Source: Salipiger pentaromativorans
GTDB taxonomy: Bacteria; Pseudomonadota; Alphaproteobacteria; Rhodobacterales; Rhodobacteraceae
Reading direction: 5' to 3'
Length of the DNA: 64,000 nt
Assembly: GCF_024721115.1 (NCBI RefSeq)
Contig: NZ_JAMDHK010000010.1
Span: forward strand, 62,001-126,000
The notes beneath the pieces are model-generated. The model did no database searches. It was given only the letters and a program-made list of their open reading frames with translations, and was not told the DNA's origin. A program made the position numbers and the translations under genes. The stretch's first letter is position 1; every line of letters starts with the position of its first letter. This document shows positions 1 through 64,000 of the stretch, piece after piece.

Positions 1-27
1 CCGAGAGTTTGTTTGAGGGTCTTCCGG

Positions 28-1338
28 TCACTGCGCGGCGCCAGGCAGCCACAGCGACAGGATTGGAAAGGCGATGATCAGGGCGAGCGTCACGAAATCG
101 GACGCCAGAAACCCGAAGGTGCCCCGGAAGATCTGGCCGAGGGTCACCTCGTCCCCCATCGCCCCTTTGACGACGAAGATGTTCAGCCCCATCGGCGGCG
201 TGACCATGCCCATTTCGAGCAGCTTCACGGTGATGACCGCGAACCAGACGAGATTGACGTCGAAATGCTCCAGGACCGGGGTCAGGACCGGCAGGGTCAG
301 CAGCATGATCGAGACGGGTTCCAGAAAGCAGCCCATCACCAGATACAGCAGCGCGATGGACAGGATCAGCCCAAGCTGCGTGTGGATATGGGTCGAGACG
401 AGATCCGAGAAATACCCGGCGATCCCGGTCAGCCCCAGCAGGCGCTGGAACAGCGCGGCGCCCACCACGATGATAAAGATCGACGCGGTCCCGGTGGCCG
501 TGCGCCGCAGCGCATCGCGGAACCCCGCGACGGTGAAGGACCGCCGCAGCACCGCCAGAAGGATGGTCAGCCCCGCGCCGATGGCGCCCGCCTCGGTCGG
601 TGTGAAGAGCCCGGCAAAGATCCCGCCGATGACGCAGACGATGATCAGCGGCAGCGGCCAGACATCGCGAAACGCCTCGCGCCGCTCCTCTTCCGAAACC
701 TCCTCGGTCACGCGGGGGGCCAGCGACGGGTTCAGCGTCACCCGCAGCGTGATGTAGAGGATGAACATCGCCGCCGACAGGATGCCCGGCAGCAGCCCCG
801 CGAGGAACAGGCTGTTGATCGATTCCGACATGGTGATGCCGTAGACGATCATCAGCACCGACGGCGGGATCAGCGCGCCCAGCGTACCCGCCGCCGCGAC
901 CGCGCCCGTGGCAAGGCCGGGATGGTAATTCGCGCGCAGCATCTCGGGCACGGCGGTGCGCGAAAAGGCTGCGGCGGTGGCCACGCTCGACCCGCTGGCC
1001 GAGGCGAAAAGCGCCGCCGAGATCACCGTGGCCGACGCCAGCCCGCCGGGCAGCCAGCCAAGCGAGATCCGCGCCGAGCGGAAGAGGTTCTTGGTCAGCT
1101 CGGTCGATGCCGCGACATAGCCCATCAGCAGGAACATCGGGATCGCCGAGAGATTCCAGTCGCCCACCAGCTCGAAAGGCACCGCCGAGAGGATGCCAAG
1201 GCCCGCCTTGACGCTGATCGCCGCCGAGATCCCGCCGAAGGCGACCAGGCCCATCGCGATGCCCACGGGGACGCGCAGGGCGACCAGAAGCATGACAATC
1301 GCAACGCCGAGGGCGCCAATGGTTTCTCTTTCGCTCAT
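28..1338 (-). CDS. TRAP transporter large permease (DctM family)
   Basis: A 436-residue inner-membrane protein made almost entirely of hydrophobic segments. It matches DctM, the ion-coupled permease of TRAP transporters for carboxylates. Family hallmarks are the early GIAMGLVAFGG segment, the small-residue-rich stretch around residues 105-125 (ASASGSSVATAAA), the IPPSVLMIVYG loop and the MVTPPMGLNIFVV segment near the C terminus. It starts one base after the stop of the DctQ-like gene, so the two are co-transcribed. No DctP gene is visible here; it may lie left of the window. Closeness to tcuAB suggests tri- or dicarboxylate transport, which is inference. Confidence 0.93.
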   Translation of the reverse strand: MSERETIGALGVAIVMLLVALRVPVGIAMGLVAFGGISAAISVKAGLGILSAVPFELVGDWNLSAIPMFLLMGYVAASTELTKNLFRSARISLGWLPGGLASATVISAALFASASGSSVATAAAFSRTAVPEMLRANYHPGLATGAVAAAGTLGALIPPSVLMIVYGITMSESINSLFLAGLLPGILSAAMFILYITLRVTLNPSLAPRVTEEVSEEERREAFRDVWPLPLIIVCVIGGIFAGLFTPTEAGAIGAGLTILLAVLRRSFTVAGFRDALRRTATGTASIFIIVVGAALFQRLLGLTGIAGYFSDLVSTHIHTQLGLILSIALLYLVMGCFLEPVSIMLLTLPVLTPVLEHFDVNLVWFAVITVKLLEMGMVTPPMGLNIFVVKGAMGDEVTLGQIFRGTFGFLASDFVTLALIIAFPILSLWLPGAAQ

Positions 1339-1339
1339 G

Positions 1340-1861
1340 TCAGAATGCTCCCGAGGACTGGTGCGGCGGCGGCGGTGTGCCAGCGATCAGGTTGCGGATT
1401 GCCAAGGCGGTCTTCACAAGCGCCGCCAGCGACCCGAGGAACAGCCCCGCCGGCATCAGGATCCGCGCGGGCCAGATCGGAACGTTCCAGGTGCCGGTGA
1501 TATATTCCTTCACCTCGAAGGCCTCGATCGCGACACGGTAGTAGATCCAGCCGAGCAGCAGATAAAAGAGCACCGCCAGAAGATGGGCGAGCACATCCAG
1601 AAGATCCTGCACAATCGTCGGCAAGCGGTCGTAAAGCGCATCGACGACGATGTTTTCGTCCAGCACCTGCAACAGTGCCAAGGGCAGAAAGATCGCCGCG
1701 ACCATCAGATAAGAGGCAACGATCGTGTCGTTTCCGGGGATCGACACGTTGAAGAACGTCCGCAGAAGCACATCCGCGACAACAAGCACAAGCATGAGAA
1801 TAATGCCGAACCCAGAGAGCCCGACCGCGAATCTGCTGATCGCTTCCGTGATCTTTTCCAT
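1340..1861 (-). CDS. TRAP transporter small permease (DctQ family)
   Basis: A protein of 173 residues with four hydrophobic segments, the size and layout of DctQ, the small membrane subunit that pairs with DctM. Recognisable features are the motif around NDTIVASYLMVAAIFLPLAL and the C-terminal IWPARILMPAGLFLGSLAAL segment. I chose the ATG at 1861 (MEKITEAISRF) because a G-rich ribosome-binding stretch precedes it and the residues further upstream do not look like protein. The large permease follows after one base. Confidence 0.88.
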   Translation of the reverse strand: MEKITEAISRFAVGLSGFGIILMLVLVVADVLLRTFFNVSIPGNDTIVASYLMVAAIFLPLALLQVLDENIVVDALYDRLPTIVQDLLDVLAHLLAVLFYLLLGWIYYRVAIEAFEVKEYITGTWNVPIWPARILMPAGLFLGSLAALVKTALAIRNLIAGTPPPPHQSSGAF

Positions 1862-2114
1862 TTCCCCCACTTTCGTCCGGTCCACGTCCAGCCGCCAATC
1901 CGGCTGACAAGAGCCGGAGTATTCCGGGGATCCGAGAAAGCGCAAGCGCCCGGTTCCCGGAACGTCTGGCTTCTGGCTCCGCCTCGCTTTCGAAGAAGAT
2001 GCACCAGCGGCGCGCTACGTTCTGTCCACCACCTAACCGACAAGTGGCCCGCTCTGCGCGCAGAGCGAAACAGTGGGTTGCTCCTGCTCCGAACAAGTGG
2101 ACGGGCTCAGGTCA

Positions 2115-2380
2115 CACCATGCGGTCCATATCGGCCGTGGAACGGTAGCCTATTCCGGAAGGCAGGCGGCGAAGAGGTCACCGCACGCTTCGCCCCTTGT
2201 GGCATAGACGCGGTGAGGTCCGCGCGCGACTTCGAGCCTGTGGAAGACGCTCTTCATCGGGGCGGTGTCGGGGCAGTTTCCCTACCGACTCATCAAGGGC
2301 GTGCTTCTCACGGCGGTGAGGGCGTCGCGGTCGTCGTCAGCCGCCTGTTGAACGCCGCGATCCGAATGCGGGATCAGCCC
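2115..2380 (-). pseudogene. Degraded IS3-type transposase C-terminal remnant
   Basis: Read on the minus strand this stretch gives LIPHSDRGVQQA, DDDRDALTAV, a stop, GNCPDTAPMKSVFHRLEV, YATRGEACGDLFA and, in another frame, GYRSTADMDRM. These correspond to the conserved IS3-family OrfB C terminus (HSDRGSQY...DNAPMESFFHTLK...YATRDEARRDLF...GY.SPADME). In-frame stops and at least one frame change show it is dead. It fills most of the gap between the TRAP genes and tcuB. The remaining bases to 1862 should hold the TRAP promoter, but I see no clear consensus. Confidence 0.7.
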
Positions 2381-2423
2381 AGTGGCAGCAGTCATACTTG
2401 CGGCAAGCCTCGACAACACCCCG

Positions 2424-3479
2424 TCAGGTCCGCTGCGCATCCCGAGCAAGCGCCGCCAGCCGGTAAAAGCCGTGAGCCATCTTGGAATAGGGCGTCAAGA
2501 GGAAGAAGGCGAGGACGGCCCCCAGATGCAGTGCCAGCAGAAGTTCCAGCGCGGGCGTGGCGCCGAAGACGTAAAGCGCAAGGCCCGACAGGCTGACCAC
2601 AAAGAGCAGCAGGATAAAGCCGAACTCGCCGCCCCGGACGCGCTGGTCCTGAAGTTCGGGCGCGGATTTCATCTTGAGCCGCATGAGACCCAGCGTGCCG
2701 AGGCACAGCAGGATCCCGCCGCTGACGCCAAGCAGCTTGGGCAGCGAGAAAAAGCGGTAGGGCGCGGGCATGTCGAAGACATAATGCAGGATCGTTCCCG
2801 ACGCCGTGGCGGCAAAGCAAAGCAGGAAACCGTACATCACCGCCTGGTGCATGTGCCGCCGCCCCTGCGAGAACCGGTCCTCGTCCTCGAAATTGCAGCC
2901 CTCGCCATGGCCCCCGGCCAGATTCTTCATCCGCCCCGCCGATCCGAAGGCGGTGATCAACTGCGACAGCCGCAGCCTTTCTCCGCCGACCTTCGACCAG
3001 TAGCGCCTCAGCCCGACCGCCAGCGCCACCACCGGAAACAGGAAAGCGGGCAGGAAGATCGCCACAAGCGCGTTGTGCGACAGCACCGCATAGAACCCTT
3101 CGCCATCCGCGGGCAGGCTGCGCGCAGCCCAGAAAAGCAGCGCCATGCCGAGGATCGTCGCGATGGCGATCAACGTGCCGTGATGGTGGAAGGCGCGCCC
3201 GAAGGATGCCGGAAAGGCGGTCTCTTCCCAGCTATCCTGACGCACCTCGGCCAGAACCCCGGGCAGGTTGAGCGCAAATTCATGCGGCTCGGTATACTGG
3301 CAGGCATAGTAGCAATTCTGGCAGTTGTGGCAGAGATTGGCGAGCTGGACCATGTCGCCGTCGCTAAAGACCCGGTTGGCGTGCAGCGCCGGAAAAACCG
3401 AACAATAGCTTTCGCAATAGCGGCAGGAGTTGCAGATCTGCGCCTGGCGGCGCGCCTCTTCGATCGGATTATCGTACAT
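2424..3479 (-). CDS. tcuB: Tricarballylate utilization iron-sulfur/membrane protein TcuB
   Basis: A 351-residue protein with two 4Fe-4S cluster motifs, C16-x2-C19-x2-C22-x3-C26 and C50-x2-C53-x2-C56-x3-C60, followed by several hydrophobic segments carrying histidines. This is the TcuB/CitB layout. In Salmonella, TcuB is thought to reoxidise the flavin of TcuA and pass electrons to the quinone pool. The gene overlaps the end of tcuA by 11 bases, so they form one operon. TcuAB homologues also sit in citrate and aconitate loci, so the exact tricarboxylate is not fixed. Confidence 0.9.
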   Translation of the reverse strand: MYDNPIEEARRQAQICNSCRYCESYCSVFPALHANRVFSDGDMVQLANLCHNCQNCYYACQYTEPHEFALNLPGVLAEVRQDSWEETAFPASFGRAFHHHGTLIAIATILGMALLFWAARSLPADGEGFYAVLSHNALVAIFLPAFLFPVVALAVGLRRYWSKVGGERLRLSQLITAFGSAGRMKNLAGGHGEGCNFEDEDRFSQGRRHMHQAVMYGFLLCFAATASGTILHYVFDMPAPYRFFSLPKLLGVSGGILLCLGTLGLMRLKMKSAPELQDQRVRGGEFGFILLLFVVSLSGLALYVFGATPALELLLALHLGAVLAFFLLTPYSKMAHGFYRLAALARDAQRT

Positions 3480-4863
3480 GGTTTGCGGCCTCCCGACCCG
3501 CGATGCGACCGAAGACGGTGCCGATGGTCATGCCGTAGCCGGCCAGATAGCCCTGCCCGAGGATCGAGCCCGCCATCGTCTCTCCGGCGGCCCAGAGGTT
3601 TTCGACGGGTCCCGCCTCGGTGCTGCATTGCGCGGTCTCGTCGACCTTCAGCCCGAGATAGGTAAAGGTCACGCCCGTGCGCAGGCTGTAGCCGTAGAAG
3701 GGGGGCTGCTCGATCCGCCGGGCCCAGTTGGTCTTGGGCGGGGTGAGCCCCGTTGTGGCGACGCCGTCGAGTTCCGTTGGATGGAACCCGTCCCCCTCGC
3801 CGCAGGCGGCGTTGAAGGTGGCGACCGTCTCGGTGAGCCGGTCCGCGGGAATGTCCATCTTTCCGGCCAACTCCTCCAGCGTATCCGCCTTGATGGGTGG
3901 AAAGACCGAGGGCATGAAAAGCGGCAGCGCCTTGGCGTCGATGATCACATGGCCAACCTGTTCGGGCTGCGCGGCGATCAGGCGCCCCCAGATCGCATAG
4001 CGCTTGGGCCAGACATCCTCGCCCTCGTCGTAGAACCGTTCGCCGTCGTTGTTCACCACGATCGAGAAGGGCACACAGTCGAGCCGGGTGACGATGCCGC
4101 CGTCGTATTTCGGCGCCCGCCCGTCGATGGCCACCGCGTGACACTGGGTCGGATCGCCGACCGAGATCACGCCCTGGTCGAGCAGGTCCCTCAGCACCAC
4201 CCCCCGGTTATAGGGCGTACCGCGAATGAGGAAATTGCGCGCGGGCGGACCCCAGGCCTCGGCCAGCCAGTCGATATCCGCCTGGAAGCCGCCGGAGGCG
4301 ACCACCACCGCGCCGGGCCGGACAGAACGGGCTTCGCCGCCGAGCTGGTAATCGACGCGGGTCACCCGGCTGCCGTCCAGCTCGATATGCGTGACCGGCG
4401 CCTCGTAATGCACCTCGATCCCAAGCGCCTCGGCGGTGCGGTAATAGGCGTTCACCAGAGATTTGCCGCCACCCATGAAAAAGGCGTTGGTCCGCGCCAG
4501 CGACAGCGTGCCGGACAGCGAGGGCTGAAAGCGGACGCCGCGTTCGATCATCCAGGGCAGGCATTCGCGCGAGCTGCGGATGACCATCCGGGCCAGGTGC
4601 TCGTCGGTCTTGCCCCCGGTCACCTTGATGAGATCGTCGAAATACTCATCCTCGCCATAGCTGTCGACAAGGACCGAGACCGGCTCCTCGTGCATGCAGC
4701 GGAAGTTTCGGGTGTGGCGCGAATTGCCGCCACGGTAGGGCTTTGGCGCGGCTTCGAGGATCAGCACGCGCGCGCCGCTTTCGGCTGCCGTCATGGCAGC
4801 GCAAAGGGCGGCATTGCCGCCTCCGACGACGACGACGTCGTACTCTGCACCTGGCTGTGACAT
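3469..4863 (-). CDS. tcuA: FAD-dependent tricarballylate dehydrogenase TcuA
   Basis: A 464-residue flavoprotein of the fumarate reductase/succinate dehydrogenase flavoprotein superfamily. The N-terminal FAD-binding motif is DVVVVGGGNAALCAA (residues about 9-23) and the C terminus has the usual LWAAGETMAGSILGQGYLAGYG FAD segment in shorter form. TcuA oxidises tricarballylate to cis-aconitate. The ATG at 4863 is preferred over upstream in-frame codons because AAGGAG lies six bases before it. It precedes and overlaps tcuB and is divergent from the LysR gene, as expected for a tcu locus. A TcuC-type MFS importer is absent; the neighbouring TRAP permease could replace it. Confidence 0.9.
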   Translation of the reverse strand: MSQPGAEYDVVVVGGGNAALCAAMTAAESGARVLILEAAPKPYRGGNSRHTRNFRCMHEEPVSVLVDSYGEDEYFDDLIKVTGGKTDEHLARMVIRSSRECLPWMIERGVRFQPSLSGTLSLARTNAFFMGGGKSLVNAYYRTAEALGIEVHYEAPVTHIELDGSRVTRVDYQLGGEARSVRPGAVVVASGGFQADIDWLAEAWGPPARNFLIRGTPYNRGVVLRDLLDQGVISVGDPTQCHAVAIDGRAPKYDGGIVTRLDCVPFSIVVNNDGERFYDEGEDVWPKRYAIWGRLIAAQPEQVGHVIIDAKALPLFMPSVFPPIKADTLEELAGKMDIPADRLTETVATFNAACGEGDGFHPTELDGVATTGLTPPKTNWARRIEQPPFYGYSLRTGVTFTYLGLKVDETAQCSTEAGPVENLWAAGETMAGSILGQGYLAGYGMTIGTVFGRIAGREAANHVR

Positions 4864-4935
4864 TCCGGACTCCTTCGGGATCACCTCGGGTCTAGCGCCA
4901 AGCCCGCCCATTGATAACTGCAAAGATTTTTGCGA

Positions 4936-4955
4936 TTATGCCGAAATGCGCATAA
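4936..4955. promoter_or_regulatory. Inverted repeat, candidate LysR operator
   Basis: TTATGC, eight bases, then GCATAA form a perfect 6-bp inverted repeat. It lies in the divergent tcuA/LysR region and spans the LysR start codon at 4946. LysR regulators often bind partly palindromic AT-rich sites of this size between themselves and their target. Placement over the start codon would suit negative autoregulation. The function is inferred. Confidence 0.4.
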
Positions 4956-5854
4956 ATTTCGATTTCGACGCCCTCGAGGCGTTTCTCGTCCTGTTCGAGA
5001 CCCGCTCGTTTTCCGCGACGGCGCGGCATCTGGGCACCTCGCAATCGGCGCTCACACGGCGGGTCCGCAAGCTCGAGGAGGCGCTTGGGGTCACGCTGTT
5101 CGAGCGGACCACACGCGCTGTGCGCCCGACGCTGGCGGCCAAGCGGATGAAAGCGCGGGCGCAGGCCATGTTGGACGAGGCGCGCGAGACCCTGCGCGAG
5201 ATGCGCGACGAGACGGCGCGTTTCGAGCATCAAAGCAGCGCCATCGTGACCGTGGCGGCAGTGCCGAGCGCGGTGCCCCGGCTGCTGGTTCCGGCGCTGG
5301 GAGTGCTCGGCGCGGGACAGGGCGGCGCCCGGGTGCGCGTGCTCGATATGCTCGCCAACGAGGTGGCCGAGGCGGTGGCAGGGGGCGAGGCCGATTTCGG
5401 CATCTCCTCGCTGCCGGTGCCCGAAGAGCAGATCGCCTTCGAGCCGCTCTTTGCTGATCGGGTGGTGCTGGCGGTGCCGCGCGACCATCCGCTGGCGGCG
5501 GGCGGCCCCGTGGCATGGGAAGCGCTGGCCGGGCAGCGCCTCGTCCTTCCGATGCAGGGCAGCGGCAATCGGGCGCTCATCGACCGGGCCCTGGCCCGCA
5601 GCGGCCCCACGCTGTTCTGGACCTATGAGGTTCCGCGCACCTCGACCGCGCTGGAGCTGGTGCGCGCCGGTCTCGGCGTCGCGCCGGTCCCTCTCTCCGC
5701 CGTGCCGCTCGCCGAGGACGGCCTTGCGCTCTGCACACTGACCGGCCCCGAGGTCTCGCGGCAGATCGGGCTTGTCGGGCGGCGCGACGCGGCGCTCTCG
5801 CCGCCGGCCCGGCGCCTGCGCGAGATCATCGTGGAAGAGGCCGCGCGGCGCTGA
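4946..5854 (+). CDS. LysR-family transcriptional regulator (TcuR-like by position)
   Basis: A 302-residue LysR protein. The winged helix-turn-helix is at residues about 3-60 (FDALEAFLVLFETRSFSATA, then SQSALTRRVRKLEEALG), followed by a periplasmic-binding-like effector domain. The ATG at 4946 is chosen because LysR proteins normally begin only a few residues before this helix; the longer in-frame extension would run through the tcuA coding region. Divergence from tcuA suggests it activates tcuAB in response to a carboxylate, as TcuR does, but that rests on position. Confidence 0.88.
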   Translation: MRINFDFDALEAFLVLFETRSFSATARHLGTSQSALTRRVRKLEEALGVTLFERTTRAVRPTLAAKRMKARAQAMLDEARETLREMRDETARFEHQSSAIVTVAAVPSAVPRLLVPALGVLGAGQGGARVRVLDMLANEVAEAVAGGEADFGISSLPVPEEQIAFEPLFADRVVLAVPRDHPLAAGGPVAWEALAGQRLVLPMQGSGNRALIDRALARSGPTLFWTYEVPRTSTALELVRAGLGVAPVPLSAVPLAEDGLALCTLTGPEVSRQIGLVGRRDAALSPPARRLREIIVEEAARR

Positions 5855-5863
5855 GCGCCGCTG

Positions 5864-6934
5864 CTATTTGCGAGGGCCGAGCCGCAGCCGCGAGGCCACC
5901 AGCGGCGCGGCGAGAATGATCAGCACGAGCCGCACGAGATGATGCACGACCACGATCCCGATATCCGCTCCAGCCGCCAGAGCAAGCAGCATCATTTCCG
6001 CCTGCCCGCCCGGAGCGAAGGCGAGCAGCCCTTCGAGCGGTGACAGGAGGCCGAGCTGCACCACCACCTCGGTGACAAACCCCGCGAGCGCCGCGAGGAT
6101 CAGCACATAGACCACCCCGGCAAGCACCTTGCCCCCGAGCTCGGCAAAGGTCACGCCCACATAGCCCGCCCCCAGTGCCACACCCAGAAAGAATTGCGCC
6201 GCCGAGATCACCTCTGCCGGCGGGCGGTGCTCGACAAGCCCGGTAAGCGACAGCGCCGCCCCCAGGATGAGCGGCCCCAGGACCGGCGCGCCGAACAACC
6301 TCAGCCGCAGGGCAATCCGCCACCCCGCATAGCCCGCGATCCCCATCAGGAGGAGTTCGGTCATCGGGGTCGGCGAAACCTGCGCCTTGTCGGGCGGGGT
6401 GAAATCGAGATCGAACGCATAGGCCAGCAGCACCGGAAGCAGCGCGACCGTGGCCACAACCCGCGTCGTGTGCACAAGGGCCAGCGCGCGCTCGTCGCCG
6501 CCCGCCTCCCTGCCGAACAGCACCATGTCGGTCAGCCCGCCCGGCATCGCCGCGTAATAGGCGGTGGCCCGGTCGAACCCGCAGACACGCATGAAATAGG
6601 GCACCCCCACCAGCCCGGCGGTGGCGACGAACAGCGGCACGATGGCGACCGTGTAGGCCATCCGGGGAATATGCGCCACGACGTCCGGCGTGATCGCGGT
6701 TCCCGCCGTCACCCCGATGATGAGACGGCTTGCCATCGTCATCGCGTCGTTCGTCACCAGCGGCGCGCGCATGAGCCCCGCGACCAGACAAAAACACATG
6801 GGACCGAAGAGCCAGGGCAGCGGCACGCCGAGCCAAAGGAAACACCAGGCCCCCGCCCCGGCGAGCGCCAGGGTTCCCAGCTGCGCTTTCCAGCGCGACA
6901 CGCGCAGCCATTCACGCAGGGACAATCTGGACAT
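5864..6934 (-). CDS. AbrB-family membrane protein
   Basis: A 356-residue polytopic membrane protein with the internal duplication of the AbrB family, sometimes misnamed ammonia monooxygenase regulator. Each half starts with a short PxPxLLGP-like segment (VPLPWLFGPM near residue 40; APVLGPLILG near 215) and carries AMPGGLTDMV and FAPGGQAEMM respectively. The biochemical role is not established; some members are proposed carboxylate transporters. It lies convergent with the LysR gene (9-base gap) and 49 bases after the last gene of the ABC operon, so it may be co-transcribed with it. Confidence 0.8.
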   Translation of the reverse strand: MSRLSLREWLRVSRWKAQLGTLALAGAGAWCFLWLGVPLPWLFGPMCFCLVAGLMRAPLVTNDAMTMASRLIIGVTAGTAITPDVVAHIPRMAYTVAIVPLFVATAGLVGVPYFMRVCGFDRATAYYAAMPGGLTDMVLFGREAGGDERALALVHTTRVVATVALLPVLLAYAFDLDFTPPDKAQVSPTPMTELLLMGIAGYAGWRIALRLRLFGAPVLGPLILGAALSLTGLVEHRPPAEVISAAQFFLGVALGAGYVGVTFAELGGKVLAGVVYVLILAALAGFVTEVVVQLGLLSPLEGLLAFAPGGQAEMMLLALAAGADIGIVVVHHLVRLVLIILAAPLVASRLRLGPRK

Positions 6935-6983
6935 GTGGCGGTCTTTCTCAGTCGCAGGACGGATCGCCCGGGCGGCACCGCGG

Positions 6984-7790
6984 TCAGGCGGTGCCGGATT
7001 TCGGCAGATGCAGCCCGGTCGAATTCAGCAGCTTTTGGGTGTAGGGATGCTTGGGATCGCCCACCACGGTTTCCGCGTCGCCTTTTTCGACAACCTCGCC
7101 GTCCTTCATCACCAGAACCCGGTGTGCGAAGTAGCGCGCGATGGAAATGTCATGGGTGATCATCAGGTAGCTGACGCCCATCTCCTGCCGGATCTTCAGC
7201 ATCAGGTTCAGCACCTGCCCGCGCAGGGACACATCCGCCCCCGAGAGCGGCTCGTCCGCGACGATGACCGACGGCTGCATCGCCAGCGCCCGCGCGATCG
7301 AAAGCCGCTGCCGCTGCCCGCCGCTCAGCTCATGCGGATGACGGTCTAGGAAATCCTCCTCGGTGCGCAGCCCGACATTGGCCAGCGTCTCGCGGATAAA
7401 GACCGCCCGGTCGCCCGTGTAGGCCCAGGAGGCCTGCGTCATCAGGCTGCGGATCGTCCGGCGCGGATTGAGCGAGGTGGTGGGATCCTGAAAGATCGGC
7501 TGCACCAGGGCGCGGGCCGCCTTGCGGTCGGCCTTGCCCATGGTCGCCCAGCTCTTGCCCCGGACCCGCACATCGCCGGTATCGGGCCGGAGGATCCCCA
7601 GCGCGATGCGCCCCAGGGTGGATTTGCCCGAACCGCTTTCGCCCACGACGGCAACGATCTCGCCCGGACGGATGGCAAGGTCGAGCGGCTTGAGCGCCAC
7701 CACCTCCTCGCCCGCGAGATTGGTAAAGGTCTTGGACACGCCGGTCAGTGTCAGGATCGGGTTTTGCGGAGTGGCGGCGTCAGAGCTCAT
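6984..7790 (-). CDS. Peptide/nickel-type ABC transporter ATP-binding protein (DppF-like)
   Basis: A 268-residue ABC ATPase with Walker [13 protein letters not shown], signature LSGGQRQRLSIARAL, Walker B VIVADEPLS and the switch histidine in MITHDIS. Unlike its partner it lacks a long cysteine-rich C-terminal extension, ending in HPYTQKLLNSTG. The ATG at 7790 overlaps the end of the upstream ATPase gene by 11 bases. It is the last gene of the five-gene importer operon running from 12372 to 6984. Confidence 0.93.
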   Translation of the reverse strand: MSSDAATPQNPILTLTGVSKTFTNLAGEEVVALKPLDLAIRPGEIVAVVGESGSGKSTLGRIALGILRPDTGDVRVRGKSWATMGKADRKAARALVQPIFQDPTTSLNPRRTIRSLMTQASWAYTGDRAVFIRETLANVGLRTEEDFLDRHPHELSGGQRQRLSIARALAMQPSVIVADEPLSGADVSLRGQVLNLMLKIRQEMGVSYLMITHDISIARYFAHRVLVMKDGEVVEKGDAETVVGDPKHPYTQKLLNSTGLHLPKSGTA

Positions 7791-8784
7791 GGACGATCTT
7801 CCGTTCCTTGCCTTGGCTGTCTTCGGCGGCGAAGCAGCGAACCAGATGCGCGGCGGCACCATAGGGCGTGGCCTCGGGCATTCTCTGGCTGCAGACCGGC
7901 TGCCGCACCGCGCAGCGCGGCTCAAACGGGCAGCCCTGCGCCTCGATACGCAGATCGGGCGGATCGCCGGGAATGGTGACGAAGGTGCCGTCCTCCTGGC
8001 GCCGCCCCTCCGCCGCCGCAAGCAGCCCGCGGGTATAGGGATGAGCCGGGGCGGCAAAGATCTGCTCCGCCGCGCCCCACTCGATGGTCCGGCCCGAATA
8101 CATAACGTAAATCCGCTCGCAGACCGTGGCGACCAGGTCGAGATCGTGGCTGATGAGCAGCATGGCCATGCCGGTGCTCTTTTGCAGCTCCCCCAGCAGC
8201 TCCATGATTTCGGCCTGCGTGGTGACGTCGAGCGCGGTGGTGGGCTCGTCCGCCACCAGAAGTTTGGGCCGGCATCCCAGCGCCACCGCCAGAAGCGCCC
8301 GCTGCCGCATCCCGCCCGACAGCTCGTCCGGGTAGGAGCGGGCCACATGGGCCGGCAGCTTCACCATATCCAGCAGTTCCTTCAGGCGGGCCTCGATATT
8401 CTGCTCCGGATCGTGCAGGAGGATCGCCTCGCGGATCTGCTTGCCGACACTCATGATCGGATTGAGAAAGGTCAGCGGATCCTGGAACACCATGGCCACA
8501 GGGTGCCCCCTCATGCCGACCCACTCCTCCGGCGTCATCCGGGTCACGTCGCGGCCGTCGAGCACGATGCGCCCGCCCGCGATCTCGGCGCGCTCGGGAT
8601 CGAGCAGACCGAGCAGCGCGCGCGCGATGGTGGACTTGCCCGACCCGGATTCCCCCACAAGACCGACCGTCTCGCCCTGGCGCACCTTCAGCGAGGCGCC
8701 CTGCGTGGCGTGGATGGTCGTGCCGCGAAGCGTGTAGTCGATGCGGATGTCGGAAATCTCGACGATGTTCTCGGTCTGGGTCAT
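7780..8784 (-). CDS. Peptide/nickel-type ABC transporter ATP-binding protein (DppD-like)
   Basis: A 334-residue ABC ATPase with Walker [13 protein letters not shown], signature LSGGMRQRALLAVAL and Walker [13 protein letters not shown]. The C-terminal oligopeptide/dipeptide ATPase extension contains CPFEPRC...QPVC, the cysteine motif that holds an iron-sulfur cluster in this subfamily. The start codon shares ATGA with the stop of the upstream permease gene. Energises the importer together with the DppF-like protein. Confidence 0.93.
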   Translation of the reverse strand: MTQTENIVEISDIRIDYTLRGTTIHATQGASLKVRQGETVGLVGESGSGKSTIARALLGLLDPERAEIAGGRIVLDGRDVTRMTPEEWVGMRGHPVAMVFQDPLTFLNPIMSVGKQIREAILLHDPEQNIEARLKELLDMVKLPAHVARSYPDELSGGMRQRALLAVALGCRPKLLVADEPTTALDVTTQAEIMELLGELQKSTGMAMLLISHDLDLVATVCERIYVMYSGRTIEWGAAEQIFAAPAHPYTRGLLAAAEGRRQEDGTFVTIPGDPPDLRIEAQGCPFEPRCAVRQPVCSQRMPEATPYGAAAHLVRCFAAEDSQGKERKIVHEL

Positions 8785-9611
8785 GATTTCCGGCCCTTCG
8801 GATTCACATATGCGCCGATCCCGTCGCCGACGAAGTTACAGGCGAGCACTGTCAGGAAAATGGCGAGCCCCGGAAAGGTCGAGATCCACCAGGCGGTCAG
8901 CAGGTAGCTCTGGCCGAGGCTCAGCATGCGGCCCCAGCTCACCTGGCTCGGATCGCTGAGCCCGAGGAAGCTGAGCGAGGCTTCCAGCAGGATCGCCTGC
9001 CCCACCGCGAGCGTCGCCAGCGCAAAGACCGGGCGGACGGCGTTGGGAATGATCTCGCGCAGGAGGATATAGCCCTCGCTGTACCCCAGGCAGCGCACCG
9101 CATCGACGAAGTCGAGCCGCTTGATCCGCAGCACCTCGCCCCGGATGACCAGCGCCACAGGCGGCCAGGCGAGCAATGCGATGACCACCACGACCCGTGT
9201 CAGGCCGGGTCCCCACATGGCGACGATGACCGCCGCCAGGACAAAGGTCGGAATGACCTGGAACATCTCGGTGATGCGCATCACCACCAGATCCACCGCG
9301 CCGCCGGAAAAGCCCGCATAGGCCCCCACGATGATCCCCACGAGCGAGGTGGCGGCGGCGGCGGCAAAGCCCACGGTGAAGGAGATGCGCACGCCATCGA
9401 CGAATTGCAGGAACACGTCGCGCCCAAGCTCGTCCGTGCCGAAAAGATGCTGCGGCGAGGGTGGCTGCAGAAGGTCGGTGGACAGCGCCCTCGGGTTGCC
9501 GCCAGTAAGGGGCGGCACCAGCAGATAGAGCAGGATAAAGCCCGCAAAGATCGCAAGCCCGGTCCAGGCGCCCGCTCCGATATTGGGTAGTTTCAAGGCC
9601 TTATTCTCCAC
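8781..9611 (-). CDS. Peptide/nickel-type ABC transporter permease (DppC-like)
   Basis: A permease of 276 residues with an N-terminal transmembrane segment, the family motif HLFGTDELGRDVFLQ and a C-terminal BPD-transport module with the EAA-like loop (DAVRCLGYSEGYILLREIIP). I set the start at the GTG at 9611 (VENKALKLP), which overlaps the preceding permease gene by 11 bases and has GGGGG six bases upstream. Longer in-frame starts would run through dppB-like coding sequence. Confidence 0.9.
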   Translation of the reverse strand: MENKALKLPNIGAGAWTGLAIFAGFILLYLLVPPLTGGNPRALSTDLLQPPSPQHLFGTDELGRDVFLQFVDGVRISFTVGFAAAAATSLVGIIVGAYAGFSGGAVDLVVMRITEMFQVIPTFVLAAVIVAMWGPGLTRVVVVIALLAWPPVALVIRGEVLRIKRLDFVDAVRCLGYSEGYILLREIIPNAVRPVFALATLAVGQAILLEASLSFLGLSDPSQVSWGRMLSLGQSYLLTAWWISTFPGLAIFLTVLACNFVGDGIGAYVNPKGRKS

Positions 9612-10587
9612 GTCGCGCCCCCATGCTCTTGCGGACCCTTGGGTCGACGAGCGCGGCGACGAAATCCGCCAGCAGATTGCCCGCCACAACCATGACCGTG
9701 GCGAGCACAAGGATGCCCTGCAGCACGGGATAGTCGCGGCTGGCGATGGATTTCACGAACAGCGTGCCGAGGCCGGGCCAGGCAAAGACCGTCTCGACAA
9801 GGATCGAGCTGGTCAGCGCATGGCCGAGATTATAGCCCAGCACGACGATGACCGGCACCATGGCGTTGGGCAGCACGTGTTTCCACATGATGGCCCGCTC
9901 GCTCACACCCTTGGCCCGTGCGGTGGTGACGAAGTCGTCATGCATGACGCCCACCACGCTTGCCCGCGCCACCCGCAGCACGATGGCGATCTTGAACGAG
10001 ACCACGCAGATCAGCGGCAGGATCATATGCGCGGCCAGGTCGAGCGCCCCGGCGACACCGGTGGGCTGCACCCGGACCGAGCGTATCCCCGCCGCCGGAA
10101 GCCACGACAGCCCCACCGCAAAGATCAGCACCAGCACCTGCCCCAGCCAGAAGGACGGCATCGAATAGCCGAACATCACGATGGACGAGACCGTCGTGTC
10201 CAGCACCCCCGACCGCCGCACCGCCGTCACCACGGCCAGGAACACGCCGAGCAGAAAGGCGATGGCGATCCCCGGCAGGATAAGCTGCAACGTGTATTGC
10301 GCACGTTCGAGGATCAGCGGCAGCACCGCTTTGCGGTTTGCAAAGGAATACCCGAAATCGCCTTGAACAAGGTTCGTGACATAGTTCGCGAACTGCACCG
10401 TCAGCGGCTCGTCGAGCCCGAATTCGACGCGCACCTGAGCGATGTATTCATCCGGCGCGGGATATTCGCCGATCAGCGCGGTGACCGGGTCGCCCGGCAC
10501 CAGCTTGAGGATGAGGAAATTGACCGTGACGATGACGACGATGGTGACGAGGCCCCAGAAGAGCCGTCTGAAGAAGTATTTTCTCAT
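9601..10587 (-). CDS. Peptide/nickel-type ABC transporter permease (DppB-like)
   Basis: A 328-residue inner-membrane permease starting with the typical MRKYFFRRLFWGLVTIVVIV segment and the GDPVTALIGE motif of DppB/OppB proteins. The EAA loop is TTARAKGVSERAIMWKHVLP. It forms the transmembrane channel with the DppC-like protein. It lies about 200 bases downstream of the substrate-binding-protein gene, with a strong hairpin in between. Confidence 0.93.
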   Translation of the reverse strand: MRKYFFRRLFWGLVTIVVIVTVNFLILKLVPGDPVTALIGEYPAPDEYIAQVRVEFGLDEPLTVQFANYVTNLVQGDFGYSFANRKAVLPLILERAQYTLQLILPGIAIAFLLGVFLAVVTAVRRSGVLDTTVSSIVMFGYSMPSFWLGQVLVLIFAVGLSWLPAAGIRSVRVQPTGVAGALDLAAHMILPLICVVSFKIAIVLRVARASVVGVMHDDFVTTARAKGVSERAIMWKHVLPNAMVPVIVVLGYNLGHALTSSILVETVFAWPGLGTLFVKSIASRDYPVLQGILVLATVMVVAGNLLADFVAALVDPRVRKSMGARRGE

Positions 10588-10745
10588 CGCGTGGCATCCG
10601 GCCCGGCGGTTGCCGCCATTGCTGCCTGTTGCATGTGTTCGCGCTCGTGTTCGGGAGAATTGCTTGCCCCCTCACGCTGACCCGGACGGTCCGGTGAGGG
10701 AAGAGGGAACCGCCGTGACAGGCGGCCCCTCGGTGCGGTTGCGTG

Positions 10746-10776
10746 CCCCGTGGCCGGCTGTTCGCCGGCCACGGGG
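10746..10776 (-). terminator. Perfect 13-bp hairpin between binding-protein and permease genes
   Basis: CCCCGTGGCCGGC and its exact reverse complement are separated by a five-base loop. It sits 12 bases beyond the stop of the binding-protein gene, with no U-tract. In binding-protein-dependent importers such intercistronic stems usually protect the upstream mRNA or partly terminate, giving excess binding protein over membrane subunits. That role is inferred. Confidence 0.6.
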
Positions 10777-10788
10777 CGGATCGCAGGA

Positions 10789-12372
10789 TCACTCGGCGAA
10801 ATAGGCCTCGCCGAAGCGGCCGGCGCCTTCATAGCCCCAGATGCCGTAGAGATTGGCAACCGCCGCGTCGATCCCCTTGTTCTCGTGCAGGGTCATGACC
10901 GGCAGTTCCTCGGCGATGATCTTTTCCGCCTCGCGGTACGCCGCGCTCCGGGCCGAGGTTTCGGCCAGCGTCGCTCCCTGGGCGAACAGCTCGTCCACCT
11001 GGGGATTGCTGTAGCCCGAGGCGTTGCCGTAATTCTTGCCGATCGACGAGGTGATATAGACCCGCGCAATGCCGAGCGCCGGATCGCCATAGGTTCCGTA
11101 CGAGATGATCAGCACGCCGAAATCGCCATCGGTATAGGCGCGCGGGAGCAGCAGCGCGCGTTCCAGCGGCTCGACATTGACCTTGACGCCAACCTCCTGC
11201 CAGGCCGCCTGGATCGCGGTCGCGGCCTTCAGCCGCTCGGGCACGGCGGCCTCGAAGATGATGCTGGTCTCGAACCGGGTGCCGTCGGAGCCGCGCGCGA
11301 AGCCCAGTTCGTCGAGCTTGGCGTTCACCGCGTCCACATCGGCCGGATACATCTCGTCATAGCTCAGATCCGGGTTCGACGCCCAGCTCACCTGTTTCGG
11401 GATCGGGCCGGTCGCCTTCATGCCCTGTCCGCCAAACCCGGCCTTGAAGATAAAGTCCCGGTCCACGAGGCTGAACAGCGCCTGACGCAGCTCCTTGTTG
11501 TCGAAGGGCGGCTTGGTGACGTTGAAGAAGCCGAGCAGATTGTTCGGTGCCTGGCTCGCGGGCATGGTCTTGAGCGCCGGGCTCGCCTCGACGGCGGGCA
11601 GGTCGCTGACCGGGAAGTAGTATTTCTGGATGAAATCCGCCTCCCCGGCCAGCATGGCCTGAACGCGCGAGGCGGCATTGGGCATGAAGCGCGCAACCAC
11701 CCCGTCGAGGTAGGGGCGCCCCTCCTTCCAGTATGCCTCGTTCTTCACGAGCCGGATGGAGTCCCCGGTGTTCCAGGTCTCGAACTTGAAGGGACCTGTG
11801 CCGATCATCTCGGAGGAAGCCGGGTTGGTGTTCGGATCGGTGCCTTCGAAGACATGTTTGGGCGTGATCGCCCCACCGTTCCAGCAGGTCAGGATCCGCA
11901 TGAAGGGGCCGAAGGGCTCGCTGAGATTCACCGTCACCGCATGCGGCCCGTCCGCCACCACGCTTTCGATGCGCTTGCCAAGCTGCGCCGAAAAGAGCGG
12001 CGCGTATTTCGAGTTCACATTGGTAAAGGCATAGACCACATCGTCGGCGGTGAAGGGCTCGCCATCATGCCAGCTGGTCTCTCTCAGCTCGAACGTGTAG
12101 GACAGCCCGTCGTCCGAGATGGTCCAGGATTTGGCCAGCGCCGGAACCGGGTTGCCCTCGCCGTCGATCTCGACGAGGCCCTCCAGCACCATGCAGCCCA
12201 CCACGCCCTCGCCCGAGCCCGACGTGATCGCGGGATTGAGCGAGGTCAGCTCGTCGCCCACCACGACAATGGCCGTTCCGCCATAGGTGGGGTCCGGATC
12301 CTGGGCCAGCGCAGGCCCGGCGGTGGACAAAAGAAGGGTCGAAAGGCTTAACGCCCACGGTCTCAGTTTCAT
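10789..12372 (-). CDS. ABC transporter substrate-binding protein (peptide/nickel family, SBP family 5)
   Basis: A 527-residue exported protein. The Sec signal peptide is residues 1-23 (MKLRPWALSLSTLLLSTAGP then ALA). The mature protein has the family-5 hallmarks: GDELTSLNPAI, the DGLSYTFELRETSWHDGEPF segment around residue 85-105 and the late ASGYSNPQVDELFAQG motif. It captures the substrate in the periplasm for the permease/ATPase set downstream. The ATG at 12372 follows AGGGA by eight bases. Family-5 proteins bind peptides, nickel chelates, opines and other solutes, so the ligand is open. Confidence 0.92.
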   Translation of the reverse strand: MKLRPWALSLSTLLLSTAGPALAQDPDPTYGGTAIVVVGDELTSLNPAITSGSGEGVVGCMVLEGLVEIDGEGNPVPALAKSWTISDDGLSYTFELRETSWHDGEPFTADDVVYAFTNVNSKYAPLFSAQLGKRIESVVADGPHAVTVNLSEPFGPFMRILTCWNGGAITPKHVFEGTDPNTNPASSEMIGTGPFKFETWNTGDSIRLVKNEAYWKEGRPYLDGVVARFMPNAASRVQAMLAGEADFIQKYYFPVSDLPAVEASPALKTMPASQAPNNLLGFFNVTKPPFDNKELRQALFSLVDRDFIFKAGFGGQGMKATGPIPKQVSWASNPDLSYDEMYPADVDAVNAKLDELGFARGSDGTRFETSIIFEAAVPERLKAATAIQAAWQEVGVKVNVEPLERALLLPRAYTDGDFGVLIISYGTYGDPALGIARVYITSSIGKNYGNASGYSNPQVDELFAQGATLAETSARSAAYREAEKIIAEELPVMTLHENKGIDAAVANLYGIWGYEGAGRFGEAYFAE

Positions 12373-12589
12373 GATGTTTTCCCTGTTCGCTTTGTTTGTA
12401 TTTGTCTGGCTGTTGTCGCCGCGCTGGACCGGGAGACCCGTGCCCCCGGTCGCAGCCTGCTGCAATTTCACAAGCACTCCGTCCCAATTTCAAGACAAAT
12501 CCGGTACTTGTTCAATTTATTGATACATCCCCCATATCGGTAATGTTTTTGGCTCAGGATTTGCGCTCCTGCGCCGGCTTCCTCCGGCC
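12373..12589 (-). promoter_or_regulatory. Promoter region of the ABC importer operon
   Basis: This gap holds an AT-rich patch (about 12480-12560) in otherwise GC-rich DNA. On the minus strand TTGAAC is followed after 17 bases by TGAAAT, a plausible weak sigma-70 promoter, and TCAAT-AA-ATTGA forms a short inverted repeat just upstream. No experimental support; matches are partial. Confidence 0.3.
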
Positions 12590-13915
12590 TCAAACCCAAG
12601 GCGAGGGAACGTCCGGCAAGCCGAGATTCCCGCGCAGCGTCGTGCTCTCGTATTCCGTTCGATAAAGGCCCCGGCGCTGAAGCTCGGGCACCACCAGTTC
12701 GACGAAGGCATGGATGTCGCGCGGGGATTTCGCCGGCAGGATGTTGAAGCCGTCGGCGGCGCCCTCGGTGAACCACTTCTCCATGACATCGGCGATGTCC
12801 GAGGGCGAGCCCACCACCTCGAGATGCTGGTCGCTGATCACCGCATTCTCGTAGAGCTGCCGGATCGACCAACCCTCGCGGCGCGCCTGTTCGAGATAGA
12901 GATCGCTCCGGCTGATCCCCGAGATGGATTTCACCTCGTCCGGGAAGGGGCCGTCGATATCGTATTTGGACAGGTCGCCGAAATGCCGCGCGAGCCGCTG
13001 AAGACCCACGATCGGGTCGAGATCCTTCTGCGACTGGCGCTTCCACGCCTCCGCATCGGCGCGGGTCTCGCCCACCACCGGCATCAGGCCGGGCAGGATG
13101 CGGATGTCGTCGGGGCTGCGGCCAAATTTCTTCACCCGCTCCTTCATCGAGGCATAGGCGGCCCTGGCGGAGTCGAAATCGCTTTGCAGGGCATAGATCA
13201 CCTCGGCCTTGGAGGCGGCGAAATCCAACCCCGCTTCCGAGGCACCCGCCTGAAAAATCACCGGGCGGCCCTGCGGCGAACGCGGCTGCGAGAGCGGACC
13301 ATCGACGCGGAAGAACGCGCCCTTGTGATTGATCGGGTGCATCTTGGACGGCTCGAAGAACACGCCACGCTCCCGGTCGCGCGGAAAGGCATCGTCCTCC
13401 CAGCTGTTCCAGAGCCCGAAACACACGTCGAGCATCTCTTTGGCGCGCTGGTAGCGCAGGCCCTTTTCGAGGATCTTCTCCTCTCCGAAATTCCGCGCCT
13501 CCGCGTCGCGCGACGAGGTGACCACGTTCCAGCCCATGCGGCCGCCGCTGAGATGATCGACCGAGCCGAGCTGGCGGGCGAGCTGGAAAGGCTGGTGAAA
13601 GGTCGAGGACACGGTGGCCACGAGCCCGATATTGCTGGTGACCGCGCTCAGCGCCGCCAGCAGCGTGATCGGCTCGAACTCGGCCCCGCCATCGGAGCGC
13701 CCGAGCGCGCCCTCGGGGATGTTGGGCGAAAAGAACGCGCTGTGATCGGCCAGGAAGAAGATGTCGAAGAAAGCGCTTTCCAGCGTCTTGGCAAGATCGA
13801 GATAGAAGTTGAAATTGATCGCGCCGTCCGCCGGGACATCCGGATCCAGCCAGCCGGTCGGGTGATAGCCCAGCCCGCGTACCGATGCACCGAGCCTCAT
13901 CTTGCGGTCACTCAT
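12590..13915 (-). CDS. NtaA/SnaA/DszA-family FMN-dependent monooxygenase (copy A)
   Basis: A 441-residue member of the bacterial-luciferase-like family that uses FMNH2 and O2. Diagnostic segments are the N-terminal MRLGASVRGLGYHPTGW, FDIFFLADH near residue 55, the GRMGWNVVTS stretch near 145, SPQGRPVIFQAGAS near 235 and the C-terminal ELQRRGLYRTEYEST. Relatives oxidise nitrilotriacetate, EDTA and dibenzothiophene sulfone and need a separate flavin reductase, supplied here by the gene at 33209. The ATG at 13915 follows AAAGGAA. It is the most downstream of three adjacent paralogues. Confidence 0.9.
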   Translation of the reverse strand: MSDRKMRLGASVRGLGYHPTGWLDPDVPADGAINFNFYLDLAKTLESAFFDIFFLADHSAFFSPNIPEGALGRSDGGAEFEPITLLAALSAVTSNIGLVATVSSTFHQPFQLARQLGSVDHLSGGRMGWNVVTSSRDAEARNFGEEKILEKGLRYQRAKEMLDVCFGLWNSWEDDAFPRDRERGVFFEPSKMHPINHKGAFFRVDGPLSQPRSPQGRPVIFQAGASEAGLDFAASKAEVIYALQSDFDSARAAYASMKERVKKFGRSPDDIRILPGLMPVVGETRADAEAWKRQSQKDLDPIVGLQRLARHFGDLSKYDIDGPFPDEVKSISGISRSDLYLEQARREGWSIRQLYENAVISDQHLEVVGSPSDIADVMEKWFTEGAADGFNILPAKSPRDIHAFVELVVPELQRRGLYRTEYESTTLRGNLGLPDVPSPWV

Positions 13916-13950
13916 ATCCGTTCCTTTCCATTGCCCCGCGCGTGGCGGGA

Positions 13951-15327
13951 TCAGTTTGCGTCCTGCAGCGCAGGCCGTGCATAGCGGCTTTCCGGGCGGG
14001 CAAGCCCAAGATGATCGCGCAGGGTGGCGCCCTCGTATTCCTCCCGGTAGAGGCCCCGGCGCTGAAGTTCGGGCACCACCAGTTCGACAAAATCCTCGAG
14101 CCCGCCGGGCAGAACCGCGGGCTGGATGATGAACCCGTCCCCCGCCCCGCTGCGGAACCAGTGTTCCAGCTCGTCCGCCACCTGCACGGCATCGCCGACG
14201 ATCTGATGCGAGCCGCGCCCGTTGGCGTAGCGCTGGTAAAGCTCGCGCACGGTGGGCCGCTCGGCCTCGACCACCCGGCGCAGGGCCTGCGCGGTCGAGC
14301 GCACACCGCCGTCGATCTCGGGGATCAGATCGAGCGGAAACGGCTCGTCGAGCGGCATCTCGGGCAGGTCGATATAGCCCAGCTCCGCCGACAGGATTGC
14401 GCGACCGACATCGGGGTGGATCTTGGACTGAAGGAAATCGTGCTGCTCCCGTGCCTCGGCCTCGGTGCGTCCGACGGTGACCGCCATGCCCGGCATGACG
14501 AGGATCTCGTCCGGATCGCGCCCGTGTTTCGGCAGGCGCCCCCGGATGTCCTCGCGCAGGGACCGGCAGCGTTCCAGCGACTGCTGCTGCATAAAGACCA
14601 CGTCGGCATTGCGCGCCGCCGTCTCCTTGCCGGTCTCCGAGGTGCCCGCCTGAAAGAGCACAGGGCGCCCCTGCGGCGGGCGCCGCATATTGAGCGGCCC
14701 CTCGACCGAAAAGGACTCGCCCTCGTGATGCAGCACATGCATCTTGTCGAGATCGGCATAAAGCCCCGAGGCGCGATCCATGACAAAGGCGTCGTCGTCG
14801 TAGCTGTCCCAGAGCCCGCAGACGATCTCGACGAATTCCTGCGCGCGCCTGTAGCGGTCCTCGTGCTCGAAATGCTCGGGACGTCCGAAGTTCCGGCTCG
14901 AGGCGGCGTTGCCGGTGGTGACGATGTTCCACCCCGCCCGGCCCGCACTCAGGTGGTCGAGCGAGCCGAAAGAGCGGGCAAGGTTGTAGGGCTCGGTATA
15001 GCTGGTGCTCGCCGTCGCCACGAGGCCGATGCGCGAGGTCGCCGCCGCAAGCGTCGAAAGCAGCGTCAGCGGCTCGAAATAGGCGAGATATTGCGGCCAG
15101 CGCCCCTTGGCCTTCACATCGCCCAGCCGGATCGCCAGGGAATCCGCAAGAAAGATCAGGTCGAACTTCCCACGTTCGGCAAGCTGCGCCATCTCGATAT
15201 AATGGCGCGGGTTCGAGCCTGCGTCGATCTGCGACCGCGGATGATGCCAGGCCGCGACATGGTGGCCCGTCGCATGAATGTGCAGAGCCAGTTTCATCTG
15301 CCGCGTCGCGCTCTTGGCTGGCGCCAT
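13951..15327 (-). CDS. NtaA/SnaA/DszA-family FMN-dependent monooxygenase (copy B)
   Basis: A 458-residue paralogue with the same architecture: LALHIHATGHHVAAWHHP at the start, FDLIFLADSLA near residue 55, GRAGWNIVTTGN near 145, PQGRPVLFQAGTSETG and C-terminal ELQRRGLYREEYEGATLRDH. It differs clearly from copies A and C along its length, so the three are not recent duplicates and may take different substrates. Copy A follows after a 35-base gap. A promoter-like region precedes it. Confidence 0.9.
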   Translation of the reverse strand: MAPAKSATRQMKLALHIHATGHHVAAWHHPRSQIDAGSNPRHYIEMAQLAERGKFDLIFLADSLAIRLGDVKAKGRWPQYLAYFEPLTLLSTLAAATSRIGLVATASTSYTEPYNLARSFGSLDHLSAGRAGWNIVTTGNAASSRNFGRPEHFEHEDRYRRAQEFVEIVCGLWDSYDDDAFVMDRASGLYADLDKMHVLHHEGESFSVEGPLNMRRPPQGRPVLFQAGTSETGKETAARNADVVFMQQQSLERCRSLREDIRGRLPKHGRDPDEILVMPGMAVTVGRTEAEAREQHDFLQSKIHPDVGRAILSAELGYIDLPEMPLDEPFPLDLIPEIDGGVRSTAQALRRVVEAERPTVRELYQRYANGRGSHQIVGDAVQVADELEHWFRSGAGDGFIIQPAVLPGGLEDFVELVVPELQRRGLYREEYEGATLRDHLGLARPESRYARPALQDAN

Positions 15328-15371
15328 CGTCCCATCCCTTTCGCCTGCTGTCGCCGCCCGTTCCCGGGGGT

Positions 15372-15392
15372 GAGTCGCAAGAACCGCGACTC
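15372..15392 (-). repeat. 7-bp inverted repeat in the copy B leader
   Basis: GAGTCGC, seven bases, then GCGACTC form a perfect inverted repeat. It lies between the likely promoter at 15419-15444 and the copy B start at 15327, so it would form a stem in the 5' leader. It could also be an operator. No U-tract follows. Confidence 0.4.
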
Positions 15393-15418
15393 GTTACGAA
15401 ATTTCTCTATATCGCTAG

Positions 15419-15444
15419 ATTATACCAAAATTTGTATTCTACAA
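15419..15444 (-). promoter_or_regulatory. Promoter of monooxygenases B and A with palindromic operator
   Basis: On the minus strand a perfect TATAAT lies at 15424-15419 in a sharply AT-rich patch. Fourteen bases upstream of this hexamer the palindrome TTGTA-GAA-TACAA (15432-15444) covers the expected -35 region. The -35 itself is poor, as expected for an activated or regulated promoter. An octamer TTTTGGTA just beside the -10 recurs upstream of the TAXI-TRAP operon (27082-27089). Confidence 0.45.
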
Positions 15445-15478
15445 TATTTTTGTTCTCCCCCTTGCCTCGCGATCCGAC

Positions 15479-16789
15479 TCACAGCGGCGCGAGCCCGAGG
15501 TTTTCGCGCAGGGTCGCGCCTTCGTAGGCGGTCCGGAACAGGCCACGCTGCTGAAGCCTTGGCACAATGTGTTCGACGAAATCCGCAAGGTTGCCGGGGG
15601 TGTGCGATGGCAGGACATTGAACCCGTCGCAGGCGCCCGAGGTGAACCACTCCGCCAACACCTCCGCCGCCCGATCATGCGTGCCCACGATCTGGAAATG
15701 CTGCCCCAGCCCGACCCGCTGACAGAGCTGCCGCAGGGTCCAGCTTTTCTCGCGGGCGCGCTTCACCGATTCCCTCGCGACGGAATAGGACGTGCCCTCT
15801 GCCGGTCCCTCCGCCGGCACCGGCTCGTCCAGCATTTCGGGGGTGAACACATCGCCGAACTGCCGGTTCAGCATCCCCAGCGCCGTCAGCGGATCGACGA
15901 TGTCGAGCAGCACCCGGTATTTCTCGCGCGCCTCCGCCTCGGTTTCCCCCGAGATGACCTGCACCCCCGGCATCGACAGGATCTGGTCGCCCGTCCGTCC
16001 GAACTTGACGGCGCGTGCCTGCAGCTCGCGGCGATTGGCAATCGCCGCCTCGATGCTGCGCGGGATCGAATAGACCACATCCGCATAGCGCCCGGCGAGG
16101 TCCAGCCCCTCCTCCGAGGCCCCGGCCTGCACGATGAGCGGCCGGCCCTGCGGCACGCGCGACGAGGTCAGAGGCCCCGCCACCTGGAAATGCGGCCCGA
16201 CATGGTTCACCGCATGCACCTTCGACGGATCGAAGAACAGACCGCTCTGCCTGTCCGCGACGAGGGCGCCCTCTTCCCAGCTGTCCCAGAGTCCGATCGC
16301 TGTCTCCAGGAACTCCGTCGCCCGCGCGTAGCGCTCGGGTTTGCTCAGCTGTTCGGCGCGGTTGAAATTCGCCGCCTCGCGGTTCGAAAAGGAGGTGACG
16401 ACGTTCCAGCCCGCGCGCCCGCCGCTGATATGGTCGAGCGCGGCAAAGCGCCGGGCGATGTGATAGGGCTCGTGATAGGTGGTCGACGAGGTTGCGACCA
16501 GCCCCACATGCCGCGTTTCCATGGCAAGCGCTGGCAGGATCATCAGCGGATCGAGGATCGCGTCGCCCGGATAGCGCGCGGCGGCGCCGAGCGGGCTGTC
16601 GATGGCGCGCGTCGCCAGCGCATCGGCAAAGAACACCATGTCGAAAAGCCCGGCCTCGGCAATGCGGGCAAGCTCGGCATAATGGCCGATCTTCTCGGCC
16701 GCGCGCGGATCCACATCCGGGTGCCTCCAGGCGGAGACATGGTAACCGACGCCGCGGATCGACGCGCCGAGCTTGAGTGTTTTCTGCAT
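15479..16789 (-). CDS. NtaA/SnaA/DszA-family FMN-dependent monooxygenase (copy C)
   Basis: A 436-residue member of the same family: LKLGASIRGVGYHVSAWRHP at the N terminus, FDMVFFADALA, GRAGWNVVTSF, PQGRPLIVQAGASEEG and C-terminal RLQQRGLFRTAYEGATLREN. It is closest in its opening segment to copy A. The start ATG follows AGAGG. It lies 66 bases after the deacetylase-like gene, so it may be the tail of the TAXI/molybdenum hydroxylase operon. Confidence 0.9.
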   Translation of the reverse strand: MQKTLKLGASIRGVGYHVSAWRHPDVDPRAAEKIGHYAELARIAEAGLFDMVFFADALATRAIDSPLGAAARYPGDAILDPLMILPALAMETRHVGLVATSSTTYHEPYHIARRFAALDHISGGRAGWNVVTSFSNREAANFNRAEQLSKPERYARATEFLETAIGLWDSWEEGALVADRQSGLFFDPSKVHAVNHVGPHFQVAGPLTSSRVPQGRPLIVQAGASEEGLDLAGRYADVVYSIPRSIEAAIANRRELQARAVKFGRTGDQILSMPGVQVISGETEAEAREKYRVLLDIVDPLTALGMLNRQFGDVFTPEMLDEPVPAEGPAEGTSYSVARESVKRAREKSWTLRQLCQRVGLGQHFQIVGTHDRAAEVLAEWFTSGACDGFNVLPSHTPGNLADFVEHIVPRLQQRGLFRTAYEGATLRENLGLAPL

Positions 16790-16809
16790 GTTGGGCCTCT
16801 TGGATGAGG

Positions 16810-16832
16810 CCGGGGCACCCGTCGCACCCCGG
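16810..16832 (-). repeat. Short GC-rich inverted repeat between deacetylase and monooxygenase genes
   Basis: CCGGGG, eleven bases, CCCCGG. It falls in the 66-base gap after the deacetylase-like gene and could form a small stem in the transcript. No U-tract follows, so it is not a standard terminator. Confidence 0.3.
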
Positions 16833-16855
16833 CGCAGGTGCTGGGGGTTTCGCGG

Positions 16856-17755
16856 TCAGGCCACGCTGTCGGGCGGAAACAGCCCGGCATAATGAGCGGC
16901 GACCTGCCCGGGGGTGGTGATCCAGACATCGTCGCGATGCCGGTTGATATGCTCGAGCGCCCGCCGCAATGCCCGCAGCCGGTAGGGCTGACCGATCACG
17001 AAGGGATGCAGCACGATGGTATAGCAGAGCGGGTATTTCCGGGACTGCAGCAGCATCTCGTCGAACTGGTCGATCATCATCCGCTCGAAATCGCCCGCGC
17101 CCTCGTGGCGGTAGACCATTGTCGGGCTGTCGTTGACCTCGATGGAATAGGGCACCGACAGGATCGGCCCCGAGCGCGTCTTCATCCAGAACGGCTGATC
17201 GTCGGCGGGCCAGTCGAGCTGATAGGTGAAACCCACCTCCTTCAGCAGGTCGAGCGTCACATCCGTCTGCGCCAGCCACGGCCCCAGCCAGCCACCCGGC
17301 GCCTTGCCGTCGAACGCCTCGATCGCGTCAAAGGCCTCGGCGATGAGCGCCCGTTCGATGGGCTCGTCAAAGGCATCCTGCCGCTCGCCGTTGGTCCGGC
17401 CATGCCCCACGAATTCGTCGCCCCGCGCCTTGATCCGCTCGGCGATCTGCGGGCAGGTCTGGAACAGCAGCGAATTGAAATTATGCGACGCGGGAAAGCC
17501 CAGCTCGTCCAGCAGATCGAAGAGATACCACTGGCCGACCCGGTTGCCGTAATCCTTCCACGCATAGTTGCGGCTGGTCGGCGGCGCACCCACCGTGGCG
17601 CTGTCCGATCCCAGCCCCTCGCGAAAGCTGAAGACCTCGATATTGTTGCAGATGCTGACCGAAAGCCGCTTGCCGCCGGGCCAGGTAAAATCCGGCCGCT
17701 CGGGCAGCGGAACATAGTCGTAACGTCCGTGATCGCGCAGGGTGAGAAGCGACAT
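16856..17755 (-). CDS. Polysaccharide deacetylase/allantoinase (PuuE)-like hydrolase
   Basis: A 299-residue NodB-homology protein. The segments KRLSVSICNNIEVFSF (residues about 29-44), GFPASHNFNSLLFQTCP near 88-104, DEFVGHGRTNGERQD near 112-126 and CYTIVLHPFVIGQPYRL near 245 follow the pattern of cofactor-independent allantoinase PuuE and related cyclic amide hydrolases, not of sugar deacetylases. In a cluster with a molybdenum hydroxylase and amidase it probably opens or trims a nitrogen-containing ring or amide. Start chosen by GAGGAGG upstream; it follows coxS-like by 13 bases. Confidence 0.8.
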   Translation of the reverse strand: MSLLTLRDHGRYDYVPLPERPDFTWPGGKRLSVSICNNIEVFSFREGLGSDSATVGAPPTSRNYAWKDYGNRVGQWYLFDLLDELGFPASHNFNSLLFQTCPQIAERIKARGDEFVGHGRTNGERQDAFDEPIERALIAEAFDAIEAFDGKAPGGWLGPWLAQTDVTLDLLKEVGFTYQLDWPADDQPFWMKTRSGPILSVPYSIEVNDSPTMVYRHEGAGDFERMMIDQFDEMLLQSRKYPLCYTIVLHPFVIGQPYRLRALRRALEHINRHRDDVWITTPGQVAAHYAGLFPPDSVA

Positions 17756-17768
17756 GGCGGGATCCTCC

Positions 17769-18269
17769 TCAGGCAGCGCCGCGCGACCGGCGCAGGGTTT
17801 CGGCGGTCTCGATGGCGGCGCGGATGATGTTGCGGTAGCCCGTGCAGCGGCAGAGGTTCGACGACAGGATCTCGGTCAGCTCCTCGTCCCTGATGTCGGG
17901 ATTCTCGTCGAGCGCGCCGGTGATCAGCATCAGGAACCCCGGCGTGCAGAAACCGCATTGCAGCGCGTGGTTGCGGATAAAGGCCTCCTGCAGCGGCGCC
18001 AGCGCCTCGCCCTCGGCAAGCCCCTCGACCGTGCGGATCTCGGCGCCGTCCGCCTGCGCCCCGAACATCAGGCAGGACCGCACCGCCTTGCCGTCGACGA
18101 GGACGGTGCAGGCGCCGCAGACGCCGTGCTCGCAGCCGACATGGGTGCCGGTCAGCCCGCAGTCCTCGCGCAGCGTATCCGCCAGGGTCTTGCGGGGCTC
18201 GACGGTTACGGTCCGGGGCCGCCCGTTTACGGTAAAGGAAATCTCGGTCTTGGCGATGGTCTCGGTCAT
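17769..18269 (-). CDS. Molybdenum hydroxylase small subunit, two [2Fe-2S] (CoxS-like)
   Basis: A 166-residue iron-sulfur protein. The plant-type ferredoxin cluster ligands are C46, C51, C54 and C66 (GCEHGVCGACT...SC), and the C-terminal domain cluster ligands are C105, C108, C140 and C142 (CGFC...CRC). It transfers electrons from the molybdenum centre to the FAD subunit. The ATG at 18269 is preferred to upstream in-frame codons since homology begins there. It follows the FAD-subunit gene by seven bases. Confidence 0.95.
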   Translation of the reverse strand: MTETIAKTEISFTVNGRPRTVTVEPRKTLADTLREDCGLTGTHVGCEHGVCGACTVLVDGKAVRSCLMFGAQADGAEIRTVEGLAEGEALAPLQEAFIRNHALQCGFCTPGFLMLITGALDENPDIRDEELTEILSSNLCRCTGYRNIIRAAIETAETLRRSRGAA

Positions 18270-18276
18270 GGCTGCC

Positions 18277-19158
18277 TCATGCGGCTTCGTGTGTGGTCCG
18301 GCGGCTGGCGGCGGCAAGCGCCCGGCGCAGCACCGTTCCGGCAAGATCGCGCCGGTAATCGGCGGAGGTGGTGGCGTCGCTCATGGGTTCGACTTCGGCC
18401 ATGGCCGCTTCGGCGGCTTCGGCAAAAACGGCCTCGTCCGGCGCACGCCCGTTCAGTACCGCCTCGGCGGTGGCGATGCGGCGGGGATGCTCCTCGATCC
18501 CGCCCAGCCCCAGCCGCGCGTTGGCAATCACGCCATCCTCGATCTCGTAGAGCACCAGCGCCATGCCGAGCGCGAAATCTCCGGCACGGCGGTTGAACTC
18601 GTAAAACCCCCAGCAGGTGCCGGGCGCCGGGCGCGCCAGGGTCACCCCAACAAGCATCTCGTCCGGCTCGCGCAGGGTCATCATCGGCCCCTCGAAATAA
18701 TCCGCAGGCCGCAGCCGCCGCTCACCGCCCGCCGAGCGCAGCTCGATCTCCGCATCCAGCACGGAAGCCACGAGGCACCATTCCGAAGACGGGTCCGCAT
18801 GGGCGAGCGAGCCACAGAAGGTGCCGCGCTGGCGGATCGGGTAATGCGCGATGTTCTCCGCGACCGCATGCAGCATCGGCCCCAGCGGCTCGGGCAGAAA
18901 GCCGGGATCGTGAAACGCCGCGTGCCGCACGGTGGCTCCGAGCCGCACGCGTGTCCCGGAAACCTCCACGGCATCGAGCCCGGCAATGCCGTTGATGTCG
19001 ATCAGCGCCGGCGGATAGGCCACACGCAGCGCCATCATCGGCACGAGGCTCTGGCCGCCGGCGAGGATGAGCGCGCCCTCTTCGGCCCCTTCGGAGAGCA
19101 GCGCCAGCGCTTCGTCGAGGCTTTGCGGTTTGTGATAGGCGAATGGCGCGGGTTTCAT
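18277..19158 (-). CDS. Molybdenum hydroxylase FAD subunit (CoxM-like)
   Basis: A 293-residue FAD-binding protein of the CoxM/xanthine dehydrogenase FAD family. The two pyrophosphate-binding segments are LAGGQSLVPMM near residues 32-42 and TFCGSLAHADPSSE near 108-121; the latter carries C instead of the more common I/G at its second position. Strong AAGGAG precedes the start, and ATGA is shared with the stop of the upstream large-subunit gene. It receives electrons from CoxS-like. Confidence 0.94.
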   Translation of the reverse strand: MKPAPFAYHKPQSLDEALALLSEGAEEGALILAGGQSLVPMMALRVAYPPALIDINGIAGLDAVEVSGTRVRLGATVRHAAFHDPGFLPEPLGPMLHAVAENIAHYPIRQRGTFCGSLAHADPSSEWCLVASVLDAEIELRSAGGERRLRPADYFEGPMMTLREPDEMLVGVTLARPAPGTCWGFYEFNRRAGDFALGMALVLYEIEDGVIANARLGLGGIEEHPRRIATAEAVLNGRAPDEAVFAEAAEAAMAEVEPMSDATTSADYRRDLAGTVLRRALAAASRRTTHEAA

Positions 19159-21539
19159 GACTGCGCTCCTTGTTCCTGTCCGTTGGCTTGGCCCCGCTGC
19201 CCCGCCGCCACGATGCGGGCACGCAGGGCCTGTGGCGAGACCGGGGCGAAATCGACGCGCACGCCGAGATCCGAAAGGGCGTTCTCGATCGCCGAGGCGA
19301 CCGCGGCGGCAACCGGGATGACCCCGCTTTCGCCCACGCCCTTCACGCCGAGCGCGTTGAGCGGCGAATAGGTCTCGCGATGCAGGATATCCGCCTCGGG
19401 CATCTCGGCGGAGGTGACCAGCAGGTAGTCGGCGAAAGTCACGCTCAGCGGCTGCGCCTCGTCGTCATAGACCATCTTCTCGTAAAGCGCGTTGCCCAGC
19501 CCGTGGGCGAGCCCGCCGAGGATCTGGCCGTCGACCATGGCCGGGTTCACCATCCGCCCGCAATCGTGGCTGAGATGCAGGGTTCCGATCCGCACCAGCC
19601 CGGTCTCGGCATCCACCTCGACCTCGGCCACGCAGCAACCGTTGGAATAGGCCATGTCGTCGATCACCACGCGCTCGGTCGCCATCAGCCCCGGCGTCTC
19701 GATCCCCGGCAGGTCGTAACCGGGCAGACCTTCCGCCTCGCGGGCGAGCCGGGCGAAGTCGATGCTGCGGTTGCCGTTGCGCTGCCGCACGAGACCGCCG
19801 TCGATCTCCAGCTCGTCCTCATCCACCTCGAGAAGATGCGCCGCCACGCGCAGAACGCGGGTCCGCACCACCTTGGCTGCCGCATCCGCCGAAGCGCCCG
19901 CGACCACCGTCTGGCGGCTGTTGAACCCGCCGAAACCATAGGGCTCTGCCGTGTCGCCGAGCGAGAAATCCACCAGCGCCGGATCCCGGCCCAGATGATC
20001 CGCGACGATCTGCGCCAGCGCCGTGGCAAGCCCCTGCCCCATCGCGGCAGCCCCGGTCGCCACATGGATGCGCCCGCTGCGCAGGATGCGCACGGTCACC
20101 GTCTCGTAGGGGCCGCGCCCGGTCCCCTCGATGTAATTCGCCATGCCGATGCCCAGGCGACGCCCCTCGGCCAGCGCTGCCGCGCGGCGCGCGGCAAAGC
20201 CATGCCAGCCGGTCGCGGCCATGGCGCTTTTCTGCGTGCCGGGATAATCGCCGCTGTCGAGCATCACCGGCCGGCCCGACCGCAGCTTCAGCTCCTTGGC
20301 GCAGGGCATCTCTTCGGGCGCCACGAGGTTGCGCAGCCGGATCTCGGCGCGGTCGAGCCCGCAGGCCTCCGCCGCCCGGTCCATCAGACGCTCCATGACA
20401 AAGGTCGCCTGCGGCTGCCCCGCTCCGCGCACCGGCGTGACCGGCGTCTTGTTGGTCACCGCCACGGCGATCTTCAGATCGTAGGCGGGCACGCGGTAGA
20501 TGAGCGGCAGCATCATCCCCGAGGCATAGGGCACGTTGAGCCCCCGCGCCGTCCAGGCCCCGTGGTCGTGCACCATGGATCCCCGCAGCCCGAGGATCGC
20601 GCCGTCTTCGTCCAGCGCCATCTCCATCGACCAATGCTGTTCGCGCTCCTGCGTGGTCGAGGTGAAATGTTCGCGCCGGTCCTCGACCCATTTCACCGGA
20701 CACCCCAGATCGACCGCCGCCGCCGCGACGGCGATCTCCTCGGGATAGGTGACGAGCTTGGGCCCGAAGCCGCCGCCCAGATCCGGCGCCTGCACGCTCA
20801 CCGCCGCATCCTCGCGCTCGAACAGCGTGCAGAGCGATTTTTTCAGTGCATGCGGAGTCTGGGTCGAGCTCCAGACCTCGAGCCGTCCGGTCAGCGCATC
20901 GGTCCGCGCCAGCACCCCGCGCCCCTCCATCGAATGCGAGCCGCCCCGGTCGACGGTGAATGTCCCCGTCACCCTGTGGGCGGCGGCGGCAAAGGCCGCA
21001 TCGCAGTCGCCATAGTCGAACCCGAATTCCGCCAGCCGGTTATGCGGCAGCCCGCTATGGGCGGGCGCGGCGCCTTCTTCCAGGGCGGTCACCGGATCGG
21101 CGGCGACCGGCAGCGGGTCGAAATCCAGCCAGACCGCATCCGCCGCATCCTCGGCGGCGGCGCGGCTTTCGGCCACGATCATCACCACCGGCTCGCCCAC
21201 ATAGACCGTCTCGCCCGAGGCGAGGATGGGCCGGTCGAGCGCAAAGGCGATGGCCGAGGAGGGCAGCGCCACGGCAAGCCTGTCGCCTCCGGGCAGAAGC
21301 GGCGCAAGATCCGCCGCCGTGTAAACCGCCACGACGCCGGGCATGGCGGCGGCTTCGGTCAGGTCCGGCACGCCGATGGCGGCATGTGCGACAGGGCTGC
21401 GCAGAAACGCCACATGCAGGCATCCCGGCACCCCGAGATCGTCGAGAAACCGCCCCTTCCCGCGCACCAGCGGGCCGTCCTCGCGCCGTCCGACCGACGC
21501 GCCGACCAGCGATCCCGGCACTCCGGTCGCGCCGCTCAT
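19155..21539 (-). CDS. Molybdenum hydroxylase large subunit 1 (CoxL/XdhB family)
   Basis: A 794-residue molybdopterin-binding subunit. It contains GGGFGPKLVTYPEE near residue 250, VRGAGQPQATFVMER near 365, GAAAMGQGLATALAQ near 500 and the C-terminal GVKGVGESG holding the catalytic glutamate. The active-site loop VRGAGQPQ lacks the AYxCSFR motif of form I CO dehydrogenase, so it is an aromatic- or heterocycle-type hydroxylase. ATGA overlap with the second large-subunit gene upstream shows tight translational coupling. Confidence 0.93.
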   Translation of the reverse strand: MSGATGVPGSLVGASVGRREDGPLVRGKGRFLDDLGVPGCLHVAFLRSPVAHAAIGVPDLTEAAAMPGVVAVYTAADLAPLLPGGDRLAVALPSSAIAFALDRPILASGETVYVGEPVVMIVAESRAAAEDAADAVWLDFDPLPVAADPVTALEEGAAPAHSGLPHNRLAEFGFDYGDCDAAFAAAAHRVTGTFTVDRGGSHSMEGRGVLARTDALTGRLEVWSSTQTPHALKKSLCTLFEREDAAVSVQAPDLGGGFGPKLVTYPEEIAVAAAAVDLGCPVKWVEDRREHFTSTTQEREQHWSMEMALDEDGAILGLRGSMVHDHGAWTARGLNVPYASGMMLPLIYRVPAYDLKIAVAVTNKTPVTPVRGAGQPQATFVMERLMDRAAEACGLDRAEIRLRNLVAPEEMPCAKELKLRSGRPVMLDSGDYPGTQKSAMAATGWHGFAARRAAALAEGRRLGIGMANYIEGTGRGPYETVTVRILRSGRIHVATGAAAMGQGLATALAQIVADHLGRDPALVDFSLGDTAEPYGFGGFNSRQTVVAGASADAAAKVVRTRVLRVAAHLLEVDEDELEIDGGLVRQRNGNRSIDFARLAREAEGLPGYDLPGIETPGLMATERVVIDDMAYSNGCCVAEVEVDAETGLVRIGTLHLSHDCGRMVNPAMVDGQILGGLAHGLGNALYEKMVYDDEAQPLSVTFADYLLVTSAEMPEADILHRETYSPLNALGVKGVGESGVIPVAAAVASAIENALSDLGVRVDFAPVSPQALRARIVAAGQRGQANGQEQGAQS

Positions 21540-23908
21540 GCGTCCGCGCCTTCCGGCGTGCCGTGGGCCGCGTCCCATTCGGCGATGCGGCGGCGGATAT
21601 ATTGCGGTGTGGCGGGCAGCCGCTCGACAAGCCCCGGACGCCCGAGCGCCGCGTCGATGGCCGAGGCGATGGTCGCCCCCGCCGCCGTCACGCCGCCCTC
21701 GCCCGCGCCCTTGAGCCCAAGCGGGTTCAGCGGCGAGGGCGCGTCCTCGAGGATCAGGATGTCGCAGGGCGGCATCTCGGCGGAGCTGACCATCAGGTAA
21801 TCCGCGAAGGTGACCGAGACGGGCTGTCCGCTCTCGTCATAGCGGAACTCCTCGAACAGCGCCCCGCCCAACCCCTGCGACAGACCGCCGAGGATCTGAC
21901 CCTCGATCATCGCGGGGTTCACCGCGCGGCCCACATCGTAGGTCACCGAATAGCGCTCGACCCTGACCGCTCCGGTCTCGGGATCCACCGAGACCATCGC
22001 GGTATGCGCGCCATAGGGATAATTCATGTGTTTGTTGTGGAACCAGGCCTCGGCGGCGAGCCCCGGCTCGCGCGCTCCCCGCGTCGCCGAAGCGGGATCG
22101 AGATGCCGCGCCACCTCGGCCAGCGAGACCTCGGCGCCATCGCGCGAAACGATCATGCCGTCCAGAATATCCAGCGTCTCCGGCGCCGCCTGCAACAGCT
22201 CGGCCCCCATGTCGAGCGCCCGCTCCCGCAGCAGTTCCGCGGCGCGGCGCGTCGCCTCGCCCGTCATCACCGTCACCCGGCTGGCATGGGCGCCATAGCC
22301 GTAGGGGATACGGTCGGTATCGCCGTGCACGACACGGATGACGTTATAATGCACTCCCAGCGTCTCGGCGCAGATCTGGGCCATGGCGGTCTCCATCCCC
22401 TGCCCCAGCGACGCCGCGCCCGTCACCACCTCGACCCGCCCGTCGGTCGAAACCGAGACCCGCACCAGCTCCGACGGGCCAAGCCCGCTTTTCTCGACGA
22501 AAAAGCCAAGGCCCGTGCCCACGCAGTCTCCCGCCGCGCGGCGCGTTTCAGCCTCCGCCGAAAGCCGCTGCCAGTCCGAGAACGCCAGCGCCTTGCCCAA
22601 AAGCCCCTCATAATCGCCGCTGTCGAGGATGACCTCGGTTTCCAGCGCGGTGAGGTTGCGGGCAAAGGGCATCTCGTCGGCGCGGATGAAGTTCCGCCGC
22701 CGCACCTCCATCGGGTCGAGCCCAATGCGCACGGCGATGGCGTCGATCATCCGTTCCCGCACGAAGGAGCCTTCGAACCGCCCCGGCGCGCGGTAGGTGG
22801 CGGCGGGGGTCTTGTTGGTCAGCCGGTAATGGGCGCGGGCCCGATAGGCGGGCACCCGGTAGGGGCCAAGCAGCAGGCCGATGCTCATGTCGGCCACCCG
22901 TGCGCCATGGGTGCGCACATAGGCGCCCTGATCGTGCCAGAGTGTCTCGTCGATCCCCAGGATGCGCCCGTCGGCGTCGATGGCGGCGCGGATACGGTGG
23001 GTCTGTTCGCGCGACTGGTTGGCACTCTGCATGTGCTCGCGCCGGTCCTCGATCCATTTCACCGGGCGGCCCAGCCGCAACGCGGCGAGGCAGACCAGAA
23101 CGTCCTCGGGATAAAGCTCGCCGCGGATACCGAACCCCCCGCCCACATGCGGCTCGTGCAGGGCGATCTCCGAGGGCGACATGCCGAACATCTCGGCCAG
23201 CCGGTCGCGGTTCCAGTGCGGTCGCTTTGTGGCGCCATACATGTCGAGCCGCCTGCGCCCGGCATCCCAGACCGCCAGCGCGCCGCGCGTCTCCATGGGA
23301 ATGCCCGAATGCCGTCCGATCCCCAGATCCAGCTCGATCACATGGGTGGCCTGCGCAAAGGCCGCCTCGGCATCGCCATAGCCCTTTTCGATCACCACCG
23401 GCTCGCAGCCATGGCCCTCGGCAAAGTCTGGCGGATCCTGCGTCGCATCCAGATAGGGCGCGATCTCATCGACATCGGCAAAGACCAGATCGGCGGCATC
23501 CTCGGCGATCTGCGGCGTCTCGGCAAAGACGATGGCCACGGGCTCACCGACATAGCGCACATCGCCCCGCGCCAGACAGGGCTGGCAATAGGGGTCGAGC
23601 CCCTTGATCGAGGTCGCCCGGAACGGGATCGGAGGCAGGTCGCCCAGATCCTCCGCCGTCCAGACCGCCGCCACGCCGGGCAGCGCCCGTGCCTCGGCGC
23701 AGTCGATCCCGAGGATCCGGCCCCTTGCATGGGCCGAGCGGACCACCCGCGCATGCAGCTGGTTCGGCAGGTTCAGGTCACCCACGTAATGGCCGGTGCC
23801 GGTCACCATCGGGCGGTCTTCAAGCCGGGTCACGCGCTGGCCGATCCAGCGGGTGCGCTCCGCGCGGAGCGGCTTTGCCTCAGTCTTGTCAGATGCAGTC
23901 ATAGTCAC
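21536..23908 (-). CDS. Molybdenum hydroxylase large subunit 2 (CoxL/XdhB family)
   Basis: A 790-residue second molybdopterin subunit: GGGFGIRGELYPEDV near residue 245, TYRAPGRFEGSFVRER near 355, GAASLGQGMETAMAQ near 490 and C-terminal LKGAGEGG with the catalytic glutamate. It is full length and keeps the cofactor motifs, so it looks active rather than a relic. The GTG at 23908 is favoured (AAGGG six bases upstream, ATGA-like overlap with the TRAP gene); an ATG at 23902 is possible. One CoxS and one CoxM serve two CoxL genes. Confidence 0.92.
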   Translation of the reverse strand: MTMTASDKTEAKPLRAERTRWIGQRVTRLEDRPMVTGTGHYVGDLNLPNQLHARVVRSAHARGRILGIDCAEARALPGVAAVWTAEDLGDLPPIPFRATSIKGLDPYCQPCLARGDVRYVGEPVAIVFAETPQIAEDAADLVFADVDEIAPYLDATQDPPDFAEGHGCEPVVIEKGYGDAEAAFAQATHVIELDLGIGRHSGIPMETRGALAVWDAGRRRLDMYGATKRPHWNRDRLAEMFGMSPSEIALHEPHVGGGFGIRGELYPEDVLVCLAALRLGRPVKWIEDRREHMQSANQSREQTHRIRAAIDADGRILGIDETLWHDQGAYVRTHGARVADMSIGLLLGPYRVPAYRARAHYRLTNKTPAATYRAPGRFEGSFVRERMIDAIAVRIGLDPMEVRRRNFIRADEMPFARNLTALETEVILDSGDYEGLLGKALAFSDWQRLSAEAETRRAAGDCVGTGLGFFVEKSGLGPSELVRVSVSTDGRVEVVTGAASLGQGMETAMAQICAETLGVHYNVIRVVHGDTDRIPYGYGAHASRVTVMTGEATRRAAELLRERALDMGAELLQAAPETLDILDGMIVSRDGAEVSLAEVARHLDPASATRGAREPGLAAEAWFHNKHMNYPYGAHTAMVSVDPETGAVRVERYSVTYDVGRAVNPAMIEGQILGGLSQGLGGALFEEFRYDESGQPVSVTFADYLMVSSAEMPPCDILILEDAPSPLNPLGLKGAGEGGVTAAGATIASAIDAALGRPGLVERLPATPQYIRRRIAEWDAAHGTPEGADA

Positions 23909-25860
23909 AGGGACCCTTGCGTCGATTTCTGCCGGGCGAGGCCCAGCCCCGCCACGGCGGCCACACAGACGGCCCCGGCCAGCGCCACCAGCGGCTGGCC
24001 CGAGAGCAGCGCAAGCCCTCCCGCCCCGGTGGCGACACGCACAACCGGCGGCAGGGTCTGGCGCCAGTAGCCTTCGGCGGCGATGGCGATGGCGATCACC
24101 CCCGCACCGCAGCGCAGGATGTCCAGCACGATCGCCGCGATCCCGCCCTCGAGGATCAGCCCCGGAGCGTAGACGAAGGCGAAGGGCAGGACGAATGCCG
24201 CCACTGCGAGCTTGCAGGCGGTCGCGGCGATGCCCACCGGGTTCGCATCGGCGATGGCCGAGGCCGCATAGGCCGCCACCGCCACCGGCGGGGTCATCGC
24301 CGAGAGCACGGCATAATAAAGCAGGAACAGATGCGCCTGCATGAGCGACAGCCCGTAATTGCCCACCAGCGTCGGCCCCACCAGGGCAGCGGCCAGCGCG
24401 TAGGAGGCGGGTGTCGGCATTCCCATGCCAAGCAGGATGGTCATGGCGGCGGCGATCACCAGCGTCAGGAACTCGTTGGCCCCCGCGATCAGCACCAGCA
24501 GCTCCGACACCTTGCCGGCGAGCCCGGTCATGGTGATCCCTCCGATCACCATCCCGGCGGCGGCACAGGCGCCCGTCACCGAGACCATGCTCGTGGTGGT
24601 CTGCCCCAGCGCCTCATAGACCGCCCGGACCGAGAAGCTGCGCCAGCGCAGCACCCAGACCGCCAGCAGCGCAATGATGCCGTAGACCGCCACGAAGGTC
24701 GGGCTGAAATGCTCGATCAGCGCAAAGGTCAGCACCGCGAGTGGCACGATGAACATCCAGCCCTCGGCCAGCACCTTGCGCGCGCTCGGCAGGGTCGCCG
24801 GATCGAGTTCGCCCACGTTCAGCCGGCGCGCCCGCAGGTCGACCTGAAGAAAGACGGCGGCGTAGTACAGCAGCGCCGAGGCGGCGGCGGCGAAACAGAT
24901 CGAGACATAGGGAATGCCGGTGAACTCGGCCATGATGAAGACGGCGGCCCCCATCACCGGCGGCAGGATCGACCCGCCGGTCGAGGCCGCGACCTCGATG
25001 CCCGCGGCAAGCTGCGACGGATAGCCCAGGCGGCGCATCACCGGAATGGTGACCGACCCGGTGGTGACCACATCCGCCGTCGGACTGCCCGAGATCATGC
25101 CGAAGAGCCCCGAAGAGACCACGGCGATCTTCGACGGCCCGCCGCGCGACCGTCCGGTCAGCGAGGCCGCAAGATCGAAGAAGAACGCGCCGCCCCCGGC
25201 ACGCTCGAGAAAGGTGCCGAACATCACGAAGAAGAAGGCGTAGGTCGCCGAGACCTGCATCGGCACGCCGAAGATACCGTCCGTGGTAAACACCGTCACG
25301 TCGAGGAAATGCCCGAGGCTGATATAGCCGTGCTTGAGCGGCCCGTCGAAATTATGGCCCCAGAGGTTATAGGCCATAAACACCAGCACCACGGCGGTCA
25401 GCCCGATCCCAACCGTGCGCCGCGCCGCCTCGAGCGCCAGCAGCAGCAGCCCGTAGCCGAAGATCCAGTAGCTCAGCGGCAGCGGATCGAACAGCGTGAT
25501 CCGGACCGCGATCTCCTCGATCTCGAGCGAGAAAAAGATCAGGCAGGCGAAACTTGCCGCCGAAAGCAGGAAATCCAGATTGCTCGGCCGGTCGCTGCGC
25601 GAGCGCGGCGTCGCGCCCACCAGCAGGAACAGCATGGTCAGCATCATCGTCAGGAAGACGATGGTGCGCGCCAGCACGTCCCAGGTCGACATGGTGGCCG
25701 CGTAGACCGTGAACGCGGCGGTCAGCACGGCGAAGAACCGGATGATATGCCCGAGCACGCCGCCCGGCACCCGGCGGACGCCCGAGGAAAGCGACGCCGC
25801 AGCGGCGCGGCGAAGCAGGGATGGGCGGAGGGGAACCTCAGTCATTTGAGCAGTCTTCAT
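23905..25860 (-). CDS. TAXI-type TRAP transporter fused permease (4TM/12TM)
   Basis: A 651-residue membrane protein fusing the DctQ and DctM permeases, the usual form with TAXI binding proteins. Motifs: MVFGTFLER-like FVMFGTFLERAGGGAFFFD near residue 215-232, SSGLFGMISGSPTADVVTTG near 255, GGSILPPVMGAAVFIMAEF near 300 and GMGMPTPASYALAAAL near 485. A start at the next Met (25845) is also possible; neither has a strong ribosome site. It imports the ligand of the TAXI protein encoded just upstream, driven by an ion gradient. Confidence 0.93.
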   Translation of the reverse strand: MKTAQMTEVPLRPSLLRRAAAASLSSGVRRVPGGVLGHIIRFFAVLTAAFTVYAATMSTWDVLARTIVFLTMMLTMLFLLVGATPRSRSDRPSNLDFLLSAASFACLIFFSLEIEEIAVRITLFDPLPLSYWIFGYGLLLLALEAARRTVGIGLTAVVLVFMAYNLWGHNFDGPLKHGYISLGHFLDVTVFTTDGIFGVPMQVSATYAFFFVMFGTFLERAGGGAFFFDLAASLTGRSRGGPSKIAVVSSGLFGMISGSPTADVVTTGSVTIPVMRRLGYPSQLAAGIEVAASTGGSILPPVMGAAVFIMAEFTGIPYVSICFAAAASALLYYAAVFLQVDLRARRLNVGELDPATLPSARKVLAEGWMFIVPLAVLTFALIEHFSPTFVAVYGIIALLAVWVLRWRSFSVRAVYEALGQTTTSMVSVTGACAAAGMVIGGITMTGLAGKVSELLVLIAGANEFLTLVIAAAMTILLGMGMPTPASYALAAALVGPTLVGNYGLSLMQAHLFLLYYAVLSAMTPPVAVAAYAASAIADANPVGIAATACKLAVAAFVLPFAFVYAPGLILEGGIAAIVLDILRCGAGVIAIAIAAEGYWRQTLPPVVRVATGAGGLALLSGQPLVALAGAVCVAAVAGLGLARQKSTQGSL

Positions 25861-25920
25861 ACAATCTTGGACGGACCGGCTGAACCGGGACGGCCTGGAA
25901 AGGGTTCATGCGGGCGATGC

Positions 25921-25954
25921 CCGGACGCGCGAACGGGGAGCACCGCGCGTCCGG
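25921..25954 (-). terminator. Perfect 11-bp hairpin between TAXI binding protein and permease
   Basis: CCGGACGCGCG, a 12-base loop, then CGCGCGTCCGG. It begins nine bases past the TAXI gene stop. No U-tract follows, so it more likely stabilises the binding-protein mRNA or attenuates than fully terminates. Similar hairpins follow the binding-protein genes at 10789 and 62856. Confidence 0.6.
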
Positions 25955-25962
25955 AAGGCGGA

Positions 25963-26943
25963 TCACATCAGACCCGCCTCGGTGTAGGCGCGAACGGCGC
26001 CAGGGTGAAACGGCACCACATTCTGCCCCACCATACCCTCGGGCGCGAAACGCTCCATCGCCGCCGAGACCGCCGCCATATTTGCCGGGTTGTCGATCAT
26101 CGACTTGGTGACCTGATAGGCGATTTCCTCGTCGAGATCGCCTTTGGCGAAGAGGATGATCGAGGTTGTCACGGTCTTGATGTCGCCGTTGCCGCCGGGA
26201 TTGTTCTCGGCCGCGATCGTCCAGGGCTTGAGCTTGTAGGTCTCGATCACCTGCTCGGCCACGTCGTCCGGGGTCTGCAAAAGCCGCAGCTCCACCGCGT
26301 CGGTCATCTGACTCAGGGTCGAGTGGCCCTCAAAAAGCGTATTGGCCAGCAGGTCGATGCGGCCGTCGCGCATCAGCGTCGTCTGCTCGCCCGAGGCCTG
26401 GTACTGGATGCTGCCGCCCCAGGACTCGACCTCTTCCTCGGTGATGCCGAGCGCTTCGAACTCGGCAAGCGTGATGGCGCTGGTCAGCAGACCCCGGCGG
26501 TTGAAGGCCACCCGCACCGGCGGCTTGACCTCGGCCAGATCGGCGATGCTCTCGATGCCGTACTCCTCGGCGAAATCGGCGCGGGCGATCCACCAGATCG
26601 GCGCCCAGTCATAAAGCACGGCCAGCGCGGTCAGCCCCTCGACCGGCGCCTTGAAAGGCTCGGTCCCGGAGACCGCGAAGGCAAGGTCGCCATCGTTGGC
26701 CATGCCAAGCGCACAGCCGCCGTTCTGGACCTGAACCACATTCGCCAGCCCGCCCGAAGACGTCTGATAGGTGATCGTGGATCCGGGAACCGTGGCCTTC
26801 ACGGCGCTGTCCAGCCCCGCGCCCACGAGGGACCAGAGCCCGCCCGGACTCGCGCCGCAGACGGATTCGTTGATCGCCTGGGCGTTCGCCGTGGCGGCCC
26901 ATCCCAGGAACATTGCTGCGGTACAGATCGTGTTCAGCTTCAT
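25963..26943 (-). CDS. TAXI-family TRAP transporter substrate-binding protein
   Basis: A 326-residue exported solute receptor. The signal peptide is residues 1-21 (MKLNTICTAAMFLGWAATAN then A). The mature part has the TAXI layout with YQTSSGGLANVVQVQNG near residue 60 and the C-terminal PFHPGAVRAYTEAG. It binds the substrate in the periplasm and delivers it to the fused permease. GGGGGG lies a few bases upstream of the ATG. It is the first gene of the operon that reads on to the molybdenum hydroxylase. Confidence 0.92.
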   Translation of the reverse strand: MKLNTICTAAMFLGWAATANAQAINESVCGASPGGLWSLVGAGLDSAVKATVPGSTITYQTSSGGLANVVQVQNGGCALGMANDGDLAFAVSGTEPFKAPVEGLTALAVLYDWAPIWWIARADFAEEYGIESIADLAEVKPPVRVAFNRRGLLTSAITLAEFEALGITEEEVESWGGSIQYQASGEQTTLMRDGRIDLLANTLFEGHSTLSQMTDAVELRLLQTPDDVAEQVIETYKLKPWTIAAENNPGGNGDIKTVTTSIILFAKGDLDEEIAYQVTKSMIDNPANMAAVSAAMERFAPEGMVGQNVVPFHPGAVRAYTEAGLM

Positions 26944-27057
26944 CTTACCCCCCTGCTGCCGGCACGGTCGTTCCGGCGGCGGCTGTTTTGGTTTGGGTTA
27001 AGTGCCGGAGCATGGGGACACCCCCGGCGCTCCAGCGCACAAGCCAACTTTACCCAG

Positions 27058-27097
27058 AAAATGTTACATGGGAAGAGAAATTACCAAAAATGTTACA
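27058..27097. promoter_or_regulatory. Direct repeats upstream of the TAXI-TRAP operon
   Basis: The 11-mer AAAATGTTACA occurs at 27058-27068 and again at 27087-27097, 29 bases apart, in an AT-rich patch between the TAXI gene start (26943) and the end of the XRE regulator gene (27128). On the minus strand TTTTGGTA lies between them, as in the monooxygenase B promoter. They look like a pair of operator half-sites. Their binding protein is unknown; the adjacent XRE regulator is one candidate. Confidence 0.4.
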
Positions 27098-27127
27098 AGT
27101 TCCGAAAAATGCCCCCGTGCGATCCGC

Positions 27128-28048
27128 CTACGAAGCATCGTCGCTCAAATAATGACCTTTTTGCTCAATTTCTACGCGCTCTATGAGCCCCCGCAGATAA
27201 TCCGCGCCTTCGCGGCCCTTCAGCGATTCCGACCACATCTGATCCACAACGCTCTCATGAAGCGAGACCGCCTCCTCGGTGCGGGTGATCATCGCAACGC
27301 CCAGCCGGATGTTGGGCTGCTCGCCCAGCCGGAAGGGGCTGATCGACAGGGTCTTCTGGTCGCCGTTGCGGAAGATCTGAAAGGTCGTGTGCGGCAGGGT
27401 GCCGGTCACGATGCCGATCTGGATGCCGATGGGCTCGCTTTCGATCAGGTTGATGAAATGCTCCACCTCCTTGCGCGCGCGGGCGCGCCGGTCCTCGAGA
27501 TCGGCCAGCGGCAGGAAGGGGCGCCCCACAAAGCCGCCGCGCAGCAGCCGCACACAGTCGTTCGCGGACATCAGGTTCACCACGGTCGGGCGGCGCTGCA
27601 GGTAATTCGCCTTGCGCTCCTTGAGGATCTGGATGATCCGGTCGACATTCTCCAGCGCCTTTTCGCTCTGCGAAGTGGCATCCGGAACGCTTTCCTTGAG
27701 CAGCTTTTCCAGCGAGTGCTGGAACTCGTCCGACGCCAGCAGGAACGAGATCGGCCCCGCGAGCACGACGATCTGGTTCGCCTCCGCCTCAAGCTGCCGG
27801 AGCCGCTCAAAATAGGTCACCGCCGAGGAAATATACTCGATCTCGACGCCGAGCAGCGTCGCCAGCGACACGTCGAGCAGCTCGGACAGGCTGATCAGAG
27901 TCTCAATTTTGACGACATCGCCCTTTTCGAACCGATAGACGGCGGTTCGGGAAATCCCGATTCTCTTGGCGATCTCGTCGGCACTCAGCCCCGACCCGAG
28001 GCGAAAGGCACGCAACCTCTGGCCGATCTCATGAAACTGCAGATTCAC
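27128..28048 (-). CDS. XRE-family HTH transcriptional regulator
   Basis: About 306 residues. An XRE helix-turn-helix occupies residues about 6-60 (IGQRLRAFRLGSGLSADEIA, then RIGISRTAVYRFEKGD). The long C-terminal part, rich in charged helices and a QIFRNGDQKTLSISPF stretch, matches no domain I can name. I favour the GTG at 28048 (VNLQFHEIG) because GGGAG lies six bases before it; an in-frame ATG at 28072 has no ribosome site. Divergence from the amidase gene suggests it controls that promoter and probably neighbouring catabolic genes. Confidence 0.82.
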   Translation of the reverse strand: MNLQFHEIGQRLRAFRLGSGLSADEIAKRIGISRTAVYRFEKGDVVKIETLISLSELLDVSLATLLGVEIEYISSAVTYFERLRQLEAEANQIVVLAGPISFLLASDEFQHSLEKLLKESVPDATSQSEKALENVDRIIQILKERKANYLQRRPTVVNLMSANDCVRLLRGGFVGRPFLPLADLEDRRARARKEVEHFINLIESEPIGIQIGIVTGTLPHTTFQIFRNGDQKTLSISPFRLGEQPNIRLGVAMITRTEEAVSLHESVVDQMWSESLKGREGADYLRGLIERVEIEQKGHYLSDDAS

Positions 28049-28127
28049 GTCGTACTCCCAAAAATTGATCATTGTACAGCGAACCACCAAAGCGGCACCG
28101 CCGCAAGTTTGACAGCCGCGCTTTGCG

Positions 28128-28156
28128 TTGACCTGTGACAATTGCACAGGTATTTG
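28128..28156 (+). promoter_or_regulatory. Amidase promoter with embedded operator
   Basis: TTGACC (28128-28133) is followed after exactly 17 bases by TATTTG (28151-28156). The spacer is filled by CTGTG-ACAATTG-CACAG (28133-28149), a 17-base element with perfect 5-bp arms. A protein bound there would block RNA polymerase, so this is a good candidate repressor site for the divergent XRE regulator. The -10 match is weak. Confidence 0.45.
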
Positions 28157-28190
28157 AACAAATAACATTAATGGCACAAATGGAGGCACG

Positions 28191-29459
28191 ATGTCCCGCG
28201 ACGTAACGCTGACCGGGCTGAGCCTGCGCGACATGCGGCAGGGTCTGGACCGGGGCGATTTCTCGGCCCGCGATCTCGTCGAGGCGCATCTTGCCCGCAT
28301 TGCCGAGGCGGACGGCGCGCTTGGCGCCTTCGTGCACACCGATCCCGGCGGCGCCCGGCAGGCGGCCGCTTCGGTCGGCGGCCCGCTCGGCGGCATTCCC
28401 TTTGCGATCAAGGATGTGCTCGACACCGCCGACATGCCCACCGAAATGGGGTCCAAGATCTATCGCGGCCACCAGCCCCGCTTCGACGCCGGATGCGTGG
28501 CGCTGGCCAGGGCCGCGGGCGCCATCGCGCTCGGCAAGACAGCCACCGCCGAATTCGCCGGGACCGCCCCCGCCGCGACGGTCAACCCCTGGAACCCCGC
28601 CCACACGCCGGGCGGTTCGTCCAGCGGATCGGCGGCGGCGGTTGCGGCCCGCATGGCGGCCTTCGCCTTCGGCACCCAGACGGGCGGGTCGGTCCTGCGC
28701 CCCGCCGCCTTCTGCGGTATCGCGGGGTTCAAGCCGACGCAGGGGGTCTATCCGATTTCCGGCATGCTCGCCGCCGCGCACAGCTTTGACACGGTGGGCC
28801 TCTTCGCCCGCGACACCGCCGACATCGCCATCGTCCATGCCGCCCTGACCAACGGCACGACCGCCCGGACCGCACAAGCGGCGGACCTGAAGATCGGCCT
28901 CTGCCGCACCCATCTCTGGGACACGGTCGATACTCCGGCCCGCGACGCGCTGGCCGGGGCCGCCGCCGCCCTGACAGCGGCGGGCGCCGCGTTGTCCGAT
29001 CTGACCCTGCCCGACGGGTTTTCCGAGCTCACCCAACACCGCGCCGTGGTCAACGCCTTTGAACGACACGGAAATATGGCCGGGGAATCTGTCGCCAGCG
29101 ACCGCTTTCAGCCAAAATCGCGGGCGGTGGCGGAGAAGGGGGCGGATATCACCGCCGATGCCTACCTGGCCGCGCGCCGCGAGCTGGACCGCTGGCGGGT
29201 GGAAACCGCGTCCATCTTTGCCGGGACTGACCTGATCCTCGCGCCCGTCACACCCGGCGAGGCGCCCGAGGGCATCGAGAGCACCGGCGACCCGCGCCTG
29301 CAGGAGATCTGGACGATGCTGCAATTCCCCTCGGTCTCGGTGCCCTGGGGGCGCGGCCCCTCGGGCCTGCCGCTTGGGGTGCAGCTGATCGCGCCGCGCT
29401 TCGACGACGCCCGTCTTTTGTCCGGCGCCCGCCTGCTCGAAGAGCTGCGGGCGCCCTGA
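28191..29459 (+). CDS. Amidase (amidase signature family)
   Basis: A 422-residue hydrolase with the complete Ser-cisSer-Lys triad: K74 in FAIKDV, the glycine/serine loop GGSSSGSAAA at 141-150 and nucleophile S167 in GTQTGGSV. It hydrolyses an amide to carboxylate and ammonia (or a carbamate) in the cytoplasm. GGAGG precedes the ATG by four bases. It is transcribed alone, divergent from the XRE regulator and convergent with the CoxG-like gene. It is not GatA, since no gatC/gatB neighbours exist. Confidence 0.92.
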   Translation: MSRDVTLTGLSLRDMRQGLDRGDFSARDLVEAHLARIAEADGALGAFVHTDPGGARQAAASVGGPLGGIPFAIKDVLDTADMPTEMGSKIYRGHQPRFDAGCVALARAAGAIALGKTATAEFAGTAPAATVNPWNPAHTPGGSSSGSAAAVAARMAAFAFGTQTGGSVLRPAAFCGIAGFKPTQGVYPISGMLAAAHSFDTVGLFARDTADIAIVHAALTNGTTARTAQAADLKIGLCRTHLWDTVDTPARDALAGAAAALTAAGAALSDLTLPDGFSELTQHRAVVNAFERHGNMAGESVASDRFQPKSRAVAEKGADITADAYLAARRELDRWRVETASIFAGTDLILAPVTPGEAPEGIESTGDPRLQEIWTMLQFPSVSVPWGRGPSGLPLGVQLIAPRFDDARLLSGARLLEELRAP

Positions 29460-29467
29460 GCCCGCCT

Positions 29468-29926
29468 TTACACCTCGGCGGCGGCCCGCGCCTCCGCCGC
29501 CTGCGCGAAGTGTTCAAAAAATTGTCCAGAGAGTTTGCGGGCCGTCGACTGGATCAGCCGCCCGCCAAGCTGCGCCAGCTTGCCGCCCACCGAGACCTCG
29601 GCGACGTAGCTCAGTTCCGTTTGTGCGCCCTCTTCTTTCAACACGATCCGGGCCTGCCCCGAGGCAAAGCCCGCGATGCCGCCCTTCCCTTCCCCGGTGA
29701 TGACATAAGTTTCCAATGGTTTCAGATCGCTAAGCGTCACATTGCCGCGAAATGTCGCCGAGATCGGACCGATCTTCGTGGTCACGGTCGCGGACATTTC
29801 CGTCTCGCTCTGCATCTCCAGCTCCTTGCAGCCGGGAATACAGTCCCGAAGCACCTCAGGGTCGTTCAGCGCCTCCCAGACAACCGCGCGGGGGGCCGCG
29901 ATGAGGCGCGTATCGGTGAATTCCAT
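29468..29926 (-). CDS. CoxG-like SRPBCC-domain protein
   Basis: A 152-residue protein matching the CO dehydrogenase subunit G family: MEFTDTRLIAAPRAVVWEAL at the start, DPEVLRDCIPGCKELE near residue 28 and a GGKLAQLGGRLIQSTA segment near 115. CoxG relatives accompany CoxSML-type hydroxylases; they are reported to help membrane attachment or cofactor/quinone handling. Its place apart from the coxSML-like operon, but inside the same cluster, supports a link with that enzyme. Confidence 0.88.
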   Translation of the reverse strand: MEFTDTRLIAAPRAVVWEALNDPEVLRDCIPGCKELEMQSETEMSATVTTKIGPISATFRGNVTLSDLKPLETYVITGEGKGGIAGFASGQARIVLKEEGAQTELSYVAEVSVGGKLAQLGGRLIQSTARKLSGQFFEHFAQAAEARAAAEV

Positions 29927-30097
29927 GTCGTTCTCCTTGGTTTCATTTTTTGTCCATAATGCCCATAAACTTTTTTATTGAAACATAGTATAAAAATAAT
30001 TACACACCAAGAACGAGACGAGATCCACTGCTGTCCGGCCCTCCACGGGCCGGCCCGCAGGAAATCGCGTGGAAATTGCCCAACGGAGAGCCCCATA
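29927..30097. promoter_or_regulatory. Divergent AT-rich promoter region (CoxG-like / acyl-CoA ligase)
   Basis: About 60 bases (29940-30005) are strongly AT-rich against a GC-rich background, between two divergently transcribed genes. TTGAAA (29978-29983) could be a -35 for the rightward operon; no convincing -10 at the right spacing is visible. GGAG at 30082-30090 serves the ligase start. Confidence 0.3.
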
Positions 30098-31798
30098 ATG
30101 CAGACTCCCTTCGTCGCAGATCAGAACCTGCTCACACGGCTCACCCCGGCTATGGCCAAGGCATTCCGCGCAGAAGGATTCTGGCAGGACAGCACCATCT
30201 ACGACCATTGCAGCGCGGCAGCGGCGACCACGCCCGGCAAGATCGCCGTGCGCGGCGCAACCGGTGGCATGAGCTACGAAACGCTTGTGACCCTCGCCGA
30301 CCGCGTTGCGGCGGATCTCGCGGCGGCGGGCCTGCATGCGGGCGACCGGGTGGCCGCCTGGATGTCGAGCCGCTGCGAGGTCGCGATCCTGCTCGCCGCC
30401 TGCTCGCGCGGGGGGTATGTGCTCTGCCCGTCGCTGCACCGCAACAACACGGTCGAAGAGATCACCGACCTGCTCGTGCGCATGCGCGCCAAGGCGCTTT
30501 ACTTCGAATCCGGCTTCGGCGCCGACGCGGCACGTCACGACATGCAGGCAGCGGCGGAAAAGCTGCCGCATCTGAAACGCATCGTGGCGCTCGATCAGCC
30601 CGGCGACTGCGACGCCGAAACGCTGACGGCGGCGCTGCTTCCGGACGGCGTGCGCGCCGCGCCCGGCACCGAGCGCCCTTCCGATGCCGACGACATCGTC
30701 TATCTCGCCTTCACCTCGGGCACGACCGGCCAGCCCAAAGGGGTCATGCACTCCAACAACACGCTGCTCGCCAACGCCCGCTCGATCGCCAGCGACTGGG
30801 GCTTCGACACGGCCTCGGTGACCTATTCCATCGGCCCGCTCAGCCACAATCTCGGGTTCGGCGCGCTGGTTCTCACTCTGCTGGTCGGCGGCGAGCTGGT
30901 GCTGCATTCGATCCGCCGGGGCGAGTCGCTCTGCGACCGCCTGACCGAGGTCGGCGCCAATTTCCTCTTCGGCGTCCCGGCACATGCGATGGATCTGCTG
31001 GCCGAGATCGAGGCGCGCGGCGGGAACGGCCCGGCCCTGCCCCCGCTCCGGGGCTTCCGCATCTCGGGCGCGGCGGTGCCCTCCTGGGTGGTCGAACGCC
31101 TCGCCGCGCACGGCATCAAGGGCCAGAGCGGTTATGGCATGACCGAGGGCTGCTCGCATCACTATACGCTGCCGCAGGATCCGCTGGAGCGCATCTCCGG
31201 CACCTCTGGCCGCGCCTGTGCTGGCTACGAGGTCCGCATTTTCGCCATCGACAACCCCGACCGCGAGCTGGCGACAGGCGAGATCGGCCATATCGGCGGG
31301 CGCGGCGCCAGCCTTATGATGGGCTATTTCGACGATCAGACCGCCACGGAAAACGCCTTCAACCAGTCGGGCTGGTTCATGACCGGCGATCTGGGCCGGA
31401 TGGACGCGGACGGCTACCTGAGGATCACCGGGCGCCTGAAAGAGATCATCATCCGGGGCGGCCACAACATCCACCCCGCCCGGATCGAACAGCTCGCCAT
31501 GCGCTTTCCCCGAGTGGAACGAGCCGCGGCACTCGGCATCGCCGATGAACGGCTGGGCGAAAAGGTCTGCCTGGTACTCATGCCGAAGGATGGCGAAGAC
31601 ATTACCGCCGACGAGATCCTGCCGCATCTCGACCATGCGGGCCTGTCGCGCTACGACATGCCGGAATACCTTCTGAACGTTCAGGAAATCCCCTTGTCCG
31701 CTTCCGGAAAGATGCTCAAACGCTCGCTCCTGCCCGAGATCGCCTCGGGTGCGCTCAAGCCGGTGCCCGTGCGCTTCCGTCCGGCCGAGGCCGGATGA
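30098..31798 (+). CDS. AMP-forming acyl-CoA ligase
   Basis: A 566-residue adenylate-forming enzyme with the P-loop FTSGTTGQPKGVMHS near residue 204-218, YGMTEG near 345, TGDLGRMDADGYLRITGRLK near 430-449 and the catalytic lysine in SASGKMLKR near 535. The GHNIHPARIE segment resembles cyclohexanecarboxylate-CoA ligase and related enzymes. It activates a carboxylic acid to its CoA thioester. ATG at 30098 is preferred because GGAG lies upstream and the longer frame extends into non-coding AT-rich DNA. First gene of a six-gene coupled operon. Confidence 0.92.
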   Translation: MQTPFVADQNLLTRLTPAMAKAFRAEGFWQDSTIYDHCSAAAATTPGKIAVRGATGGMSYETLVTLADRVAADLAAAGLHAGDRVAAWMSSRCEVAILLAACSRGGYVLCPSLHRNNTVEEITDLLVRMRAKALYFESGFGADAARHDMQAAAEKLPHLKRIVALDQPGDCDAETLTAALLPDGVRAAPGTERPSDADDIVYLAFTSGTTGQPKGVMHSNNTLLANARSIASDWGFDTASVTYSIGPLSHNLGFGALVLTLLVGGELVLHSIRRGESLCDRLTEVGANFLFGVPAHAMDLLAEIEARGGNGPALPPLRGFRISGAAVPSWVVERLAAHGIKGQSGYGMTEGCSHHYTLPQDPLERISGTSGRACAGYEVRIFAIDNPDRELATGEIGHIGGRGASLMMGYFDDQTATENAFNQSGWFMTGDLGRMDADGYLRITGRLKEIIIRGGHNIHPARIEQLAMRFPRVERAAALGIADERLGEKVCLVLMPKDGEDITADEILPHLDHAGLSRYDMPEYLLNVQEIPLSASGKMLKRSLLPEIASGALKPVPVRFRPAEAG

Positions 31799-32214
31799 TG
31801 CAGGGCGGCGACGCTTTCGCGCGGCTCCAGGTGGAAATGGAGCGTCCGGTCTTCCATCACTGGCTGCGGCCGGAGGCGGTCAGCGCCTCCGACGACCGGA
31901 TCGAGATCGCCCTCACCACCCGTCCGGAATTCTGCCACAGCGCCGAGCCCGCGCTGATCCATGGCGGCATCGTCGCAAGCCTCGTCGACATCGCGGGTCA
32001 TGCGGTGGTTGCCGTGGCGCAGGGCTGTCCCGCCCCCACCCTCACCCTCTCCGTCGAGTTCCTCCGCCCGGCCCCCGCCGGGGTGCTGCGCGCGACCGGC
32101 CTGCTGCGAAAGCTGGGCCGCACCCTGTCGCGCGCGGATGTCGAGATCTACGCCGGCGACAAGCTCGTCGCGCTCGGTCGGGGAACCTTCGCCAACCCAG
32201 GAGGCCAGCCATGA
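31795..32214 (+). CDS. PaaI/hotdog-fold acyl-CoA thioesterase
   Basis: A 139-residue single hotdog-domain protein with the active-site pattern HGGIVASLVDIAGHAVV (residues about 54-70), typical of PaaI/YiiD-type thioesterases. It would hydrolyse a CoA thioester, either to release product or to rescue trapped CoA in the pathway started by the ligase. Its ATGATG start overlaps the ligase stop, so translation is coupled. Confidence 0.88.
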   Translation: MMQGGDAFARLQVEMERPVFHHWLRPEAVSASDDRIEIALTTRPEFCHSAEPALIHGGIVASLVDIAGHAVVAVAQGCPAPTLTLSVEFLRPAPAGVLRATGLLRKLGRTLSRADVEIYAGDKLVALGRGTFANPGGQP

Positions 32215-33212
32215 AAGCCGTCGTCATCGAGGAATTCGGAGCGCCAGAACAGGCGAAGATACAGGAGCTGCCGGTGCCCGAACCCGGCGCGGGCGAGCTG
32301 CTGATCGAGATCGCCGCCGCCCCGGTGAACTTCGTCGATAGCCTGGTTTTCGAGGGCCGCTACCAGTTCCTCCCGCCGCGCCCCTTCACCCCCGGCAAAG
32401 GGCCCGCCGGAACCGTGCTCGCGGTCGGCCCCGGCGTCACCGGCTTTGCGCCCGGCGACCGGGTCCTCGCGATGGCCGAGCAGGGCGGTTATGCCGAACA
32501 GGCGATCGTTCCCGCCAGGGACAGCTTTGTGCTGCCCGATGCGGTGAGCTTCGAAGATGCTGCCACCATCTCGCTCGCCTTCGATACCGCCTGGGTCGCT
32601 CTCTTCGAACGCGGGCGGCTGAGCCCCGGCGAAACCGTGCTTGTGCTGGGCTCCACCGGCGCAGTGGGCAACGCCGCGATACAGCTTGCCAAGGCCCATG
32701 GCGCAACGGTGCTGGCTGCCGTCTCCTCTCCCTCCCGCGCCGACGAGGTGTTGCAGGCTGGCGCTGACGGTATCGTCGATCTCTCCCGCCCGAACCTGCG
32801 CGAAGCGCTGCGCGACCAGGTGCACGAACTGACGGACGGGCATGGCGCCGACGTGGTCATCGACCCGCTCGGCGGCGACATCTTCGATGCCGCGCTGCGC
32901 GCCGTCGCCTGGCGAGGCCGGGTCGTCGTCGTGGGTTTTGCGGCGGGCCGCATTCCCGAGGTCAAGGTCAACTACCTCATGCTCAAGAACATGGAGGTCA
33001 GCGGCGTGCAGGTGAGCGACTACCGCAAGCGCATGCCCGACCTCATGCGGCGCTGCTTCGGCGAAATCCTCGATCTTGCCGCCGAGGGCCGCATCAAGGC
33101 GGGCCCCCGCAGCCGCTATCCGCTTTCGGACTATGCCCGCGCCCTGTCGGACGTGGTCAACCGCAAGGCAAAGGGCCGCGCGCTTCTCATTCCCGGAAAC
33201 ACAGACCTATGA
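32211..33212 (+). CDS. NADPH:quinone oxidoreductase (zinc-independent MDR family)
   Basis: A 333-residue medium-chain dehydrogenase. The GroES-like N-terminal half lacks the zinc cysteines; the Rossmann motif is VLVLGSTGAVGNAAIQLAKA near residue 142-161, with DVVIDPLGGDIFDAAL later. Quinone oxidoreductase-like members reduce quinones or the C=C bond of enones or enoyl thioesters. ATGA overlap with the thioesterase gene, and GGAGG seven bases upstream of the start. Confidence 0.9.
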   Translation: MKAVVIEEFGAPEQAKIQELPVPEPGAGELLIEIAAAPVNFVDSLVFEGRYQFLPPRPFTPGKGPAGTVLAVGPGVTGFAPGDRVLAMAEQGGYAEQAIVPARDSFVLPDAVSFEDAATISLAFDTAWVALFERGRLSPGETVLVLGSTGAVGNAAIQLAKAHGATVLAAVSSPSRADEVLQAGADGIVDLSRPNLREALRDQVHELTDGHGADVVIDPLGGDIFDAALRAVAWRGRVVVVGFAAGRIPEVKVNYLMLKNMEVSGVQVSDYRKRMPDLMRRCFGEILDLAAEGRIKAGPRSRYPLSDYARALSDVVNRKAKGRALLIPGNTDL

Positions 33213-33736
33213 CCGGGCGCGGCGACATCCTCCCCGGCACCGCCGAGACCTTCCGCACGCTGTGGCGCGGCTTCGGCTCCGGCGTGACGCTGATCGCGAC
33301 CGAGACCGGCGGCGAGACCTTCGCCATGGTCGCCACCGCCGCGATCTCCGTGTCGATGGAGCCGCCCTCGCTTCTCATCAGCGTGAACCGCTCCGCCTCC
33401 GCCTATGACGCGCTCTGCGCGCGGGGGGCGTTCTCGCTCGGCATCCTGGACGGCGAATCCGCCGGGGTCGGCATGGCCATCGCCCGCGCACCCACCGCCG
33501 AGCGCTGCGCTCACGGGACCTGGCGCAAGCTGGATGGCGCCGGGGCACCGGTGGACGGGCTTCCTTGGCTTGCCGAGACCCAGGCCACCTTCTTCTGCGC
33601 AACCGACACCACCGTCGATTACGGCACGCACCGCCTCTTTATCGCCCGCGTCCTCTGCGCCACGGGCAAGCTGGGCGACGACCCGCTGCTCTATTGCGGC
33701 GGGCGCTTCGGGCGGTTCGCGGAGATCGGCGCATGA
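33209..33736 (+). CDS. Flavin reductase (HpaC/NtaB-like)
   Basis: A 175-residue flavin reductase-like protein: FRTLWRGFGSGVTLIAT near residue 14-30, MVATAAISVSMEPPSLLISV near 39-58 and C-terminal YCGGRFGRF. These short FMN-binding enzymes reduce FMN with NAD(P)H and release FMNH2 to a partner monooxygenase. It is the only reductase visible among four NtaA-family monooxygenases in the window, so it probably serves them. Coupled by ATGA at both ends. Confidence 0.92.
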   Translation: MTGRGDILPGTAETFRTLWRGFGSGVTLIATETGGETFAMVATAAISVSMEPPSLLISVNRSASAYDALCARGAFSLGILDGESAGVGMAIARAPTAERCAHGTWRKLDGAGAPVDGLPWLAETQATFFCATDTTVDYGTHRLFIARVLCATGKLGDDPLLYCGGRFGRFAEIGA

Positions 33737-34884
33737 CCCTGCAATGCGGCCTTGCGGAGCGCCCACAGAGCCCCGCCCTCGCCAGCGTCCAGGAACTGAT
33801 CGAAGAGGCGAAAGCCGGACGCATGTTCATCCTGCTGGACCATGCCGACCGCGACAACGCGGGGGATCTGGTGATCCCCGCCCAGTTCGTCACCCCCGAC
33901 GCCATCAACTTCATGGCCACACACGCGCGCGGGCTGGTCTGCCTCAGCCTCACCCGCGCGCGGGTCGAGGAGCTGGGGATCAAACCCCTGCCCGTGCGCA
34001 ATTCCGAGCGTCAGGGCACCGCTTTCCTGACCTCCATCGAGGCGCGCGAGGGCATCGACACCGGCATCTCCGCCTTCGACCGCGCCCGCACCATTCGCGT
34101 GGCGCAGGACGCCGCCTTCGGCGCCGCCGACATCGTCACCCCCGGCCATGTCTTTCCGCTCCGCGCCCATGACGGCGGCGTGCTCGTGCGCGCGGGCCAT
34201 ACGGAGGCCTCGGTCGATATCTGCCGCCTCGCGGGGCTTACCCCGGCGGCCGCAACCTGCGAGATCATCCGCGACGATGGCGAGATGGCCCGGCTTCCCG
34301 ACCTGCTCGACTTCGCGCAGCGCCACGGCATGAAGATCGGCGCGATCTCCGATCTCGTGGCCTACCGCCAGCGCCATGACGGGCTCGTGCGCGAAACCGG
34401 GCAGCGCGTCGTCCGCTCGCGCTGGGGCGGCGACTGGACGCTCCGGCTCTTCGAGGACCGCTTTACCGGCACCCAGCACATGGCCCTCAGCAAAGGCGAT
34501 CTAGACACCGACGCGCCGGTGCTGACACGGGTGCATACGCTCGACGCGCTTTCGGATGCGCTCGGCATCGGCGACACACCCGGCCTCGAGGCCTCCGCCG
34601 CCATGTGCCGCATCGCCGACGAGGGTCGTGGCGTGCTGGTCCTGCTGCGCAACACCGACGCCGCCACGCAAACGCCGGGCGCCGATGGCGGGACCGAGAT
34701 GCACGATTTCGGGCGCGGCGCGCAGATCCTCGCCGCGCTTGGCCTCACCCGGCTGCGCGTCCTCTCCCACGCCGCCCTGCCCCGTCTTGTCGGGCTCGAT
34801 TCCTATGGGCTGCGGATCGAGGAAACCGAGCTGCTGGCCGGAGCGGAAACCGCCGGAGATCCCGGAAAAGGAGGAATGGAATGA
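33733..34884 (+). CDS. RibBA-like protein with altered catalytic residues
   Basis: A 383-residue two-domain protein like alphaproteobacterial RibB/RibA. The RibB half keeps VCLSLTR, TPGHVFPL, RAGHTEA and CEI, but the acidic signature usually reading DxEDRENEGD is DHADRDNAGD (36-45): the glutamates equivalent to E. coli E38 and E40 are Asp and Ala. The RibA half lacks the zinc cysteines of GTP cyclohydrolase II. RibB makes the riboflavin precursor from ribulose 5-phosphate; here activity may be weak, lost or changed. ATGA-coupled to the flavin reductase and the aldolase. Confidence 0.85.
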   Translation: MTLQCGLAERPQSPALASVQELIEEAKAGRMFILLDHADRDNAGDLVIPAQFVTPDAINFMATHARGLVCLSLTRARVEELGIKPLPVRNSERQGTAFLTSIEAREGIDTGISAFDRARTIRVAQDAAFGAADIVTPGHVFPLRAHDGGVLVRAGHTEASVDICRLAGLTPAAATCEIIRDDGEMARLPDLLDFAQRHGMKIGAISDLVAYRQRHDGLVRETGQRVVRSRWGGDWTLRLFEDRFTGTQHMALSKGDLDTDAPVLTRVHTLDALSDALGIGDTPGLEASAAMCRIADEGRGVLVLLRNTDAATQTPGADGGTEMHDFGRGAQILAALGLTRLRVLSHAALPRLVGLDSYGLRIEETELLAGAETAGDPGKGGME

Positions 34885-35603
34885 GCCACGATGCCCTGAT
34901 CTCCGAGCTGGCGCTCGCCAACCGCCTTCTGGTCAACGAAGACGTGCTCGACACCTTCGGCCATGTGAGCTGCCGCCACCCGGACCGCCCGGACCGCTAC
35001 TTCCTCGCCGCCGCGCTGGCGCCGGTCACCGTGGGGCCCGCCGACATCCTCGAATTCGATCTGGACGGCGCCCTGCTGACCCCCTCCGACCGCCCGCTCT
35101 ATTCCGAGCGGGTGATTCATTCCGAGATCTACCGCGCCCGGCCCGATGTTGCCGCGATCGTGCACCACCACGCCCCCGCCGTGTTGCCGTTCTGCGTCTC
35201 GGGCCAGCGGCTGGTGCCGGTCACCCAGACCGGCGCGGCCATGGGACCCAACGTTCCCTTCTGGGACAGCGCCGACGATTTCGGCGACACCAATCTCCTG
35301 CTGACCCGTCCCGAAGAGGGGCAGTCCCTCGCCCGTGCGCTGGGACCGGACTGGGTCGTCCTGATGAAACGCCACGGCGCCACGGTGGTCGGCCGCTCGC
35401 TGCGCGAGATGGTCTTCCGCGCGATCCACTCGACCAGCAATGCCCGGACCCAGATGCAGGCCATGCTCATGGGCGGCGTAGACGCGCTCACCCCCGGAGA
35501 GATCGCGCTTGCCGGAGGCGACCTGAAGCCGAGCCCGGTGAACCGCACCTGGAATCACGCGCTCCGCCGCCTGCACCTGCTGGAAAGCGGCATCACCGGC
35601 TGA
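34881..35603 (+). CDS. Class II aldolase/adducin-domain protein
   Basis: A 240-residue protein with the metal-binding histidines of the family: IVHHHAPAVLPF near residue 92-104 and LMKRHGATVVG near 163-173. DVLDTFGHVSCRHPDRPDRY near the start is typical of the L-fuculose-phosphate aldolase/HmfD-like decarboxylase group that works on non-phosphorylated acids. It would cleave or decarboxylate an intermediate. Last gene of the coupled operon; GGAGG and ATGA overlap support the start at 34881. Confidence 0.9.
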   Translation: MSHDALISELALANRLLVNEDVLDTFGHVSCRHPDRPDRYFLAAALAPVTVGPADILEFDLDGALLTPSDRPLYSERVIHSEIYRARPDVAAIVHHHAPAVLPFCVSGQRLVPVTQTGAAMGPNVPFWDSADDFGDTNLLLTRPEEGQSLARALGPDWVVLMKRHGATVVGRSLREMVFRAIHSTSNARTQMQAMLMGGVDALTPGEIALAGGDLKPSPVNRTWNHALRRLHLLESGITG

Positions 35604-35736
35604 TCGCCCCCACATTGCCCGAAGCAGGCCGCGACGCTCCCTGTCGTTGCGGGCCGATATCCGCGTGGCCGCCCAAACTCCGGCGCGAGCCACAAGATGA
35701 AATTATACACATTTATTAACTATATCTCATATTTAG

Positions 35737-35763
35737 TAACAAAATTAGAACGAGTAACAAAAA
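35737..35763. promoter_or_regulatory. Direct repeats in the monooxygenase D / ABC operon promoter region
   Basis: GTAACAAAA occurs at 35737-35745 and 35755-35763, 18 bases apart, inside an AT-rich stretch (35695-35765) of the 226-base gap between the aldolase and the next operon. Its core GTAACA also appears, inverted, in the repeats before the TAXI operon (27058-27097). Likely regulator sites; no firm -10/-35 pair is visible. Confidence 0.35.
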
Positions 35764-35829
35764 AGGTCTTGCCTGCTTCCGCATCTGCCCCGTAGCCTCC
35801 TTCTCAACGGCAACAGTTGCTGAACGGAC

Positions 35830-37146
35830 ATGGCAATGACGACTTCGCGCGAAATGCACCTCATCGCGTATCTCAAGACCGGCCCCACCGCGAACCACAT
35901 GGGCGCCTGGCGGCACCCGGAGGCCGACCTGCAGAACGTCCTCACCCCCGGCTACTACGAACATCTTGCGCGTGTTCTGGAAAACGGACGCTTCGACGGC
36001 TGCTTCTTCGCCGACGGGCTTGGGCTCCACGACATCTACAACGGCGGCTACCAGACCCGGCTTCAGCTCGGCGGCCAGATCAGCTTTCTCGACCCGATGA
36101 TGGTGCTGCCGCTCATGGCGCGGGCAACCACCCATCTCGGCATCTGCACCACACTTTCGACGACCTTCCACCAGCCCTACAACCTGGCCCGGATGCTCTC
36201 CTCGCTCGACATCCTGAGCGGCGGGCGCGTCGCCTGGAACATCGTCACCTCCACCCGGCGCGAAGAGGCGCTCAACTTCGGCATGGACGATCTGCCGACG
36301 CGCGACGAGCGCTACGACCGCGCCGACGAGGTGGTCGAAGCCTGCTGCGCGCTCTGGGACTGCTGGGAAGAGGGCAGCCTTGTCATGGACAAGGAGAACG
36401 GCCTGATGGTCGACGCCTCCAAGGTCCATTACGCCAATTACGAAGGCCGCTGGACGAAAACGCGCGGCCCGCTGACGATCCCCCGCTCGCCGCAGGGCCG
36501 GCCCGTGCTCATGCAGGCGGGCTCTTCTCCGCGCGGCCGCGATTTCGCCGCCCGCTGGGCCGAGGTGATCTTTGTGCCGCTCAACGACAAGGCCGAGCTC
36601 CGCGCCTTCCGCGAGGATATCGCCGCACGCATGTCCGCCGTCGGCCGCGACCCGGCGAAATGCGCCATTCTGCCCTCGCTTCGTGTCGTCGTGGGCGAGA
36701 CCGAGTCCATCGCCGAGGAAAAGGCCGCCTATCTCGACTCGCTCATCGACCCCGAGCTGGTCATCGCCGCCCGGTCGAGCGAGATCGGCGTCGATCTGGC
36801 TCAGCCGATGAAAGACATCGACGCCATCGGCAAGGCCCGCGGCACCCAGGGCATGCACGAATCCTTCGCCCGCGTGCAGCGCCTCATGGAGCAGGAGAAT
36901 ATCGGCTTCGAAGACGCCCTGCGCCGCCAGTCGCGGCGCGGCACACTCGTGGGCACAGCCCAGAGCATCGTTGACCAGATGCAGGACCTCTTCGACGGCG
37001 AAGCCTGCGACGGCTTCATCATCGAACAGATGGTCGTGCCCTCCTCGCTCGAGGAATTCTGCCGGACCATCGTGCCGGAGCTTCAGAAACGCGGGCTCCT
37101 CCGCCGTGAATACCGCGGCACGACCCTGCGCGAAAACCTGCAATAG
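35830..37146 (+). CDS. NtaA/SnaA/DszA-family FMN-dependent monooxygenase (copy D)
   Basis: A 438-residue enzyme of the same family as copies A-C: MGAWRHPEAD near residue 24, FDGCFFADGLGLHD near 54, GRVAWNIVTSTRREEA near 137, SPQGRPVLMQAGSSPRG near 222 and C-terminal ELQKRGLLRREYRGTTLREN. It is distinct from A-C. It heads the second peptide-family ABC importer operon, the same pairing of monooxygenase and importer seen in EDTA and related chelator catabolic loci. A start at the second Met (35836) is possible. Confidence 0.9.
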   Translation: MAMTTSREMHLIAYLKTGPTANHMGAWRHPEADLQNVLTPGYYEHLARVLENGRFDGCFFADGLGLHDIYNGGYQTRLQLGGQISFLDPMMVLPLMARATTHLGICTTLSTTFHQPYNLARMLSSLDILSGGRVAWNIVTSTRREEALNFGMDDLPTRDERYDRADEVVEACCALWDCWEEGSLVMDKENGLMVDASKVHYANYEGRWTKTRGPLTIPRSPQGRPVLMQAGSSPRGRDFAARWAEVIFVPLNDKAELRAFREDIAARMSAVGRDPAKCAILPSLRVVVGETESIAEEKAAYLDSLIDPELVIAARSSEIGVDLAQPMKDIDAIGKARGTQGMHESFARVQRLMEQENIGFEDALRRQSRRGTLVGTAQSIVDQMQDLFDGEACDGFIIEQMVVPSSLEEFCRTIVPELQKRGLLRREYRGTTLRENLQ

Positions 37147-37163
37147 CGGCCCTCCCGGCCGCT
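37145..37163 (+). repeat. 7-bp inverted repeat after monooxygenase D
   Basis: AGCGGCC, five bases, GGCCGCT. It overlaps the stop codon of monooxygenase D and lies 45 bases before the binding-protein gene. It can form a stable stem in the transcript, but has no U-tract. Confidence 0.4.
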
Positions 37164-37207
37164 GCCGCCAACCCCATAAAGACGATCCAACAGGAAAGGG
37201 ACGACCG

Positions 37208-38740
37208 ATGGACAGTGTTGACAGACGCGATTTTCTGCTCGGCCTCGGCGCAGGCGGGCTTGTTCTTGCGGCCGGCCCCGCCGCCGCCCAGGCCACGCCC
37301 GCGCAGGGCGGCACCTTCTCGATCGGGCTTCAGGATAGCCTCGATACGCTGGACCCCACCTTCTCGATCCAGTTCGCCGAGCGGCGGATCCTGCATCTCG
37401 TCTACAACACCCTGGTCTCCATCGGCACCGATTTCAGCGTAAAGCCCGAACTCGCCGCCTCCTGGGAGATCGAGAACGACGGTCTGCGCTACGTCTTCCA
37501 TCTGCAAGACGGCGTGAGCTTTCATGACGGCACCCCCTTCGACGCCGAGGCGGTCAAGTTCAACATCGAGCACCGGCTCGACGAATCCGTGGGCTCGCCC
37601 CAGCGCAGCCGGCTCGATCCGGTCATCGACAGCGTCGAGGTGATTGATCCGCTCACCGTCGCGATCAACCTCAAGACCGCCTACCCCGGCCTTCTGGGCG
37701 ATTTTGCCGACCGCGCGGGCTTTATGATCTCGCCCGCCGCCGTCGCGAAATTCGGCGAGGATTTCGGCAGCAACCCGGTCGGCACCGGCGCCTTCACCCT
37801 CACCGAATGGGTGCGCGGCACCAGTGTCACGCTCGACCGAAACCCGGATTACTGGGAAGACGGCGCCCCGTATCTCGACCGCATCGTCTTTCAGACCATT
37901 CCCAACACCATCATCGGCCTCCAGCGCCTGCGCGTGGGCGAGCTCGATTATGTCGACAACCTCAGCCCCGACGACCTGCGCCAGATCGAGGGCAATGACG
38001 AGATCAAGACCGAGGCCTTCCCGGTCGGCCTGTGGTATTCGCTGCAATGGCAGGTCGACAAGGCGCCCTTCGACGACCTGAAGCTGCGCCAGGCCGTGGC
38101 CCATGCGCTCGACCGCGACCGGATCAACCAGATCATGATGAACGGTCAGGCCAATGTCGCCAACAGCCCGACGCCTCCGGGCCTCTGGTGGTCGACCGAC
38201 GCGCCCTACCCCTATCCCTACGATCCCGAAAAGGCCCGCGCCCTGCTGGCCGAGGCCGGGCTCGAGGGCGGCGCGCTGACCCTCACAACCCCCAGCACAC
38301 CGATCTACCGGCGGCTCAACCAGCTTGTCGCCGAACAGCTCGGCGAGGTCGGCCTTTCGGTCACGCTCGAACCCGTCGAAAGCTCGCAATGGTATTCGCG
38401 CGTGGTCTCCAAAGCGGTGAATTTCACGCCGATGAGCTGGTCGCAGCGCGCCGATCCCGACGGGCTCTTCTACATCCTGTTCAGCAGCAAGGGCCACGCC
38501 AACACCACCGGCTACAACAACCCCGAGGTCGACGCCCTGCTCGACGAGGCGCGCAACCTGCTCTCCCCCGAGGAGCGCAAGCCGCTCTACACCGAGGCGG
38601 CCGAGCTGATCGTGCACGATCTGCCTTATGTGCCACTGTTCTTCTCGGCCTCCTTCGCCGCGATGAGCCAGGCGGTGGACGGCGTGATCCTCACCCCGGA
38701 CAGCATTCCGCGCTTCCGCTACGTCTCCAAATCCGCCTGA
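37208..38740 (+). CDS. ABC transporter substrate-binding protein (peptide/nickel family), Tat signal
   Basis: A 510-residue family-5 solute-binding protein. The N terminus DRRDFLLGLGAGGLVLAAG is a twin-arginine signal, unlike the Sec signal of the other family-5 protein in the window. Mature motifs include DSLDTLDPTFSIQ, the DGLRYVFHLQDGVSFHDGTP segment near residue 90 and TGYNNPEVDALLDEA near 440. Tat export suggests folding or cofactor/metal loading in the cytoplasm, though many binding proteins use Tat without cofactor. Confidence 0.92.
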   Translation: MDSVDRRDFLLGLGAGGLVLAAGPAAAQATPAQGGTFSIGLQDSLDTLDPTFSIQFAERRILHLVYNTLVSIGTDFSVKPELAASWEIENDGLRYVFHLQDGVSFHDGTPFDAEAVKFNIEHRLDESVGSPQRSRLDPVIDSVEVIDPLTVAINLKTAYPGLLGDFADRAGFMISPAAVAKFGEDFGSNPVGTGAFTLTEWVRGTSVTLDRNPDYWEDGAPYLDRIVFQTIPNTIIGLQRLRVGELDYVDNLSPDDLRQIEGNDEIKTEAFPVGLWYSLQWQVDKAPFDDLKLRQAVAHALDRDRINQIMMNGQANVANSPTPPGLWWSTDAPYPYPYDPEKARALLAEAGLEGGALTLTTPSTPIYRRLNQLVAEQLGEVGLSVTLEPVESSQWYSRVVSKAVNFTPMSWSQRADPDGLFYILFSSKGHANTTGYNNPEVDALLDEARNLLSPEERKPLYTEAAELIVHDLPYVPLFFSASFAAMSQAVDGVILTPDSIPRFRYVSKSA

Positions 38741-38804
38741 TCCCGACGAAGAGACACGCAACCCCGAACCGACACCACCAGGAAAGGCAGGAGCGGAACG
38801 CACC

Positions 38805-39740
38805 ATGCTCAACTTCGTTCTGCGGCGGCTGATGTGGGTCCTGCCCAATATCGTGCTGCTGACCTTCCTGCTTTTCGCGGTGGTCACCAACTGGCTCGGC
38901 AGCCCGGCCTCCATGATGCTGGGCACCGACGCCTCGCCCGAGGCGGTGGCCGAGCTGAATGCCCGCTACGGTTTCGACCGGCCCGTGGTGGTGCAGTATC
39001 TGCAATGGATCGGCAACGCCGCCACCGGCGATTTCGGCCGGTCCTACGCCACCCGCCAGCCCGTGGCCGAGATGATCGGCCCCGCGATCCCGGTCACGCT
39101 CGAACTCACGTTCTGGACAATGCTGCTGGCGATCTCGGCCACGCTGGTGATCAACAGCATCCCCGTGGGCAAGCATGTGGTGGGCGCGCTCACCACCGGC
39201 ATCAGCATCGTCGGCGTGACCGTGCCCAACTTTCTGCTCGGCGCCACGCTCATCAGCATCTTTTCGGTAAGTCTCGGCTGGCTGCCCACCACCGGCTGGC
39301 GGCCGTGGAGCGACGGGATCTTCACCCATCTACAGCACCTGATCCTGCCGGTGCTCACGCTCTCGGCCTATTACTTCAGCACCTTCAGCATGATCTACCG
39401 GGCGGAATACCGGCAGGTCGAACAGCAGCTTTTCGTGCGCGTGGCCGAGGCCAAGGGCATTTCCCGGCGCGCGGTCTCGTTCCTACACGTGCTGCCCAAC
39501 GCCATCCTGCCGCTCGTCGTCTATATCGGCACCAGCATCGGCAATCTCGTGGGCGGCGCCGTGGTGACCGAGACGGTGTTTTCCATCCCCGGACTCGGGC
39601 GGCTCTTCGTCTCGGCCATCGCGCGCTACGACTTTCCCGTGATGCTGACCATGGGAATGATCACCCTCGCCGGGGTCATGCTCATGAACCTCGCCGCCGA
39701 GCTTATCCTTGCCCTTCTCAACCCGCAGATCCGCCTATGA
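38805..39740 (+). CDS. Peptide/nickel-type ABC transporter permease (DppB-like)
   Basis: A 311-residue permease opening with MLNFVLRRLMWVLPNIVLLT and carrying the EAA-like loop RVAEAKGISRRAVSFLHVLP near residue 215. It forms the channel of the second importer with the DppC-like protein, whose gene overlaps it by four bases (ATGA). Confidence 0.93.
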   Translation: MLNFVLRRLMWVLPNIVLLTFLLFAVVTNWLGSPASMMLGTDASPEAVAELNARYGFDRPVVVQYLQWIGNAATGDFGRSYATRQPVAEMIGPAIPVTLELTFWTMLLAISATLVINSIPVGKHVVGALTTGISIVGVTVPNFLLGATLISIFSVSLGWLPTTGWRPWSDGIFTHLQHLILPVLTLSAYYFSTFSMIYRAEYRQVEQQLFVRVAEAKGISRRAVSFLHVLPNAILPLVVYIGTSIGNLVGGAVVTETVFSIPGLGRLFVSAIARYDFPVMLTMGMITLAGVMLMNLAAELILALLNPQIRL

Positions 39741-40519
39741 CAGCCGTTACCCTGCGACGCATCACCGGTCTTACCCTGATCGCCTTCGTGGCGCTGGCCG
39801 GGATTTTTGCGCCCTGGCTCAGCGCCTTCGACCCCAATGCCTCGGGCTACGATATTCTCTACCCCGCCTCCGCCGAGCATCCTTTCGGCACCGACGACCT
39901 CGGGCGCGACGTCTTTACCCGCGTGCTCTACGGCGCCCGCATCTCGCTGGTGATCGGGCCCGCCGCCGCGCTCATCGTGGCGCTGATCGGCATCCCCATC
40001 GGGCTTGTGGCTGGCTATGCCCATGGCCGTGCCGACCAGATGATCGTGCAGGTCATCGACCTCTTCATCGCGATCCCCGCCTTCGTGCTGGCGCTGATCG
40101 TCATGGCGATGATCGGCGCCAGCCTGCCCAACCTCGTCTTTGTGCTTGGGCTCGTCATGTGGCCCGAGATGGCCCGCCTCGTGCGCGGTCAGGTCAAGAG
40201 CGTGCGCGAAAGGCTCTATATCGAGGCCGCCGACGCCATTGGCTGCTCGCGCACCCGCATTCTTGCCCGGCATATCTGGCCCAATATCATGCACACCATC
40301 GCGGCGCAGCTCGCGATCACCGTCTCCACCGCCATCTTCACCGCCGCCAGCCTGGGCTTTCTCGGCCTCGGCCTACCCCCGCCCGCGGCGGATTGGGGCG
40401 GCATGGTCCAGAGCGGCTTCGACTATCTCTCGCTCAACCCTTGGCTGAGCATCGCGCCGGGCTGCGCCGTGGCCATGACGGTGATGGGCTTCTATCTTCT
40501 GGGACGCACCATTGACTGA
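39737..40519 (+). CDS. Peptide/nickel-type ABC transporter permease (DppC-like)
   Basis: A 260-residue permease with HPFGTDDLGRDVFTRVLYGA near residue 46 and an EAA loop IEAADAIGCSRTRILARHIWP near 160. The start at 39737 shares ATGA with the DppB-like gene; longer in-frame extension would run inside that gene. The next gene starts eight bases before its stop. Confidence 0.92.
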   Translation: MTAVTLRRITGLTLIAFVALAGIFAPWLSAFDPNASGYDILYPASAEHPFGTDDLGRDVFTRVLYGARISLVIGPAAALIVALIGIPIGLVAGYAHGRADQMIVQVIDLFIAIPAFVLALIVMAMIGASLPNLVFVLGLVMWPEMARLVRGQVKSVRERLYIEAADAIGCSRTRILARHIWPNIMHTIAAQLAITVSTAIFTAASLGFLGLGLPPPAADWGGMVQSGFDYLSLNPWLSIAPGCAVAMTVMGFYLLGRTID

Positions 40520-41510
40520 CCCCAAGACCCCTCCGCTCCTCCAGGTCGAGGATCTGCGCGTTTCCTTCGGCGCCGGCGCCCACGAGACCCGCGCCGTCGA
40601 TGGCATCGGCCTTACGGTCGAGCGCGGCCGCACCCATGGCATCGTCGGCGAAAGCGGAAGCGGGAAATCCATGCTGTCCCTCGCGATCATGGGGCTGGTG
40701 CCCGATTCCGGGCGCATCGCCTCGGGCCGGATCAGGCTCGGCGGTCGCGATCTTGCGGGGCTGCCCTACCGCGAGATGCAGGCGATCCGGGGCAAGCGGA
40801 TCGCCATGATCTTCCAGGAGCCGATGACCAGCCTCAACCCGCTCTACACGATCGGCCGGCAGCTCTCCGAGGCGATCCGCGCCCATGACCGCAGGGCCTC
40901 GGCCCGCGAGATCCGGAACCGCGCCATCGAGCTGTTGCGGCGGGTCCGCATCCCCTCTCCGGAACGGCGGGTGGACGATTACCCACACCAGATGTCCGGC
41001 GGCATGCGCCAGCGCGTAATGATCGCCATGGCGCTCTCTTGCGGTCCGGAACTGCTGATCGCCGACGAGCCCACCACCGCGCTGGACGTGACCGTTCAGG
41101 TGCAGATCCTCGATCTCCTGCGCGAGCTTCAGGACGAGACCGGGATGGCGATGATCTTCATCACCCACGATCTCGGTGTGGTCGCCGCCGTCGCCGACGA
41201 GGTTTCGGTCATGTATGCGGGCCGTGTGGTCGAGACGGGAACCGCCCGGAATATCTTCGAGGACGCCCAGCATCCCTATACGCTCGGCCTGCTCGGCAGC
41301 CGCCCGCGGCTCGACCGGAACCTGCACCGGCTGCCCACCATCGAAGGCGCGGTGCCGCCGCCCTTCGACCTGCCGCCCGGCTGCCGCTTCGAGCCCCGCT
41401 GCGCCTTTGCCACCCCGGATTGCGCCGCCGCCTGCCCCGGCCTGCGACCCTTTGGCGGCAACCATCTCGCGGCCTGCTTTCGCGCCCCGGTCAAGGAGAT
41501 CGCCCGATGA
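40512..41510 (+). CDS. Peptide/nickel-type ABC transporter ATP-binding protein (DppD-like)
   Basis: A 332-residue ABC ATPase: Walker [13 protein letters not shown], signature [15 protein letters not shown], Walker [13 protein letters not shown] and the C-terminal cysteine-containing [14 protein letters not shown] extension. The start is TTG at 40512, overlapping the permease gene by eight bases; no ATG lies nearby in frame, so the rare start may keep its level low. Confidence 0.92.
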
Positions 41511-42565
41511 GCCACCACCTCCTGGAACTCGAGAACGTGACCCGGCAATTCCAGGTCTCCGCCGGCCTCTCCAGAGGGCGCGGCGGCGCGGTCGTGCGCG
41601 CGGTGGACAACGTCTCCCTGACCCTCGAAAAAGGCGAAACACTGGGTCTCGTGGGTGAATCCGGCTGCGGCAAGTCCACGCTCGCCCGGCTGGCCCTCAA
41701 GCTTCTCGATCCCGATGCCGGAACGATCCGCTATAACGGGCAGGACATAACCGATCGCTCCCGCAGCACCATGCGGCCGTTACGGCGGCGGATGCAGATG
41801 ATCTTCCAGGATCCCTCGGCGTCGCTCAATCCCCGGATGACCGTCGGAGAGCTGATCGAGGAACCGCTCATCGTGCACGAGATCGGCAACCGTGCCAGCC
41901 GCCGCGCGCGGGTGAGCGAGCTGCTCTCGCTGGTCGGGCTCTCCGACTACCACGCCTCCCGCCAGCCGCACCAGTTTTCGGGCGGTCAGCGCCAGCGGAT
42001 CGGCATCGCCCGCGCCCTCGCAGTGAATCCCGAGCTCATCGTCTGCGACGAGCCGGTCTCGGCGCTCGACGTCTCTATTCAGGCCCAGATCGTCAATCTG
42101 ATGCAAGACCTCCAGACCGGTCTCGGGCTCTCCTATCTCTTCATCGCCCATGACCTCGCCGTGGTGAAACACATCGCCGATCGCATCGCGGTCATGTATC
42201 TGGGCAAGATCATGGAGATCGGTCCGGCGGACCGGCTCTTCGAAAACCCCCGCCATCCCTATACCCGCACCCTCATCGCCTCGGTTCTGTCGCCGGACGG
42301 CAAGCGGCGGCAGGCGGCCCCGGCGACCGGAGATCTGCCAAGCCCCCTCGCCGTGCCAGAGGGCTGCCGGTTCCATCCCAGATGCCCCCATGCCACCGAT
42401 CTCTGCCGGCGCCTCGACCCCGCCTTGCAGGAGCTGGGCGAGGGCCATCAAAGCGCCTGCCATCACGCGGCCAGCCTGCCCACCATCGCGCCTCCCGAAG
42501 CGAAACGGCAACAACCGACTCCGGCCGAGCGGCGCATGGGTCTCGCGATACAAGCACGATCCTGA
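41507..42565 (+). CDS. Peptide/nickel-type ABC transporter ATP-binding protein (DppF-like)
   Basis: A 352-residue ABC ATPase with Walker [16 protein letters not shown], signature [15 protein letters not shown], Walker [13 protein letters not shown] and the C-terminal [14 protein letters not shown] motif. ATGA overlap with the DppD-like gene. Its last 30 residues are low-complexity and differ from the family, so the end may have been altered by the rearrangement that placed the IS3 remnant 77 bases downstream. It ends the intact catabolic supercluster. Confidence 0.92.
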
Positions 42566-42641
42566 AAGCGGTTCAGCCGTCGGATGGTTTCAATGATCAT
42601 CCACGAGCCAGTTGCCGGATCAGCTTCGAACCAAGCTGGCT

Positions 42642-42725
42642 ATGCCGGAGTTTCGGCGTGAAGCGGTGCGGCGGGCACTGACCAGCGGCTGAACGCGGCG
42701 TGAGATCGCGGCGGCTTTCCTTGCC
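42642..42725 (+). pseudogene. IS3-type OrfA N-terminal remnant
   Basis: The frame from 42642 reads MPEFRREAVRRALTSG, a stop, then TRREIAAA, which matches the start of IS3-family OrfA proteins (EFRREAVRxALTSGLTRREIAADLG) with a stop in place of leucine. It breaks off where the hemN fragment begins. Together with the OrfB remnant at 2115-2380 it lies at the edge of the catabolic supercluster. Confidence 0.55.
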
Positions 42726-42783
42726 GACGAGCCCATTTCTGGTGATAGGCGATCACGGCCAGCACTGCGATGACGTATTCGCG

Positions 42784-43227
42784 CACCTGCGGCGCAACTT
42801 TCAGGGCTACACCGATGACAATTGCCCGACGCTGATCGGCCTTGGCGCCTCCTCGATCTCGCGCCTGCCCTCGCGCTACGTCCAGAACGCGCCAGCCGCC
42901 ACCTACGTCCAGCGCATCGAAAGCGGAACGCTGGCGCGCGCGCGCGGACATGTCATGACCAGAGACGACCTGCTCAGGGCCCGCGCCATCGAGATGCTGA
43001 TGTGCGACTTTCGCCTTGACCGCGATGCGCTGCGCCGCAATTTTGGAGCGCAGGCCGCCACCCTCGCCCCGATGCTGGCGACAATCGCTGAACGCTACGG
43101 AGACCTTGTGACCCTGACGGATGAGAGCCTGACTGTCGAGCCACAGGGCCGCCCCCTGACGCGCATCATCGCCAGTGCCCTCGACGCCCACCTGTCAGAC
43201 AACAAAAGGTTCTCCCAGGCGTCGTGA
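42784..43227 (+). pseudogene. hemN: 3' fragment of hemN (oxygen-independent coproporphyrinogen III oxidase)
   Basis: The translated end HLRRNFQGYTDD, LIGLGASSISRLPSRYVQNA, RARAIEMLMCDFRLD and the helical tail are the C-terminal HemW/HemN domain. The radical-SAM N-terminal two thirds, with its CxxxCxxC motif, is missing; homology begins near 42784 right after the IS3 remnant. About 148 residues remain of roughly 450. The fragment is open to its stop but cannot be a functional oxidase. It marks a recombination breakpoint. Confidence 0.75.
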
Positions 43228-43413
43228 AGCGACAATTCTTTTGCGTTTTCTTGAGAGAAGAAAGATGTTCGTATTGGGCTGAGGGACGAAGCCGCTCGCG
43301 CGGCATTGGCGCCTGTGGCAGCCGTTTTCGCCTTGATCTGGCGTCAGCGCATTTGGGAATGAGCGGACCTGCCTGACGATTGGAACCTTCTCAATCGTAG
43401 ACAGGAGGTTTCG

Positions 43414-44289
43414 ATGACCGATCAGAGAACCACGCCGCTGCGCGAGCGGATGATCGAAGACATGCGCATCCGAGGCATGGGCGAGAAGGCGCGGTCGGCC
43501 CATATCCGGGCGATCAAGAACTTCGCAGCTTATCTTGGGCATTCGCCCAACACGGCGACACCGGAGGAACTTCGTGCCTACCAGCTTCAGATGACGGATG
43601 CCGGGGGTATCCGCTGCGACTTTCAACGTGCGGATTTCGTCGCTGCGGTTCTTCTTCGGCATCACCTGCGGGCGTGAGGAGATGAAGCGATACATGCAGT
43701 CCCGAGCCAAGCCGCGAAGATTGCCGGTCGTTCTCAGTGTCGAGGAGGTGGGCGACATGATGGCGGCGGTGCCCGGGCCGGGGCTTACCTATCGCGCAGC
43801 CCTGGGCATCAGCTACGGGGCTGGCCTGCGCGTCTCCGAGGTCTGCAACCTCAAGGTTGCGGATATCGACAGCGACCGGATGCAGATACATGTCGACGAT
43901 GGCAAGGGTGGCCGGGACCGCAAGGCGATGCTGTCGCCTGGCTTGCTGGAACTGTTGCGCGACTACTGGCGCGAGGCACGGCCGGAGGGCTGGCTGTTCT
44001 CCGGCAAGCCGAAGATCAATCCACTGTCACCGCGCCAGTTGAACCGGGCGTTCACCTCGGCAAACACATGGTGGGGATCAACAAGCCTGCGACCCTGCAC
44101 ACGCTGCGGCACAGCTTCGCGACGCATCTCCTGGAGGCGGGTGTCATCCAGGTCCTGCTCGGCCATGCCGAGCTGACCACTACCGCCCGCTACGCGCATG
44201 TCGCCACCAAGACGATCCACTCCACCGTCAGCCCGTTCGAACGCCTGAAGGAGCTTCAGGACCACATCCTCCGACGCGGGTTGGAGTGA
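43414..44289 (+). pseudogene. Tyrosine recombinase gene, broken by two indels
   Basis: Three adjoining frames make one tyrosine integrase: an N-terminal SAM-like domain (MRIRGMGEKARSAHIRAIKN), then [11 protein letters not shown] with the first catalytic Arg, then [30 protein letters not shown] with the HxxR, His and Tyr residues. An extra G in a G5 run near 43602 shifts the frame and a lost C near 44055 shifts it back. The usual residues between LLEAG and VIQVLL are also deleted. Such recombinases commonly precede IS91-type transposases in alphaproteobacteria. Confidence 0.75.
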
Positions 44290-44302
44290 CCGTCGCCGGG
44301 CG

Positions 44303-45427
44303 TGCTCCGGCCGAAGCTGGAAATCGCTGATATCTTCCGCGCTCATGGTCCTGCGTGGCGACGGCATGTCAGCCTGACCCCAGTTGAAGGTCAAGTCGGC
44401 GATCGAAGCCTGCCGCACCGACGCGCTCGGAGGGCATGTTGCGGGCTGCACCAAATGCGGCCATCACCACATCATCTATAACAGCTGCAAGAACCGGCAT
44501 TGCCCGAAGTGTCAGGAACCGGCAGCGCGGGACTGGATAGCGGCGCGGGCGGAAGACCTGCTGCCCGTGGAATATATCCACGTCGTCTTCACCCTGCCCG
44601 CCGAGGTCGCACAGATCGCATATTGGAACAAGCAGGCGGTGTATGGCCTGCTGTTCCGGGCCTCGGCGGAAACGGTGATGACCCTTGGCGCCGATCCGAA
44701 GCGCCTTGGGGCAAAGGTCGGCATGGCGGCGGGGCTGCACACCTGGGGCACGGCGCTGACCCACCATCCCCACATCCACATGATCGGCCTTTCGCCCGAC
44801 GGCAGCCGCTGGATCGCCTGCCATCCCGGGTGCTTCCTGCACGTGCGGGTGCGGTCGCGCCTGTTCCGGCGCCTGTTTCTGGATGGGCTGATGGATCTGC
44901 ACCGCACCGGGCAGCTTGCCTTCCATGGCGATCTTGCCACGCTGGTAGACGGGCGCGCTTTCGCCGCCGTCCTCGCCTCGTTCCGCAAGGCCGAATAGGT
45001 GCTGGCCTATCTGCGCCGCTACACCCACCGTGTCGCCATCTCCAACAGCCGCCAGATCGGCGCCGACACCGTGGCCTTCCGCTGGAAGGACCACCGCATC
45101 AAGCATGGCGACCGGCACAAGGTCATGCATCTGGCCACGCCTGAGTTCATCCGCCGCTTCCTGATGCATGTCCTGCCTCACGGCTTCCACCGTATCCGCC
45201 ATTACGGCTTGCTCGCCGGCGCTGCCCGCAAGGCCACCATCGCCCGCATCCGCGATCTGCCCGGGCAGAGACCCGTTGCATGGCAACCGAAGGAGATCGC
45301 CGAGACTGCCCCTTTCACGCTGCGCGAACCATGTCCGTGCTGCGGCGGCTCGATGCGCATCGTCGAAATCTTCCGGCGCGGGCAGAAACCGCAATCGCGC
45401 GCGCCACCCAGGGAGCAGGCGGCATGA
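44303..45427 (+). pseudogene. IS91-family transposase, frameshifted and internally deleted
   Basis: The start (LEIADIFRAHGPAWRRHVSL) is in one frame and continues as LKVKSAIEACRTDALGGHVA in another after two extra bases near 44378. The zinc-finger CTKCGHHH...CKNRHCPKCQ and LTHHPHIHMI (HUH motif) follow. At 44995-45000 RKAE is followed by a stop where relatives have about 15 more residues, then VLAYLRRYTHRVAISNSR resumes with the replication tyrosine region. Frameshift plus deletion mean it is inactive. Confidence 0.8.
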
Positions 45428-45657
45428 CGAAACGCTCGTCAATGGCGAAGGAAAAGACCTGGCGCGTGGTCGCATGCCGGATGAGCCCCCGCTTGCTTGG
45501 TGCCACAATCGGCCCGAAAATGCGTGGTTGTCTGCGCAGGTCGCCCCCCAAACCTCTGGTTCCGATCAACAAAGCGAGACGCAGACGCCTCCCTTTCCTC
45601 ATCAGCCGACGCTCTGATCCAGGCTTGGCCCCCTCGCGCGGCTCACTTTCCCCATAG
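45424..45657 (+). CDS. Small ORF in the IS91 tail, doubtful
   Basis: A 77-residue arginine- and proline-rich reading frame starting just before the transposase stop. It has no domain I recognise and its composition is what GC-rich non-coding DNA gives. Similar short frames are often annotated downstream of IS91 transposases. Probably not a real protein. Confidence 0.2.
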   Translation: MTKRSSMAKEKTWRVVACRMSPRLLGATIGPKMRGCLRRSPPKPLVPINKARRRRLPFLISRRSDPGLAPSRGSLSP

Positions 45658-45892
45658 ACAGCCCTGCTGCCCACGGCTTCCTCCTTCCGTGGTTTGTCAA
45701 CGCCGGCCGACACCCGCTCAGGGGCCGACGTCATGCTGCGGCCCGCATCGAAAAACCTTCAGGAGAGCCGACGTTCGCCGCAGTTGACACGAAGGCCCGC
45801 TTTGGGCCGGGAGCAACGTGGATAGAGAAGGACGGAAGCCGGCTTGGTTCTTGACCTCTTGCCAGATACCCCCCTCCTCCTTGGTCCTAACA

Positions 45893-46867
45893 TCAATTGC
45901 TGGCGAAATATTCCGCTGTTGCAGGGTCGGAGCTCCCTGCACGCCGCATGTATCGGCCCGGCGGCATGCCGACATGGCGGCTGAATGCGGTGCTGAATGT
46001 GCTGGCGGAGCCATAGCCGACCCGCTGCGCCACCTCGTCGAGAGGGACCCTGCCAGCAGAGAGGAGATCCTTGGCGACAGCCATGCGCCAGCTCTGCAGA
46101 TATTCCATCGGCCGCAAGCCGACGGTGCGGGCGAAGCGATCGAAAAAGGTCGACCGGGACATGCCTGCCGCCTGAGCGAGCCCCTCGACGGTCCAGGACC
46201 GTTCCGTGTCGCCATGCATATGCCGCAGCGCCACCGCGATCCGGGCATCGGCCAACCCGCGCAGAAGCCCCGGTTGCAGCGCATCCACGGGCACGGAGCG
46301 CAGGGCTTCGATCAGCAGGATTTCCACCAGCCGAGCCAGGATGAGGTTGCGCCCGGCATTCTCCTGCGCCGCCTCCTCGCCGACCATGCGCACCAGCTCC
46401 GCCAGCCTCGGCACGCCGCGGATGTGGATCATGCGGGGCAGCAGCGACACCAGCAGCGCGGCATCGGGGGAGGCGAAGGCGAAATAGCCGCCGAACTGAC
46501 GGACATCGGCGGGCCCGTCGCGACGGCCATATCGCACCTCTCCTTGCTGGTCTCCCTGTCGGCGCGAGGCTTGCCCGGAGTCGACCAGGATCGGCGGTGC
46601 CGGTTCAAAACCGGACATGGTGAAGGCCGGGGTCGCCGGCAGCAGCACGAAGTCCCCCGCCTCCAGCGCCACCGGCGTCTCGTCATCGACGGCGAGGCGA
46701 CAGCTTCCTTCAGTCACGGCGCAAAACCCCGGCTGATTGAAGGCCGTATAGCGCACCGCCCAACGCCCGGCGCCGCTGATCCCTTTCGAGAAGATGGCAC
46801 GGGGGCGCAAAAGCGCGATCACCTGAGCAAGCGGATCGGAGGTTGTGGCGGGTTTCGCGAGGCCCAT
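45893..46867 (-). CDS. AraC-family transcriptional regulator with cupin-type sensor domain
   Basis: A 324-residue regulator. The N-terminal half is an AraC_binding/cupin domain (VALEAGDFVLLPATPAFTMS near residue 67-86); the C-terminal half has two helix-turn-helix motifs (VEGLAQAAGMSRSTFFDRFA near 235 and LDEVAQRVGYGSASTFSTAF near 282). The ATG at 46867 is chosen since GAG lies nine bases upstream and the 10 preceding residues lack a ribosome site. It is divergent from the SDR gene 97 bases away and probably controls it. Confidence 0.9.
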   Translation of the reverse strand: MGLAKPATTSDPLAQVIALLRPRAIFSKGISGAGRWAVRYTAFNQPGFCAVTEGSCRLAVDDETPVALEAGDFVLLPATPAFTMSGFEPAPPILVDSGQASRRQGDQQGEVRYGRRDGPADVRQFGGYFAFASPDAALLVSLLPRMIHIRGVPRLAELVRMVGEEAAQENAGRNLILARLVEILLIEALRSVPVDALQPGLLRGLADARIAVALRHMHGDTERSWTVEGLAQAAGMSRSTFFDRFARTVGLRPMEYLQSWRMAVAKDLLSAGRVPLDEVAQRVGYGSASTFSTAFSRHVGMPPGRYMRRAGSSDPATAEYFASN

Positions 46868-46964
46868 TCGGACTATCTCAAACTTTATGCGGATCAATCA
46901 TCGAAGATAGTTCGACCTATGCCTGCTATCTCTCGGCCGTCAACGTATTTCACAGGAGACCGAC

Positions 46965-47708
46965 ATGAAAACCATTCTCATCACCGGCAGTTCGTCCGGC
47001 TATGGGCTTGAAACCGCGCGTCACTTCCACGCCAGGGGCTGGAACGTGATTGCCACCATGCGCAACCCGCAAGCCAGCCCCTTGCCCGCCTCCGACCGTA
47101 TCCGGGTTTTGCCGCTCGACATCACCGATCCTGACAGTATCGCCAGCGTGATCGAGGCCGCCGGCCTGATCGACGTTCTGGTCAACAATGCCGGCATCGG
47201 CCTCGTGGGCGCCGTCGAGGCGACACCGATGCCGCTGATCCGCAAGATTTTCGAGACCAACACCTTCGGCACGATCGCGATGACTCAGGCGGTGACCCCG
47301 CAGATGCGCGCGCGCCGCTCGGGCGTGATCGTCAATGTCACCTCCAGCACCACGCTCACAGCGATGCCGCTGGCGGCGCTCTACACGGCGAGTAAACAGG
47401 CCATCCAGGGCTTCACCGGCTCGCTGGCGCTTGAACTCGGCTATTTCGGGGTGAAGGCGCGTCTGGTTGAGCCGGGCTATGGCCCAACGACGCGCTTCGC
47501 CGCGAACAGCCTGTTCCGCCTCGAAGATCTGATCCCGGAAAGCTATGCCGGCTATGCCGGGCCGATTTTCGAAGCTTTCGCCACGCCCGAGTTGGTGACG
47601 CGCGAAAGCGATGTGGCCGAGGCGATCTGGCGCGCCGCGACCGAGACCGGCGACGCCCTGCACTACCCGGCGGGTCCCGATGCCGTCGCTTTGGCGAAAG
47701 CGGGCTGA
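46965..47708 (+). CDS. Short-chain dehydrogenase/reductase
   Basis: A 247-residue SDR with cofactor motif TGSSSGYG (7-14), VNNAGIG, catalytic serine in NVTSSTTL and YTASK for the Tyr/Lys pair. An Arg after the second strand (ATMRNP) hints at NADP preference. Substrate unknown. AGGAG precedes the start by six bases. The AraC/SDR pair is a common mobile cargo and is the only intact operon in the IS-rich stretch besides the small gene at 48163. Confidence 0.92.
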   Translation: MKTILITGSSSGYGLETARHFHARGWNVIATMRNPQASPLPASDRIRVLPLDITDPDSIASVIEAAGLIDVLVNNAGIGLVGAVEATPMPLIRKIFETNTFGTIAMTQAVTPQMRARRSGVIVNVTSSTTLTAMPLAALYTASKQAIQGFTGSLALELGYFGVKARLVEPGYGPTTRFAANSLFRLEDLIPESYAGYAGPIFEAFATPELVTRESDVAEAIWRAATETGDALHYPAGPDAVALAKAG

Positions 47709-48162
47709 CGGCACGCCCGGGTCGCACCCGCACCGGCATAGCCCGCGTCCCTCGCAGACAAGGCGACTCGTTGGGAGCCGAGACAGAAGGTTCGATGGTT
47801 TTATCCGCGTCTCTGGCTCTGAATGACATTGGCATGCTGCACACGCTATGGACTTCTGCTTTGAGCGGCCCGTCAGCGGCATTTGAGCCGTTGTCGAACG
47901 TCAGTTCTGTGCCGTTTTAGCCACTGGCCCGGAGTTCGGCGTGGTCGGCGCACGTGTTGCGAAAGGAGTAACCAACCTGGGAACCTGAAAGGCGGACACG
48001 CCATGCGAAACGACACCCCAAATGCTGCTGATGTGCAAATTATCGCAACATCACGGGGTCAGAATCTCATCATAATCACATAGCAGAGCGCCTAAACGCC
48101 CCAGGCGCTCTACTTGCTTGTGCACAACCGCATCGCCATTAAACGATGACGGCAAAGCGTGG
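47709..48162. other. Gap without recognisable gene
   Basis: I find no supported coding region, RNA or repeat here. A 26-codon frame at 48003-48083 has a ribosome-like AAAGGCGG upstream but nothing else in its favour. The sequence is less GC-rich than its neighbours and may be the debris of a lost gene. Confidence 0.4.
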
Positions 48163-48363
48163 TTAGTAGAAACGTAACCATCGAAGTGCCACCTGAATAA
48201 GATCGTCATGGTATCCAGATGTTGCTTTAGATCGGAATCTGGCGATCTGATCACGATCCAAGCCCGCCTTCCGCGCGGCATGAGCACACCGCGCCAAAAT
48301 GGCGAGGGCATTTCCTTCCACGCCCGAAAGCTGCAGGTTGATGTTTGGATATTTGGTTTCCAT
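48163..48363 (-). CDS. Small conserved-type hypothetical protein (66 aa)
   Basis: Begins METKYPNINLQLSGVEGNAL and contains AILARCAHAARKAGLDRD and YHDDLIQVALRW. This resembles short proteins of about 65 residues, of unknown function, that are common on plasmids and integrative elements, with a VQLSGxDGNAFxILGRV core and a DYDHLLxT tail. GGAG lies nine bases before the ATG. Function unknown. It is likely real because the reading frame keeps this pattern through to its stop. Confidence 0.65.
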   Translation of the reverse strand: METKYPNINLQLSGVEGNALAILARCAHAARKAGLDRDQIARFRSKATSGYHDDLIQVALRWLRFY

Positions 48364-48687
48364 TCAAGTTGTCTCCAGCTGATGGTCAGCGGCGGAGCGC
48401 CACTTCCCAAGGGAGTTGAGGTCAACTGTTTGGGATAGGAAAAAACAAACCGGCATGACGTGCCGGTGTCTACTCCCTTGGTCCAATCGGCGGAGCGGAA
48501 ACAAAAATACACATTTCATTTTAACAAGCTGCGTCGAGAACCGGACGAAAGCTGCCCCGATCCACCGACATTTGCCGGCTCGGAGCCGGGAACTTCGCCA
48601 ACACATTCGCCTGCAGGCCAGCTAAAGACTGCGATCCGCATCCGGTTGACTTCCCTTCGTGCCGGACGCAGGGTGCCCGCACATAAC
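48364..48687. other. Intergenic region between small gene and TPP riboswitch
   Basis: It contains the leader of the 66-residue gene, a minus-strand intrinsic terminator at 48443-48467 and an AT-rich patch around 48500-48535 that may hold a promoter. I see no coding region. Confidence 0.4.
48443..48467 (-). terminator. Intrinsic terminator, minus strand
   Basis: ACCGGCA, five bases, TGCCGGT form a perfect 7-bp stem. On the minus strand it is followed directly by TTGTTTTTT, a textbook Rho-independent terminator. It lies about 80 bases upstream of the 66-residue gene, so it either ends a small minus-strand transcript from around 48500-48600 or acts as an attenuator in that gene's leader. Confidence 0.7.
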
Positions 48688-48772
48688 CGGGGGTGCTCCG
48701 TTCAGGGGCTGAGATGCGCGACCGCGTGAACCCTTCAACAGCTGATCTGGATAATACCAGCGGAGCGAGGTG
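48688..48772 (+). promoter_or_regulatory. TPP riboswitch (THI element)
   Basis: The conserved core is present: GGGGGTGCTCCG, GGGGCTGAGATGCG, GTGAACCCTTCAACAG, CTGATCTGGATAATACCAG and closing CGGAGCGAGG. CTCCG and CGGAG pair as the basal stem. The GAGG at its 3' end is also the ribosome site for the ATG at 48778, so thiamine pyrophosphate binding would block translation. Downstream genes are thiamine-precursor transport genes, which fits. Confidence 0.93.
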
Positions 48773-48777
48773 CTACC

Positions 48778-49389
48778 ATGTTCATAGGCGCGCAAGTGTC
48801 TCTATATCCGATGACATGCGATTTCGTGGAGGTCATCACGACCGGGCTCAAGGCCCTAACCCCCTACAAGTCAGACCTGCGGATCGAGACCGACGACATG
48901 TCGACGCTCATGGTCGGTGCGCCCGAGCCGCTCTTCGGTGCGATGCGCGACCTCTTCGCTGCGGCGGCGCGGAGGCCAGAGCACATGACCATGCATGTGA
49001 CGCTCTCGCGCGGCTACCCGGGAGAGGCGGACGATCCCGCCTGTCGATGCGAGGTGCTGGAAAAGGCCCAGGACGAGAGGCTTGCGGAACGGCCGGCGCT
49101 GGCGGCTCAGGCCGTCGGCAACGCACCGCAAACGGGTGTGGAGATCGACCTTCAGTTCTCGCTCTATGTCATGGGCAGCGGCGACCACATGGAAGAGATC
49201 TAGGGCTGCATCGACTTCCTGCGGGAGAGCAGCGCCTTCCACAAGACCAAGAACTTCTGCACCCGCCTGCGCGGCGATGCAGGAGCCGTCTTTGAGACCC
49301 TGCGCCAGGCCTTACTGCGCTTCGGTCCGGCTGAGGGGCATGTCACCATCGACATCACTGCCTCAGCCAACAGCCCCAGCCTCGCCTGA
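48778..49389 (+). pseudogene. YkoF-like thiamine/HMP-binding protein with in-frame TAG
   Basis: The frame encodes MFIGAQVSLYPM, FVEVITTGLKALTPYKSDLR, then after residue 141 a TAG at 49201-49203, and continues in the same frame as GCIDFLRESSAFHKTKNFCT, then a normal stop at 49387. The two halves are the repeated YKOF domains that bind thiamine or its pyrimidine moiety. A single base change explains the TAG. The first domain could still be made as a 141-residue protein; the whole is most simply a pseudogene. Confidence 0.75.
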
Positions 49390-49435
49390 TCCATCCTACT
49401 TGTGGGGCCCTGCCCCGCTCCCTGCCAGGTGACGC

Positions 49436-50197
49436 ATGCGCGTCTTGCGACATATCCTTCCGGCCGTCGTGCTGGCCCTCGCCTTTCTCGGTGGTTGGGA
49501 AAGCTACGTGGCGCTGACCGGCGCCTCGCCGCTTGTTCTGCCCGCCCCGAGCGACGTGCTGAACGGCCTTCGCCTCGAACGGGCCGAGATCGCCCGCCAT
49601 GCGGCGGCGACCATCGGTGTCGCGACCGTGGGGTTCAGCCTGTCGGTGCTTTTTGCCGCCCTCGTCTCGATCAAGCTGCACTTTGCCGGATGGCTGCGGC
49701 GCGGGATGATGCCCTTGCTGGTGGCCAGCCAGACGGTGCCAATCGTGGCGCTCGCCCCGCTGATGGTGCTTTGGTTTGGCTTCGGACTGCTGCCGAAGGT
49801 GCTGCTGGTCATCCTCGTGACCTTCTTCCCCATGGTCCTCAGCCTGATGGCCGGATACGGCACCCCGCCGCGCGCCTTCCGCGATCAGCTCGTCTCCATG
49901 GGCGCCGGGCACTGGCAGGTGTTCCGCCGCGCCCCCCTGCCCTCAGCCCGCGGGCATTTCTTCGCGGGCCTCCGAATCTCCGCGACCTATGCCATCGTGG
50001 CGACAATCTTTGCCGAATACGCCGGGGCGCGGCAGGGCCTCGGGATCTACATCCTGACCGCCAAGAATAACTTCCGCTCCGACCTCGTGCTGTCGGCTGT
50101 CTTCGTCTCGGCCCTTCTGACCCTAACCTTGCTAGCCCTGATCCAGCTTATCGACCGGCAGACGGGTCGTCGCTATCGGAGAGCCAACCATGCTTGA
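49436..50197 (+). CDS. ABC transporter permease, thiamine-precursor (ThiX-like)
   Basis: A 253-residue permease of the SsuC/TauC/ThiX type with an N-terminal anchor (RVLRHILPAVVLALAFLGGW) and the EAA loop QLVSMGAGHWQVFRRAPLP near residue 150. Under a TPP riboswitch and next to a YkoF-like gene it is expected to import a thiamine precursor such as hydroxymethylpyrimidine. The gene is intact, but its ATPase is disrupted and no ThiY binding protein is present, so it is probably non-functional here. Overlaps the ATPase gene by eight bases. Confidence 0.82.
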   Translation: MRVLRHILPAVVLALAFLGGWESYVALTGASPLVLPAPSDVLNGLRLERAEIARHAAATIGVATVGFSLSVLFAALVSIKLHFAGWLRRGMMPLLVASQTVPIVALAPLMVLWFGFGLLPKVLLVILVTFFPMVLSLMAGYGTPPRAFRDQLVSMGAGHWQVFRRAPLPSARGHFFAGLRISATYAIVATIFAEYAGARQGLGIYILTAKNNFRSDLVLSAVFVSALLTLTLLALIQLIDRQTGRRYRRANHA

Positions 50198-50483
50198 GGT
50201 ACGGGGCCTAACCATCCGCGCGGGAGACACCGTGCTCGTCGAGGAGCTGTCGCTTGACCTCGAAACTGGGCGACTGACCTGCCTCATCGGCCCGTCAGGC
50301 TACGGCAAGAGCTCTGTCATCAAGCGGCTGTCCGGTGTTCTCGCGCCGGAACTGCGGCGGGCCAAGGGTCAAGCGCGGCTGGAGGAGACGGAGCTGTCTC
50401 TGCCCCACGAGGCCATCGCCTACCAACCGCAGCAGGACACGCTATTTCCGTGGCTGACGATCCTCGAAAACGCGGCCCTCGGG

Positions 50484-51323
50484 CTAGGTTTTGAACCCAT
50501 AACCGGGATTCCCAGTGTGGCGGGTCTATGCTTCACTTCCGGCAATGGAGGTGAACATGGCCCGTTTTGATCTGACCGACTTCGAGTGGGAGCTGATCCA
50601 GCCCCTTCTGCCCAACAAGCCGCGCGGCGTCGCGCGGGTGGACGACCGGCGGGTGCTTAACGGCATCTTCTGGGGGCTCAGGACCGGCTCGCCATGGCGC
50701 GATCTGCCAGAGCGTTATGGCCCGCACACCACCATCTACAACCGCTTCAATCGCTGGGCCAAGGCCGGTGTCTGGGTGCAGGTGTTTGAAACCCGTTCGG
50801 AAAAGTCACCGGACAGTATGCAGTTCATCGACAGCTCGATCATCCGCGCCCACCAGCACGCGGCCGCGGGTAAAAAGGGGGCGAGGATCACGCCATCGGT
50901 CGTTCTCGTGGCGGGCTGAGCACCAAGATCAATGCCATGGTCGATCATCGCGGCCTGCCGGTGGCGATCACGCTGTCCGCCGGACAGACCTCGGACAAGG
51001 CGGCGGTGGCCGATCTGCTGGCGGCTCACCCCGCGCCTGGCGACGTCGTGGCCGATCGCGGTTACGACGCCCGCGCCATCCTGGAGCTGATCGCAGCGCA
51101 TGGCGGGCGGGGGCACATCCCAACTCAGCGGGACCGCAAAGCTCAACGGTCAGTCGATGCCGCAGTTTACCGGCAACGCAATCTGGTCGAACGATACTTC
51201 AACAAGCTCAAACACTTCCGAAAAGTCGCAACGCGATACGAAAAAACTGCGCGCAACTACCACGCAGCTGTCCTCCTCGCATCATCCCGACTTTGGTTAA
51301 GGTTTTATGAGGCCGCTTCCTAG
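50484..51323 (+). mobile_element. IS5-family (IS427-type) insertion sequence with CTAG target duplication
   Basis: An 832-base element (50488-51319) flanked by CTAG direct repeats at 50484-50487 and 51320-51323. Removing it with one repeat restores the ATPase frame exactly, which fixes the ends. Terminal repeats are imperfect: reading inward, both ends share a C-x-CATAA core about 10 bases in. It carries a two-frame transposase. The clean target duplication suggests a recent insertion. Confidence 0.85.
50557..51323 (+). CDS. IS5-family DDE transposase, two frames joined by -1 frameshift
   Basis: The first frame (50557-50919) begins MARFDLTDFEWELIQPLLPN and includes the first catalytic Asp in QFIDSSIIRAHQ. 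The second frame supplies GLSTKINAMVDHRGLP, the second Asp in VVADRGYDAR and the Glu in RNLVERYFNKLKHFRKVATR. Slipping back one base on AAAAAGGGGG at 50872-50881 joins GKKG to GEDHAIGRSRGG in the second frame, the usual IS427-group arrangement. The stop codon TAG comes from the duplicated CTAG target. It looks functional. Confidence 0.85.
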
Positions 51324-51388
51324 AGATCCGAGGCACCACCCGGACCGCCGCGCAGGGCAGGGTCCGCCCGCTGTTCCCCACGTTCGGC

Positions 51389-51628
51389 CTAGCAGGGCAC
51401 GAACACAGGTTCCCCGACCAGCTCTCCGGCGGGATGCGCCATCAGCGGGCCGGGGATGGTGCCGTCATAGCTCCAGACCTCGGTCGGCCCGTAGCCCTCA
51501 GGCGCGAGCTGCACCGTGGCTTTCCGGGCCTTTAGCTGCGCGGGCGTCGCGGCCCAGCCGGGCCGCGCCACGAGCGCTCCGGCAAGTCCGGCGCAAAAAC
51601 TGCGGCGTTTGAGGAGGATATTGATCAT
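51389..51628 (-). pseudogene. Multicopper oxidase N-terminal fragment
   Basis: Begins MINILLKRRSFCAGLAGALV, a twin-arginine-like signal peptide of copper oxidases, then TVQLAPEGYGPTEVWSYDGT and IPGP, the start of the first cupredoxin domain. Homology stops near 51442, where the ThiZ-like fragment begins on the other strand. All copper-binding motifs are lost. It follows the cytochrome c gene directly, as in copper-resistance loci. Confidence 0.8.
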
Positions 51629-51629
51629 A

Positions 51630-52070
51630 TCAGTTGATCCCGTTTGCACGCTGCAACTCGCGGACATAGCTCACGATGCTTACCATATCGGCGCGTGTCA
51701 GCCCTTTCTGCGCGGGCATGTTTCCAAAGCGCCAATGATGCGCCTGGACACCGCGCTCGGCGGCCAGAAAAAAGGCCATGTCGCCGTGATGCGACGGCTC
51801 GTAGATCTTGTGAATCAGCGGCGGGCCGAAGCCGTCCTTCCCGGCAGCGTTTTCGCCGTGGCAGGCGGCACAGACAGCGTCGAATCCGCGCTTTCCCAGT
51901 TCGGCCTGAGCGGAGAGATTGTCCGGCAGGCTGACGGCAACCATTGGGGCACCGGCGGCGGGGGCCTGCGCCGCCGGTGTCTGCGTTTGCGATGCGCTGC
52001 GGGTCATCAGGAAGATGGCGCCGGCGGCGACCGCAACAACGGCCGCGCCAGAGATGGCAAGTTTTTTCAT
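51630..52070 (-). CDS. Class I cytochrome c (c4/c5-like), copper locus
   Basis: A 146-residue exported or membrane-anchored cytochrome. An N-terminal hydrophobic segment (residues 4-22) precedes a Pro/Ala linker; the haem site is CAACH at 67-71 and the probable methionine ligand is in FGNMPAQKG near 118. It lies directly before the multicopper oxidase fragment, an arrangement seen in alphaproteobacterial copper-resistance clusters where it may accept electrons from the oxidase. The gene itself is intact. Confidence 0.88.
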   Translation of the reverse strand: MKKLAISGAAVVAVAAGAIFLMTRSASQTQTPAAQAPAAGAPMVAVSLPDNLSAQAELGKRGFDAVCAACHGENAAGKDGFGPPLIHKIYEPSHHGDMAFFLAAERGVQAHHWRFGNMPAQKGLTRADMVSIVSYVRELQRANGIN

Positions 52071-52170
52071 CTGAGTGTCCTCGGTCGCAGAACGGGCGGG
52101 CCCGTCTGCATGGTCCTGTCACATCAATCCCGTGCGCAGGGCGCGGGACCGGTCTCTGGAGTGTGAAGGA

Positions 52171-52494
52171 TCAGAGGCGTGGAGGCGGCAGGTCGCGACC
52201 GAGCGACACCGCCCGTCCGGTTTCGGACCTGGGCGCGGGATACCCGTCGCGTGCCGCCTTCATTGTCACGGCCATGCTGCCATCGTCAGGCAAGGTCGCT
52301 GCGGCACAGCTCGCCATGTGATGACACTCGGGGTGGTCCACAGAGCCCTGATCTTGCGCCGCGACCTCTTCCACGCAATCGGCGCAGCCATGGATATGAT
52401 CCATATGTCCGGCCATAGGCATCGCAACGCCGGAACGCGGCAACGCCACCAGCGTGAGGAATGCCGCGAGAAGGATCAGGACAAAGATACGCAA
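52171..52494 (-). CDS. Secreted His/Cys-rich small protein, probably copper-related
   Basis: About 107 residues. A signal peptide (RIFVLILLAAFLTLVALPRS) is followed by a metal-ligand-rich stretch with HMDHIHGCADCVEE and HPECHHMASCAA. This looks like a small periplasmic metal-binding protein of copper-resistance loci; I recognise no named family. The start is taken as TTG at 52494 just before the hydrophobic segment; an in-frame start further upstream is possible. Confidence 0.6.
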   Translation of the reverse strand: MRIFVLILLAAFLTLVALPRSGVAMPMAGHMDHIHGCADCVEEVAAQDQGSVDHPECHHMASCAAATLPDDGSMAVTMKAARDGYPAPRSETGRAVSLGRDLPPPRL

Positions 52495-52691
52495 GGCCGC
52501 TCCGTTTCCATGCGCAAACAAATCTGCCCTACAAGACCACACGGGGTCAACCGCTCATGCCGGGTCATACTGCCCCGCTCTCGGTCGATCTGCGAATACC
52601 GTCATTTGCGCTGTCGGTTTCCCTAATGAGGCTTCCTGCCACTGGAAGGTAAAGTCACGAGGTCGTGACCTTCCCCAACCCGGACCACAGG

Positions 52692-53395
52692 TCAGAGCCG
52701 TGTCACGCGCAGCCGCAACGCGTTGCCGATGACCGAAACCGAGGACAAGCTCATGGCTGCCGCCGCCACGATGGGCGACAGCAGCACGCCAAGGAACGGG
52801 TAGAGAATGCCCGCCGCCACCGGCACGCCCGCCGTGTTGTAGACAAAGGCGAAAAACAGGTTCTGGCGGATGTTGCGCATGGTCGCCTCCGCCAGCCTGC
52901 GCGCCCGGACGATGCCGGTGAGGTCGCCCCTGACCAGCGTGATGCCCGCGCTTTCCACCGCGACATCCGCCCCGGTGCCCATGGCGATGCCCACATCCGC
53001 CTCTGCCAGCGCAGGGGCGTCGTTCACCCCATCCCCGGCCATGGCGACGGACAATCCCTCGTCCCGGAGCCGTCGGACAAGGGCGTTCTTGTCCTCGGGG
53101 CTGACCTCGGCGTGAATTTCGTCGATGCCCAGTTCCTTTGCCACGGCGCGGGCCGTGGTTTCGGCGTCGCCCGTGGCCATGACGATGCGCAGGCCCAGAT
53201 CGTGCAGCGCGCGGATGGTCCCGGGCGTGGTTTCCTTGATCCGGTCGGCCACCGCAACGATCCCCGCCATCTGGCCGTCTGCCGAGACAAACATGGCGGT
53301 CTTGCCCTCGCCCTGAAGCGCCCTGGCCCGGTCGGCGAAGGCGCCGGTCGCGATCCCGAGTTCCCGGCTCAGCGCTGCGGTCGAAGCTTGCGATC
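52692..53395 (-). pseudogene. Copper P-type ATPase (CopA-type), 3' fragment
   Basis: The fragment holds [20 protein letters not shown], the hinge [31 protein letters not shown] and the terminal [16 protein letters not shown], whose YN and MxxSS residues define Cu(I)-transporting P1B-1 ATPases. The phosphorylation site DKTGT, CPC segment and heavy-metal domains are missing. Homology starts near 53395 ([12 protein letters not shown]); upstream sequence is unrelated, so the gene was cut by recombination with mobile DNA. Confidence 0.85.
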
Positions 53396-53557
53396 GCTGT
53401 ATTGCAGCTCGGATGGCGTGCGTGCCCTCTCGGCAGATTTGTTTCACAAATCGCCTGTCGGGTAATAGTACGTGGCGCAGCCGTGACGAACTGGTCCCAT
53501 AGTACTTCCTTCCATTCCAGCGAATGGATCGCACCATCAAACCGTGGGTCAAACACC
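53396..53557. other. Junction segment between CopA fragment and IS remnant
   Basis: About 160 bases with no homology I can name. It contains the perfect inverted repeat GATTTGT-TTC-ACAAATC (53436-53452), which may be an IS end or a recombination site. Reading frames through it are products of the junction. Confidence 0.4.
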
Positions 53558-54235
53558 TAGGCGTCGATGAAGCGTTTCCAGCCGAAGGAAAGAGCGACGT
53601 CCGACGGGGACGAGGGTCCCAGCGATCCGCCAGATAGCTGTGTGCCGCCCACGTCCTCCTCTGACCAGTCCACCGCCGAGCCCGACCCGATGACCCGCCC
53701 TACACGCCGCAACCGCAATGCCGAAGTCGACTTCCGTGGCGAACGACGGTCAAACGCGACCCATGCTTCGATGACCGATCCGGCCTGATCGTTCAGGCCG
53801 ACTTGACGCAAGCAAACGGTCACGCCGAACGGCGTGCTGCCATCGACATGCTTCACCGCCACTCGCCCAGTTCGACCCGGCGCCTGACACTGGCAGCGGA
53901 CCGCGGCTACGACAGCGCGGACTTTGTCCCCGAGCTGCGCCAGATGGTGGTCACGCCGCATGTCGCCCAGAAGTCCCGGCACTCCGCCATCGACGGCAGA
54001 ACCACTCGGCACCCCGGCTACGCCCAATCGCAGTGGCGCAGGAAGAAGATCGAGGAACCTTTTGGCTGGGTCAAAACCGTCGGCGGCATGGCGCAGACCC
54101 TGTATCGCGGCATCGAACGTGTGCGGGCTCGCTTCACGCTGGCGATGGCGGCGTGCAACCTCGCGAGGCTGCCCAAATTACTCGCCGCCTGGGCCGGAAA
54201 GCGGCCGAAGCGGCCATTTGCCCGCGCCCAAGGCC
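53558..54235 (+). pseudogene. IS5-family transposase remnant, N-truncated with internal deletion
   Basis: The stretch reads [33 protein letters not shown], then after a deletion of roughly 30 residues GLIVQADLTQANGHAERRAA, LAADRGYDSADF, VTPHVAQKSRHSAIDGRTTR and EEPFGWVKTVGGMAQTLYRG. It is a different IS5 group from the intact element at 50488. The N-terminal third is missing and a frame change occurs at the deletion near 53785, so it is dead. Confidence 0.8.
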
Positions 54236-54295
54236 CCCACGACAGCTCCGTCCACAGGAAGCCGTTCCAAACGCGAGGCTTTTTTCAGCGGCCTG

Positions 54296-55081
54296 CTAGA
54301 GGGGCCCGCCCGGCCTTTCCCCCGACGGGACGCCGGGTACGCCAGTCTGCGCATTCGGAAGGCGGCTGTCCCGGATGAGGTTCACGACCTGCTCGTAACG
54401 GTCCGGCCGGCAATACAGTTCGACATAGACCAGCGGGTGGTCGTCGGCGGTAAAGTAGGTCCGGCGCACAATCAGCACCGGCGCCCCCTGCTCCATGCCC
54501 AGACGGCGGGAAATCTCGGCATCGGCGAGCGCCGCGGTGATGGCCTGACGCGCGCGCGTGGCGACACGGCCGCTGTATTCCTGCACCAGATCGACGAAGA
54601 ACGCGGTGCCCAGGCGGTTGTCGGGGATGTCCTTTGTCATCCGCGCTTCCGCAAAAAGATGCGAGAAGGAATAGGGCAGCCCATTGTTGGTCAGAATGCG
54701 CTGCACCCGAAAGATCTGATCGTCCTTGCCGAGCCCGAACATCTTGCTGACTTTAGGGAAGTGCTCGGCCGGCTCCAGCTGGGCGCTGATCGTGAGCTGC
54801 TGATCGACCCGAAATTCGCCGGTGAGATCCTCGAGCGCGCCAATCGCCCAATAGCCGCCGCGCCCTTCGCGCACGATCTGCGTTCCGCGCCCGGCCGTGC
54901 GGGTGATCAACCCGTCGTTCACCAGCTGCTGGAGCGCGGCGCGGATCGTATGCCGACTTACCTTGAATTCCGCGATCAGCAGGCGCTCGGGAGGCAGCTG
55001 GTCGTGCTGATATTCATTGGCGATGATTCGGCGGCGAATCTCATCCGCGATCTTCCGGTGAGTCGGGGTGGACTTGGTCAA
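54296..55081 (-). CDS. GntR-family (HutC/UTRA) transcriptional regulator
   Basis: A 261-residue regulator. The winged helix-turn-helix is at residues about 7-70 (HRKIADEIRRRIIANEYQHD, then LIAEFKVSRHTIRAALQQLV) and the C-terminal ligand-binding UTRA domain follows (ARMTKDIPDN, then VLIVRRTYFTADDHPLVYVE). It is divergent from the catabolic operon starting at 55676 and is the likely repressor. The extreme C terminus (PSGERPGGPL) overlaps the edge of the IS remnant and may be an altered tail. Confidence 0.9.
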   Translation of the reverse strand: MTKSTPTHRKIADEIRRRIIANEYQHDQLPPERLLIAEFKVSRHTIRAALQQLVNDGLITRTAGRGTQIVREGRGGYWAIGALEDLTGEFRVDQQLTISAQLEPAEHFPKVSKMFGLGKDDQIFRVQRILTNNGLPYSFSHLFAEARMTKDIPDNRLGTAFFVDLVQEYSGRVATRARQAITAALADAEISRRLGMEQGAPVLIVRRTYFTADDHPLVYVELYCRPDRYEQVVNLIRDSRLPNAQTGVPGVPSGERPGGPL

Positions 55082-55675
55082 GGCGGTCCTTTCGATGCGA
55101 CGGCAGGTGTCGCCATGCAGCTAAAATATCCAGATAATTAGAAGCATAGATTTTTCAAAATATCCAGAAAATGTCCGAAAATTTTCTGAACATCTGCGAA
55201 AGAGCTGTTTTGGCCCTGCGATGGAGTCGGCGAAGGCACCTCATAAGCAATTTACATAAATCAATAAACTTCATGAATCTCGAAAAATATGTGAGATGCG
55301 GGATCGCAATCACCAACTTGAAAATGTCCGGGGTGATGCGTAAGAGCGTCGATTTTTGGCGATAAGTTTGGAGAGGCCTCCCATAAATATCCGTACATTT
55401 TATTGACAAATGTCCGCGATCCGGGCTCTTCTGGCCTCACACCGCCAGAGGAGCCGGAGATGTCCGGGGCGGAAACCGGGAGGACAGACATGACGCCAGA
55501 CCAGCCGCGCCCGACGCATCCCCCGTCCGCGTTGCGGTTCTGACCGGAGCGCGCAAGGGCCCGCGCTCCGGGCCGTTTCGCACAGACCTATCCGACAAAC
55601 GCGCCCGGCACTGGCCGGGCGCAGAGACCGGGTGTGCCTTGGCCGCCCTTTGCTGCAGGGACTGAACCCACCGCC
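55082..55675. promoter_or_regulatory. Divergent regulatory region with repeated AT-rich elements
   Basis: A 594-base gap, AT-rich from 55115 to 55415. AAAATATCCAGA occurs at 55124-55135 and 55158-55169; a near-palindrome around AAAATTTT with ATGT/ACAT ends lies at 55172-55194; ACATTT-TATTGAC-AAATGT (55395-55413) is a perfect 6-bp inverted repeat that covers a TTGACA (55403-55408). These are plausible GntR operators for both promoters. No coding region is evident between them. Confidence 0.45.
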
Positions 55676-56557
55676 ATGACCGATCATCGTTTCCGCGCCC
55701 TCGAGATTTCCCAGGACGGCCAGGTGGCCACGATCCGCATTCTGCCCCTGCGAGACACGCTGGTGATGGATGACCCCGTGGATGTGCACACAGAGATGCC
55801 GCGCGCCATCGAACAGCTGCGCCTCGACAACAGCGTGCGAATCGTCGTGCTGACCGGGGCCTATGACGGCGAGTTTCTGGTGCCGCCACCCAACGACTAC
55901 TACACCAGCGAGCGGGCGACGGCGCGGCTGGGCGATCCCTACGGGATCTGGAATGTCTCGAACGGCATGCTGCGCTGCTGCCAAGCGCTGACCGAGATCG
56001 AAAAGCCTGTGATCGCCAAGCTGAACGGCGATGCGATCGGCTTCGGGCAAAGCATTGCCCTGGGCTGCGACCTGATCCTCGCGCGGGAGGATGCGGTGAT
56101 CTCGGATGCGCATCTGGGCATGTCCGAGGTGGTCACCAGCGGTGGCAGGCGCGTGGGGCTGCCTTTTGCGACCGTGCCGGGGGACGGGGCGGGGGCGCTG
56201 ATGCCGCTCTTCATGCCGCCGACCAAGGCCAAGGAATACATGATGCTGTCCAGGAGCTATACGGCGGCGGAACTGGCGCAGATGAACATCGTCAACCGCG
56301 CGGTGCCTGCGGCGGAGCTGGATGCGGTGACGGATGAGGTGATCGCCGCGCTGCTGAAGCGTTCGGCCTTTGCGCTGGCCTGGACCAAGCGGATCATGAA
56401 CCGGCATGTGGCCCAGCAGGCCAATCTGACGCTGGATGCGGCGGTGGCCTATGAGGCGCTGAATTTCAGCCAGATCCAGCACCTTGGCTATGACGGCGAT
56501 CCCAGATCCCTGACCGAGCCGCAAGATGCCGCCACCGCCGCCAAGACGCGCGGATGA
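55676..56557 (+). CDS. Enoyl-CoA hydratase/isomerase-family protein
   Basis: A 293-residue crotonase-fold protein. IEKPVIAKLNGDAIGFGQSI near residue 107-126 forms the CoA/oxyanion-hole region and SDAHLGMSEVV near 143 the second active-site segment. It would hydrate an enoyl-CoA or catalyse a related reaction. ATG at 55676 chosen because the preceding residues are not conserved-looking. It heads the operon, 262 bases after the operator candidate; the next gene overlaps it by four bases. Confidence 0.87.
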   Translation: MTDHRFRALEISQDGQVATIRILPLRDTLVMDDPVDVHTEMPRAIEQLRLDNSVRIVVLTGAYDGEFLVPPPNDYYTSERATARLGDPYGIWNVSNGMLRCCQALTEIEKPVIAKLNGDAIGFGQSIALGCDLILAREDAVISDAHLGMSEVVTSGGRRVGLPFATVPGDGAGALMPLFMPPTKAKEYMMLSRSYTAAELAQMNIVNRAVPAAELDAVTDEVIAALLKRSAFALAWTKRIMNRHVAQQANLTLDAAVAYEALNFSQIQHLGYDGDPRSLTEPQDAATAAKTRG

Positions 56558-57426
56558 ATGTGGGGGATCGTCGGATGCGGGATCTGAGGGGAAAAACGGC
56601 CATCGTCACCGGCGCTGCGGGGATCCGTGGCATGGGCCGCGCGATAGCCGGGCGTCTGGCCGAAGAGGGCGTGTCGGTCGCGGTGCTGGATCATCCCGAC
56701 GCGCCCCGCGGGTTCACGCCCGAGGCTCGGGCGGCGGGATGGCGCGGCCTGCCCAGCGTCGTGGCGGAGCTCGAGGCGGCGGGCGTTCCGGCGCTCGCGC
56801 TCGATTGCGATCTGACCGACCCCGGCGCGGTGGCGCGTGCGGTGGACCGCGCCCGAGAGGGGCTTGGCGGGGTGGATATTCTGGTGAACAGCGCCGCGAT
56901 CACCGGCCCGGTCGATGTGCCCGCCACCGATCTCCCGGATGCGGTCTGGGACAGGGTGGTGAAGGTCGATCTTTACGGCGCGTTCTACATCGCCCGCGCG
57001 GCGGCACGGGCGATGCTGGATCAGGGCCGGGGCGGGTCCATCGTCCTGCTGGCCTCCTGGGTGGCAAAGACCGGCGTGCGCGGCATGGCCTCTTATACGG
57101 CGGCGAAGGCGGGGGTGCTGGGTCTGACCCAGACCATGGCCATCGAGCTGGCGCCAAAGGGCATTCGGGTCAACGCGGTCTGCCCCGGCGGGGTGCCCAC
57201 GGACATCAATTACGGAAACATCCTGCGCATCGCGGAGGAGCGGGGGGTCAGTCTGGAGGAGGCGCGGCAGCTGCACATCGCCTCGTTTCGGGCCGGGGTG
57301 CCGCTGGGCCGCGCGGGCGAGGTGACCGAGATCGCCAACGCGGTGGCGTTCCTCGCGTCGGAGCAGGCCAGCTATGTGACCGGGCAATCTCTCAATGTCG
57401 ATGGCGGCGGGCTGATGGCGCGCTAG
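56554..57426 (+). CDS. Short-chain dehydrogenase/reductase (first of two)
   Basis: A 290-residue SDR with TGAAGIRGMGRAIAG for NAD(P) binding, VNSAAI replacing the usual NNAG, catalytic Ser in LLASWVAKTG and SYTAAKAG. C-terminal GQSLNVDGGGLM is typical of hydroxyacyl or sugar-acid dehydrogenases. An Asp after the second strand (VLDHPD) points to NAD. Alternative start at 56575 (MRDLRGK) is possible. ATGA overlap with the hydratase gene. Confidence 0.92.
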   Translation: MNVGDRRMRDLRGKTAIVTGAAGIRGMGRAIAGRLAEEGVSVAVLDHPDAPRGFTPEARAAGWRGLPSVVAELEAAGVPALALDCDLTDPGAVARAVDRAREGLGGVDILVNSAAITGPVDVPATDLPDAVWDRVVKVDLYGAFYIARAAARAMLDQGRGGSIVLLASWVAKTGVRGMASYTAAKAGVLGLTQTMAIELAPKGIRVNAVCPGGVPTDINYGNILRIAEERGVSLEEARQLHIASFRAGVPLGRAGEVTEIANAVAFLASEQASYVTGQSLNVDGGGLMAR

Positions 57427-57463
57427 GCGGCGCGTCGTCCTCCCGTGAATGAAAGGAAGATCA

Positions 57464-58243
57464 ATGGCGGCATCCCCAGGCATATCCGCTCCGGCGCAGG
57501 CGCCGGTTGTGCTGGTGACCGGCGCGGCGGACGGGATCGGCTGGGCCACGGCGCGGGCCTTTGCGGCCGAGGGCGCGCGGGTCGTGCTGGTCGATCTGCG
57601 GGCCGACGCGGCGGAGGCGCGCCGCGCCGAGCTGGGCGGGACGCATCTGGCCTTCGGCGCCGATGTCTCGGACCAGGCGGATGTGGCCCGGATGATGACG
57701 GCGGTAGAGGCCGCCTGTGGCCGCATCGACGTTCTGGTGAACAATGCGGGGATCCCGGAGCAGTCGCTGCCCACGCTGGAGCAGGATCTCGACAGGTTCG
57801 ACCGCATTCTCGACGTGCATCTGCGCGGGCTGTTCCTGATGAGCCGCGAGGCCGCCCGGATCATGCTGCGCCAGCAAAGCGGCGCCATCGTGAATGTCAG
57901 TTCCATTGTCGCGATCCGGGGTGTGCCGGGGCGCAACGGCTATGGCGCCGCCAAGGCGGGCGTGCTGGCCATGACGCGGGCCATGGCCTGCGAATGGGCC
58001 GGATCGGGGCTGCGGGTGAACGCGGTGATCCCAGGTTATGTGCGCACCGAACTGGTGCGCCGTCTGGAGGAGAGCGGCACGCTCGACTCCGCCAGGATGA
58101 CCGGGAGCACGCCGATGGGGCGGCTGGCACGGCCCGAGGAGATCGCCGACGCCATCGCTTATCTTGCCTCGCCTCGCGCGAGTTTCATCACCGGGGCGTC
58201 GCTGGCCGTGGACGGCGGCTGGACCGCCTCGGGCATGGCGTAA
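57464..58243 (+). CDS. Short-chain dehydrogenase/reductase (second of two)
   Basis: A 259-residue SDR: TGAADGIGWATARAF, LVDLRAD for NAD, VNNAGIPE, NVSSIVAIRG, YGAAKAG and C-terminal GASLAVDGGWTASG. The ATG at 57464 follows AAGGAAG; an ATG five codons upstream lacks such a site. With the neighbouring SDR, aldehyde dehydrogenase and GMC oxidoreductase it forms a set of alcohol/aldehyde oxidations. The substrate is not determinable from sequence. Confidence 0.92.
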   Translation: MAASPGISAPAQAPVVLVTGAADGIGWATARAFAAEGARVVLVDLRADAAEARRAELGGTHLAFGADVSDQADVARMMTAVEAACGRIDVLVNNAGIPEQSLPTLEQDLDRFDRILDVHLRGLFLMSREAARIMLRQQSGAIVNVSSIVAIRGVPGRNGYGAAKAGVLAMTRAMACEWAGSGLRVNAVIPGYVRTELVRRLEESGTLDSARMTGSTPMGRLARPEEIADAIAYLASPRASFITGASLAVDGGWTASGMA

Positions 58244-58330
58244 GGCGCGGGGATGGGTGCCACCACCTACAGCGGCGGCCGCGCCCAGAGCAACGACAGC
58301 CGGGCCGGATCCGGCGGCAGGAGAGACCCG

Positions 58331-58948
58331 ATGACGCGCGCCAGACCGACGCCCCATGCCCTCGACCGGATCATTCTGGCGAGCGACCGATGGCTGCGCC
58401 AGGCCGAGGCCGCGCTGCTGGCGGTCGCCTGTGTGGCGCTGCTGATGATCATGGGGCTGATCTCGGCCGACGCGCTGTCGCGCTACCTGCTGAACAAGCC
58501 GCTGACCTTCACCTACGATCTGGTGATCATGTATCTGCTGCCGGCGGCGATGTTCTTTGTCGTGCCCTATGCGCTGCGGGCCGGGGAACATGTGACGCTG
58601 GACATTCTGGCCCACAACCTGCCCCGGCGGCTGCGCCATCTGGCCCTGGGCATCGGCTTTCTCGTCGCCCTGCCGCTGTTCGTGCTCATCGCCAACGAGA
58701 TGTGGATCAAGACCCATGAAAGCTGGGTGTCGGGATTGCGCTCGGCGGCGCAGATCGCCTGGCCGATCTGGGTCAAGTCCGCCGTCATTCTGGTGTCCTT
58801 CGCGGTGATCTCGGTGCGGGTGCTGCATTTCGCGGTCGCCAACCTGTCGGCGGCGGTCTCCGCGCGCCCGGTCTGGGGCGATCATCTGTCCGCTGTGACC
58901 GAGGCGCCGGACGCCGCCGGACCGCAGCCGCATCCGGGGGAAAAGTGA
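58331..58948 (+). CDS. TRAP transporter small permease (DctQ family)
   Basis: A 205-residue membrane protein with four hydrophobic segments and the DctQ pattern YLLNKPLTFTYDLVIMYLLP near residue 55-74, followed by an extended hydrophilic tail. AGGAG lies upstream of the ATG at 58331; the longer frame has no homology before it. Pairs with the DctM gene one base downstream. Confidence 0.88.
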   Translation: MTRARPTPHALDRIILASDRWLRQAEAALLAVACVALLMIMGLISADALSRYLLNKPLTFTYDLVIMYLLPAAMFFVVPYALRAGEHVTLDILAHNLPRRLRHLALGIGFLVALPLFVLIANEMWIKTHESWVSGLRSAAQIAWPIWVKSAVILVSFAVISVRVLHFAVANLSAAVSARPVWGDHLSAVTEAPDAAGPQPHPGEK

Positions 58949-58949
58949 G

Positions 58950-60233
58950 ATGGTCCTGACATCCGGCCTCGTGGTCCTGTTTGTGATGCTGGCTCTGGGC
59001 ATTCCGGTGGCGATCTCTCTGGCGGTGTCCGGCGCGGTCGGGCTCTACCTGATCGGGGGCAGCCATGTGGTGATCGGCATCATCGGCTCCACCGCCGAAT
59101 CCGCCATGCACAGCTATGAATTCGCGATGATCCCGCTGTTTATCCTGATGGCGAATTTCATCCTCGTCAGCGGTGTCGGCGACGACATGTTCGACATCGC
59201 CAAGAAGTGGATGGGCCGCACGCCGGGCGGGCTGGCCCATGCCACCGCGGCGACGGGTGCCGCCTTCGGGGCCATTTCCGGCTCGAGCACGGCGGCGGCG
59301 GCGACGCTGGCCTCGACCAGCATACCGGGCATGATCCGGCAGGGTTACGATGTGAAGCTGGCCTCGGGCGTTGCCGCGATCTCGGGCACGCTGGCGATGC
59401 TGATCCCGCCAAGCGCCGCGATGGTGATCTATGCGCTGCTGGCCGAGATGAGCATTGCCAAGCTGCTGATCGCGGGGCTGGTGCCGGGGCTGCTGATCAC
59501 GCTGACGATCATCCTGACCGTGCTGCTGCTTGTCTGGCTGCGTCCCGATCACGCCCCCGCCGCGCAGAGCTATTCCCTGCGGGAAAAGATCAGATCGCTG
59601 CGCACCGCCTGGAGCTTCATGCTGCTTTTCTCGCTGGTGACGCTGACGATCTATCTGGGGATCGGCACGCCGACCGAAGCCTCCGCGCTCGGTGCGCTCG
59701 GCGCCTTCGTGCTGGCGGTGATCCGGCGGCCGAACCTCAGGGTCTTTGCCGAGGCCACGGTGCGGGCGGTGTCGGCAAGCTGCATGATCGCCTTCATCGT
59801 CTTCGGCGCGCTGATCTTCGGTTATTTCCTGACGCTGACCCAGGTGGCGCAGAACCTGATCACGTTCCTGGCGGAATCGCAGGTGGACCGCACGGTCATC
59901 CTGATCTGTATCCTTGGCATGTATCTGGTGCTGGGCTGTTTCGTCGATCTGATCACCATGCTCATCCTGACCGTGCCGATCGTGTCGCCGTTGATCGTGC
60001 ATCTGGGCTACGATCCGATCTGGTTCGCCGTGCTGACGATCATCATGGGCGAGGTGGGGATGGTCACCCCGCCGATGGGGCTGAACTGCTTCGTCATCTC
60101 GAAATACACCAATATCCCGGTGGGACAGGTCTTTCGCGGCTCATATCCGCATGTGCTGGCGCATCTGGTGCTGGTCGCCATCCTGGCCGCCTTTCCGCAG
60201 ATCATCCTGTGGCTTCCCGGAACGATGAACTGA
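58950..60233 (+). CDS. TRAP transporter large permease (DctM family)
   Basis: A 427-residue permease: ALGIPVAISLAVSGAVGLYL, the ATGAAFGAISGSSTAAAATL segment near residue 105, IPPSAAMVIYALL near 152 and GMVTPPMGLNCFVISKY near 370. With the DctQ gene before it and the DctP gene at 61786 it makes a complete tripartite carboxylate importer, interrupted by the aldehyde dehydrogenase gene. Confidence 0.94.
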   Translation: MVLTSGLVVLFVMLALGIPVAISLAVSGAVGLYLIGGSHVVIGIIGSTAESAMHSYEFAMIPLFILMANFILVSGVGDDMFDIAKKWMGRTPGGLAHATAATGAAFGAISGSSTAAAATLASTSIPGMIRQGYDVKLASGVAAISGTLAMLIPPSAAMVIYALLAEMSIAKLLIAGLVPGLLITLTIILTVLLLVWLRPDHAPAAQSYSLREKIRSLRTAWSFMLLFSLVTLTIYLGIGTPTEASALGALGAFVLAVIRRPNLRVFAEATVRAVSASCMIAFIVFGALIFGYFLTLTQVAQNLITFLAESQVDRTVILICILGMYLVLGCFVDLITMLILTVPIVSPLIVHLGYDPIWFAVLTIIMGEVGMVTPPMGLNCFVISKYTNIPVGQVFRGSYPHVLAHLVLVAILAAFPQIILWLPGTMN

Positions 60234-60295
60234 GATCGCGCCGCCCCTGCGCCGCCGGGTCGGGGGCCGGCTGCCGATGACATGGAGACGATGAC

Positions 60296-61729
60296 ATGAC
60301 GACAGACCGCCTCTCATTCTATATCGACGGCGCCTGGCGCGCGCCCGCACCCGGCGCGTTGCGGCTGGCGGTCGAAAACCCCGCGACCGAGCGGAGCGTC
60401 GGGGCGATCAGCCTGGGCGGCGCGGCGGATGTGGATGCGGCGGTGCGGGCCGCGCGGCAGGCCTTCGGCAGCTACAGCCGCAGCCCGGTGGCGCAGCGGA
60501 TCGCCTGGCTGGAAGAGATCGGCGCCCAGATCGAGGCGCGTCTGCCCGAAATGGCGCGGGCGATCTCGCTGGAGATGGGCGCGCCCATCACCTTCGCACG
60601 GGAGGTGCAGGCCGGGAACGCGCTGGCCCATGTTCAGGAGGTGATCGGGGTGCTCCGGGGCTATGCCTTCGAGCATCCGCTCAAGCAGGCCCGCATCCTG
60701 CACGAACCGATTGGCGTCTGCGGGCTGATCACCGCCTGGAACTGGCCGGTGATCCTGATCATGACCAAGCTGGTCTATGCTCTGGGCGCGGGCTGTACCG
60801 TGGTGCTGAAACCCAGCGAGATCGCGCCGCTCAGCGCCGCCGTTCTGGCCGACGCCATCGACGCCACAAGCCTGCCCGAAGGCGTGTTCAATCTGGTCAA
60901 CGGCGATGGCGCCGGGGTGGGGCGGGCGATCTCGGCGCATCCGGGGGTGGATCTGGTGTCCTTCACCGGATCGACGCGGGCGGGAATAGACATATCCAAG
61001 ACCGCCGCCGACACGGTGAAGCGCGTCCTGCTGGAGCTGGGCGGCAAATCCGCCAATATCATTCTGCCCGACGCCGATCTGCGCAGCGCCGTCGATCTGG
61101 GGATCCGCCGCGCCTTTGCCAATTCGGGGCAGTCCTGCCAGGCGCCGACCCGGATGCTGGTGCACGAAAGCCAGATGGCCGAGGCGGTCGACGTCGCGCG
61201 CGAGGTTGCCGCCGGGCTCAGACTCGGCGACCCCAGCCGTCAGGAGACGGAAATGGGGCCGGTCGTGTCGCGGCGGCAATACGAGCGGATCCAGTCGATG
61301 ATCGAGAGCGGCATCGCCTCCGGCGCGCGTCTGGTCGCGGGCGGTCCCGGCAAACCGGAGGGGCTGGAGACCGGGCATTACGTGCGTCCGACGGTCTTTG
61401 CCCGTGTCGATCCGGGCGCGTCTATCGCTCAGGACGAGATCTTCGGGCCGGTGCTGCCGATCATCCCCTACCGCGATGACGAGGAGGCGGTGGAGATCGC
61501 CAATGGCACGATCTACGGGCTCGCCTCCTACATCCATTCGGGGGACGAGGCGCGGGCGATGGCTCTGGGGCGGCGGATGCAGTCGGGCCGGGTCTACATC
61601 AACACCTATACCCACGATCTTTCGGTGCCCTTCGGCGGCTACAAGCAGTCCGGCAACGGTCGGGAACAGGGCGTGCCGGGACTGGAGGAATACCTGGAGG
61701 TCAAGACGGTGCTCGGCTGCAGGGCCTGA
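60296..61729 (+). CDS. NAD(P)-dependent aldehyde dehydrogenase
   Basis: A 477-residue enzyme with the full catalytic set: PWxxx-like ITAWNWPVILIMTK, FTGSTRAG for cofactor, general-base Glu in LELGGKSANI and nucleophile Cys in NSGQSCQAPTRM. C-terminal PFGGYKQSGNGREQG is the usual closing motif. It oxidises an aldehyde to the acid, fitting a product of the GMC oxidoreductase encoded two genes downstream. GGAG precedes the ATG. Confidence 0.94.
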   Translation: MTTDRLSFYIDGAWRAPAPGALRLAVENPATERSVGAISLGGAADVDAAVRAARQAFGSYSRSPVAQRIAWLEEIGAQIEARLPEMARAISLEMGAPITFAREVQAGNALAHVQEVIGVLRGYAFEHPLKQARILHEPIGVCGLITAWNWPVILIMTKLVYALGAGCTVVLKPSEIAPLSAAVLADAIDATSLPEGVFNLVNGDGAGVGRAISAHPGVDLVSFTGSTRAGIDISKTAADTVKRVLLELGGKSANIILPDADLRSAVDLGIRRAFANSGQSCQAPTRMLVHESQMAEAVDVAREVAAGLRLGDPSRQETEMGPVVSRRQYERIQSMIESGIASGARLVAGGPGKPEGLETGHYVRPTVFARVDPGASIAQDEIFGPVLPIIPYRDDEEAVEIANGTIYGLASYIHSGDEARAMALGRRMQSGRVYINTYTHDLSVPFGGYKQSGNGREQGVPGLEEYLEVKTVLGCRA

Positions 61730-61785
61730 ACCGGGCGCAGTGTCGCCGGCAGGCGGCCCGCGCGGAAGACGAGGAGGAGACTGTC

Positions 61786-62856
61786 ATGAAAACACAGATG
61801 GAGGAGACAAGGACAATGACTGCATTCGCAAAGACGGCCCGGAGGGCGATCGCCGCGCTGGTGACGGCGGTGGGCCTGTCGGGCGGCGCCGCGCAGGCGC
61901 AGGACAGCATCGAGCTGAAGGTGGCGACCTTCCTGCCGACCACGCATTTCCAGCAGCAGCAGGGCACCATGCCCTTCATGGAGACCCTGACCGAGCTGAC
62001 CGACGGCCGGGTGAAGTTTTCCTACTTTCCCGCCGAGCAGGGCGGCAAGGCGGGGCAGATGTTCGATCTGCTGAAGGCGGGGGTTTTCGACATCGTCGAA
62101 TTCGGCTCGGGATATGTGGGCATCGAACAGCTTCCGCTGCTCAGCATTCTGGAGGTTCCGGGCATGGTGTCGTCCTCCTGTCAGGGCGGGGCGGCGCTGC
62201 GCGAACTCGCCTCGCCCGGCGGGGTGATCTATGAAAGCGGGTTCAAGCCCGCGGGGATGCGGCCGATCTCCTATTTCATCTATCCGCCCTATGGCATCAT
62301 GTCCCGCGTGAGCATCACCTCGCTCGACGATCTCAAGGGCAAGAAGATGCGCACGGCGGGGGCCATCAACGAATTGTCGGCGATCAAATCGGGAGGGGTT
62401 TCGGTAAAGGCCACGGCGGGAGAGCTGTACGAGGCGCTGTCGCGCGGCACGGTCGATGCCACCATGTACTCCTTTCTGGCCACCAAGGGCTTTGGCTATG
62501 AGGAGGTCGCGCCTTACGGTGTCACCGGCTACAGTTTCGGCACTCCGGGTTCGATCATGGTGATGAACGAGCGCAGCTATCAGAACCTGCCGCCCGAGAT
62601 TCAAGAGGCGGTGCTGGAAGCGGGGCGCATGGCGACCGAGAATTTCTGCACCTACACCGATGCGAACGAAGCCGCCCGGATCGAGGAGCTGAAGGCCGGG
62701 GGGATGACGTTCTACACCTGGACGGACGAACAGAAGGCGGCGCTGGACGCGATCTTCCAGGGCGTCGGGCAGGAATGGGCCGCCAATCAGGATAAGCGCG
62801 GCATTCCCGCCACCCAGGCGCTGGAGGATTTCGCCAAGACGCTGGCCTCCGACTGA
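61786..62856 (+). CDS. TRAP transporter substrate-binding protein (DctP family)
   Basis: A 356-residue exported protein. If translation starts at 61786 the signal peptide is unusually long, with the hydrophobic core at residues about 18-37 (RRAIAALVTAVGLSGGAAQA); starting at the Met at 61816, which also has GGAG upstream, gives a normal signal. The mature protein carries LKVATFLPTTHFQQQQGTMP and LKAGVFDIVEFGSGYVG. It binds the substrate for the DctQM permease of this operon. Confidence 0.9.
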   Translation: MKTQMEETRTMTAFAKTARRAIAALVTAVGLSGGAAQAQDSIELKVATFLPTTHFQQQQGTMPFMETLTELTDGRVKFSYFPAEQGGKAGQMFDLLKAGVFDIVEFGSGYVGIEQLPLLSILEVPGMVSSSCQGGAALRELASPGGVIYESGFKPAGMRPISYFIYPPYGIMSRVSITSLDDLKGKKMRTAGAINELSAIKSGGVSVKATAGELYEALSRGTVDATMYSFLATKGFGYEEVAPYGVTGYSFGTPGSIMVMNERSYQNLPPEIQEAVLEAGRMATENFCTYTDANEAARIEELKAGGMTFYTWTDEQKAALDAIFQGVGQEWAANQDKRGIPATQALEDFAKTLASD

Positions 62857-62872
62857 TCCGCCCCTGCGGAGT

Positions 62873-62897
62873 GCCGTCCCGGACCCGTCCGGGCGGC
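62873..62897 (+). terminator. GC-rich hairpin after the DctP gene
   Basis: GCCGTCCCGGAC and GTCCGGGCGGC pair with one bulged base around a two-base loop. It lies 16 bases past the DctP stop, with no U-tract. As with the other binding-protein genes here, it may stabilise the upstream mRNA. The 173 bases to the next gene hold further GC-rich stems but nothing coding. Confidence 0.45.
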
Positions 62898-63069
62898 AGC
62901 CCCTTCCGGCCGGAACGTGCCGGGAGTGGGATGCTGGTCCGCGATGCCCCCGAAGGCATTGGCCGGACGCCCGTGTCCGCGCCGCCTCCCGCGCGGGCAC
63001 GGGGACGCTTTTACGATCCGGGTGCGAGGCAGGGGCCGTTCCGGCCCCGAACAGGTGGGATGTCCGATC

Positions 63070-64000
63070 ATGGCACGCAGAACAGCGCGATCCGACGCGT
63101 ATGACTTCATCATCGTCGGGGCCGGCTCCAGCGGCTGCGTCCTGGCCAGCCGGCTCAGCGCGCAGGCGCGGGTGCTGGTGGTCGAGGCAGGCCCGTGGGA
63201 CCGAGATCCGATGATCCGCGTGCCGCTCGGCTGCGGGCATATCCTCGCCCGGCGGCATCACGACTGGAAGTATTTCACCGAAAAGGAGCCGGGGCTGGGC
63301 GGGCGCCGCATCGAATGCGCACGCGGCAAGGTGGTCGGCGGCTGTTCCTCGACGAACGGAATGGCCTATGTGCGCGGGCACCGGGCGGATTATGACGGGT
63401 GGGCCGCCATGGGGCTGCCGGGCTGGTCCTATGCGGATGTGCTGCCCTATTTCCGGCGGCAGGAAAGCTGGGAGGGCGGGGCGGATGCCTATCGGGGCGG
63501 GACCGGGCCGCTCAGAACCCAGTGGACCCGTTTCGAAGATCCGCTGAGCGCGGCCAGCCTCGCGGCGGGTCTGGCGCTTGGCCATCCCTGGACCGAGGAT
63601 CATAACGGCGCCGATCAGCACGGCTTTGGGCGCTGGCAGATGACCATCCGCAACGGACGCCGGTGCAGCGCGGCGGATGCCTATCTGCGCCCGGCGCTGC
63701 GGCGGGGCGGGCTCGAGATCGTTGTCGGGGCGCTGGTCACGCGGCTGCTTTTCGACGGGGCGGCGGTCTGCGGGCTGGAATACCGGACGAAGGGCGGGGT
63801 GATGCAGGTGTTTGCCGGGCGAGAGGTGATCCTCTCCGCCGGGGCGATCAACTCGCCGCAGATCCTGATGCTGTCGGGTCTGGGCTGCCCCGAGGCGCTG
63901 CGCGATCACGATATAAGGGTGCGGGTGCCCCTGCGCGGCGTCGGCGCCAATCTTCAGGACCATGCGGCGGTCAATCTCACCGCCATCCGGCGGGAGGGCG
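63070..64000 (+). CDS. GMC-family FAD oxidoreductase (choline dehydrogenase-like), cut by window end
   Basis: The first 310 residues of a glucose-methanol-choline oxidoreductase. The FAD motif YDFIIVGAGSSGCVLASRLS is at residues 11-30, GMC signature 1 covers GKVVGGCSSTNGMAYVRGHR near 93-112, and signature 2 is GAINSPQILMLSGLG near 258-272. The catalytic His near the C terminus lies beyond the window. It would oxidise an alcohol to the aldehyde handled by the aldehyde dehydrogenase of the same operon. It ends in the open frame at 64000. Confidence 0.92.
   Translation, partial: MARRTARSDAYDFIIVGAGSSGCVLASRLSAQARVLVVEAGPWDRDPMIRVPLGCGHILARRHHDWKYFTEKEPGLGGRRIECARGKVVGGCSSTNGMAYVRGHRADYDGWAAMGLPGWSYADVLPYFRRQESWEGGADAYRGGTGPLRTQWTRFEDPLSAASLAAGLALGHPWTEDHNGADQHGFGRWQMTIRNGRRCSAADAYLRPALRRGGLEIVVGALVTRLLFDGAAVCGLEYRTKGGVMQVFAGREVILSAGAINSPQILMLSGLGCPEALRDHDIRVRVPLRGVGANLQDHAAVNLTAIRREG

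Follow-up and report, generated by a model that had tools for sequence, protein, structure and literature searches.

In this work we analysed a window, that is a whole stretch of 64,000 nt from Salipiger pentaromativorans (GCF_024721115.1, NZ_JAMDHK010000010.1, positions 62,001-126,000 of the forward strand), and found a catabolic island. Its core appears rather likely to convert a pyridine-4-carboxylate (the leading candidates being isonicotinate and 2-hydroxyisonicotinate) first to tricarballylate and from there to cis-aconitate; in this genome a module of NtaA-family monooxygenases has been added. The original prediction held that the compound could not be named; we propose a pyridine-4-carboxylate because the tricarballylate genes tcuAB, the type of imide hydrolase and the CoA branch all point there. 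The substrate, the order of steps and every reaction are proposals that start from what the sequence shows: which genes are present, how the set is conserved, which families the enzymes belong to and how TcuA co-occurs with them.

Gene content and conservation of the island

Gene calls in the interval 5864-42565 were checked by Pfam and NCBIfam scans, which bore out the gene content predicted earlier: CoxS, CoxM, two CoxL, COXG, a flavin reductase, an amidase, a PuuE-like protein, an AMP-binding CoA ligase, a class II aldolase, four NtaA-family FMN monooxygenases, all above the TIGR03860 cut-off, and three importers, namely two SBP_bac_5 ABC systems, each complete, and a TAXI binding protein whose TRAP permease is of the fused type. 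The interval is also free of IS, as predicted (0 of 31 called genes match a transposase family); among the ORFs scanned, which include part of those past 42565, the first IS rightward is an IS91-type transposase in two reading frames (44384-45427), and a second IS remnant lies at 50937-51323. The interval further contains a thioesterase, a PIG3/QOR-type reductase, RibBA, an AbrB-type membrane protein and an XRE regulator that separates two divergent gene sets, while tcuB and tcuA, absent from the earlier list, sit just outside it. The regulator, the proposed importer and the membrane protein are:

5864-6934, minus strand: AbrB-type membrane protein, accessory (PF05145, 248 bits)
23905-26943, minus strand: TRAP permease and TAXI binding protein, proposed importer of the primary substrate
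23905-25860, minus strand: fused TRAP permease (TIGR02123, 542 bits)
25963-26943, minus strand: TAXI binding protein (NMT1_3)
27128-28072, minus strand: XRE-type regulator, marker for the conserved island (HTH_3)

The conserved island was located in relatives through the XRE regulator, using the best 80 of 108 loci and a neighbourhood of 10 kb. The core conserved elsewhere comprises this regulator, pyridine-type Mo-hydroxylases, the PuuE-like hydrolase, the amidase, the CoA ligase, the thioesterase and the quinone-type reductase. CoA ligase and reductase occur together at 25 of these best 80 of 108 loci, accompanied by an amidase in 20 of the 25 and by puuE within 10 kb in 9; 51 of the 80 have neither within 10 kb, and a TAXI-TRAP lies near the regulator in 9. 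Because of these 51 loci, and because plasmid-borne regulator homologues (at most 48% identity) can have other surroundings (one example viewed), the XRE regulator family is seen to serve several pathways. Plasmid pDP3 of Alicycliphilus denitrificans holds the core set with annotated tcuA and tcuB (CoxL 30-33% identical), and pLDW-10 of Arthrobacter crystallopoietes carries the set in a different arrangement, with annotated tcuA and another regulator and importer (TcuA 34%, CoxL 30%).

Proposed route from the pyridine ring to cis-aconitate

The candidate genes for ring hydroxylation, with a CoxG-like gene, are:

17769-18269, minus strand: CoxS, [2Fe-2S] subunit, single copy (Pfam)
18277-19158, minus strand: CoxM, FAD subunit, single copy (Pfam)
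19155-21578, minus strand: La, Mo large subunit (Pfam MoCoBD_1/2; nearest PDB entry 7dqx, 470 bits)
21536-23902, minus strand: Lb, Mo large subunit (nearest PDB entry 7dqx, 644 bits)
29468-29926, minus strand: CoxG-like SRPBCC protein (PF06240)

Among solved structures both large subunits are nearest to 6-hydroxypseudooxynicotine dehydrogenase (Kdh) and quinoline 2-oxidoreductase, in agreement with a probable N-heterocycle as substrate, which the original prediction gave as a possibility. La is about equally near to Kdh (7dqx, 470 bits) and quinoline 2-oxidoreductase (1t3q, 443 bits), and Lb is 43% identical to KdhC and retains F269, R383 and E748, with W551 and the amine-binding E345 altered. 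By sequence comparison, the two large subunits would supply the pyridine-type Mo-hydroxylases for both ring hydroxylations that an isonicotinate route requires. Neither reaches the models of aerobic CO dehydrogenase (692 and 620 of 950 bits for NF040766, 416 and 386 of 991 bits for TIGR02416). One S/M pair accompanies both large subunits, and the S tree groups CoxS with the Lb lineage only; we infer that La and Lb share this electron-transfer pair because a second S/M pair was lost. Kdh itself performs the second hydroxylation, yielding a 2,6-dihydroxypyridine. It is conceivable, though rather doubtful, that the single CoxS/CoxM pair serves two different Mo subunits that hydroxylate one and the same ring in turn, perhaps as alternative or mixed complexes, and that in this genome FMN monooxygenases, supplied by an FMN-making enzyme of their own, act ahead of them and feed in N-alkylated or otherwise substituted isonicotinates.

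The candidates for the CoA branch and for ring opening, and an aldolase gene, are:

16856-17755, minus strand: PuuE-like protein, proposed cyclic-imide (glutarimide) hydrolase (TIGR03212, 109.5 bits)
28191-29459, plus strand: amidase, proposed half-amidase (PF01425)
29978-31798, plus strand: AMP-binding CoA ligase, true start probably near 30098 (Pfam/NCBIfam)
31795-32214, plus strand: PaaI-type thioesterase (Pfam/NCBIfam)
32211-33212, plus strand: PIG3/QOR-type reductase (Pfam/NCBIfam)
34881-35603, plus strand: class II aldolase/decarboxylase (Aldolase_II)

The CoA ligase, reductase, proposed imide hydrolase and amidase that such a route would need as a unit are all in the window, and the CoA ligase, thioesterase and reductase genes are joined by 4-base overlaps. 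The nearest solved relative of the amidase is malonamidase E2 (270 bits). The nearest solved structure to the PuuE-like protein is PuuE allantoinase, and its model (pLDDT 82) gives a TM of 0.79 to 3cl6 (PuuE) and of 0.73 to HpPgdA. Its imidase role is proposed from family and context, because the HpPgdA metal ligands are not evident in it and because its score is far below the PuuE cut-off (424.6), which makes it PuuE-like rather than PuuE. In Salipiger and Chachezhania, an aldolase homologue (41-48%) separates the La gene from that of CoxM.

The tcu region occupies the left end of the window:

28-1338, minus strand: DctM TRAP permease (Pfam DctM, 282 bits)
1340-1945, minus strand: DctQ TRAP permease (Pfam DctQ, 82.6 bits)
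2424-3479, minus strand: tcuB, 4Fe-4S electron-transfer partner of tricarballylate dehydrogenase (TIGR02484, 335 bits, cut-off 246.6)
3469-4863, minus strand: tcuA, FAD-dependent tricarballylate dehydrogenase (NF006130, 683 bits, cut-off 369)
4793-5854, plus strand: LysR regulator, divergent from tcuA (Pfam LysR_substrate, HTH_1)

TcuA also scores 608 bits with TIGR02485 (cut-off 372.55) and is the sole above-cut-off match in a search of its own genome; tcuB, at 376 of 524, falls short of the PRK15033 subfamily cut-off. From their position beside tcuAB, DctM and DctQ may form a di/tricarboxylate importer. The tcuAB genes lie within or adjoining the core in HLUCCA12 (within the cluster, tcuA 74% and tcuB 61% identical to the window copies), Chachezhania sediminis, Salipiger marinus, Telmatospirillum and plasmid pDP3. 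TcuA above cut-off was found in 23 of the 25 genomes whose XRE locus has CoA ligase and reductase (it is not present in L118 and L157), against 1 of 25 tested, from the 51 genomes with neither in the locus (Fisher, 1.2e-10); the background rate is 33/149 genomes of the order and 15/190 of the class. The link to the core is mostly genome-wide and not locus-level: a TcuA with at least 50% identity across 40% or more of the protein lies within 10 kb in 7 of the best 80 of 108 XRE loci, or 9 if L166 and L168 (69%), both cut by the locus end, are counted. These observations suggest that tcuAB mark the end product of the core pathway.

In the proposed pathway, the TAXI-TRAP would take up the substrate, one ring hydroxylation by each Mo large subunit would give citrazinate (2,6-dihydroxyisonicotinate), and the CoA ligase would form citrazyl-CoA, which the QOR-type reductase would convert to 2,6-dioxopiperidine-4-carboxyl-CoA, a glutarimide. 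The PuuE-like enzyme would open the imide ring, the half-amide would lose ammonia via the amidase, the thioesterase would free tricarballylate, and TcuAB would oxidise it to cis-aconitate, a TCA-cycle intermediate.

The monooxygenase module and alternative readings

The remaining genes of the interval are:

6984-12477, minus strand: first peptide-type ABC importer, accessory (Pfam); ATPases 6984-7790 and 7780-8784, permeases 8781-9611 and 9601-10587, binding protein 10789-12477
12590-13915, minus strand: luc1, NtaA/DmoA-family FMN monooxygenase, accessory
13951-15327, minus strand: luc2, same family, accessory
15479-16789, minus strand: luc3, same family, accessory
33209-33736, plus strand: flavin reductase (Flavin_Reduct)
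33733-34884, plus strand: RibBA (ribB, 212.6 bits, cut-off 177.45)
35830-37146, plus strand: luc4, fourth NtaA/DmoA-family monooxygenase (TIGR03860, 459 bits)
37208-42565, plus strand: second peptide-type ABC importer, accessory (Pfam); binding protein 37208-38740, permeases 38805-39740 and 39737-40519, ATPases 40512-41510 and 41507-42565

The four monooxygenases score 517, 550, 502 and 459 bits (TIGR03860 cut-off 279.7), and luc1, luc2 and luc3 are mutually 43-46% identical. For luc1, luc2 and luc4, EDTA monooxygenase is not the nearest solved relative (best match versus EDTA monooxygenase: 352 vs 214 bits for luc1, 354 vs 219 for luc2, 357 vs 195 for luc4): luc1 and luc2 are nearer to YtnJ/MoxC, with the NTA-monooxygenase entry 3sdo close behind (326 and 350 bits), and luc4 is nearest to DszA (356.6 bits). 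The RibA half of RibBA is perhaps degenerate (ribA, 30.8 of 205.85), yet Pfam GTP_cyclohydro2 is above its cut-off at 82 bits; we propose that RibBA and the flavin reductase supply FMN/FMNH2 to the NtaA enzymes. Because luc3 begins 66 bases after puuE, and because 4-base overlaps join the flavin reductase to the core reductase gene and RibBA to the flavin reductase, these three genes are probably co-transcribed with the core.

A flavin reductase, RibBA or NtaA gene lies within 10 kb of the XRE regulator in none of the best 80 of 108 related loci, a count that is uninformative for luc1-3 and AbrB, which lie more than 10 kb from it in the window. For luc1-3 the evidence is that 60 kb of sequence holding the core in each of three relatives (G139, G678 and G687) gave no NtaA hit. 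Of 10 core genomes searched, 4 have genes similar to luc2 (35-46%), in 3 of them on contigs apart from the core; the Chachezhania antarctica gene (36%) shares its contig with the core, at a distance of about 44 kb. At E<=1e-120, luc2 matches 5 further genomes among 244 of the order (at most 51% identity), where the stretches fetched contain none of the core genes, and luc4 matches none of 243 other genomes. We read the NtaA enzymes, together with flavin reductase, RibBA and the two ABC importers, as a module added in the S. pentaromativorans genome, which probably feeds in a more complex precursor.

The original prediction placed these monooxygenases and ABC importers together with the Mo-hydroxylase in one pathway for a chelating or nitrogen-rich compound. 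Gene content upholds a catabolic island, but core-regulator loci devoid of NtaA genes do not support one conserved unit; operons carried unlinked in relatives were to count against that prediction, and half of this is seen, the 80 loci above lacking the module within 10 kb. A single pathway is favoured by the probable co-transcription of luc3, flavin reductase and RibBA with the core, but given also the three relatives and the greater nearness of luc1, luc2 and luc4 to YtnJ/MoxC or DszA, even with 3sdo close behind luc1 and luc2, we consider it improbable. Chance neighbourhood, in which horizontal transfer gathered the core, the tcu operon and two NtaA/ABC operons with no common substrate, is somewhat less improbable: the IS remnants on the right, the isolation of luc4 in its order and those same solved relatives are in its favour, but the four-base overlaps bind flavin reductase and RibBA to the core operon, and tcuAB recur in or beside the core in the five cases named above.

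A slightly better, still unlikely, candidate is the same architecture acting on another pyridine, quinoline or related ring, with TcuA acting on another polycarboxylate derived from it. The near-equal scores of La for Kdh and quinoline 2-oxidoreductase would fit, as would the TcuA-like proteins (30-45%) at 12 of the best 80 of 108 XRE loci, where other FAD dehydrogenases may serve related islands. Against it, TcuA is above its equivalog cut-off, its occurrence follows that of the CoA ligase/reductase branch, and by chemical inference the six-ring imide of tricarballylate is 2,6-dioxopiperidine-4-carboxylate, a reduced citrazinate. The pyridine-4-carboxylate route is the reading that we retain. 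Weighing against it are the score and metal ligands of the PuuE-like protein, the scarcity of TcuA near the regulator, its absence from L118 and L157, the low identities on the two plasmids and the 51 XRE loci with neither CoA ligase nor reductase.

Significance and comparison with known systems

Isoniazid and other pyridine chemicals give rise to isonicotinate. The biochemistry of its breakdown dates from 1993, and our literature search found no gene set for the route from isonicotinate to tricarballylate. If true, our proposal provides candidate genes for each step, a trait signature in Alphaproteobacteria (TcuA encoded in the genome together with an XRE regulator that has CoA ligase and reductase genes beside it) and kindred sets on betaproteobacterial and actinobacterial plasmids; tricarballylate dehydrogenase would gain a role in aromatic breakdown, and the island would be a case of one electron-transfer pair between two Mo catalytic subunits. 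In Mycobacterium sp. INA1, CoA activation and tricarballylate reportedly came to light as steps after citrazinate (Kretzer, Frunzke and Andreesen, in 1993).

The tcu utilisation systems resemble the window in having tcuA and tcuB above equivalog cut-offs and a divergent LysR gene; tricarballylate utilisation includes a TcuC-type carrier, whereas here the genes are tied to a pyridine-degradation core and a TRAP. The emo/nta systems share TIGR03860 enzymes (four here), a flavin reductase and peptide-type ABC importers, but luc1, luc2 and luc4 have the other relatives described above, and the NtaA genes are not conserved with the core. Among solved large subunits, that of Kdh from pAO1 comes closest (644 bits to Lb), with Glu748, Arg383 and Phe269 common to both, but Glu345 and Trp551, required for Kdh activity, are Gly and His in Lb. 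In the hxn nicotinate pathway of Aspergillus nidulans a Mo-hydroxylase is likewise followed by HxnM, an HpPgdA/PuuE-like imidase that opens hydroxyglutarimide (a piperidine-2,6-dione), and then by the amidase HxnN; that pathway differs in being fungal, in its substrate, in its ring-reduction enzymes and in ending at hydroxyglutarate, and the available text reports no CoA step. The closest likeness in chemistry is isonicotinate catabolism in Mycobacterium sp. INA1, in which Mo-dependent hydroxylation yields a 2,6-dihydroxy product (PMC4548258); that system is actinobacterial and known from biochemistry, whereas ours is an alphaproteobacterial island, known from its genes, with an XRE regulator, a TAXI-TRAP and two large subunits.

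Organization and conservation of the core

Gene calling from codon composition with inspection of starts, and family assignment by Pfam and NCBIfam, yielded 31 genes in 5864-42565 and bore out the gene content that the original prediction had described there. The window is part of contig C1 of a 5.28-Mb genome, and its genes are arranged around a central XRE regulator:

27128-28072: XRE regulator, between the leftward and rightward gene sets
Leftward from XRE: TAXI binding protein, fused TRAP permease, molybdenum large subunits Lb and La (both CoxL), CoxM, CoxS, PuuE-like protein, three NtaA-family monooxygenases, ABC importer, AbrB-type protein
Rightward from XRE: amidase, CoA ligase, thioesterase, QOR-type reductase, flavin reductase, RibBA, class II aldolase, fourth NtaA enzyme, second ABC importer
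Between amidase and CoA ligase, in the opposite direction to both: coxG
Left of the 5864-42565 interval: tcuB, tcuA and a divergent LysR gene

Overlaps of 4 bases couple six genes (CoA ligase, thioesterase, QOR-type reductase, flavin reductase, RibBA and class II aldolase). To the right of the cluster lie an IS91-type transposase spread over two adjacent ORFs (44384-45427), a piece of a DDE transposase (50937-51323) and a separate catabolic operon (54296-62856) with a GntR regulator, the enoyl-CoA hydratase family, two short-chain dehydrogenases, TRAP permeases, an aldehyde dehydrogenase and DctP.

A search with the PuuE-like protein in 292 genomes of the order gave, besides the window, one strong relative in the sample, in Chachezhania sediminis (78%), and many at about 50-55%; among the 18 PuuE-like neighbourhoods fetched, the core is common to C. 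sediminis alone. Lb is found at 73% identity or more in 3 of 20 genomes of the genus, the window's genome counted. C. sediminis, Salipiger marinus (DSM 26424) and S. thiooxidans (DSM 10146) have this divergent core too; most of its products are 55-79% identical, the thioesterase being at 51-57% and the aldolase at 41-48%. When 84,980 species genomes were scanned with the regulator, 108 relatives came up; the best 80 were kept as loci, and neighbours were counted within 10 kb of the regulator at 35% identity and 40% coverage. CoxL is present in 70 of these 80 loci, the amidase in 40, the reductase in 29, the CoA ligase in 25, the thioesterase in 19, the PuuE-like protein in 17, TcuA in 12 (at 50% identity or more in 7) and TAXI in 9; these counts come from genomes that are related and so not independent, and they are lower bounds, because 30 of the 80 loci span less than 18 kb. 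We conclude that the core is almost certainly one conserved catabolic unit.

The C-terminal two thirds of the regulator match no Pfam family, and its structural model (pLDDT 73) gives weak fold matches to PLD/TrmB-type domains (best E 1.2e-3); this part is possibly an undescribed effector-binding domain. The palindrome CTGTG-N7-CACAG between the XRE and amidase genes was considered as the XRE operator; it is exact in the window alone, and the idea was dropped because it is no better than shuffled sequence over 81 upstream stretches. Among plasmid records, 73 carry a homologue of the regulator, and Klebsiella accounts for 53 of these; the 15 matches listed are all at 48% or less, except that of plasmid pDP3 (58%), and a Nitratireductor homologue sits amid TRAP and pyrimidine genes.

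The NtaA-family additions

One reading takes the whole interval as a single catabolic supercluster centred on the NtaA genes. This reading was rejected, because these genes are missing near related cores. NtaA, the flavin reductase and RibBA have no match within 10 kb of the regulator in any of the 80 loci (best 80 of 108; 35% identity, 40% coverage), a reach that in the window covers the flavin reductase, RibBA and the fourth monooxygenase gene (luc4), so that the count is silent on luc1-luc3 and AbrB, which fall outside it. Nor do they have a match in the 60 kb fetched from each of C. sediminis, S. marinus and S. thiooxidans. Genes similar to luc2 (35-46%) are present in 4 of 10 core genomes searched, three of them on contigs other than that of the core; the one in Chachezhania antarctica (36%) shares a contig with the core and lies about 44 kb from it. 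When the first candidates of each genome were scored, luc2 had matches at E<=1e-120 in 5 of 244 genomes besides the window's own, none more than 51% identical, and luc4 had none at this threshold in the other 243; the stretches fetched around the luc2 matches of those 5 genomes lack the core genes. The window genome probably transcribes the NtaA genes together with the core, and FMN and FMNH2 would come from RibBA and the flavin reductase. The RibB half of RibBA scores above its cut-off; the RibA half is far below that of TIGR00505 and has one Cys, and the Pfam GTP cyclohydrolase II model is nonetheless over its own cut-off. We take the additions as a genome-specific front end.

Two molybdenum large subunits and one S/M pair

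Among solved structures, Lb and La are nearest to Kdh and quinoline 2-oxidoreductase; a CO dehydrogenase was rejected on model cut-offs. Compared with KdhC, Lb keeps Phe269, Arg383 and Glu748. According to a study of Kdh, the enzyme without Glu345 or Trp551 lost activity (PMC8305194). At these two positions Lb has Gly and His, whereas La has Gly and Phe, and an Arg is nearby in both. These residues would fit a hydroxylase for a pyridine whose side group is acidic rather than basic.

Lb and La are 42% identical and, in the window as in its nearest relatives, have one pair of CoxS ([2Fe-2S]) and CoxM (FAD) subunits between them; two genomes from other families of the class (G565 and G660) have separate S and M subunits for each large subunit. 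A tree was made of the window S and 55 of 76 S rows, leaving out those of the pDP3 locus L194 and those with no nearby large subunit, the two-headed kind excepted. In this tree the window S and seven similar sequences join 22 Lb-adjacent S subunits (98/97), apart from the La-adjacent ones, long branches being flagged. Because of this grouping, La appears, judging from sequence, to have lost its own S/M pair and to use that of Lb. In Rhodovulum sp. 12E13 and HLUCCA09, La adjoins an Lb-type pair with no Lb within 10 kb, and next comes a further large subunit that is 43% identical to Lb and has its own pair. The arrangement suggests that La can work with an Lb-type pair. The second S copies of the Telmatospirillum loci L169 and L099 place in the La clade. 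In these loci (L099:11280-12640, and L169) a La-type pair of CoxM and CoxS has no La next to it within the stretch covered, a mirror image of the window.

Substrate, end product and likeness to known pathways

The likeness to PuuE could be read as allantoin or purine breakdown. The model of the PuuE-like protein folds like PuuE (pLDDT 82, TM 0.79), and N38, E40 and H118 are as in PuuE, which, per a published alignment (PMC3084791), does not bind an ion. The same source gives Asp14, His86 and His90 as the ion ligands of HpPgdA (PMC3084791); these are not evident in the PuuE-like protein, whose sites N38, E40, H118 and N122 were placed by motif and not by alignment with HpPgdA. The allantoin/purine reading was rejected on two grounds: the protein scores far under the PuuE cut-off, and core genes are missing around the relatives at about 50-55%. 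All 17 control neighbourhoods of such paralogues in the order lack CoxL, CoA ligase, reductase, thioesterase, tcuA and XRE at 35% identity and 40% coverage, one having an amidase and one a CoxS, with weaker matches such as a 28% CoxL in control locus L048. The PuuE-like gene of a Polaromonas plasmid is also in other surroundings. According to one study, Aspergillus nidulans HxnM, which is HpPgdA-like, opens 3-hydroxypiperidine-2,6-dione, and HxnN then takes off the amide (PMC9304392). The nearest solved relative of the core amidase is malonamidase E2. The substrate of malonamidase E2 is a half-amide.

TcuA and TcuB score above their equivalog cut-offs in the window, C. sediminis and genome G418, and the window TcuA is the sole match over cut-off in its genome. 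Rhodobacteraceae bacterium HLUCCA12, which has the closest regulator (77%; best 80 of 108 loci), carries tcuA (74%) and tcuB (61%) between reductase and amidase; TcuA is on the core contig about 3.5 kb past the locus end in C. antarctica and about 32 kb from the locus in S. thiooxidans. The 80 loci were divided into 25 with both CoA ligase (at least 45%) and reductase (at least 50%), 51 with neither at 35%, and 4 between (L125, L130, L139, L148). TcuA is over cut-off in 23 of the 25 genomes with both genes (all but L118 and L157), whereas it is so in 1 of 25 genomes tested from the 51 with neither, these 25 having been chosen by eye after in-locus TcuA matches were seen, with 26 left out; the exception, L169, has a regulator with CoA ligase and reductase about 17 kb away (seen in L099). 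L125, L139 and L148, which complete the 53 genomes searched, are all TcuA-positive and were kept out of the counts. Relatedness inflates the test of this contrast (Fisher 1.2e-10), yet the contrast lies inside one regulator family. The base rate of TcuA is 33 of 149 genomes in the order (window genome and C. sediminis counted) and 15 of 190 in the class (window genome and G418 counted). In XRE loci without the CoA branch (L132, L135, L138, L145, L146, L159, L170, L174, L178) a TcuA-like FAD dehydrogenase (34-37%) replaces TcuA, which suggests that regulators of this family also serve sister pathways for other heterocycles.

In Alicycliphilus denitrificans DP3, plasmid pDP3 carries coxG, CoA ligase, thioesterase, reductase, PuuE-like, XdhC, amidase and XRE genes; it also has two CoxLSM sets that differ from each other, and genes annotated as tcuA and tcuB. 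Apart from XdhC, the products outside the CoxLSM sets are 44-62% identical to those of the window; CoxS is at 42-51%, CoxM at 30-37% and CoxL at 30-33%. Most core genes are there twice with identical protein accessions (L194:1-42805 and L192), so that pDP3 resembles a catabolic plasmid that has been duplicated. The Arthrobacter crystallopoietes plasmid pLDW-10 has a thioesterase, an ABC importer of another type, CoxMLS, asparaginase, SRPBCC, XdhC and Mo-cofactor genes with a GntR regulator, two PuuE-like proteins (34 and 29% to the window), a CoA ligase (52%) and a reductase (57%); a gene annotated as tcuA lies about 5 kb from the set. Since its CoxL (30%) and TcuA (34%) are remote, it is the set of functions, not each gene, that recurs. 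Beside this isonicotinate-like set (L224:20097-30089) are genes for a luciferase-type oxidoreductase, a flavin reductase, an aldehyde dehydrogenase, an amidohydrolase and a BCCT carrier. A quaternary N-methylpyridine might be the compound that this group serves. The group is a possible parallel to the NtaA additions of the window; BLAST of its oxidoreductase and flavin reductase against their counterparts there gave nothing at E 1e-3.

In the route that we propose, the ring of the substrate would be hydroxylated by two molybdenum enzymes, activated with CoA and then reduced, opened as a cyclic imide and deamidated, and the end product would be tricarballylate. This set of steps points to a pyridine-4-carboxylate. 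That the core acts on an N-heterocycle through imide opening is likely, and its identity with an isonicotinate/citrazinate route has a somewhat better than even chance. Breakdown of isonicotinate by Mycobacterium INA1 leads to a 2,6-dihydroxy product (PMC4548258). No genes for isonicotinate or citrazinate breakdown were found in the literature by title and abstract start, a coverage outside which most subscription journals fall, so that such a paper may exist. The INA1 pathway reportedly has citrazyl-CoA, a dioxopiperidine and tricarballylate as intermediates.
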